Positions 1 to 32,796 of a stretch of 32,796 nt of DNA are shown one piece after another. Positions within the stretch are counted from its first letter, which is position 1; every line of letters begins with the position of its first letter. Origin of the DNA: Parcubacteria group bacterium Athens0714_16 (GTDB lineage: Bacteria > Patescibacteriota > Minisyncoccia > Phycocordibacterales > 21-14-all-36-13); the NCBI GenBank assembly GCA_007376805.1, contig VMGX01000010.1:1-32796 (forward strand), given 5' to 3'. The notes under the pieces were generated by a model. That model searched no databases. It was not told the DNA's origin and worked only from the letters and a program-made list of their open reading frames with translations. The position numbers and the translations under genes are program-made.

Positions 1-1
1 A

Positions 2-1180
2 AGCAAATGGGGTTTAGCAAAAGCTGATTCTACAACCACTTCAGGAGATGTGAAAATAGGAATATGTGTTTTAGCAGGAAATGATACTCAAGCAACTAAA
101 ATGTTACTCTACGGAAAGATAAGAGCTGATGCAAAATTTCCAACATTAACGGTTTCTGGTCCAGTCCATATTTCAGCCGATACTGCAGGTGCAATAACTA
201 CAACTGCACCGGATACAACAGATAGTATTACGAGAAGGATTGGATTTGGAAATACAGCAGACGAATTATTTTTCCACCCAAGTCCAAACTACTATACCCA
301 CGCCACTGTCCCAACCTGGTATGGGGAGAGAGGGGTATATAATGGTGGTTACAATGGAACATCTTATTTAAATATTATTGACTATATTACGATAGCGTCC
401 ACAGGAAATGCTACAGATTTTGGAGATTTAACAGTAAAAAGAGGATATAATGCTTCGTGTTCTAATAGTAGCCGCGGTATTTGTGGAGGAGGTTCCTATG
501 CGGATGTAAATACTATAGATTATATAACAATAGCTACTACTGGTAATGCAACTGATTTTGGAGATTTAAATAGTGTATCTCGTTTTGGGGCGGCTTGTTC
601 AAATGGCACAAGGGGGGTATTTGCGGACGGTTATGATGGTACTAATAATCTAAATATAATAGATTATGTTACAATAGCTACTACTGGTAATGCGGTTGAT
701 TTTGGAGATGTAACATTAGGAAGAAATGCATTAGCTTCTTGTTCTAATGGAACGAGAGGAATTTTTGCTGGTGGGTGGTATAGTGCAGTAGGTAGTATGA
801 ATACTATAGACTACATAACCATAGCAACTATCGGTAATGCTATTGATTTTGGAGATTTAACAGTGGCAAGAAATAATTTATGTGGTTGTTCTAGTTTGAT
901 TAGAGGTGTTTTTGCTAGTAGTAGCACTGCTACTCCAAATATTATTGACTACATCACAATTGCTACTACTGGAGATGCCACAGATTTTGGAGATTTGTCT
1001 ACTGAAAGAAGTGCAACAGGAGCAACCTCAAATAATACAAGAGGAGTAATAGCAGGAGGAACTCCCAATACTCCCGACAATACTATGGACTACATAACTA
1101 TAGCAACCACTGGTAATGCGGTTGATTTTGGAGATTTAACTGCAGCAAGATTTTATATATCTGGGTGTTCAGGAAATTAA
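2..1180 (+). CDS. Phage tail-fibre-like / beta-propeller-like repeat protein, 5' end outside window
   Basis: Reading frame is open from base 2 (SKWGLAKADSTTTSGDVKIG...). Six ~46-50 aa repeats of the form RGxFAGG...NxIDYITIATTGNAxDFGDLTxxR...xCSN. Confidence 0.75.
   Translation, partial: SKWGLAKADSTTTSGDVKIGICVLAGNDTQATKMLLYGKIRADAKFPTLTVSGPVHISADTAGAITTTAPDTTDSITRRIGFGNTADELFFHPSPNYYTHATVPTWYGERGVYNGGYNGTSYLNIIDYITIASTGNATDFGDLTVKRGYNASCSNSSRGICGGGSYADVNTIDYITIATTGNATDFGDLNSVSRFGAACSNGTRGVFADGYDGTNNLNIIDYVTIATTGNAVDFGDVTLGRNALASCSNGTRGIFAGGWYSAVGSMNTIDYITIATIGNAIDFGDLTVARNNLCGCSSLIRGVFASSSTATPNIIDYITIATTGDATDFGDLSTERSATGATSNNTRGVIAGGTPNTPDNTMDYITIATTGNAVDFGDLTAARFYISGCSGN
325..1180 (+). repeat. 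Six tandem protein-coding repeats (~140-150 bp each) with consensus IDYITIATTGNATDFGDLT
   Basis: Repeated motif visible in the translation: IDYITIASTGNATDFGDLT, IDYITIATTGNATDFGDLN, IDYVTIATTGNAVDFGDVT, IDYITIATIGNAIDFGDLT, IDYITIATTGDATDFGDLS, MDYITIATTGNAVDFGDLT. Confidence 0.9.
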
Positions 1181-1231
1181 AAATGATAGATATTGTCAAA
1201 CATCCGATGTTTGACAGTTCTGTGCCCAAAA

Positions 1232-1840
1232 ATGATTGATATAATTATTACTACATATAAAACTGATGATTATTTGGATAGATTGTTAGAGTCTTTATTG
1301 CCCAATAAATTAATTAATAAGATAATAGTATCTGATGGAGAAGAAAAAGAAATTGAAGTTTCAAAGAATATTTTTAAGGATACTAATGTTATCAGATTAT
1401 CTGATAATAAGAGAAAGTATTTTTCTGAGAATTGTAATTATGGATTTCAATATGTAACGTCCGAGTATTTAGTATTGATAAATGCTGATACTAAAGTTTC
1501 AGACCCTAATTGGTTGGATATTTTATTAAAAACACAAAATGAAAATTCAGATTATGGTATCTTATCCCCGTGGGGAGTGTTTTATGATGAACCAAAATTA
1601 ACAAATAAAACAGAAGTAGAAGAACAGAATCATATAGGAGCATTTTGTTGGTTTATGAAATCAGAATTATTTAGAAAGTTAAATGGTTTAAGAATTGATG
1701 GAGATTATATACATTGGAATAGTGATTTTGAATTTTGTGATAGAGTATATAAAGAAGGATTAAAAATTGGATGGGCTCCTACAACGATTGCTCACAAAGG
1801 CGGTGGGAGTGGACAACCTACAGATATTAAAAGGTTCTAA
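1232..1840 (+). CDS. Family 2-like glycosyltransferase
   Basis: MIDIIITTYKTDDYLDRLLESLL...VLINADTKVSD...GAFCWFMKSELFRKLNGLRID...DFEFCDRVYKEGLKIGW is typical of a GT-A fold. The ATG at 1232 is preferred over the TTG at 1193. Confidence 0.8.
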   Translation: MIDIIITTYKTDDYLDRLLESLLPNKLINKIIVSDGEEKEIEVSKNIFKDTNVIRLSDNKRKYFSENCNYGFQYVTSEYLVLINADTKVSDPNWLDILLKTQNENSDYGILSPWGVFYDEPKLTNKTEVEEQNHIGAFCWFMKSELFRKLNGLRIDGDYIHWNSDFEFCDRVYKEGLKIGWAPTTIAHKGGGSGQPTDIKRF

Positions 1841-1841
1841 T

Positions 1842-2387
1842 ATGATAAATACTTTAGATGATGTATATGAATTATATTTAGGTGAAGTTAGTGATATTAA
1901 TGAGTTGTTGCCGATACTTAAAAAATATGCAGAAGACTGTAGTCATATTACAGAATTCGGGACAAGAGACGGAATATCTACTGTAGCTTTTTTAATGGCA
2001 AAGCCAAATAGATTAATAACTTATGACATTAATAGAGGTTCACAAATAAATGAATTAGAAAAATTAGCTAAAGAGAATCTTATAGACTTTAGTTTTATAG
2101 AAAAAAGTGTATTAGAAATAGAGATAGAAGAAACGGATTTGTTATTTATAGATACTTTACATACTTACGATCAATTAAAACAAGAATTATTATTGCATGG
2201 AAATAAAGCTAAAAAATATATTATATTGCATGATACAGAAACATTTGGTTGTAAAGGTTGTTATGGAGTTGAACCTGGGTTGAATAAAGCAATTGAAGAA
2301 TTTGTAGCAAATAATAATTGGAGAATAAAAGAAGTGATAACTATAAATAATGGTTTAACAGTATTAGAAAGAACAAAGGAGATATAA
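1842..2387 (+). CDS. Class I SAM-dependent methyltransferase-like protein
   Basis: ITEFGTRDGISTVAFLMAKPNRLITYDINRG...DLLFIDTLHTYDQLKQELLLHGNKAKKYIILHDTETFG. ATG at 1842 immediately follows the glycosyltransferase stop. Confidence 0.7.
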   Translation: MINTLDDVYELYLGEVSDINELLPILKKYAEDCSHITEFGTRDGISTVAFLMAKPNRLITYDINRGSQINELEKLAKENLIDFSFIEKSVLEIEIEETDLLFIDTLHTYDQLKQELLLHGNKAKKYIILHDTETFGCKGCYGVEPGLNKAIEEFVANNNWRIKEVITINNGLTVLERTKEI

Positions 2388-2388
2388 T

Positions 2389-2636
2389 ATGTATTATTTC
2401 ATTTATAAACTTATTAACATTACAGGAATTGGGGGGGGGTTACTCCAAAAGGCCCTATCGGGATGAATGGCGGTCAAGGTAGTTATGGAGAATGATTATT
2501 AGGTTCTTGTGATAGTACTAGTACTGATGGTCTTTTGCAGATACAAGAATTCCAGCCACGAATAGTTCCAGAAGCAATACTTGGAAGCTTCGCTTCCAAG
2601 TGTGGAATTAAAAATATTATAAACAATAAAGCCCCA
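2389..2636 (+). pseudogene. Possible degraded Gly-rich ORF, interrupted at a 9-G run and by a TGA
   Basis: ATG at 2389 opens MYYFIYKLINITGIGGG. A one-base shift at the G run (2431-2439) gives GGVTPKGPIGMNGGQGSYGE-TGA-LLGSCDSTSTDGLLQIQEFQPRIVPEAILGSFASKCGIKNIINNKAP*. Confidence 0.35.
2579..2601. repeat. Palindrome ACTTGGAAGC-TTC-GCTTCCAAGT
   Basis: 10-bp perfect stem with 3-nt loop. Similar to the palindrome inside tsaD (32046..32074), with a compensatory A-T/G-C change. Confidence 0.85.
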
Positions 2637-2652
2637 TAAGGGCGTTTTTTGG
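2630..2652 (+). terminator. Rho-independent terminator
   Basis: GCCCcataaGGGCGTTTTTT. Confidence 0.6.
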
Positions 2653-2715
2653 AAAACAAAAAAAAGATTAAAATCTGACACAATTCTTTAGAAGCTCTAG
2701 GATGGAAGCTTTTTT

Positions 2716-3900
2716 CTAGTTCGTATCTTTTATTGAAAATGCAAATTTTATACCAATAAGCATAATAATTCCTGTAGCGAGAAATATATATTTTAAATCA
2801 AAAAATATAAGAAAAATGCTACCAAGTGTTGGCGCTATCAAATATGCTATTGGCCCCGCCGTTCTGAAGAAACTTAAAACATCTGCGTCAGAACTATCTG
2901 TTTTTTTGAAAAAATAAGTTTCGCTCATTGATTCTATCATTGCCGCGCCGACACGTGTTGCAAACATAATTACTGCCCATAAAATTAAACTTGTTCCTGT
3001 AATAAAAGAAACAGTTATTGTTGTTGCGGAGAGAATTATGAAGCCAGCAATTAAAATTTCTTTTTCTCCAAATTTTGTGTCAGCAATTTTCCCGAGAGGG
3101 TATTCCAAAAGAAGATAAGCCATCATTGCGATTGTTAAAATTATTCCCATCTCGCCAAAACTAAAACCAATATGGTTTAATAAATATATCGGGGTGTAAA
3201 TAATCATTATTGCAAAAAATATTCTCATCGTAACACCAACCAAAAAAATATTTTTTATATTTTTATTTCCACGAACTCTTTTTAGCGTTTCCCAGAATTT
3301 TAATCGTTTGTATTTTGGATCTTTGAAATTTTTAAAACTTGAAGCAAGTAAAAATAAAACGGGAATGAGAAAAATAATGGAAACCAAATATGCCTTCCAA
3401 AAACTGCCACTTTTTACAATAAAACCAGCAAGCACTGGAACTACTACCCAAGCGAAGTTGTTCAATGTGAGAAACGTTCCTCTTATTCCGCCGGTTTTCT
3501 CGTCTTTTGAATGGTGTTCAAGCAGAACATCAATATTTATTCCGAAAATGAATGTAAAAATAAAGTGAATAAAGAAAGCTGGCACTATCAAAATGAAACT
3601 ATTAAAAGCTATCATTCCTGCCAACGCCATAATTTCAAGAGAAATTAAAACAAGCATCGTCCTATAATTTCCATATTTTTCTATAGATTTAGTCGCAGCA
3701 AGTATTCCAAGTATTGATAGAAACGAACCTATTGTAAAAATAATTCCAACAAATTGTTCTGTGGTATATGCAGATAAAAATGGGGAATTTATATATACAG
3801 GTATTCCGACATGCATGGTTGTAAAAAAACCAATGAGATATATTAACAGAACAGAATTTTTTTTCAAATTTTCAAAATAGAATTTTTTTATTTTTTGCAT
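2716..3900 (-). CDS. MFS transporter
   Basis: ~394 aa multi-TM protein. MQKIKKFYFENLKKNSVLL is the likely start; the upstream MLCGDGRRVSNG is repeat-derived. Confidence 0.8.
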   Translation of the reverse strand: MQKIKKFYFENLKKNSVLLIYLIGFFTTMHVGIPVYINSPFLSAYTTEQFVGIIFTIGSFLSILGILAATKSIEKYGNYRTMLVLISLEIMALAGMIAFNSFILIVPAFFIHFIFTFIFGINIDVLLEHHSKDEKTGGIRGTFLTLNNFAWVVVPVLAGFIVKSGSFWKAYLVSIIFLIPVLFLLASSFKNFKDPKYKRLKFWETLKRVRGNKNIKNIFLVGVTMRIFFAIMIIYTPIYLLNHIGFSFGEMGIILTIAMMAYLLLEYPLGKIADTKFGEKEILIAGFIILSATTITVSFITGTSLILWAVIMFATRVGAAMIESMSETYFFKKTDSSDADVLSFFRTAGPIAYLIAPTLGSIFLIFFDLKYIFLATGIIMLIGIKFAFSIKDTN

Positions 3901-3911
3901 CCCGTTAGAGA
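3896..3911. repeat. Left arm of a 16-bp inverted repeat flanking the GIY-YIG gene
   Basis: tgcatcccgttagaga; exact reverse complement at 4279..4294. Confidence 0.9.
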
Positions 3912-3986
3912 CCCGCCTGCCATCGCCACAAAGCATAGTGGGTAGTTAGTTATATAATTTTTATATTTTTTAATCTTAGTCATATT

Positions 3987-4268
3987 TTAACAGATATTCT
4001 CGCTTTGGCTTTGGCGGGCAGGTAGGAAATGCCTTAAGCGATTCTTAAGATATCTCTTACCTGTGCCTGTTTTAAGATATTTTTCTCTCGACCTTGCGTC
4101 TTGTTCATTAATACATGTTTCATAATAAATAATTTTCCATGGTCCTTTGTTCTTTGTATAAGAAGATTTATTTTCATTGTGTTGCTTAAGGCGTTTCCGT
4201 AGATCATTTGTACTTCCTGTGTAAAATTTACCACTTTTTTCACTTCTCAATATATAAACATAATTCAT
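3987..4268 (-). CDS. GIY-YIG nuclease domain protein (URI/YhbQ-like)
   Basis: MNYVYILRSEKSGKFYTGSTNDLRKRLKQHN...GPWKIIYYETCINEQDARSREKYLKTGTGKRYLKNRL. The ATG internal to the listed ORF is preferred. Confidence 0.9.
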   Translation of the reverse strand: MNYVYILRSEKSGKFYTGSTNDLRKRLKQHNENKSSYTKNKGPWKIIYYETCINEQDARSREKYLKTGTGKRYLKNRLRHFLPARQSQSENIC

Positions 4269-4278
4269 AACTATGTGA

Positions 4279-4294
4279 TCTCTAACGGGATGCA
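4279..4294. repeat. Right arm of the 16-bp inverted repeat flanking the GIY-YIG gene
   Basis: tctctaacgggatgca; reverse complement of 3896..3911. Confidence 0.9.
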
Positions 4295-4302
4295 TCGTTT
4301 TA

Positions 4303-6516
4303 TTATATTGCTAATACAACCGGTATAACTAATGGTTTTTTTGCTGTCTGTTGAAGCAAAAACTTCCTAACACTATCCGTTATATTTGTTTTAATATAAT
4401 CAAAGTTTATTGGATACATATTTGTCGTTGATTCCTCAACAACTTTTTTAATTATTAATCGTGTTTGTTGTAATAATTCCTGCGATTCTCTTAAATAAAC
4501 GAAACCTCTAGAAATTATATCAGGAGATTTTCTTAATTTTCCAGTTCGCGCGTTTATTGTTGCTACAATAATAAATATACCATCTTCTGCAAGTAATTGT
4601 CTGTCTCGTATAACTACATCCTGTATATCGCCGATAGAAAAACCATCAACCATCATCATACTTGAAGTTGCTTTTTCTTTTAATGCAATAATTTTGTTTC
4701 CACCATCTTTTATTTCGATTACCATTCCATTATCTGGAACTATAATATGGTCCTCTCTCATACCAGTTGATTCTGCTAATTCGGCATGCAAACGAAGCAT
4801 TGAGTGCCAACCATGAATAGGAATAAAAAATTTTGGTTTTACTTTTTTGTGGAGCCATTCAATTTCATCATGATTTCCGTGTCCTGTTGAATGAATAAAT
4901 AAATCACTCGTTCTGTAGTGTACTATTTTTACTCTCTGTCTTGCCAAGTTATCTTTCAACTTTTGAACAGCGATTTCATTTCCAGGAATTATAGACGATG
5001 ACAAAACAACGGTGTCATTTTTATGAAGTTTTAATTTATGTTCACCTGTGGACATTCTCATAAGTGCCGCATATTCGTCTCCCTGGGCACCAGTAGCTAG
5101 AACAACAATTTTATCTTCGGGGATTTTTGATGATTGATCTAGATTTATTATTGTGTCGGGCTTTGTTTTTAATAGTCCTATTTCCTTTACTATTGCTATG
5201 TTGTCTTTCATACTTCTTCCTTCTATCACAACTTTTTTTCCATATTTTTCAGCCATGGCAATAATTTTAATTATTCTTTCTATCTGTGAGGCAAATGTTC
5301 CAATAACCAATCTCCCTTTTATATCTTTTATTATTGTTTCTAAATCTCTATGAACATATCTTTCTGGTGTTGAAAATCCAGGATTTTCAACATTCGTTGA
5401 ATCGCATAGTAATAAGAGAACTTTTTCGGTATCAAAAATTTTGTATTTTTCCTCTTCCTCCTTTGTGACAATTCCATCTATATGATCAAGTTTAAAGTCC
5501 CCAGGATTTACAATACTCCCGTGAGGAGTTTCAATAATTACACCCATTGAGTCGGGGATTGTGTGTGTTACTGAGAAAAATTTTACATGCAAATTACCTA
5601 ATTTAATTGCATCATTTTTTTCAATTATATTTATGTTTAATTCTTTTTCATCAGGAAATTCAGATTGTCTTTTCCTTATCATCATTGTTGTAAGAAGGCG
5701 AGAGTAGATCGGAGGATTTCCTATTTTACCCATTATATAAGGGATTGCACCGGTGTGATCAAGGTGGCCGTGTGTAATTATAAGAGCGCGAATTTTATCT
5801 TTTCTTTTTTCTAAATATCCTATGTTGGGTATTATGTAATCAACGCCAGGGGTAATATTATTGTCTGTAAATTGAAATCCTGCGTCTAATATTATTATGT
5901 CGTTTTTATATTCAACGATATACATATTTTTTCCTATTTCTTCAACACCCCCAAGCGCAATAACTCTCACGTCACCATCTTTTAATGGGGGTATTTTGTC
6001 CTCGCTTTGTTTTTTTCCTACCCCAGTAAAAAATTGTTCAAATCCGGGTTCTTTTCTATGTCCTGCACGTTTTGTGTGTTCTCCGTGTGGTGAATTTGAT
6101 TTTGCGTGAGATTTCTTTTTGTTTTCTGTTTGTTGTGCTGAACCTGTTTCAAAAAAACTATCTTCAAAACCAGCAACATAAGGCTTCTTTTCTCTTCGAA
6201 AATTAGTTTTGTGTTCGTTTGTATTTTTTATTGTTTCACCGTGGCGAGAAGAAGCTTGTCTGGGTGTTTGGTTCGTCGTGTTTCTTGTGTTTGTGTTTAA
6301 ATACTTTAATGAAAATTCATCATCATTTTTTATGACTTCTTTTATTTCCGGTAGATATCCTTTTCTTGTTTCATTTACCCTGTTAAATTCCGTCGTGGAC
6401 GGACTAGCCTCGCCCATATGGGCTAAGCTGGATTTAACAAGGTGAAGCTTATTAAATGAATTTTTTTGATGTGGAGTTTTTCCACTTCTATTTTTGTTTC
6501 TTTTTTCGTTGTCCAT
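4303..6516 (-). CDS. rnj: Ribonuclease J with ~180 aa low-complexity basic N-terminal extension
   Basis: DVRVIALGGVEEIGKNMYIVEY...ALIITHGHLDHTGAIPYIM...GDFKLDH...ATGAQGDEYAALMRMSTGEH...HGWHSMLRLHAELA: MBL/beta-CASP RNase J motifs. Confidence 0.95.
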   Translation of the reverse strand: MDNEKRNKNRSGKTPHQKNSFNKLHLVKSSLAHMGEASPSTTEFNRVNETRKGYLPEIKEVIKNDDEFSLKYLNTNTRNTTNQTPRQASSRHGETIKNTNEHKTNFRREKKPYVAGFEDSFFETGSAQQTENKKKSHAKSNSPHGEHTKRAGHRKEPGFEQFFTGVGKKQSEDKIPPLKDGDVRVIALGGVEEIGKNMYIVEYKNDIIILDAGFQFTDNNITPGVDYIIPNIGYLEKRKDKIRALIITHGHLDHTGAIPYIMGKIGNPPIYSRLLTTMMIRKRQSEFPDEKELNINIIEKNDAIKLGNLHVKFFSVTHTIPDSMGVIIETPHGSIVNPGDFKLDHIDGIVTKEEEEKYKIFDTEKVLLLLCDSTNVENPGFSTPERYVHRDLETIIKDIKGRLVIGTFASQIERIIKIIAMAEKYGKKVVIEGRSMKDNIAIVKEIGLLKTKPDTIINLDQSSKIPEDKIVVLATGAQGDEYAALMRMSTGEHKLKLHKNDTVVLSSSIIPGNEIAVQKLKDNLARQRVKIVHYRTSDLFIHSTGHGNHDEIEWLHKKVKPKFFIPIHGWHSMLRLHAELAESTGMREDHIIVPDNGMVIEIKDGGNKIIALKEKATSSMMMVDGFSIGDIQDVVIRDRQLLAEDGIFIIVATINARTGKLRKSPDIISRGFVYLRESQELLQQTRLIIKKVVEESTTNMYPINFDYIKTNITDSVRKFLLQQTAKKPLVIPVVLAI
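6376..6444. repeat. Palindromic element inside the rnj coding region (in frame)
   Basis: Terminal arms ACCCTGTTAAATTCC / GGATTTAACAAGGT. Internal hairpin CCGTC-GTG-GACGG and perfect palindrome GCCCATATGGGC. Encodes LVKSSLAHMGEASPSTTEFNR. Confidence 0.75.
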
Positions 6517-6642
6517 TATTTTGTTATGGCGTATGTTTTTGCCATCTGTTAATTTTAGGAGATTTTTCTTATAATTTTTTTATTTGGATTAGTTGAGATT
6601 AGTTCTTTAAATCCTTTCCAAGAGAATTTAAAATAAAAAATA

Positions 6643-8415
6643 TTACTCAACAAATATATTCCATACTTTTTGTGTATTTATATACCAATTATTAACATCT
6701 AAAAATCTTTCAGCGGGAGTTGTCACTACGCCCAGTTCAAAACCTTTTAGATTTTTTGGTACTGTATAAACAAAATCAGGAGAGTATAGAAAAATTGCCG
6801 GTGTGTCTTTTTTTACTTCTCCTATAAACTCCACATATTTTTTATATTTTTCTTTTTCGTCTGACATTTTTCTTATTTCTTCCAAAATCTTATCTGTTTT
6901 TATATTTGTGTAAGATGCAATATTTAATCCGGGGTCATTTCTTTGGGATGAATGCCAAAAAGCAAATAAGTCCATATCTCTACCAACAATTTCACCAAAC
7001 AAAAGCGCATCATATTTTCTTGGCCTTATTATGTCTTGATTCAAGTTGGTTGTTTCAAAAAATTGAAGATTAACCTTCACACCTATTTTTGCCCACATTC
7101 CTTGTATTAACTGTGCAGTTTTTTTAAGTTCTGGAATATTTGATGTTGTGAGTGTAAATTCTAAATTTTCAATTTTTTTACCAAATTTTTTTGTTCTAAT
7201 GTTTGTATCTTTATTTAATTTCCATCCATTTTTTTCTAAAATATCGATTGCTGCATTGGCTCTGGATTTTGCGTCTGTAAAAGATTTACTTCTGACAGAT
7301 TCTGTTGTTTTCAATTTTATTGAACCTGGTGGTATTGGTGTTTCAGCAACTTCTCCGTAGTTGTTTAAAACTTCTTTAACGACATACTCTTTATCGGTTG
7401 CCATATCTAATGCCTGGCGTATTTCTTTGTGTGTAAATATTTGTGCTTGATTTTGATTTAAAAATACTGCGAATACTCGTGGCAGTGGATATCTTTCAAC
7501 GCGTTCGCCGTCTCGTCTCAATTCTTCTGCTATTAAAGAAGAAATTGTGTTCATTGAAGTTATAGAACCTTTTCCGTATGCTTTGTTTAATTCTTCTTCA
7601 TTTGAATAAAATTTGGTTTCTATTTCTGAAATAAATGGTTTGTTTAGAGAATAATCAGCAAATGGTTCTAAGGTGTAATATTCTGAAACTCCAGCCGAAT
7701 CACTTTCGATGCTTTTTATTTTATAAGGTCCAGAACCAATTGGTTCTATATTGAATCTACTAAAAATAAATTGTTCCGAATCAATCTTACCCCATATATG
7801 TTTTGGAAGTATTCCGAGCGTTGTATTTTCAAGGAATGGGGAATATGGTTGTTTGAGAGTAAAACGGACTTCTTTTTCTCCAATTTTTTCTGTTTGCACA
7901 CCGTCCCAGGCTGCACGCTTTGGACTTTTGATTACACTGTCTTGACTTTTTTGTATTGTAAATAAAATATCGTCAGCCGTTACCGGTTCACCGTCGTGGA
8001 ATGTTGCGCTATCTTTAATTTTAAATGTATATGTAAGACCGTCTCCAGAAATTTCATAACTTTCTGCTAGGTCTTTAATAATTCTTCCGTCCGGTGTTGC
8101 CTTCATTAGTCCTGAATACACCAAAATTGATAAGTCACGATCTGCATCTGAAATTGCTAAAACAGGATTTATAAAACGTGGGAAGCCGATAACTCCTTCA
8201 ACTATTTTCCCACCTTCAACTGGAATTTCTGTAGAAATGTAATCATTTATTTTCCAAAGCATTGAAATTGTGCTCACAATAAGGAAAAAACAGAGAAACA
8301 AAAAAGTTATTCTTTCTAGAAAAGAGAAAGAATGGAAAGTTTTGTCGAGTTTTTCAATTAATGGGATATCAAATCTTTTTCTAAAGTCTATTTTAGACAT
8401 ATTAAATTTAAACAA
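6643..8415 (-). CDS. ABC transporter substrate-binding protein, family 5 (peptide/oligopeptide type)
   Basis: N-terminal TM segment, then VEGVIGFPRFINPVLAISDADRDLSILVYSGLM...YTFKIKDSATFHDGEPVTADDILFTIQ...EPIGSGPYKI. Confidence 0.9.
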   Translation of the reverse strand: MFKFNMSKIDFRKRFDIPLIEKLDKTFHSFSFLERITFLFLCFFLIVSTISMLWKINDYISTEIPVEGGKIVEGVIGFPRFINPVLAISDADRDLSILVYSGLMKATPDGRIIKDLAESYEISGDGLTYTFKIKDSATFHDGEPVTADDILFTIQKSQDSVIKSPKRAAWDGVQTEKIGEKEVRFTLKQPYSPFLENTTLGILPKHIWGKIDSEQFIFSRFNIEPIGSGPYKIKSIESDSAGVSEYYTLEPFADYSLNKPFISEIETKFYSNEEELNKAYGKGSITSMNTISSLIAEELRRDGERVERYPLPRVFAVFLNQNQAQIFTHKEIRQALDMATDKEYVVKEVLNNYGEVAETPIPPGSIKLKTTESVRSKSFTDAKSRANAAIDILEKNGWKLNKDTNIRTKKFGKKIENLEFTLTTSNIPELKKTAQLIQGMWAKIGVKVNLQFFETTNLNQDIIRPRKYDALLFGEIVGRDMDLFAFWHSSQRNDPGLNIASYTNIKTDKILEEIRKMSDEKEKYKKYVEFIGEVKKDTPAIFLYSPDFVYTVPKNLKGFELGVVTTPAERFLDVNNWYINTQKVWNIFVE

Positions 8416-8493
8416 TAAATGGAGTTTTTATTACAACAAAATATATTAGTTATAGGTATATTGTATGTTTGTTTTAGGTAAACAATTTAAAAC

Positions 8494-8727
8494 TTACAAA
8501 ATTAGTGAAAGAAATGCGGTCAATAGAAATAGAGCACCGAGAATTATTGTTCCGTTGAAAAGAATTTTTTCCAAACCTCTTCGTGTGTGTTGAATTCCTC
8601 CGGCATCATTTCCACCACCAAAAACAGCGCCCAAGCTGGCGTCTGATTGTTGCATCAATATTCCGATAATTAACAGAATAGAAAGCACCATTTGTATATA
8701 AGGTAATACATTAACTAAGGATTCCAT
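8494..8727 (-). CDS. secG: Preprotein translocase subunit SecG
   Basis: 77 aa, two TM segments, IGILMQQSDASLGAVFGGGNDAGGIQHTRRGLEKILFNGTIILG. Confidence 0.85.
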   Translation of the reverse strand: MESLVNVLPYIQMVLSILLIIGILMQQSDASLGAVFGGGNDAGGIQHTRRGLEKILFNGTIILGALFLLTAFLSLIL

Positions 8728-8809
8728 TTGCCTATTATAGTATCACATTGGTCATTTTGAGGCAACACTTGGTGATAAATTTTATAATGAATTAGAACAC
8801 GAATTTTAT

Positions 8810-8838
8810 TTGACATCATCAAAAAGAATAAATATAAT
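8810..8838 (+). promoter_or_regulatory. Consensus sigma70-type promoter upstream of groES
   Basis: TTGACA - 17 nt - TATAAT. Confidence 0.75.
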
Positions 8839-8871
8839 GTTGTATCTATAAACAAAAAAGGTCTTAATTAA

Positions 8872-10935
<2,064 letters not shown>

Positions 10936-10981
10936 CCATAATATATTTTAGTTAATTTAAATCCTACAGTGAACGAAAAAA

Positions 10982-11015
10982 CAAAGGCTTCGCCTTTGCA
11001 AAGGCGAAGCCTTTG
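10982..11015. repeat. 34-bp perfect palindrome CAAAGGCTTCGCCTTTGCAAAGGCGAAGCCTTTG
   Basis: Exact self-complementarity with no spacer. Confidence 0.95.
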
Positions 11016-11025
11016 GAAGAGCGAA

Positions 11026-11061
11026 AAAACAAGCTCAATTTTATAAAATTGAGCTTGTTTT
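11026..11061. repeat. 36-bp perfect palindrome AAAACAAGCTCAATTTTATAAAATTGAGCTTGTTTT
   Basis: Exact self-complementarity with no spacer. Confidence 0.95.
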
Positions 11062-11077
11062 AATAAATATTACGGAT

Positions 11078-11102
11078 GAAAAAGCACTCCCAGAGCTTTT
11101 TC
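11078..11102. terminator. Hairpin GAAAAAGC...GCTTTTTC between groEL and lemA
   Basis: 8-bp stem containing A and T tracts; terminator-like on either strand. Confidence 0.5.
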
Positions 11103-11146
11103 ATTTATGTTATAATGTTTACATTATAAAATAATTTATTTTTATT

Positions 11147-11731
11147 ATGGAAGAAAAAACATTTGTGCAAAAAAATTTGTGGTGGATTATATTGATAGTT
11201 GTAGTTGTTTTAATAATTAGTTGGGGAATTTCAAAATACAACTCATTCGTTGTAGTTAATGAAGGAATTACTTCACAATGGTCTCAAGTTGAGAATCAAT
11301 ATCAAAGAAGGTTTGATTTGATTCCTAACATAGTTAATACGGTAAAAGGTGTTGCTGGACAGGAACAAAAAGTTTTTGGAGATATTGCTGATGCACGAAC
11401 AAAGTATAGTGGTGCGACAACGGTTGATGAAAAAGCAAAAGCCGCTAGCCAAGTTGAATCATCTCTTGGAAGATTGTTGGTAATAGCTGAAAATTATCCA
11501 GTTTTACAATCATCACAGGCATACAGAGATTTAATCATTTCACTTGAAGGAACGGAAAATAGAATTTCAGTAGAAAGAATGAAATATAATGAAATGGTTA
11601 AAGCTTTAAACGCTGGAGTAAAAGTATTCCCTTCATCTATTATAGCTGGAATTTTTGGTGTAGCAGAAAGAGCTTACTTTGAAGTTCCAAAAGAAAATCA
11701 AGTAGTTCCGACCGTTGATTTCACAGAATAA
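11147..11731 (+). CDS. lemA: LemA family protein
   Basis: Single N-terminal TM, SQWSQVENQYQRRFDLIPNIVNTVKGVAGQEQKVFGDIADARTKY...LLVIAENYPVLQSSQAYRDLIISLEGTENRISVERMKYNE. Confidence 0.95.
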   Translation: MEEKTFVQKNLWWIILIVVVVLIISWGISKYNSFVVVNEGITSQWSQVENQYQRRFDLIPNIVNTVKGVAGQEQKVFGDIADARTKYSGATTVDEKAKAASQVESSLGRLLVIAENYPVLQSSQAYRDLIISLEGTENRISVERMKYNEMVKALNAGVKVFPSSIIAGIFGVAERAYFEVPKENQVVPTVDFTE

Positions 11732-11735
11732 ATAA

Positions 11736-12547
11736 ATGAGAGTTAAAGTTTTATTATTAACTACGTTGTTATTATTTTTACCTTCTTTGGTGCTTGCTTT
11801 TGCTGTGCCCGAAAAACCATCAAGTTTTGTTTCTGATTATGCTGAAATATTGAAGCCAGAAGAAAAATTGGTTTTGGAAAGTAAACTTTCAGAATTCGAA
11901 AAACAAACCACGAATGAAATAGCCGTTGTGACCATAAAGTCATTGGACGGAAATACAATAGAAAATATTGCACAAGAAATTTTTACTCAGTGGGGGATAG
12001 GAAAAAAAGATAAAAATAACGGAGTCCTTCTTTTAATTTCTCTTGAAGATAGACAGACGCGCATACAAACAGGTTATGGGGTTGAACCTTATTTAACAGA
12101 TATCGGAACATCTTATATTCAAAGTGATGTTATTGCCGGGGAATTTAAATTTGGGGCTTATTTTAGTGGTATAAATAGAGCAGTAGACAAAATGATAGAA
12201 GCTCTCGGCGGTCAACAAATAGTCCCAGAAGGATATTCTCAAAATTCTAACAAGCCCAAATTTAGTTTTAATTTCATTATTTTTATCTTGTTTGCATTTC
12301 AGTGGGTTATAGCAATTCTCGCAAGATCTAAATCATGGTGGGCGGGTGGAATTTTTGGTGGAGTTGTTGGTTTGGCAATTGCAGTCTTTTTTATTGGTTT
12401 CTCTTTGATTACTATATTTGTGGCGGAGTTCCTCCTTGGTTTTTGGGTGGAGGGGGATTTGGTGGAGGAAGCGGAAGTGGTGGCGGTAGCTTCGGCGGTT
12501 TTGGCGGTGGAATGTCTGGGGGTGGCGGGTCTAGTGGAAGATGGTGA
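11736..12547 (+). CDS. TPM domain (YgcG-like) membrane protein, apparent frameshift near the C-terminus
   Basis: PSSFVSDYAEILKPEEKLVLESKLSEFEKQTTNEIAVVTIKSLDG...WGIGKKDKNNGVLLLISLEDRQTRIQTGYGVEPYLTD. The typical Gly-rich tail GGGGFGGGSGSGGGSFGGFGGGMSGGGGSSGRW* is in another frame ending at 12547; the annotated frame ends at 12560. Confidence 0.8.
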
Positions 12548-12612
12548 GTTCGGTTTCTAGTTTCTAGGTTCTAGTTAAAATAAAAACTAAAAATCACAAA
12601 ATTATAAAATCA

Positions 12613-13119
12613 TTATTCAATTTTTTTTCTTATATTTTCTAATTTTTCAAGTAGTGTTCCAACCTCAATTACAAATTCTTCCATAAATAAAGCAAAATGA
12701 TGTTTATGTACTTGTCTAATTTTCTTTACCTCATCTGATAAGTCTTCAAAATTGAATTTACCGTGTGTGGCGTAGTTTGTTCTTGTTTCTTTTATACAAT
12801 TACCAAAAGTTGTGTTTCCTATCTTTTTATTTAATATTTCTTCTATCGGCAACAAAAGTTTATTTAAATTCATGGGTTTTAATAATCTATAACACAAACC
12901 GTACATTTTTTGTCCTTTTGGTTCTGAACGATCTTTGTTTAAAAACATTGTAGAAATCAAATGCAAACCAGCAAATCTATTATATTCACCCGGAATATTA
13001 TTTCCATAACCAAAATTTTCCATATATTCTGGAAAATTACTCCCGTACATAAACATTTCACAATGAAATATTACTCTATCTAATTTTTCTTTATCAATGT
13101 CTTTATATTTTTTATTCAT
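12613..13119 (-). CDS. Hypothetical protein (HEPN-like helical or other unknown fold)
   Basis: 169 aa ORF from MNKKYKDIDKEKLDRVIFHCEMFMYG. The longer listed ORF start lies within tRNA-Ser and is rejected. Confidence 0.6.
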   Translation of the reverse strand: MNKKYKDIDKEKLDRVIFHCEMFMYGSNFPEYMENFGYGNNIPGEYNRFAGLHLISTMFLNKDRSEPKGQKMYGLCYRLLKPMNLNKLLLPIEEILNKKIGNTTFGNCIKETRTNYATHGKFNFEDLSDEVKKIRQVHKHHFALFMEEFVIEVGTLLEKLENIRKKIE

Positions 13120-13126
13120 AAATTTG

Positions 13127-13213
13127 CGGAGGGTGAGGGATTTGAACCCTCGATGCCCTTTCAGACATACATCCTTTCCAGGGATGCGCACTAGACCACT
13201 ATGCGAACCCTCC
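13127..13213 (-). tRNA. tRNA-Ser(GGA)
   Basis: Reverse complement GGAGGGTTCGCATAGTGGTCTAGTGCGCATCCCTGGAAAGGATG...variable arm...GAGGGTTCAAATCCCTCACCCTCCG; anticodon loop CTGGAAA. Confidence 0.95.
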
Positions 13214-13299
13214 GTAAAAAGATAATAACAAAAAATAGTTTGTATTCATATACATAACAAAAATTTGCAGGAGTATTTAAATGCTATAATAAAATCATA

Positions 13300-13518
13300 A
13301 TGGACAAATGGGGAATTCTTCACAAAACGTTGGGGTTTATTTTTATTACCATTGGGTTGGTTTTTTATATGACGCCAGTCCCTGGGACAACACTTTTAAT
13401 TGTTTTGGGCTTTGTTTGGTTAATCGGGGAGAAAAAAACCTTATATTTTTTGAAAAAGATTTTAAGCAAAAAAACATTCAAGTTTTTGAAAATAAAACGT
13501 GTTATTGAAAAAATATAG
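13300..13518 (+). CDS. Small membrane protein, PGPGW-type (PVPGTTLLIVLGFVWL)
   Basis: 72 aa, two hydrophobic segments with P-x-PG-T motif. Confidence 0.7.
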   Translation: MDKWGILHKTLGFIFITIGLVFYMTPVPGTTLLIVLGFVWLIGEKKTLYFLKKILSKKTFKFLKIKRVIEKI

Positions 13519-13532
13519 TTATCCACAGTGAT

Positions 13533-13561
13533 TTGACAAAATAGACCTTTCCGTATATTAT
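13533..13561 (+). promoter_or_regulatory. Sigma70-type promoter TTGACA-17-TATTAT
   Basis: TTGACA 13533-13538, 17-nt spacer, TATTAT 13556-13561. Confidence 0.7.
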
Positions 13562-13574
13562 ATATTTACACAAC

Positions 13575-13705
13575 ATGAATAAATTCGGTAGAAAATTTAA
13601 TCATCACGCAGGAAACCTTTAAAAGGGGTCCCTTTGCGTATCAATTAAATTTTTAATTAAGCCCAAAACAGACCTCTTTTAAGGGGTTTTTTGTTTTGGG
13701 ATTTT
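13575..13705 (+). ncRNA. Candidate structured leader / attenuator RNA
   Basis: ACGCA..TGCGT hairpin, then terminator-like CCCAAAACAgACCTCTTttAAGGGGTtttTTGTTTTGGG. CCTTTAAAAGGGGTC can pair instead with GACCTCTTTTAAGG. Confidence 0.5.
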
Positions 13706-13728
13706 TTGTTATTTGAAAGGAGGTTTTT

Positions 13729-13854
13729 ATGGGAACGAAGAACTTCCATCGTTCTTTTGGGGGGACAGGACCACATATAATTGGTAATGTTTCTCAAATT
13801 GTTGTGATAGTGGGTGTATACAAAAAATATACCCACTTTATATGGTCATCGTAG
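13729..13854 (+). CDS. Putative 41-aa small protein MGTKNFHRSFGGTGPHIIGNVSQIVVIVGVYKKYTHFIWSS
   Basis: ATG preceded by strong Shine-Dalgarno GAAAGGAGGTTTTTATG; stop TAG lies inside the start of tRNA-His. Confidence 0.4.
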   Translation: MGTKNFHRSFGGTGPHIIGNVSQIVVIVGVYKKYTHFIWSS

Positions 13855-13920
13855 CTCAATTGGTAGAGCGCTCGTTTGTGGAACGAGTGGTTGCGGATTC
13901 GAATTCCGTCGATGACCCCA
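13844..13920 (+). tRNA. tRNA-His(GTG), with encoded CCA and G-1
   Basis: GGTCATCGTAGCTCAATTGGTAGAGCGCTCGTTTGTGGAACGAGTGGTTGCGGATTCGAATTCCGTCGATGACCCCA. Confidence 0.95.
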
Positions 13921-14157
13921 AAAAATAATAGATGAAATGCAAAACATTTCATAAAAATTTTTTGAAATAATTTTTGTATGAGTTACAAAAATAAAAAAAG
14001 AAAAAAAATTAGAACGTCAAAGATACGACGTAGTTTTGCTTGCCTCGTGTGCAGAGCATATTTCACTTGGGTGTTTTTTCTAAAAAAGTTCTTTAAAAAG
14101 TTTAGTAAAAAAATAGAAAAGTTCTTTGAAATAAAAAATAAAAGAAAGGAGGAAAAA

Positions 14158-14946
14158 ATGTTTAACATCGAAAAAGTTATTGTGGTGTTAAAAAAATATG
14201 ACAAGATGTTTAACAACCCCGACATTATTAATATAGAAAAAAATATTACTAATGAATTACAAAAAGTTGGGTTTTTAAGATTGTGTGTTTTTGTTTGTCC
14301 AAAATTTAATCCAAGAGCATTATTTTCTTCATCACCAGAAAATTATATGCCGATTGAAGTAAACAGGTCAGGTTTGTTTGAACCGAGAGTTGCAAAAATT
14401 TTGTCACTAAAAAAAGATTTAATGAAAGTTGGACTGCCGACAGAAATTAATTTAATAATTGGTGACAATGATGCAGAAGAATATATTTTCCCATTTATAA
14501 AATCTTTTTCATTTAACAAATCTCTCTATAAAGAAAGACAACTTCAATATAAAAGAGCATTTGAAGAAATGTATGAAGATTTGTTTGGTGGTAAAGAAAG
14601 GTGTTTTATATGGTCTTTTGCAGATTTGGATGTATTTTCAGATAAAATTAATCCAGAGATTTCAGAAGAAGCTTTAAAAAAAGAAATAAAATTTTTTGAG
14701 CGACTTTTTTCTTCCGAGGGACCATATGAAGACACATTAAAGTTTTCAAAAGAGGAACTAATTGAAATGGTTTCTTTAAAATATAAACTTTACGGTGCAC
14801 AAGGAAAATTTCTCGAAGAGCTGGGAGGAATATTATTACAAACGGAAGGTCCCGGTGTGTGGTTAGAAAGAACTGAGATGTTAAAATGCACAGGTGCATT
14901 TTCCATTCCAGTGATTTACCCCTGGATTAGGGCAGAAGAGAGATAA
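14158..14946 (+). CDS. Hypothetical protein (262 aa)
   Basis: MFNIEKVIVVLKKYDKMFNNPD... preceded by AAAGGAGGAAAAAATG. The upstream 60 aa of the listed ORF (MSYKNKKRKK...) may not be translated. Confidence 0.7.
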   Translation: MFNIEKVIVVLKKYDKMFNNPDIINIEKNITNELQKVGFLRLCVFVCPKFNPRALFSSSPENYMPIEVNRSGLFEPRVAKILSLKKDLMKVGLPTEINLIIGDNDAEEYIFPFIKSFSFNKSLYKERQLQYKRAFEEMYEDLFGGKERCFIWSFADLDVFSDKINPEISEEALKKEIKFFERLFSSEGPYEDTLKFSKEELIEMVSLKYKLYGAQGKFLEELGGILLQTEGPGVWLERTEMLKCTGAFSIPVIYPWIRAEER

Positions 14947-14962
14947 AAAAGGTCAAACAACC

Positions 14963-14998
14963 GAAAAAACGGCAAATTTAATTTTTTGCCGTTTTTTA
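14963..14998 (+). terminator. Rho-independent terminator
   Basis: AAAAAACGGCAAAtttaatTTTTTGCCGTTTTTT. Confidence 0.8.
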
Positions 14999-15350
14999 TT
15001 TTTTAGACAGTTCTATTTTTTTGATAAAATTTCCCATTTTTAGCGCCCAACCTTCAACGTCTTTCAAATTTTTTTATTTCTCATTTTACAAACTTCAAAA
15101 TCTATTTTCAGGTGGTGATTTTTTGCGTTATCCACAGGGTATTAGTAAAATTTTTGATGTAAAATTTACATCCAGGTAAAAAACTATCAAATCTTATAAA
15201 AATATGTTCAAAAACGAAGAAAAACTAGAAAAAAATATCAAAAAATGAAAAATTTTGACGTTTCTGTAAAAAAAGTTTTGTAAAAAGATAAATTAATTAT
15301 TTGTTTCAAAAAGATTTAAAAATTTATTAGAAAAATACTGTAAAAAAAAT

Positions 15351-17630
15351 ATGGCACTCAAAAAAACTACACTCAAAGTTTCTAAAACATTGAAAAAGAT
15401 TTCTCATATACAGAAAAGAGATGGACGTGTGGTGTCATTTGATTCCAGTAAAATTTATGATGTTCTTTATAAGGCCTTTTTGGCCGTTCGAGAAAAAAAT
15501 GGCCCTGTAGTTGGGAAAATTTCAAAAAAGGTTGTTTCCAATTTGGAAAAAACTTTTTCGAGTAAAATTCCAACCGTTGAAGAAATTCAGGACGTTATAA
15601 TAAATACTCTAAAAAAAGAGGACTTTGGTGATGTGGCAGAGTCCTATGAACAATACAGAAAAAAAAGACAAGAAATTCGAGAAGCAAAATATTTTCTTTT
15701 GTACCATGATGTTAAAACTGTCGTTACTGAAAATGCGATGAAAGTTTTGGAATCAAGATATTTGAGAAAAGATGGTAATGGAAAAATTATTGAAACTCCA
15801 CAACAACTTTTTAGAAGAATTGCATCAAACATAGCGGCTGCGGAAAAAATTTATGATCCTAATATCACCGATGAGGATTTAATGAAAATTGAAAAATGTT
15901 TTTATAGATTAATTGCGTCATTAGAATTTCTTCCAAACTCTCCAACACTAATGAACGCAGGTACTACGATGCAACAACTCTCAGCGTGTTTTGTTTTGCC
16001 AGTTGAAGATTCAATGGAAAGTATTTTTGATTCAGTAAGGGCAACGGCTGTTATACATAAATCTGGTGGAGGCACTGGATATAATTTTGGACGTCTTAGA
16101 CCAAAAGGAGATTTTGTAAAACAAACTGGTGGAGTTTCTTCCGGGCCGATTTCGTTTATGAAAGTTTTTGATATTGTTGCGGATGTTGTTAAACAGGGAG
16201 GAAAACGACGTGGTGCAATGATGGCCATTATAAATATTGATCATCCAGATGTTCTTGAATTTATTACAGCGAAGACAGAAGAAGGAATATTACAGAACTT
16301 CAATATTTCTGTTGCAATTACGGATGATTTTATGAATGCTGTAAAAAAAGGAGCAACATATAAACTTATAAATCCCAAAAATAACCAAGTTGTTAGAGAA
16401 CTGAACGCGCTTGATGTTTTTGATAAAATTGCAAATCTTGCTTGGGAAACTGGTGATCCCGGTGTTGTATTTATAGACAGAATGAATGATGCTCGTGGGA
16501 ATCCAACTCCAAAATTGGGGCGAATAGAATCAACAAATCCATGTGGGGAACAACCATTATTACCAAATGAACCTTGTAATCTTGGAAGTATTGATATAAA
16601 TAAGTTTATAAAAAAAGAGGGAAGAAAAAATAACATTGATTGGACCAAACTTAAAAATGTAATACACGAAGCAGTACATTTTTTGGATAATGTAATAGAT
16701 ATGAATAAATATCCATTGCCAGAAATTGATGCGATGGCTCGTGGTAATCGTAGAATTGGTCTTGGTCTTATGGGTTGGTCCGACGCCTTGGTTAGTCTTG
16801 AAATCCCATATAATTCAAAACAGGCACTTTCTTTGGCAGACAAGTTAATGAGTTTTATAGAAAATGAATCGCACATGGCTTCGATGTCCATAGCAAGAAA
16901 GAGAGGAGTGTTCCCAAATTTTAAAGATTCTCTTTACAATCATTCGGGAGGAGAAAGATTGCGAAATTGTGCCGTGACAACAATTGCTCCAACAGGAACG
17001 ATAGGAATAATTGCTGGTTGTTCACAGGGGATTGAACCAAAATTTGCCTTGGCTTATATTAGAAAATCAAGAATTGGAAAAGGGGAAAACGATTGGGTGG
17101 AATTAGTTGAGGTTGATAAACAATTTGAAGAAACCGCACGACGTGAAGGTTTTTATTCTGAAGATCTGATGAAAAAAATTGCAGAACATGGAACGGTCGC
17201 TGGAATAAAAGAAGTTCCTTTGAAGTGGCAAAAAGTTTTTGTGACAGCACATGATTTAGAATTTCCTGACCATGTAAAAATGCAGGCCGTTTTTCAAAAA
17301 CATGTTGACAATGCCGTATCAAAAACAATTAATTTACCAAAGAAAGCAACCGTTGAGGATGTAAAAAAGGCATACTTACTTTCTTGGGATACTGGCTGTA
17401 AGGGAATTACAGTTTATAGAGATGGATCAAAATCGGTACAAGTTTTAAATGTGGGTAAAGACAAAAAGAAAGATGGTGACAAAAAAAATTCATCAACAAA
17501 ATCTATTAGTTCAGCTTCAACCGGAATAGATGAGATAATAAAAACAGATACAAATGTTAGAAGTGAGGTTGATGTTAAAAATCCTCATTCTGAAGATTTA
17601 CCACCCGGAGTTTGCTTGACATGTATGTAA
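15351..17630 (+). CDS. nrdJ: Adenosylcobalamin-dependent (class II) ribonucleotide reductase with N-terminal ATP-cone
   Basis: ISHIQKRDGRVVSFDSSKIYD ATP-cone; FLPNSPTLMNAGT, STNPCGEQPLLPNEPCNLGSI, APTGTIGIIAGCSQGIEPKFAL; C-terminal PPGVCLTCM. Confidence 0.95.
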   Translation: MALKKTTLKVSKTLKKISHIQKRDGRVVSFDSSKIYDVLYKAFLAVREKNGPVVGKISKKVVSNLEKTFSSKIPTVEEIQDVIINTLKKEDFGDVAESYEQYRKKRQEIREAKYFLLYHDVKTVVTENAMKVLESRYLRKDGNGKIIETPQQLFRRIASNIAAAEKIYDPNITDEDLMKIEKCFYRLIASLEFLPNSPTLMNAGTTMQQLSACFVLPVEDSMESIFDSVRATAVIHKSGGGTGYNFGRLRPKGDFVKQTGGVSSGPISFMKVFDIVADVVKQGGKRRGAMMAIINIDHPDVLEFITAKTEEGILQNFNISVAITDDFMNAVKKGATYKLINPKNNQVVRELNALDVFDKIANLAWETGDPGVVFIDRMNDARGNPTPKLGRIESTNPCGEQPLLPNEPCNLGSIDINKFIKKEGRKNNIDWTKLKNVIHEAVHFLDNVIDMNKYPLPEIDAMARGNRRIGLGLMGWSDALVSLEIPYNSKQALSLADKLMSFIENESHMASMSIARKRGVFPNFKDSLYNHSGGERLRNCAVTTIAPTGTIGIIAGCSQGIEPKFALAYIRKSRIGKGENDWVELVEVDKQFEETARREGFYSEDLMKKIAEHGTVAGIKEVPLKWQKVFVTAHDLEFPDHVKMQAVFQKHVDNAVSKTINLPKKATVEDVKKAYLLSWDTGCKGITVYRDGSKSVQVLNVGKDKKKDGDKKNSSTKSISSASTGIDEIIKTDTNVRSEVDVKNPHSEDLPPGVCLTCM

Positions 17631-17658
17631 TTCAAAAGTCCTGGGAGGACTTTTGAAT
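17630..17658. repeat. Palindrome overlapping the nrdJ stop codon: ATTCAAAAGTCCT-GGG-AGGACTTTTGAAT
   Basis: Perfect 13-bp stem, GGG loop; same size and loop as the groEL 3' palindrome. Confidence 0.95.
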
Positions 17659-17688
17659 CCACAATGTTTTTAAAAATAAATTATATAA

Positions 17689-17721
17689 TCAAAAAACTTC
17701 GCTTTGGGCGAAGTTTTTTGA
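17689..17721. terminator. Bidirectional terminator between nrdJ and rnpB
   Basis: TCAAAAAACTTCGC-tttgg-GCGAAGTTTTTTGA. Confidence 0.85.
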
Positions 17722-18030
17722 TTTGTTGTTTTGTGTCTGTAAGCCGAATTCTGTCCAGATTTTTGTTTTCACAAAAATCTTGTGTGGTTATTTATCTGGG
17801 ATTGTCATTACTGACAACCTCTAGCAGTTCTTTAAATTTTTACTGAAAGTAAAAATTTAACACGACCTTGCACATAGGTAAGGATTTAGCCGTTTCATTC
17901 CTTTAATTTCTTAAAGAACTTATCAAACTTTCTTTTACAAAAAAGTCAGATAGTTTTTCCTTTTCAGAAAAAACCGTTTCTGTTCGCACCTATCACTTTG
18001 CAGTGTGTGGGCGTTACCCACTACCGTCCT

Positions 18031-18133
18031 CCAGCCCCATTTCTATATTTTTGTGAAGAATTTTTAAAATAAAAAATTTCTTCAAGTTTTTTAATCTTAA
18101 AATTCAAAAACAAAAACACAAAAATGGAGCTGG
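18031..18133 (-). repeat. AU-rich stem-loop copy 1 inside the rnpB core
   Basis: CCAGCcCCAT...ATGGaGCTGG-bounded ~103-nt stem-loop; closely related to 18231..18337. Confidence 0.85.
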
Positions 18134-18230
18134 ATGTGTTCGGACTTTCCTCACCAATTTTGATCACCGAAAGTGATCGCAAAGTTGAGCATTTTGTCGA
18201 ATTCCCCAAATTAGTGAAAAAGACAGATTT

Positions 18231-18337
18231 GTCCAGCACCATTTCTATATTTTTGTAAAGAATTTTAAGATTAAAAAACTTGAAGAAATTTTTTATCTCA
18301 AAAATTCAAAAACAAAAACACAAAAATGGAGCTGGAC
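18231..18337 (-). repeat. AU-rich stem-loop copy 2 in the 5' region of rnpB
   Basis: GTCCAGC...GCTGGAC-bounded ~107-nt stem-loop; basal arms match copy 1 in direct orientation, apex matches in reverse complement. Confidence 0.85.
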
Positions 18338-18545
18338 GCTCAATTTTGTAGTCACCTTTGGTGAACAAAATTGGCGCAACCACATAACGCAAAACACGAA
18401 TGATTATACAACAAGATTATTTTATAGTAAAGAGCTTTTATTTTTTATACTTTGTGTGGAAATAAACATTGTTTTAAATAGTGTATTTGGTATATAATTA
18501 TATAAAATATTAGAAATTAATAGAAAATTAAGTTTATAAATTATT

Positions 18546-20900
18546 ATGAAAAAAGTATTTGATTTTGAGAAAGTATCTTTCGTTGTTTTGTTTTTGACTA
18601 TTTTTTTAACCCCCTTCTTTTTTATACCTTCTAGCTCTGTGGGGTTTAATTCCGTAAAAACATTCTTACTATATGCTGGAGTCATACTATCCTTTATCTT
18701 TTGGTTTGTGGCAAAACTAAAAGAAGGGAAATTTGAATTTCCTAAGAGTATACTTTTTATTTTTGCCGGCATTGTGCCATTGATTTATCTTATCTCATCA
18801 TTATTTTCTAGTTCGATGAAAACATCTCTTTTGGGAGCTGGTTTTGAGATAGATTCTTTTGTTACAATCGTTGCGCTTTTCTTGTTGTTTATATTGACGA
18901 CACTTTTGTTCAAATCTAAACAAAAACTTCTTTATCTATATATGGGATTTTTTGTTTCCGTGATTTTGGTCATACTTTTCCAATTTCTTCGTCTTGTCTT
19001 TGGACCAGAATTTTTGTCTCTTGGAGTTTTTTTCAGCCCGATATCAAGTTTGATTGGTAAATGGAATGATTTGGCAATATTTTTTGGTCTCTCGATGGTA
19101 TTGATGATGTCTATTTTGGAATTCTTAAACATAACAAAATTAATGAAAATTGTTTCTTATATAATTTTGTTATTTTCGGTTGTTTTCTTGGCAATAATAA
19201 ATTTTGCGATGGTGTGGTTTGCTGTAGGAATTTTCTCTTTGATTTTGTTTGTTTATTCTCTTATGTTTAAAACAAAAGAACAAATGGATAATATTTCTGA
19301 GAATGATGTTTCGGTAAAAAAGAAATTCCCGCTAATCTCACTTGTTGTTTTTGTAATATCAATTGCATTTGTTATATCTGGCGGATTCTTTACAGAAACC
19401 ATAGCATCTACGTTTGGCATTTCTCAGCTTGAAGCTAGACCGTCTTGGCAATCAACATTTGAAATAGCAGGGAAAACGTTTGAAGAAAGTCCTGTTCTTG
19501 GTGTTGGACCAAATAGATTTAGTTCGGAATGGTTAAAAAATAAACCAGAAGGAATAAACACTACAATTTTTTGGAATACCGACTTTAATTCTGGAGTAAG
19601 TTATATATTTTCTTCCATTGTAACGACCGGTGTATTGGGTTTTCTTTCTTGGATTTTGTTTATCGTTGTGTTTTTGTTTGTTTCAGTTAAAGGAGTGTTT
19701 AATCTAAAAGAAGATCTTGTAAAAAAATCAATAGTTATATCATCATTTTTTGGTTCGGTTTATCTTTGGGCATTTAGTATATTGTATGTTCCAGATATAG
19801 CGATGTTGTCTCTTACATTTGTATTCAGTGGAATATTAATTGCTTCTTTGTACAACGACGAAGCTATTAAAAAGACAAATATATCTTTTTCTAAAGATTC
19901 AAAAATGGGCATTGTTGTTATCTCTGTCTCTGTTATCTTATTGGCGGCTACAGTTTTGTGGGGGGTATTTGTAACAAAGAAATTTGTATCGAATGTATAT
20001 TTTCAAAAGGGTGTAATTGCAGCCAATGTTAGTGGTGATGTGGCTTTGTCAGAATCAAATATCAAAACAGCAATAAAATTTGATAAAAATGATTTGTTTT
20101 ATAGAACGTTGGTACAGATTGATTTGGTTAAATTAAATCAAATAGCTGGACAAAAAGATGTTGAAGCAAAAGTTTTACAAGAACAATTCCAAAATGCACT
20201 AGGCGAGGCAATAGACAATGCTAAAACAGCAGTTTCAATAGATGGTACAAATTATTTAAACTGGCTTGTATTGGGTAATGTTTATGAAGTTGTTGTGCCA
20301 CTAAAAGTTGAAGGAGCATATCAGAGTGCGATGGCATCTTATCAGGAAGCACTTAAGTATAATTCGCAAAGTCCATCGATATATCTCACTATGGCAAAAC
20401 TGGAAGTTCTTAATAAGGATATAAAAAAAGCTAAAGCACTTATAAAAACTTCCTTAGAAAAGAAAAATAATTATACGGAAGCATTTTTCTTACTTTCACA
20501 AATAGAAGTTGATCAGGGTAATATTTCTGCAGCAATTTCATCTGTTGAATCAGCTTCCACATTGTCTCCAAACGATCCAACCGTATTCTTCTATCTTGGG
20601 CTGTTGAAATACAATAATAAAAATTATAGTGATGCTATAACTGCACTAGAAAGATCAGTTATTTTGAGCCCAACATATTCAAATGCTAAATATTTCTTGG
20701 GGCTAAGCTATCAAAAAGTAAATAGAGTAACCGACGCAGTCGCACAATTTGAAGATGTGAAAACACTTAATCCAGACAATAAAGAAGTTGAACAAATATT
20801 GACCAATTTAAAAAATGGTAAAGACCCATTTGCGGGTAGTGCAACCGAACAAAAACCAGAAAATAGGGAAGAGTTGCCAGTAAAAGAAAAAACACAATAA
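18546..20900 (+). CDS. O-antigen ligase/polymerase-like membrane protein with C-terminal TPR repeats
   Basis: Multi-TM N-terminal half with ESPVLGVGPNRFSSEW motif; C-terminal TPRs (PSIYLTMAKLEVLNKDIKKAKALIKTSLEKKNNYTEAFFLLSQIEVDQGN...). Confidence 0.85.
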   Translation: MKKVFDFEKVSFVVLFLTIFLTPFFFIPSSSVGFNSVKTFLLYAGVILSFIFWFVAKLKEGKFEFPKSILFIFAGIVPLIYLISSLFSSSMKTSLLGAGFEIDSFVTIVALFLLFILTTLLFKSKQKLLYLYMGFFVSVILVILFQFLRLVFGPEFLSLGVFFSPISSLIGKWNDLAIFFGLSMVLMMSILEFLNITKLMKIVSYIILLFSVVFLAIINFAMVWFAVGIFSLILFVYSLMFKTKEQMDNISENDVSVKKKFPLISLVVFVISIAFVISGGFFTETIASTFGISQLEARPSWQSTFEIAGKTFEESPVLGVGPNRFSSEWLKNKPEGINTTIFWNTDFNSGVSYIFSSIVTTGVLGFLSWILFIVVFLFVSVKGVFNLKEDLVKKSIVISSFFGSVYLWAFSILYVPDIAMLSLTFVFSGILIASLYNDEAIKKTNISFSKDSKMGIVVISVSVILLAATVLWGVFVTKKFVSNVYFQKGVIAANVSGDVALSESNIKTAIKFDKNDLFYRTLVQIDLVKLNQIAGQKDVEAKVLQEQFQNALGEAIDNAKTAVSIDGTNYLNWLVLGNVYEVVVPLKVEGAYQSAMASYQEALKYNSQSPSIYLTMAKLEVLNKDIKKAKALIKTSLEKKNNYTEAFFLLSQIEVDQGNISAAISSVESASTLSPNDPTVFFYLGLLKYNNKNYSDAITALERSVILSPTYSNAKYFLGLSYQKVNRVTDAVAQFEDVKTLNPDNKEVEQILTNLKNGKDPFAGSATEQKPENREELPVKEKTQ

Positions 20901-20925
20901 TTTTTTGAAATCTGGTCAATAAAAT

Positions 20926-22605
20926 ATGGTAAAAAAGATTTTGTTTTTATTTTCTAAAGAGACAAGCGGTCTTCACCAGGCCGCTTATCTTTTAGCATTC
21001 TTTACATTTATTTCCCAAATTCTTGCACTTGTTAGAGATCGTCTTTTGGCGCACACATTTGGTGCTAGTAGTACACTTGATATTTACTATGCCGCTTTTA
21101 GAATTCCAGATATTATTTTGGTTTTTGCCGCTTCGGTCGTTTCTATTTCTATTTTGGTTCCTTTTCTTGTGGAAAAAATTAATGAAGGCACAGAGGTTGG
21201 TCATGACTTCATAAGACATGTTTTTACGGCTTTTTTTATTTTTATTGTTTTTATAAGTGCAATTGTTTTTTTTATAATTCCTTATATAACAAACATTGTT
21301 TTCCCAGGCATAGTTGATCCAAAATCAGTTCAAGAATTGATTATGTTAACAAGAATTTTGTTGCTTTCTCCAATTATTCTCGGTCTCTCAAATTTGTTTT
21401 CAAGTATTCTACAAGTTTTTAAAAGATTTTTTGCCTATGCAATAGCTCCCGTTCTTTATAATGTTGGGATAATTGTTGGGATAATTGTTTTATATCCAAT
21501 ATTTGGAATCAAAGGCCTTGCCTATGGCGCTGTTTTGGGGGCACTTATGCATTTTTTTGTCCAAGTGCCGATTGTTATAAAAAAGAAATTTTTACCGTCA
21601 TTTGTTTTTCCAATAAATCTCGGCTATGTAAAAAAAATTCTTTGGAATTCATTACCGAGAACATTTACATTATCTACGAGTCAACTCACGATTCTTGTTT
21701 TGTTAGGGATGGCATCTGTTATACAAGAAGGGTCAATATCAATATTTAATTTTTCAAACAATCTCCAATCGGTTCCACTGGCACTTATAGGAGCAAGTTA
21801 TTCTTTGGCAGTTTTTCCAATGCTTTCAAAATTTTTTGCTGACGGGGACAGAAAAAAATTTTTGGACCACATAATAACAGCCGTTAGGCATATTATTTTT
21901 TGGTCTTTACCAATAACAATAATGTTTATTGTTTTGAGAGCGCAGATAGTTAGAACAATTTTAGGGAGCGGTTCTTTTAGTTGGTCAGACACCAAACTCA
22001 CGGCCGCTTCTCTGGCAATTTTTGTTGTATCTGCTGTTGCTCAGGGTTTGATACTTCTTTTTATAAGAGGATATTATGCATCTGGTAATACAAAAAAACC
22101 TTTGCTAATAAATACCATATCAGCAATCTTAATTATTGTATTTTCTTTTTTACTAACAAATTTGTTTGTTTCAAATAATTTTTTCAGATTTTTTATTGAG
22201 TCATTGTTTAAAGTTGAATGGCTAAGCGGTAGTGAGATTCTTATGTTGCCCTTGGCGTTTACACTCGGGACAATAATAAATATGACAATGTTTTGGTTTA
22301 TGTTCCAAAAAGATTTTGGTAAATTTTATAATTTAGTTAAAAAAACATTATTACATAGTTTTTCCGCTTCTATTATTTCTGGTTTTATTGCGTATAAATT
22401 TTTGGATGTATTTGATAACTTATTTGATATAAGAACATTGGTGGGTATATTTATGCAAGGATTTCTTGCTGGAATAATAGGTATAATTTCTTACATAATA
22501 ATTTTGAAATTATTAAAAAACGAAGAATTGGAAGAAATTTGGTCATCGGTTAGGGATAAAATTTGGAAAATAAATATAGTTGCACCAGGGAAAGAAGAAT
22601 TGTAG
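20926..22605 (+). CDS. murJ: Lipid II flippase MurJ/MviN family
   Basis: ~14-TM protein, FISQILALVRDRLLAHTFGASSTLDIYYAAFRIPDIILVF. Confidence 0.9.
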   Translation: MVKKILFLFSKETSGLHQAAYLLAFFTFISQILALVRDRLLAHTFGASSTLDIYYAAFRIPDIILVFAASVVSISILVPFLVEKINEGTEVGHDFIRHVFTAFFIFIVFISAIVFFIIPYITNIVFPGIVDPKSVQELIMLTRILLLSPIILGLSNLFSSILQVFKRFFAYAIAPVLYNVGIIVGIIVLYPIFGIKGLAYGAVLGALMHFFVQVPIVIKKKFLPSFVFPINLGYVKKILWNSLPRTFTLSTSQLTILVLLGMASVIQEGSISIFNFSNNLQSVPLALIGASYSLAVFPMLSKFFADGDRKKFLDHIITAVRHIIFWSLPITIMFIVLRAQIVRTILGSGSFSWSDTKLTAASLAIFVVSAVAQGLILLFIRGYYASGNTKKPLLINTISAILIIVFSFLLTNLFVSNNFFRFFIESLFKVEWLSGSEILMLPLAFTLGTIINMTMFWFMFQKDFGKFYNLVKKTLLHSFSASIISGFIAYKFLDVFDNLFDIRTLVGIFMQGFLAGIIGIISYIIILKLLKNEELEEIWSSVRDKIWKINIVAPGKEEL

Positions 22606-22644
22606 ATGAAAATTGTCGTTAAGCGACAATTTTCATCTACAATT
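22598..22644. repeat. Palindrome at the murJ 3' end (21-bp arms, TTAAG loop)
   Basis: AATTGTAGATGAAAATTGTCG-TTAAG-CGACAATTTTCATCTACAATT; left arm includes the last Leu codon and TAG stop. Confidence 0.97.
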
Positions 22645-22687
22645 ATTTTTGTTTTATGTTCTTAATGTGATATAAGTAGTTAACATC

Positions 22688-24481
22688 ATGAAAAATATAA
22701 GAAATTTCAGCATAATTGCGCATATAGACCACGGTAAAAGTACTTTGGCTGATAGAATGTTGGAAATTACAAACACGATTGAAAAAAGAAAAATGAAGGA
22801 GCAGGTTTTGGATAGAATGGAGCTTGAAAGAGAAAAGGGAATTACTATTAAAATGCAACCAGTTAGAATGGATTATGTTGCGGAAAATGGTGAAAAATAT
22901 ATTTTTAATCTCATAGATACCCCCGGACACATAGATTTTTCATATGAAGTTTCTCGTGCATTAAAAGCAGTTGATGGAACAATATTACTTGTCGATGCGA
23001 CACAGGGTGTTCAGGCACAAACACTTACAACGCTCAGAATGGCTCAAAATCAGAAGTTGCCTATAATACCCGTTTTAAGCAAAATTGACTCATCCTACGC
23101 TAGAATTGACGATGTAAAAGGGGAAATTATGGAGATTTTGGGCTGTAAAAATGAAGAAATATTGGAAATTTCTGGTAAAACAGGCGAAGGAGTAAAAGAG
23201 TTGTTGAACACAATAGTAACTAAAATCCCAAGCCCAGAAGAGTATCTAGAAAAGAAAGATGATACGCAGGCACTGGTTTTTGATTTTGAATATTCAAATC
23301 ATAGGGGCGTAATTGTTTTCGTTAGAGTTTTTGGTGGGGAAATAAGAAAAAACAAAACACTTAGTTTCAAGGCAGTTAATAAAAAATTTAATGCACAAGA
23401 AGTTGGGTTTTTTTCTCCTGACATGAAAGAAAAAGAAGTTCTTTCTGCTGGAGAGATTGGTTATATAGTAACAGGAATAAAAGAGCCGGGGGTTGCATCT
23501 GTCGGAGATACAATAACTTTACATGGCAGTTCCGCTTTGGCACTAAAAGGATATCAAACTCCAAACCCGGTTGTGTGGGCGTCAATTTTTCCAGAAAGCC
23601 AAAATGATTTTACAATTCTTAGACAAGCATTAAATCTTCTTTTTCTTTCAGATTCATCATTATCTTTTTCGGAAGAATCCTCTGGAGTTTTGGGTAGGGG
23701 ATTTAGATGTGGTTTTTTAGGAATGCTTCATATGGAAATAATAATGGAAAGATTAAAAAGGGAATTTAGTTTGAAGTTAATTATTACATCACCAAGTATT
23801 ACCTACGAAGTTGAAAATAAAAAAGGAGAAAGAAAATTAGTTTATTCTCCGTCATTGTTTCCATCACATGGAGATGTGGCTTTTGTTAGAGAGCCGTGGG
23901 TTGATGCTGACATAATTACTCCGCGTGAGCACTTGAGTCCTGTTATACAACTTTTACAAGAACATGAATCAAAAATAACAAACACAGAAACGTTTGCAGA
24001 CGGTAGAACAATAATAAAAACAGAAATGCCATTGAGAGAATTAATGAGAAATTTTTTTGATGAGCTAAAAAGAGTTTCTTCTGGCTATGCCTCTTTATCC
24101 TATGATATAAAAGAAATGAAAACTGCGGATGTGGTTAAGTTGGAGGTGTTAATTGCCGAAGAACTGGTTCCGGCTTTTTCTAAAGTTGTTTCAACCAAGA
24201 GAGTTGAAGAAGAAGCAAAAGAAATTGTTGAAAAATTATATGAATATTTGCCCAGACAAATGTTTAAAACAAAAATACAAGCTTCAGCACAGGGTAGAAT
24301 AATTTCTTCAAAAACTTTATCTGCAATGAAAAAAGATGTTACTGGTTATTTATACGGTGGTGATATAACAAGAAAAATGAAATTGAGAGAAAAACAAAAG
24401 AGAGGGAAAAAGAAGTTATTAGAAAGAGGAAAAGTAAATATTCCTACAAAAGTTTTCTTTGATATCCTTAAATCAAAATGA
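22688..24481 (+). CDS. lepA: Elongation factor 4 (LepA)
   Basis: MKNIRNFSIIAHIDHGKSTLADRMLE...DTPGHIDFSYEVSRAL...; C-terminal KMKLREKQKRGKKKLLERGKVNIPTKVFFDILKSK. Confidence 0.98.
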   Translation: MKNIRNFSIIAHIDHGKSTLADRMLEITNTIEKRKMKEQVLDRMELEREKGITIKMQPVRMDYVAENGEKYIFNLIDTPGHIDFSYEVSRALKAVDGTILLVDATQGVQAQTLTTLRMAQNQKLPIIPVLSKIDSSYARIDDVKGEIMEILGCKNEEILEISGKTGEGVKELLNTIVTKIPSPEEYLEKKDDTQALVFDFEYSNHRGVIVFVRVFGGEIRKNKTLSFKAVNKKFNAQEVGFFSPDMKEKEVLSAGEIGYIVTGIKEPGVASVGDTITLHGSSALALKGYQTPNPVVWASIFPESQNDFTILRQALNLLFLSDSSLSFSEESSGVLGRGFRCGFLGMLHMEIIMERLKREFSLKLIITSPSITYEVENKKGERKLVYSPSLFPSHGDVAFVREPWVDADIITPREHLSPVIQLLQEHESKITNTETFADGRTIIKTEMPLRELMRNFFDELKRVSSGYASLSYDIKEMKTADVVKLEVLIAEELVPAFSKVVSTKRVEEEAKEIVEKLYEYLPRQMFKTKIQASAQGRIISSKTLSAMKKDVTGYLYGGDITRKMKLREKQKRGKKKLLERGKVNIPTKVFFDILKSK

Positions 24482-24520
24482 TGAAAATTGTCGTTAAGCG
24501 ACAATTTTCATCATTTTGAT
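24472..24520. repeat. Palindrome at the lepA 3' end (22-bp arms, TTAAG loop)
   Basis: ATCAAAATGATGAAAATTGTCG-TTAAG-CGACAATTTTCATCATTTTGAT; 33-bp core identical to the murJ palindrome. Confidence 0.97.
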
Positions 24521-24612
24521 CGCCATTCCTAAATACTTTATATTTAGGAATGGGGCCAATAAGATTAGAATCAAACATTTTCGTTTGATTCATTATTATC
24601 ATTTTGATCGCC
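24510..24612. repeat. 15-bp direct repeat atcattttgatcgcc (24510-24524 and 24598-24612) bracketing two hairpins
   Basis: Exact repeat; interior hairpins CCATTCCTAAATA-cttta-TATTTAGGAATGG and GAATCAAAC-attttc-GTTTGATTC. Confidence 0.9.
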
Positions 24613-24621
24613 GTTTTTAAC

Positions 24622-24723
24622 TTAAAATATAGGAGCGTATAATAAAACCATACTTACAATTACTAAAATTGTAATAACAATCCAAATTTTTTGCACAATT
24701 TTTCTTCCTTTCTTTCCGAACAT
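24622..24723 (-). CDS. Putative 33-aa single-TM small protein MFGKKGRKIVQKIWIVITILVIVSMVLLYAPIF
   Basis: Intact minus-strand ORF below the supplied track's length cutoff; basic N-terminus plus hydrophobic segment; divergent from 24764 CDS. Confidence 0.55.
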   Translation of the reverse strand: MFGKKGRKIVQKIWIVITILVIVSMVLLYAPIF

Positions 24724-24763
24724 AATTTAAAGGTTATATAATAATGTAATTAATATAGCAAAA

Positions 24764-25087
24764 ATGAGAGATTTTATAAAGAAAAAAAGATATTACAAAA
24801 TTTTGTATTTGAGAATCATATTATTAGTGCTTATTGTTTTGACTGTAATTTTTGGAAAAGGAGCTTGGAATATGTATGAAAAAGAGAGAATTGCCAATGA
24901 AAATCTAATCAATGCAGAAAGAGAGCTTTCTGTTATAAAGGGGATAGAAAAGGAGCTAAGAAAGAAATTTGATGTTGTAAAAGAAGGTGAGAAGGTTATT
25001 ATGATTGTGGACAAAAAAGAAGGTACAGAAAATTCTGTTATAAAGGACAAAACAGGTTTTTGGAATTGGATTAAAAGTATTTTTTAA
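24764..25087 (+). CDS. FtsB/DivIC-like septum formation initiator family protein
   Basis: Short protein with an N-terminal TM followed by coiled coil (YEKERIANENLINAERELSVIKGIEKELRKKFDVVKEGEKVIMIVDK). Confidence 0.7.
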   Translation: MRDFIKKKRYYKILYLRIILLVLIVLTVIFGKGAWNMYEKERIANENLINAERELSVIKGIEKELRKKFDVVKEGEKVIMIVDKKEGTENSVIKDKTGFWNWIKSIF

Positions 25088-25094
25088 TAACTTT

Positions 25095-25165
25095 GCGGTC
25101 GTAGTTTAATGGTAGAACTGGTGCTTCCCAAGCATCGGGCGCGAGTTCGATTCTCGCCGACCGCA
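25095..25165 (+). tRNA. tRNA-Gly(CCC)
   Basis: GCGGTCGTAGTTTAATGGTAGAACTGGTGCTTCCCAAGCATCGGGCGCGAGTTCGATTCTCGCCGACCGCA. Confidence 0.95.
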
Positions 25166-25319
25166 CAAAATATGAAGTATTTTTATGTGCGGTAGAAAAA
25201 GCAAATTTATTTGCTTTTGTGGAGAATCGAATGATTTTCTATGTTGAATCTTGGACTCGTCTAAGATGAAACAGAAAATCACGTGGTTAATGAAATTAAC
25301 ATTCTCGCCGACCGCACAA
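25150..25319. repeat. 19-bp direct repeat of tRNA-Gly 3' end (25150-25168 and 25301-25319)
   Basis: attctcgccgaccgcacaa exact in both positions; 132 bp between copies containing a long imperfect hairpin. Confidence 0.95.
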
Positions 25320-25417
25320 TAAAAATACACCATAAAAATATTATTTTTAAAGTTCCAGATGTTTTTTATGATGATATAATTATTTAGTATTATTATTTAA
25401 CTTGCTCACATTTTAAT

Positions 25418-25666
25418 ATGGAAAATCAGAACAATAAAAAGGTATTCATTTATTCAACACCAATGTGTCCATATTGTGAAATGGCAAAAGATTTTTTTGC
25501 AGAAAATAAAATAGAATTTACAAATTATGATGTTTCTACCGATGTTGAGAAAAGAAAAGAAATGGTTGAAATATCAGGACAGATGGGAGTTCCTGTTATC
25601 ATAATTGATGGACAAACGATGGTTGGTTTTGATGAAGATAAATTGACTGAATTATTGGGTCTATAA
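25418..25666 (+). CDS. Glutaredoxin family protein (CPYC)
   Basis: VFIYSTPMCPYCEMAKDFFAENKIEFTNYDV...MGVPVIIIDGQTMVGFDEDKLTELL. Confidence 0.9.
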   Translation: MENQNNKKVFIYSTPMCPYCEMAKDFFAENKIEFTNYDVSTDVEKRKEMVEISGQMGVPVIIIDGQTMVGFDEDKLTELLGL

Positions 25667-25697
25667 GCAGTAGTTTGTATGTTTTTATATGTGATGG

Positions 25698-25737
25698 TGT
25701 ATCGTGGTACCGTTCGTACGAACGGTACCACGATACA
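25698..25737. promoter_or_regulatory. 40-bp perfect palindrome, candidate operator and/or terminator
   Basis: TGTATCGTGGTACCGTTCGTACGAACGGTACCACGATACA is fully self-complementary; 15-mer GTTCGTACGAACGGT recurs at 26076-26090. Confidence 0.8.
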
Positions 25738-25778
25738 ATAGTAGTATAGTATTTTTTAATAACATAAAAAAAATAATT

Positions 25779-26051
25779 ATGAAATATCAAGAGGCTGAAA
25801 AAATGTATAAAGCATTAGCTAGTAAACGTAGGTTAGAAATACTTCATTATTTATCAAAAGAGGCAAAGGCAAATGTTATTGATATTTCAGAAAAAATAAA
25901 ACTATCTTACAGGTCCACCTCCAAACATCTTCAAATATTAAAAAACGCTGGGTTTATTGATAGTGATCAAATTGATTTTGGACAATTCTATTATTTGAAA
26001 GATAAAAATAATTCTTTTGTAAAACACTCCTTGTCTATTTTTCATCCATAA
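25779..26051 (+). CDS. ArsR-like winged-helix transcriptional regulator
   Basis: MYKALASKRRLEILHYLSKEAKANVIDISEKIKLSYRSTSKHLQILKNAGFIDSDQIDFGQFYYLKD. ATG at 25779; the upstream part of the listed ORF is the palindrome. Confidence 0.85.
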   Translation: MKYQEAEKMYKALASKRRLEILHYLSKEAKANVIDISEKIKLSYRSTSKHLQILKNAGFIDSDQIDFGQFYYLKDKNNSFVKHSLSIFHP

Positions 26052-26216
26052 TTTATTACAACGGATGGACGGATGGTTCGTACGAACGGTTCGCAATAAA
26101 AAATCATTTTGATTTTCGATTCCTGACACGAGCGAATACTTGTCCGTCCTAGGAGGAAATTTGCTCATTTCTCAAACATAAAATAGCCTCGTAATTTTGT
26201 GTCCTCGACAGGAATC

Positions 26217-26276
26217 GGTCGCGAGTACTTAGATTTTTTGTTCGCTACTCTCCAAAAAATCTAAGTACTCGCGACC
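26217..26276. repeat. 24-bp perfect inverted repeat with 12-nt loop
   Basis: GGTCGCGAGTACTTAGATTTTTTG-ttcgctactctc-CAAAAAATCTAAGTACTCGCGACC. Confidence 0.97.
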
Positions 26277-26283
26277 CCGTCTC

Positions 26284-26309
26284 CTGAGCTGTCTAAAAGG
26301 ACAGCTCAG
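26284..26309. repeat. 10-bp stem hairpin CTGAGCTGTC-taaaag-GACAGCTCAG
   Basis: Perfect complementarity. Confidence 0.9.
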
Positions 26310-26387
26310 TCCGACTTTCGATTTTCTCTCCCAGAGAACCACAGACAATACAAAAATAACCAACAAAAGTTGGTATTTTTGATTGTG

Positions 26388-26459
26388 TGTCCTCGACAGG
26401 AATCGAACCTGTAATTACTCCTTAGGACGGAGTTGTTATATCCATTTAACTACAAGGAC
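26388..26459 (-). tRNA. tRNA-Arg(CCT)
   Basis: Reverse complement GTCCTTGTAGTTAAATGGATATAACAACTCCGTCCTAAGGAGTAATTACAGGTTCGATTCCTGTCGAGGACA. Confidence 0.95.
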
Positions 26460-26538
26460 AATACTAAAAAAACTTCTATTTATATTAAAACTATATCACA
26501 AGTTTCATTTTTTTTAAGTTTTTGATATAATTTAAACA

Positions 26539-26829
26539 ATGCCAAAAGACGAAAAAGAATTACTGGAAGAGACATACAAACTTTCAGAAGAAAACAATAG
26601 TATTTTGAGAAAAATGAGAAGATCTGTTATTTATGATCGTATATTCAGAATAATATATTGGTTAATAGCACTTGGGCTTGCAACAAGTTTATATTATTTT
26701 ATTCAACCGTACACAGATAAAATTGTTGATGTTTATAAGACCGTAATGACTAGTATTCAAAAACTAAAAAGTGTTAGTGATTCAATCCCAAATGTTCCAA
26801 ATAACTCTGGTGTTGATGTTGTTAAATAG
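26539..26829 (+). CDS. Hypothetical single-TM protein
   Basis: 96 aa; MPKDEKELLEETYKLSEENNSILRKMRRSVIYDRIFRIIYWLIALGLATSLYYF... Confidence 0.7.
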   Translation: MPKDEKELLEETYKLSEENNSILRKMRRSVIYDRIFRIIYWLIALGLATSLYYFIQPYTDKIVDVYKTVMTSIQKLKSVSDSIPNVPNNSGVDVVK

Positions 26830-26872
26830 AGTATTGAATCATCTAATAAATAGTGTAGAATTCATTAAATAC

Positions 26873-26919
26873 GCTCAGGTAGCTCGGTTTCCGCCAGAGG
26901 CGGATCAGCCCTCGGGCGG
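26873..26919 (+). repeat. Truncated tRNA-Phe 5' copy (26873-26889) joined to a GC-rich tandem-hairpin repeat (26890-26919)
   Basis: gctcaggtagctcggtt vs gctcaggtagctcagtt at 26948 (16/17), followed by TCCGCC-AGA-GGCGGA and GCCC-TC-GGGC. Confidence 0.85.
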
Positions 26920-26947
26920 ACAGTTGTAAGTTACAATTTAATATTAT

Positions 26948-27021
26948 GCTCAGGTAGCTCAGTTGGTTAGAGCATCTGCCTGAAGAGCAGGGGGTCGCCA
27001 GTTCGATTCTGGCCCTGAGCA
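26948..27021 (+). tRNA. tRNA-Phe(GAA)
   Basis: GCTCAGGTAGCTCAGTTGGTTAGAGCATCTGCCTGAAGAGCAGGGGGTCGCCAGTTCGATTCTGGCCCTGAGCA; anticodon loop CTGAAGA. Confidence 0.95.
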
Positions 27022-27028
27022 CATAAAA

Positions 27029-27057
27029 AAAGAGCACCTTTTATGGGTGCTCTTTTT
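27029..27057. terminator. Bidirectional terminator
   Basis: AAAGAGCACC-ttttat-GGGTGCTCTTT. Confidence 0.8.
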
Positions 27058-27062
27058 AATAT

Positions 27063-27506
27063 TTAGCTTCTCGTTTTTACCTTTAACTTTGTTTGTTTCC
27101 CTTTGTCTATTTTAGGCAATGTTATTGAAAGCAAACCATGATTTTCTATGGCATCTGCTTCTTCAACCTCTATTTCAGCTGGCAACATTATTGTTCTAGA
27201 AAATGAACCCCAATATAATTCCTTATGAAAATAATCTTCTTTTGCTATATCTTCCGGTTCTTTTCTTTCACCTTTTATAACAACCATTTCTCTCGTTATA
27301 GATATATCTAAATCTTCTGGTCTCACACCAGCAACCATTGTGTGGATGATTACTTCTTCTGGTTTGTTATAAACATCAACAGTAAGTTGATAATCTTCTC
27401 TTTCTTCTTCAACCCAATCTTTTTCGTTTTCTTCTTTTTCTACAACGTCATCATCAACGTTTATTGTTCCTGTTAATCTTTCAAAAAATGATCCTCGTTT
27501 TTTCAT
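27063..27506 (-). CDS. Hsp20/alpha-crystallin family small heat shock protein
   Basis: DYQLTVDVYNKPEEVIIHTMVAGVRPEDLDISITREMVVIKGERK...YWGSFSRTIMLPAEIEVEEADAIENHGLLSITLPK. Confidence 0.92.
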   Translation of the reverse strand: MKKRGSFFERLTGTINVDDDVVEKEENEKDWVEEEREDYQLTVDVYNKPEEVIIHTMVAGVRPEDLDISITREMVVIKGERKEPEDIAKEDYFHKELYWGSFSRTIMLPAEIEVEEADAIENHGLLSITLPKIDKGKQTKLKVKTRS

Positions 27507-27526
27507 AAATATAATTTTTTTTAAAC

Positions 27527-28231
27527 TTATAATAATCTATTTTTTTGATTTATATTTTGCGGACGAATTCTTTTAACCTTTTCGAAAAGTAATATTAAAA
27601 CTATAACTGCAAACCAAACCAATCCGAACACCATAAAAATATTTTCATCCTCGCCATTAATTATAAGTAAATTAAAAATAGAGTGCAACGCTATTGATAG
27701 GATAAGTCCAATTAATAAATATATTTTTTTTGTTAGAGCACTTTTATAGAAAGATAGGCCTATAAACAACCCGACAACTCCAGAAGTTAATGTATGCAAA
27801 ACAGTGGCTCCCATAAATCTCATATTCCCAGCGACTATCCCTTCTAAAATTCCAGTTTCAGAAATTAAAAATAAAACATTTTCAAGAGCAGCAAATCCTA
27901 ATGCAGTGGTTATTAAATAAACCATTGCATCCACAGGTTCATCCATGTCATGTTTTCGTAAAGATGTGAAGTAAGATGCAACATATTTAAAAATTTCTTC
28001 AATAGCTGACCACAATATAATCATTATTGATGCACTAACTAAAACATACTCTTTAACAAATTTTTCTGCAAACAGTGCCAACAACACCGCAACAAAACCA
28101 CCAAGGAATGTAAGTGCTATTAAACCTTTTGGTTCAGGTTTTCTTTTATCTTCTCTTAACCAAAACCAAAGCCAAAACAGCGCAGGTATAATTCCACCAA
28201 CCAGAGCTATTGTTATTGTTTGGAAATTCAT
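27527..28231 (-). CDS. PrsW family intramembrane protease
   Basis: Multi-TM, WSAIEEIFKYVA...DEPVDAMVYLITTALGFAALENVLFL...FMGATVLHTLTSGVVGLFIG. Confidence 0.85.
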   Translation of the reverse strand: MNFQTITIALVGGIIPALFWLWFWLREDKRKPEPKGLIALTFLGGFVAVLLALFAEKFVKEYVLVSASIMIILWSAIEEIFKYVASYFTSLRKHDMDEPVDAMVYLITTALGFAALENVLFLISETGILEGIVAGNMRFMGATVLHTLTSGVVGLFIGLSFYKSALTKKIYLLIGLILSIALHSIFNLLIINGEDENIFMVFGLVWFAVIVLILLFEKVKRIRPQNINQKNRLL

Positions 28232-28243
28232 GAATTTAAAAAA

Positions 28244-30439
28244 TTAAATTTTTGGCCATTTTTCTATCATCAAAATTTCTTTATTTTTATTCCACGGAGC
28301 ATTTTGCCAAATTTCCTCTGTAATAAATGGCATAAACGGATGTAGTGTTTTCAGGCATGTTTTTAATATATATATAATAGTCCACTGAGCTGATAATTTT
28401 TCTTTTTTATCTGTACTTTTCAATCTTAACTTTGTTTCTTCAATTATTACATCTGCAAATCTGTGCCAGAAATAATGATAAAGTTTTTCTCCAGCTAGGT
28501 AGAATTTAAAACCATTCATATCTTTGGTTATGTCTTTCAAAATTTCATTAAGTTCATCTACATATTTTTTATCTGTATCTAGAATTTCAGTTTTTTCTTC
28601 ATAATCAAAATCTTCTGTATTTGAAAAAACAAATCTAGAAGCGTTCCAAATTTTATTTGCAAAATGTTTATATGCTTTTATTTTTTCATCCGTAATAACA
28701 GTATCATTTCCAGGACCAACTCCAATAATCATTGCCATTCTTAAAGCGTCCGCACCATATTTTTCTATTGCACCTATTGGGTCGATTGCGTTATCAAGGG
28801 ACTTACTCATTTTTCTTCCTTTTTCGTCACGAACAAGCCCGTGAAGATAAACTTTTTTAAATGGCACATCCTCAAGTAAAAATCCAGACATTAAAATCAT
28901 TCTTGCGACCCAGAAAAACAAAATATCATAACCGGTTTCAAGAACACTTGTTGGATGAAATGTTTTCAAATCCTCTGTATTGTTGGGCCAACCAAGTGTA
29001 GAAAATGTCCAAAGTCCAGATGAAAACCAAGTGTCTAAAGTATCTGGGTCTTGTTCCCAGCCTTTTTTTTCTTCAAGAGAAATTTTTTCTTCTTTATACC
29101 AAACAGGTATTTGATGTCCATACCAAATCTGTCTTGAAATACACCAGTCGCGCAAATTATCAATCCAGTGATAATAAACTTTTTCAAATCTATCTGGGAT
29201 TATTTCAATCTGTTTAGATTCAACAGCATTTTTCATAATCTCTTTAAGAGAAACATCTTGTCCTGTTTTTAATCCTTTTAATTTACTATTTTTTAATTTG
29301 AATTTTTTATTTACATCAACAAACCACTGCAAGGACGGTAATGGTTCAATGGGGGAATTACATCTATAACAAATTGAAAGATTATTATTTATTTCTTCCT
29401 CTTTTTCTAATAGCCCATTGGCTTTTAAATATTCTAAAACTTTCTCTCTCGCTTCTTTTATTTTTAATCCAGAATATTCTGTCCCAGCTTCGTTTGTTAT
29501 TTTTGCGTATTCATCAATAATTTTAATTATCGGTAGATTATTTTTTTGTGCAATCTCATAATCAATATGACTATGTGCTGGGGTTATACCAACGGCACCA
29601 GTACCAAATTCAAGGTCTATATTTTCGTCTGCAATTATTTTTATTTTTAAATCAGGCCCACCAGCAAATTTTTTAATTTCAAATTCTTGTCCGATATATT
29701 TTTTATATCTTTTATCATTTGGGTTTACAGCAACTGCTGTATCGCCGAGTTTTGTTTCTGGACGTGTTGTAGAAATATAAATAGGGAAGTCAGAAGAATA
29801 TTTAAATGTATAAAATTTTGCCTTCTGTTCTTCGTGTTCAACTTCATCATCAGAAAGTGTTGACTGACATTTTGGACACCAATTAACAATCCTATGTTTT
29901 CTATAAATTAATTCAGCATTATACATTTGTAAAAATGCTTCATTAACTGCTTTACCCCTTTCTTCATCAAGGGTAAAGGCCTCACGAGACCAATCTAGAG
30001 AAGCCCCCATTTTTTTTGTTTGGTTTACTATTGTGTCGTGGCTGTTTTTTGCGTATTCATTTACTCTTTTTAAAAATTCTTCACGGCCTAAATCGTGACG
30101 ATTTTTCTTTTCTTTTTTATAAATTTCTTTTTCTACTTTTGATTGTGTTGCAATTGCAGCATGGTCGGTTCCTGGGACCCACAATGTTTTTTTACCAAGC
30201 ATTCTGTTATAACGGACCATGATATCTTCAATTGCGAGCATAATTGCGTGTCCTGTGTGAAGATTGCCCGTTACGTTAGGCGGCGGAAGAACAATGCTAA
30301 AAACTTCTTCTTTTTTTATTTTGCTGTCAGCCAGAGGCTGACCGTCCTTGGGACGGAAAAACCCACTCTTTTCCCAGAGTTTATATATATTATTTTCCGT
30401 TTCTTTTGAATCGTATGGTTTTAAAAACTTCTCATCCAT
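28244..30439 (-). CDS. valS: Valine--tRNA ligase
   Basis: PPPNVTGNLHTGHAIMLAIEDIMVRYNRMLGKKTLWVPGTDHAAIATQ...GRKMSKSLDNAIDPIGAIEKYGADALR. Confidence 0.97.
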   Translation of the reverse strand: MDEKFLKPYDSKETENNIYKLWEKSGFFRPKDGQPLADSKIKKEEVFSIVLPPPNVTGNLHTGHAIMLAIEDIMVRYNRMLGKKTLWVPGTDHAAIATQSKVEKEIYKKEKKNRHDLGREEFLKRVNEYAKNSHDTIVNQTKKMGASLDWSREAFTLDEERGKAVNEAFLQMYNAELIYRKHRIVNWCPKCQSTLSDDEVEHEEQKAKFYTFKYSSDFPIYISTTRPETKLGDTAVAVNPNDKRYKKYIGQEFEIKKFAGGPDLKIKIIADENIDLEFGTGAVGITPAHSHIDYEIAQKNNLPIIKIIDEYAKITNEAGTEYSGLKIKEAREKVLEYLKANGLLEKEEEINNNLSICYRCNSPIEPLPSLQWFVDVNKKFKLKNSKLKGLKTGQDVSLKEIMKNAVESKQIEIIPDRFEKVYYHWIDNLRDWCISRQIWYGHQIPVWYKEEKISLEEKKGWEQDPDTLDTWFSSGLWTFSTLGWPNNTEDLKTFHPTSVLETGYDILFFWVARMILMSGFLLEDVPFKKVYLHGLVRDEKGRKMSKSLDNAIDPIGAIEKYGADALRMAMIIGVGPGNDTVITDEKIKAYKHFANKIWNASRFVFSNTEDFDYEEKTEILDTDKKYVDELNEILKDITKDMNGFKFYLAGEKLYHYFWHRFADVIIEETKLRLKSTDKKEKLSAQWTIIYILKTCLKTLHPFMPFITEEIWQNAPWNKNKEILMIEKWPKI
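30326..30356. repeat. Tandem-hairpin GC-rich repeat in frame inside valS N-terminal coding region
   Basis: GTCAGCC-AGA-GGCTGAC followed by CCGTCC-TTG-GGACGG; same GCC-AGA-GGC architecture as 26890-26904. Encodes RPKDGQPLAD. Confidence 0.85.
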
Positions 30440-30520
30440 TTGAAAATAATAACATTTTTTAGATTTATTTTAAACGGATTTTGTACTTTTAACCTCACAC
30501 TTATGAAATTAGTTGTGGGG

Positions 30521-30549
30521 TTGACAGATTATTTAAATAGGCATATAAT
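30521..30549 (+). promoter_or_regulatory. Consensus sigma70 promoter TTGACA-17-TATAAT
   Basis: TTGACA 30521-30526, TATAAT 30544-30549. Confidence 0.8.
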
Positions 30550-30654
30550 ATACAACAGAAAAGAACATAAAGTTCTTTAATAAAAAACCAGCTTATCGTA
30601 AGGGTAAGTGGATTTAAACAATCAAATCAGCGCAATGCTGAGGAGGTAAATAAA

Positions 30655-31098
30655 ATGAGTAATAAAAACAAAGAAAAAACCCAAAGTGGTTTTCTTAAGA
30701 AAAGAGAAATTCATGGGTTAGATTTTACAATGTGTTCGGTGGTTTACTTTTTAAACCGAGCAATTTTTACTCTTCTTGGGGAGATCAGAATTGAACTCAT
30801 TAAAGGATTTAGTGCAGAGATATTAAATGAGTACCCATTGGGTGGAAGTAAGACAGTAGATTTATATATAAGAATAAGACCCTTTCCTTGGGAAAAAGGT
30901 AACAGCTTTGTTGTTCGTTTATTGAAAATGTCTGGGGATGTACATGATTGGTATTTAAGTTACATTCATTTTGAGTCTATCAAAAGGTCTCAAAGTAACG
31001 ATGTTTTTATTATAGAATTACCATCAGACATTCTTCTTTCGGAACATCTCATAAAAGAATGTCAAACTTTTTTACTCAAATCTTTTGCTAAAGAGTAA
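30655..31098 (+). CDS. Hypothetical protein (147 aa)
   Basis: MSNKNKEKTQSGFLKKREIHGLDFTMCSVVYFLNRAIF... with strong SD GAGGAGGTAAATAAAATG and consensus promoter. Confidence 0.7.
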   Translation: MSNKNKEKTQSGFLKKREIHGLDFTMCSVVYFLNRAIFTLLGEIRIELIKGFSAEILNEYPLGGSKTVDLYIRIRPFPWEKGNSFVVRLLKMSGDVHDWYLSYIHFESIKRSQSNDVFIIELPSDILLSEHLIKECQTFLLKSFAKE

Positions 31099-31103
31099 AT
31101 CTC

Positions 31104-32297
31104 TCATAACCTCAAATTTCCTTCAGCTCGCAATTCTAACGGATTGCGAGTTTTTTTATTTGAAATAAATCTAAAATATCCGGCGATTCCTATCATCACG
31201 GCGTTATCTGTTGAAAGAGAATTTTCTGGCAACATTAATTTTATATTTTGTTTATCTGCAAGTTTTGTAAATTCTTGTCTAATTTGTTTGTTTGCAACAA
31301 CACCTCCGCCAATTATTAAAGTTTTAGCATTATATTTTTGCAATGCTTTTTTTGTTTTTGAAATAAGAACATCCACAACCGCGTCTTCAAATTCTCTAGC
31401 AATTTCTTTTTTAATCTCGTCTGTTATTTCCGGTAATTTTTTTATTTTATAAAGTACTGAAGTTTTTAATCCAGAAAATGAAAAATCAAAGCCATCTGTA
31501 CTTATCATCGGCCTTGGCAAACTCCATTTATTTTCGTAATTTTTATTTCTAGTTTCTTCTGCAAGTTTTGATATTTCTGGACCGCCGGGATAGGGAAGTC
31601 CGAGCATTCTCGCGACCTTATCAAACGCCTCGCCAACGGCATCGTCTCTCGTTTGTCCTATAATTTCATAATCAAGCCAATCTTTAATCAAGACCAATTC
31701 TGTATGTCCGCCACTTATTAATAATGAAATCATTGGAAATTGGAAACCTGCCCGTTCCGCAGGCGGGTTAGAAATTAAAAATTCTTTTTTTTCGCGCATA
31801 AGCACAGAAAAAATGTGTCCTTCCATATGATTTACCGGTGTTAAAGGTTTGTTCCACGCAATCGAAAGTGCTTTTGCAAAATTAAGACCAACCCAAAGTG
31901 CAGGTTCAAGTCCCGGGCCATAAGTTACAGCGACTGTGTCAACATTAGGAATTTCAATTTTTAATAATAGCTCTTTTAATTTTTCAAAAAGTCCTGACTC
32001 TTTTTCTAAAATTTTTTCAATTTCTTTTATTTTTTCATCACTTATTTTACTTGGAGGCCGAGCCTCCAAGTAAAGAGAAGATTGTTTAAGTGTATTTTCT
32101 AAAAGTGGAACTAAGTTTTTTGCATGTTCGCGTTTTGCAAGAGAAGGGAATACACCACCATATTCTTTATGTATTTCAATTTGAGACAGCAATGAATTTC
32201 CAAGTATTTTAAAACTAGGATTTTCAAAGCCACCATTACACTCAATAATCGCAACGGCGGTTTCATCACAACTGGTTTCTATACTTAATATTTTCAT
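31104..32297 (-). CDS. tsaD: tRNA N6-adenosine threonylcarbamoyltransferase TsaD
   Basis: MKILSIETSCDETAVAII...HKEYGGVFPSLAKREHAKNLVPLLE...VTYGPGLEPALWVGLNFAKALS...NHMEGHI...LLISGGHTELVLI...GGPEISKLA. Confidence 0.96.
   Translation of the reverse strand: MKILSIETSCDETAVAIIECNGGFENPSFKILGNSLLSQIEIHKEYGGVFPSLAKREHAKNLVPLLENTLKQSSLYLEARPPSKISDEKIKEIEKILEKESGLFEKLKELLLKIEIPNVDTVAVTYGPGLEPALWVGLNFAKALSIAWNKPLTPVNHMEGHIFSVLMREKKEFLISNPPAERAGFQFPMISLLISGGHTELVLIKDWLDYEIIGQTRDDAVGEAFDKVARMLGLPYPGGPEISKLAEETRNKNYENKWSLPRPMISTDGFDFSFSGLKTSVLYKIKKLPEITDEIKKEIAREFEDAVVDVLISKTKKALQKYNAKTLIIGGGVVANKQIRQEFTKLADKQNIKLMLPENSLSTDNAVMIGIAGYFRFISNKKTRNPLELRAEGNLRL
31747..31767. repeat. GC-rich repeat in frame inside tsaD: CCTGCCCGTTCCGCAGGCGGG
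   Basis: Encodes NPPAERAG between the LIS and FPMISLLISGGHTE portions of TsaD. Confidence 0.7.
32046..32074. repeat. Palindrome in frame inside tsaD: TTTACTTGGAGGC-CGA-GCCTCCAAGTAAA
   Basis: 13-bp perfect stem, 3-nt loop; encodes SLYLEARPPSK. Confidence 0.93.
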
Positions 32298-32397
32298 GCT
32301 CCCATTCTACATTTTTAATTACAAAATCCAAATTTTATCATTTTCAAAAACTTCATTATTTTTCTAAAATGAACACACTTCTTATTTTTATTTGACA

Positions 32398-32727
32398 ATG
32401 ATTGTAATGTCATTTTGGGAGGCGCTTTCTATTTATGCCGAAATGGTTATTGCAAGAAGTAATTCAATTGCTTCACAACCTTTCTTACAAATATTTTCTA
32501 AGATGTTTTTAATGATCACTTTAGCTGGTGGGTTTTTGCTTGCTGGATATATGCTTGGTTTTAAATCTTTCAAAAATATTTGGATTGTTAGTGCCATTTC
32601 AATAACATCAATTTTGATAGTTGAACCAATTCTTGCCTGGACAATTTTTCAACAAATGCCCACAACTGGCGCGATGATTGGTTTTGCGCTTGGTGCTATT
32701 GGATTATTTATTTCAATATTTTTTTAA
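32398..32727 (+). CDS. Hypothetical multi-TM protein
   Basis: MIVMSFWEALSIYAEMVIARSNS...; three hydrophobic segments. ATG at 32398 preferred over TTG at 32392. Confidence 0.6.
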   Translation: MIVMSFWEALSIYAEMVIARSNSIASQPFLQIFSKMFLMITLAGGFLLAGYMLGFKSFKNIWIVSAISITSILIVEPILAWTIFQQMPTTGAMIGFALGAIGLFISIFF

Positions 32728-32737
32728 GCTCATTTTG

Positions 32738-32796
32738 TGCGCGTATCTGGACTTGAACCAGAGGCCTCTACAATGTCAATGTAACGCTCTAACCAC
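32738..32796 (-). tRNA. tRNA-Val(GAC), 5' end outside window
   Basis: Reverse complement GTGGTTAGAGCGTTACATTGACATTGTAGAGGCCTCTGGTTCAAGTCCAGATACGCGCA; anticodon loop TTGACAT. Confidence 0.9.

Follow-up and report, generated by a model that had tools for sequence, protein, structure and literature searches.

The palindromic insert within the rnj gene studied here is probably a MITE-like, non-autonomous copy of a mobile element of ~280 bp, which is bounded by TIRs, encodes a GIY-YIG nuclease and would be moved by that nuclease. From sequence comparison we conclude that such GIY-YIG/TIR elements form a class of very small transposons not described before, together with non-autonomous derivatives. 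With less assurance, we also lean towards the fuller reading that they form a new class of autonomous transposon of ~280 bp, having a GIY-YIG protein of ~85 aa as the only enzyme, inserting at start codons with rebuilding of ATGA and acting as the source of in-frame palindromes.

Palindromes of the window and in-frame insertions in the genome

The window (the whole stretch of 32,796 nucleotides analysed here) belongs to the 632-kb genome of an ultra-small bacterium. The palindromes which the original prediction had placed inside rnj, valS and tsaD and at two intergenic positions are all present, the borders of the rnj segment being really 6374–6446:

4303..6516, minus strand: rnj (RNase J); the N-terminal tail, which is disordered, carries the element
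6374..6446, minus strand: short TIR element TTTACCCTGTTAAAT...ATTTAACAAGGTGAA in rnj, ~23 codons in frame including LVKSSLAHMGEASPSTTEFNRV; putatively non-autonomous
6388..6403: first of the two hairpins within the rnj element, TCCGTC-GTG-GACGGA
6405..6425: second of these hairpins
30327..30356, minus strand: tandem hairpins in valS (30327-30341 and 30342-30356; RPKDGQPLAD), a separate palindrome family
31745..31769, minus strand: imperfect hairpin in a variable loop of tsaD (NPPAERAG)
32046..32074, minus strand: perfect ACTTGG-type palindrome in tsaD with 13-bp arms (YLEARPPSK)
26890..26920: intergenic TCCGCC/TCAGCC tandem hairpin, from the family that also provides the SASGG inserts of aspS, dnaE and tgt
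2579..2601: intergenic ACTTGG-type palindrome

The TIR pair of the rnj element is 15 bp long and imperfect, and encloses the two hairpins with a folding energy of -32.3 kcal/mol. Counting inverted repeats with an arm length of ≥10 and a G+C of ≥0.4 gives six for the window and none for any of 12 dinucleotide shuffles. The palindromes of the window are real and non-random. Copies, the search for which had been proposed along with the original prediction, were counted in a 456-kb sample of the genome that includes the window, and the palindrome families proved to be multi-copy. ACTTGG-N-CCAAGT palindromes occur seven times in this sample (0 for three altered-sequence controls), TCCGCC-N-GGCGGA palindromes 12 times (controls 0, 0, 2 and 0), and inward-facing TIR pairs of the form CCYGTTARW/WYTAACRGG 15 times (0–1 in shuffles, and a single outward-facing pair). 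The pattern GAGGCTTCGCC gave no match when searched. Since the ACTTGG copies differ in their cores while their stems are intact, the predicted compensatory changes that keep the stem are confirmed. That all of the palindromes belong to the same families is not confirmed; at least three families had been mixed, and the hairpins of valS and tsaD belong to families other than that of the rnj element.

Comparison with solved homologues places the extra residues of both TsaE and AspS exactly at a palindrome. As judged from these alignments, some palindromes of this genome are in-frame insertions in conserved genes, and further in-frame insertions are likely in prfB, truB, dnaE, tgt and a TPR gene. 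The window genes themselves, for which alignment with relatives had been suggested as a check, behave otherwise. In protein alignments most relatives have a valS loop of about equal length, and neither of the tsaD loops keeps a fixed length; because these loops vary in relatives anyway, insertion in valS and tsaD is not proven. The N-terminal tail of RNase J cannot be aligned among relatives. The idea of extra peptides and an RPE-like system therefore stands at the genome level, through TsaE, AspS and the multi-copy families, and not for the valS and tsaD peptides. Mobility is supported indirectly for the rnj family, by target duplications of its TIR relatives and empty sites of its GIY-bearing relatives, whereas neither a mobiliser nor an empty site was found for the valS and tsaD hairpin families.

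A GIY-YIG/TIR element and its relatives in other genomes

The window also holds a GIY-YIG element at 3896–4294, which the earlier reading of the same DNA had overlooked. Its features are as follows:

3900..4290, minus strand: GIY-YIG/TIR element TCCCGTTAGAGA...TCTCTAACGGGA, 391 bp
3987..4295, minus strand: GIY-YIG nuclease ORF, with its core from an internal ATG (4011-4268; PF01541, E=1e-19)
4279..4294, minus strand: TIR at the 5' end in gene orientation, TGCATCCCGTTAGAGA
3896..3911, plus strand: opposite TIR, 3' in gene orientation; reads TGCATCCCGTTAGAGA on this strand
4291..4294: target duplication TGCA on the 5' side (gene orientation), where the copy of the host start codon reads ATGCA
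3896..3899: target duplication TGCA on the 3' side, which, joined to the element's terminal A, restores the ATG of the MFS gene downstream
3912..4020: extra palindrome-rich stretch of ~115 bp, CCTGCCCGCC...GGCAGGCGGG, with approximate borders; absent from ~276-bp elements
2716..3900, minus strand: MFS transporter gene, the start codon of which is the insertion site

The nuclease ORF reads MHPVRDHIV-MNYVYIL, running from the copy of the host start codon through the TIR. Owing to the extra sequence close to its 3' end, the element exceeds the usual ~276 bp by ~115 bp. This genome has four GIY-YIG matches, two of which are enclosed by TIRs: one, at 3896-4294 of the window, by CCCGTTAGAGA, and the other, elsewhere in the genome, by CCCTGTTAAAT, which is the TIR of the rnj element.

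In other genomes, a GIY-YIG ORF of ~85 aa fills an element of ~280 bp between TIRs, which read TCCCGTTAGAGAT or variants such as TCCCGTACGAAAT and ACCCTGTTAAAT. A separate collection provided 80 GIY-YIG loci; at a score threshold of at least 11, TIRs were called at 69 of them, mostly with a span of 270–290, and at 2 of 154 shifted controls. Clear TIRs are missing at the other 11 loci. A protein-blind search of 380 genomes for TIR pairs at that spacing returned 16 places (none for the reversed-pattern control), 13 of which read as GIY-YIG. The elements, of near-constant length and with this gene as the sole one, span many genera and several phyla, and are also present in records of Planctomycetota, Omnitrophota, Nitrospirota, Elusimicrobiota and Desulfobacteraceae. 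Carriage as phage or plasmid cargo was considered and rejected, as only three records of the plasmid collection and one of the phage collection match, all at below 60% identity.

Target duplications of 4 bp flank 36 of 90 elements, against a permutation mean of 10.6 and a maximum of 19 in 2000 permutations, which correct for the shared ATGA target and incompletely for selection at start codons. A host ATG is situated at the 3' end of the element in 53 of the 90 (orientation 53 versus 3), and 51 of these 53 ATGs open 90 codons or more (27.5% for random ATGs). The preferred site is ..ATGAN at host start codons; here the duplicated TGAN joins with the element's terminal A to rebuild the ATG, and the TGA stop codon of the nuclease overlaps it. 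All three loci tested have empty sites in sister genomes: the talA start (in G173), the murG start (in G256) and the locus L071 (in G158 and G031, identical over ~60 bp across the joint). Among short copies without the GIY-YIG gene, those of type B (TTAG type) show a 4-bp duplication in 17 of 27 cases (permutation maximum 10), whereas the rnj-type (TTAAAT) copies show an exact duplication in one of 10 and have TTYA/TRAA flanks instead.

The ~280-bp elements have space for one ORF. Three representatives match PF01541 (GIY-YIG) in Pfam and no transposase model, so that no known transposase (DDE, HUH, tyrosine or serine) was detected in them. The catalytic residues Y5, Y16, R26, H30 and E62 are invariant. 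Residue 69 is K/R in 11 of 11 nucleases with TACG TIRs versus 1 of 76 with TTAG TIRs, and residue 76 (N/S) splits likewise; both residues are located on the last helix (68–81), seven residues apart. This covariation counts six pairs on the best tree and one on supported branches, and with so few independent changes it is only suggestive.

Proposed mechanism and alternatives

Our model of nuclease-driven movement supposes that the nuclease would recognise the TIR via its basic C-terminal helix, which bears the covarying residues 69 and 76. It would cut the element ends and cleave TGAN-like targets with a 4-nt stagger, and host repair or ligation would complete the insertion. The same nuclease may act in trans on short palindromic copies, which could persist inside genes if the sum of copy length and 4 is divisible by 3 (rnj, tsaE, prfB). 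No DNA strand joining or strand-transfer activity of GIY-YIG enzymes is known, and integration would hence need another activity.

This last point, and the fact that TIRs with a 4-bp duplication are typical of insertion by a transposase, favour an alternative in which an unrelated host or IS transposase moves the elements via their TIRs, carrying the GIY-YIG gene along as a passenger or selfish maintenance factor. We regard it as rather unlikely, given that this is the sole gene of elements of near-constant length across so many genera, that the TIR pair predicted it in most blind matches and that nuclease residues covary with the TIR. Somewhat more weight, though still well short of an even chance, goes to the possibility that the palindromes in rnj, tsaE and other genes are unrelated REP- or RPE-like hairpins of local origin or with another mobiliser, which have the CCYGTTAAAT end in common with the GIY-YIG element L031 by chance or nested insertion. 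The scarcity of exact duplications at short TTAAAT copies fits such an origin, as do the TCCGCC and ACTTGG hairpin families that sit in genes without a GIY partner. However, inward TIR pairs far exceed their shuffles, and L031 has a TIR core identical to that of the rnj element and the same TTCA/TAAA outer ends, its nuclease grouping in the tree with a Nomurabacteria TIR element.

Homing, in which a GIY-YIG endonuclease spreads into a fixed site of element-free alleles by double-strand-break repair, would suit a homing endonuclease family with weak similarity to group I intron endonucleases and start codons as recurrent insertion sites. The sites are in unrelated genes with only ~4–5 bp in common, and carry TIRs and 4-bp duplications, neither of which homing yields; no intron or intein is apparent in the elements, and homing is largely refuted and very improbable. 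That the palindromes are regulatory or terminator hairpins or low-complexity loops agrees with the position of those of valS and tsaD in loops variable among relatives. We give this hardly any credence, because TsaE and AspS have their extra residues exactly at palindromes and the TIRs are multi-copy; terminators and simple REP hairpins are rejected by the empty sites and duplications.

No description of a GIY-YIG insertion element with TIRs or start-codon sites was found in the open-access papers searched, and to our knowledge no DNA transposon family relies on a GIY-YIG nuclease as the only enzyme. Should movement by the nuclease be confirmed, one enzyme of ~85 residues would be moving a very small element, which would then be among the smallest autonomous DNA transposons known (~280 bp). 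It would also explain a role for many stand-alone GIY-YIG genes in Patescibacteria, identify the agent that mobilises in-frame palindromic elements (a gap for the RPEs of Rickettsia too) and exemplify a selfish element that stays harmless through exact start-codon insertion and ATG rebuilding. All parts of the element are short enough for synthesis and testing in E. coli.

Comparison with known systems

The GIY-YIG/TIR elements resemble DNA transposons in their TIRs, target duplications and empty sites, and differ in that no known transposase was detected among three representatives. With homing endonucleases such as I-TevI they share the catalytic domain, and not a single homologous site free of duplication. 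GIY-YIG insertions in CPR rRNA have been reported to fit neither intron type and not to look like homing spread (PMC11270868). Unlike I-TevI and these insertions, the present elements have TIRs, 4-bp duplications and start-codon sites, and contain no apparent intron. The closest fold to the element nucleases is that of stand-alone GIY-YIG proteins of the YazA/UPF0213 type (1zg2, 1ywl), and Bacillus YazA is a close match in the plasmid collection; in contrast to these proteins, the element nucleases are framed by TIRs and have a basic C-terminal end continuing into the TIR.

The RPEs of Rickettsia are, as here, palindromic, of several families and in frame in unrelated conserved genes, as described in PMC10969869. 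The present palindromes are much shorter (~20–150 bp versus ~150 bp), and their host is not Rickettsia, its relatives being Paceibacterota-type bacteria. The rnj family shares its terminal repeats with a GIY-YIG-bearing relative; the passages of PMC10969869 consulted name no RPE mobiliser.

Prokaryotic MITEs share with the short copies their small size, TIRs, multi-copy state and lack of a transposase gene, and with those of the TTAG type the 4-bp target duplication as well; the GIY-less TTAG-type copies have all the features of a MITE (short, with TIR and duplication, without enzyme gene). Here, however, the apparent autonomous partner has a GIY-YIG nuclease rather than a DDE-type transposase and is only ~280 bp long. 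RAYT/REP systems likewise combine palindromes dispersed in the genome with a related single-domain enzyme gene, but the enzyme of the present system is GIY-YIG rather than HUH tyrosine, and its elements carry TIRs and target duplications.

Palindrome families and insertions within genes

All of the palindromes named in the original prediction are present in the window, C19:1-32796. The draft genome it belongs to has 19 contigs and totals 632 kb. The palindrome in rnj, the RNase J gene, goes beyond a single hairpin and consists of a terminal inverted repeat (TIR) pair around two hairpins:

6374-6388 and 6432-6446, imperfect 15-bp TIR of rnj, TTTACCCTGTTAAAT...ATTTAACAAGGTGAA, with two hairpins enclosed

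The copy search that the prediction had proposed was run on a 456-kb sample of the genome, and the palindromes proved to be multi-copy. The core of the rnj-type TIR occurs as 15 inward pairs (0-1 in shuffles; outward pairs 1), ACTTGG-N-CCAAGT has 7 copies (controls 0) and TCCGCC-N-GGCGGA has 12 (controls 0, 0, 2, 0). There are therefore several families, and the valS and tsaD palindromes fall outside the family of rnj, with which they had been grouped.

The peptides encoded by the palindromes of these two genes had been described as apparently extra. Among the proteins of 29 relatives each, the corresponding loops vary freely in length, and the valS loop is commonly equal in length to that of the source. 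These genomes belong to the same order and not to the same family. The N-terminal tails of the relatives' RNase J do not align with the tail carrying the rnj insert. In-frame insertion, which the valS and tsaD alignments do not show, is instead clear for TsaE and AspS of the same genome. Set against 6n9a, 6nak and 1htw, TsaE carries about 21 additional residues after the conserved ..Y and before KLIHIDAYRL, a stretch that begins with the TIR element YPVKFRQRRTRFNGA. AspS has 8 extra residues around SGSASGG in alignment to 1efw, and the site is the palindrome TCCGCCTCGGGCGGA. In-frame inserts are also likely in prfB and a TPR gene (TIR type), truB (ACTTGG type), and dnaE and tgt (TCCGCC type); comparison of truB and tgt with solved homologues left insertion undecided. 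Measured from CCC to GG(G), the in-gene TIR copies are 41, 44, 65 and 71 bp long; each length plus 4 is a multiple of 3, matching the requirement for in-frame survival.

Further repeats are present in the window. Two palindromes (22598-22644 and 24472-24520) with an identical 33-bp core, GATGAAAATTGTCGTTAAGCGACAATTTTCATC, flank, one per side, the gene at 22688-24481, judged from its sequence to be probably lepA. Another perfect palindrome family, around GTTCGTACGAAC / GGTACCGTTCGTACGAACGGTACC, is located at 25698-25737, 26076-26090 and 10973-11010 of L001, and the double palindrome CAAAGGCTTCGCCTTTG...CAAAGGCGAAGCCTTTG has three near-identical copies (10982-11015; 10744-10777 and 11482-11515 of L008), L001 and L008 being stretches of the same genome. 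The ORF at the contig end (50-1180) is built from imperfect repeats of 138-147 bp, about six in number (IDYITIATTGNATDFGDL..). A tRNA 3' end (TTCTCGCCGACCGCACAA) is duplicated at 25137-25170 and 25288-25321, the duplicate lying 151 bp downstream of a tRNA-like 3' end, and it is possible that this is an integration scar.

GIY-YIG genes and their inverted repeats

In the source genome, a family search detected four loci with a GIY-YIG gene, which in one case is broken. Two are flanked by inverted repeats:

3900-4290, GIY-YIG/TIR element of the window, TCCCGTTAGAGA at both ends and TGCA on both sides
contig C1 (L031), GIY-YIG copy between TTCACCCTGTTAAAT and ATTTAACAGGGTAAA, the rnj-type TIR

Related GIY-YIG genes were found in 151 of 247 genomes of the order; most of the best 30 loci have perfect TIRs, usually spanning 276-283 bp. 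In an independent collection, TIRs scoring at least 11 accompany 69 of 80 GIY-YIG loci, compared with 2 of 154 shifted controls. A protein-blind converse search of 380 genomes of the phylum, using CCCGTTAGA and TCTAACGGG at element spacing, returned 16 places in 12 genomes (reversed pattern 0), 13 of which read as GIY-YIG by eye over the first 80 bases of each. The hosts in the independent collection include many Paceibacterota-type lineages as well as Planctomycetota, Omnitrophota, Nitrospirota, Elusimicrobiota and Desulfobacteraceae records.

The third GIY-YIG gene (C19:33156-33368; L030 1501-1713), just past the window end, lies directly upstream of tRNA-Glu(TTC), and a second partial tRNA 5' part (GGCCCTATCGTC..CTAACGGTTAGGAC) is present on its far side. 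It is a tRNA-targeted insertion without the TIRs.

Target duplication, empty sites and short copies

With element ends defined as TCCCG...CGGGA, 90 non-redundant copies were obtained. Exactly 4 identical bases lie outside both ends in 36 of them, whereas shuffling the right flanks among elements gave a mean of 10.6 and a maximum of 19 (2000 permutations). The duplications include TGAA, TGAG, TTTA, TGTA, TGCA and TGGA; as they differ in sequence, they reflect more than one shared target word. Sites without the element occur in relatives' genomes. At the L071 site, G158 (82% identity) and G031 both lack the element; in G031 about 60 bp are identical across the joint, with a single TGAA. G256 lacks the element at the murG site (L077), and matches run unbroken over the joint in G131 and G240 as well. 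For the talA copy (L080), the two flanks, once joined, align to G173 of the same genus with no interruption. Near one empty site, G031 carries a separate insertion of ~105 bp (L237, about 1395-1500) with ends TCCGCCTAAATTTTC...GAAAACTTTGGCGGA, an indication that the TCCGCC family might likewise consist of TIR elements.

TTAG-type TIR pairs in the 0.82 Mb surveyed near the loci of relatives have a bimodal spacing, the majority at 267-289 bp and 23 at 31-156 bp. An exact 4-bp duplication flanks 17 of 27 short TTAG copies, counting those of the source genome (permutation mean 4.8, maximum 10), so their insertion followed the same route as that of full elements. The TTAAAT subfamily, which includes the rnj insert, has TTYA/TRAA flanks and exact duplications in only 1 of 10.

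The right end adjoins an ATG in 53 of the 90 elements (the mirror arrangement occurs 3 times), and 51 of these ATGs open at least 90 codons, compared with 27.5% for random ATGs. By eye, the downstream proteins begin like CTP synthase, RuvX, TopA, SMC, Pth, MurG, XthA and talA products. The right TIR forms part of the coding sequence (..RFLSLTG-stop), which ends in a TGA shared with the duplicated ATGA. The nuclease and host genes therefore overlap by ATGA, and thus the junction is replaced while the host start codon is kept. In the window copy, a copy of the host start codon reads via the TIR into the nuclease (MHPVRDHIVMNYVYIL).

The nuclease and its relation to known systems

Across 34 aligned proteins, the catalytic residues Y5, Y16, R26, H30 and E62 do not vary. 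AlphaFold predicts the GIY-YIG fold with a last helix at 68-81 (mean pLDDT 84), and among solved structures the UPF0213 proteins 1zg2 and 1ywl, Slx1 and I-TevI are closest. A K or R occupies position 69 in 11 of 11 TACG-TIR nucleases vs 1 of 76 TTAG ones, and residue 76 is mostly S in the former vs N in the latter; in the model, the two lie seven residues apart on the last helix. Both types are interleaved in one supported clade, where residue 69 follows the type (R in L132 and L145, M in L144 and L172). This apparent covariation with TIR type is suggestive only, since only one independent pair lies on supported branches.

We infer that the nuclease drives movement of the elements. Translated from its own or a captured host start, it would bind the TIRs through its last helix and cut at the element ends and, with a 4-nt stagger, at the target, with insertion completed by host repair; it might also work in trans on the short palindromic copies. 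GIY-YIG enzymes hydrolyse DNA, so strand joining would call for a further activity.

The broken GIY-YIG gene (C6:105809-106017), within an apparent 23S rRNA gene, resembles in its placement the GIY-YIG insertions in CPR rRNA, which PMC11270868 describes as fitting no intron and as not looking like homing. The open-access literature searched yielded no description of the GIY-YIG/TIR element. A reading as a homing endonuclease was rejected, as the element does not show the features that define homing. Because it has the TIR, duplication and empty sites of a transposon, lacks any known transposase and does not fit homing, we rate it as new in kind, with movement that would be nuclease-driven.
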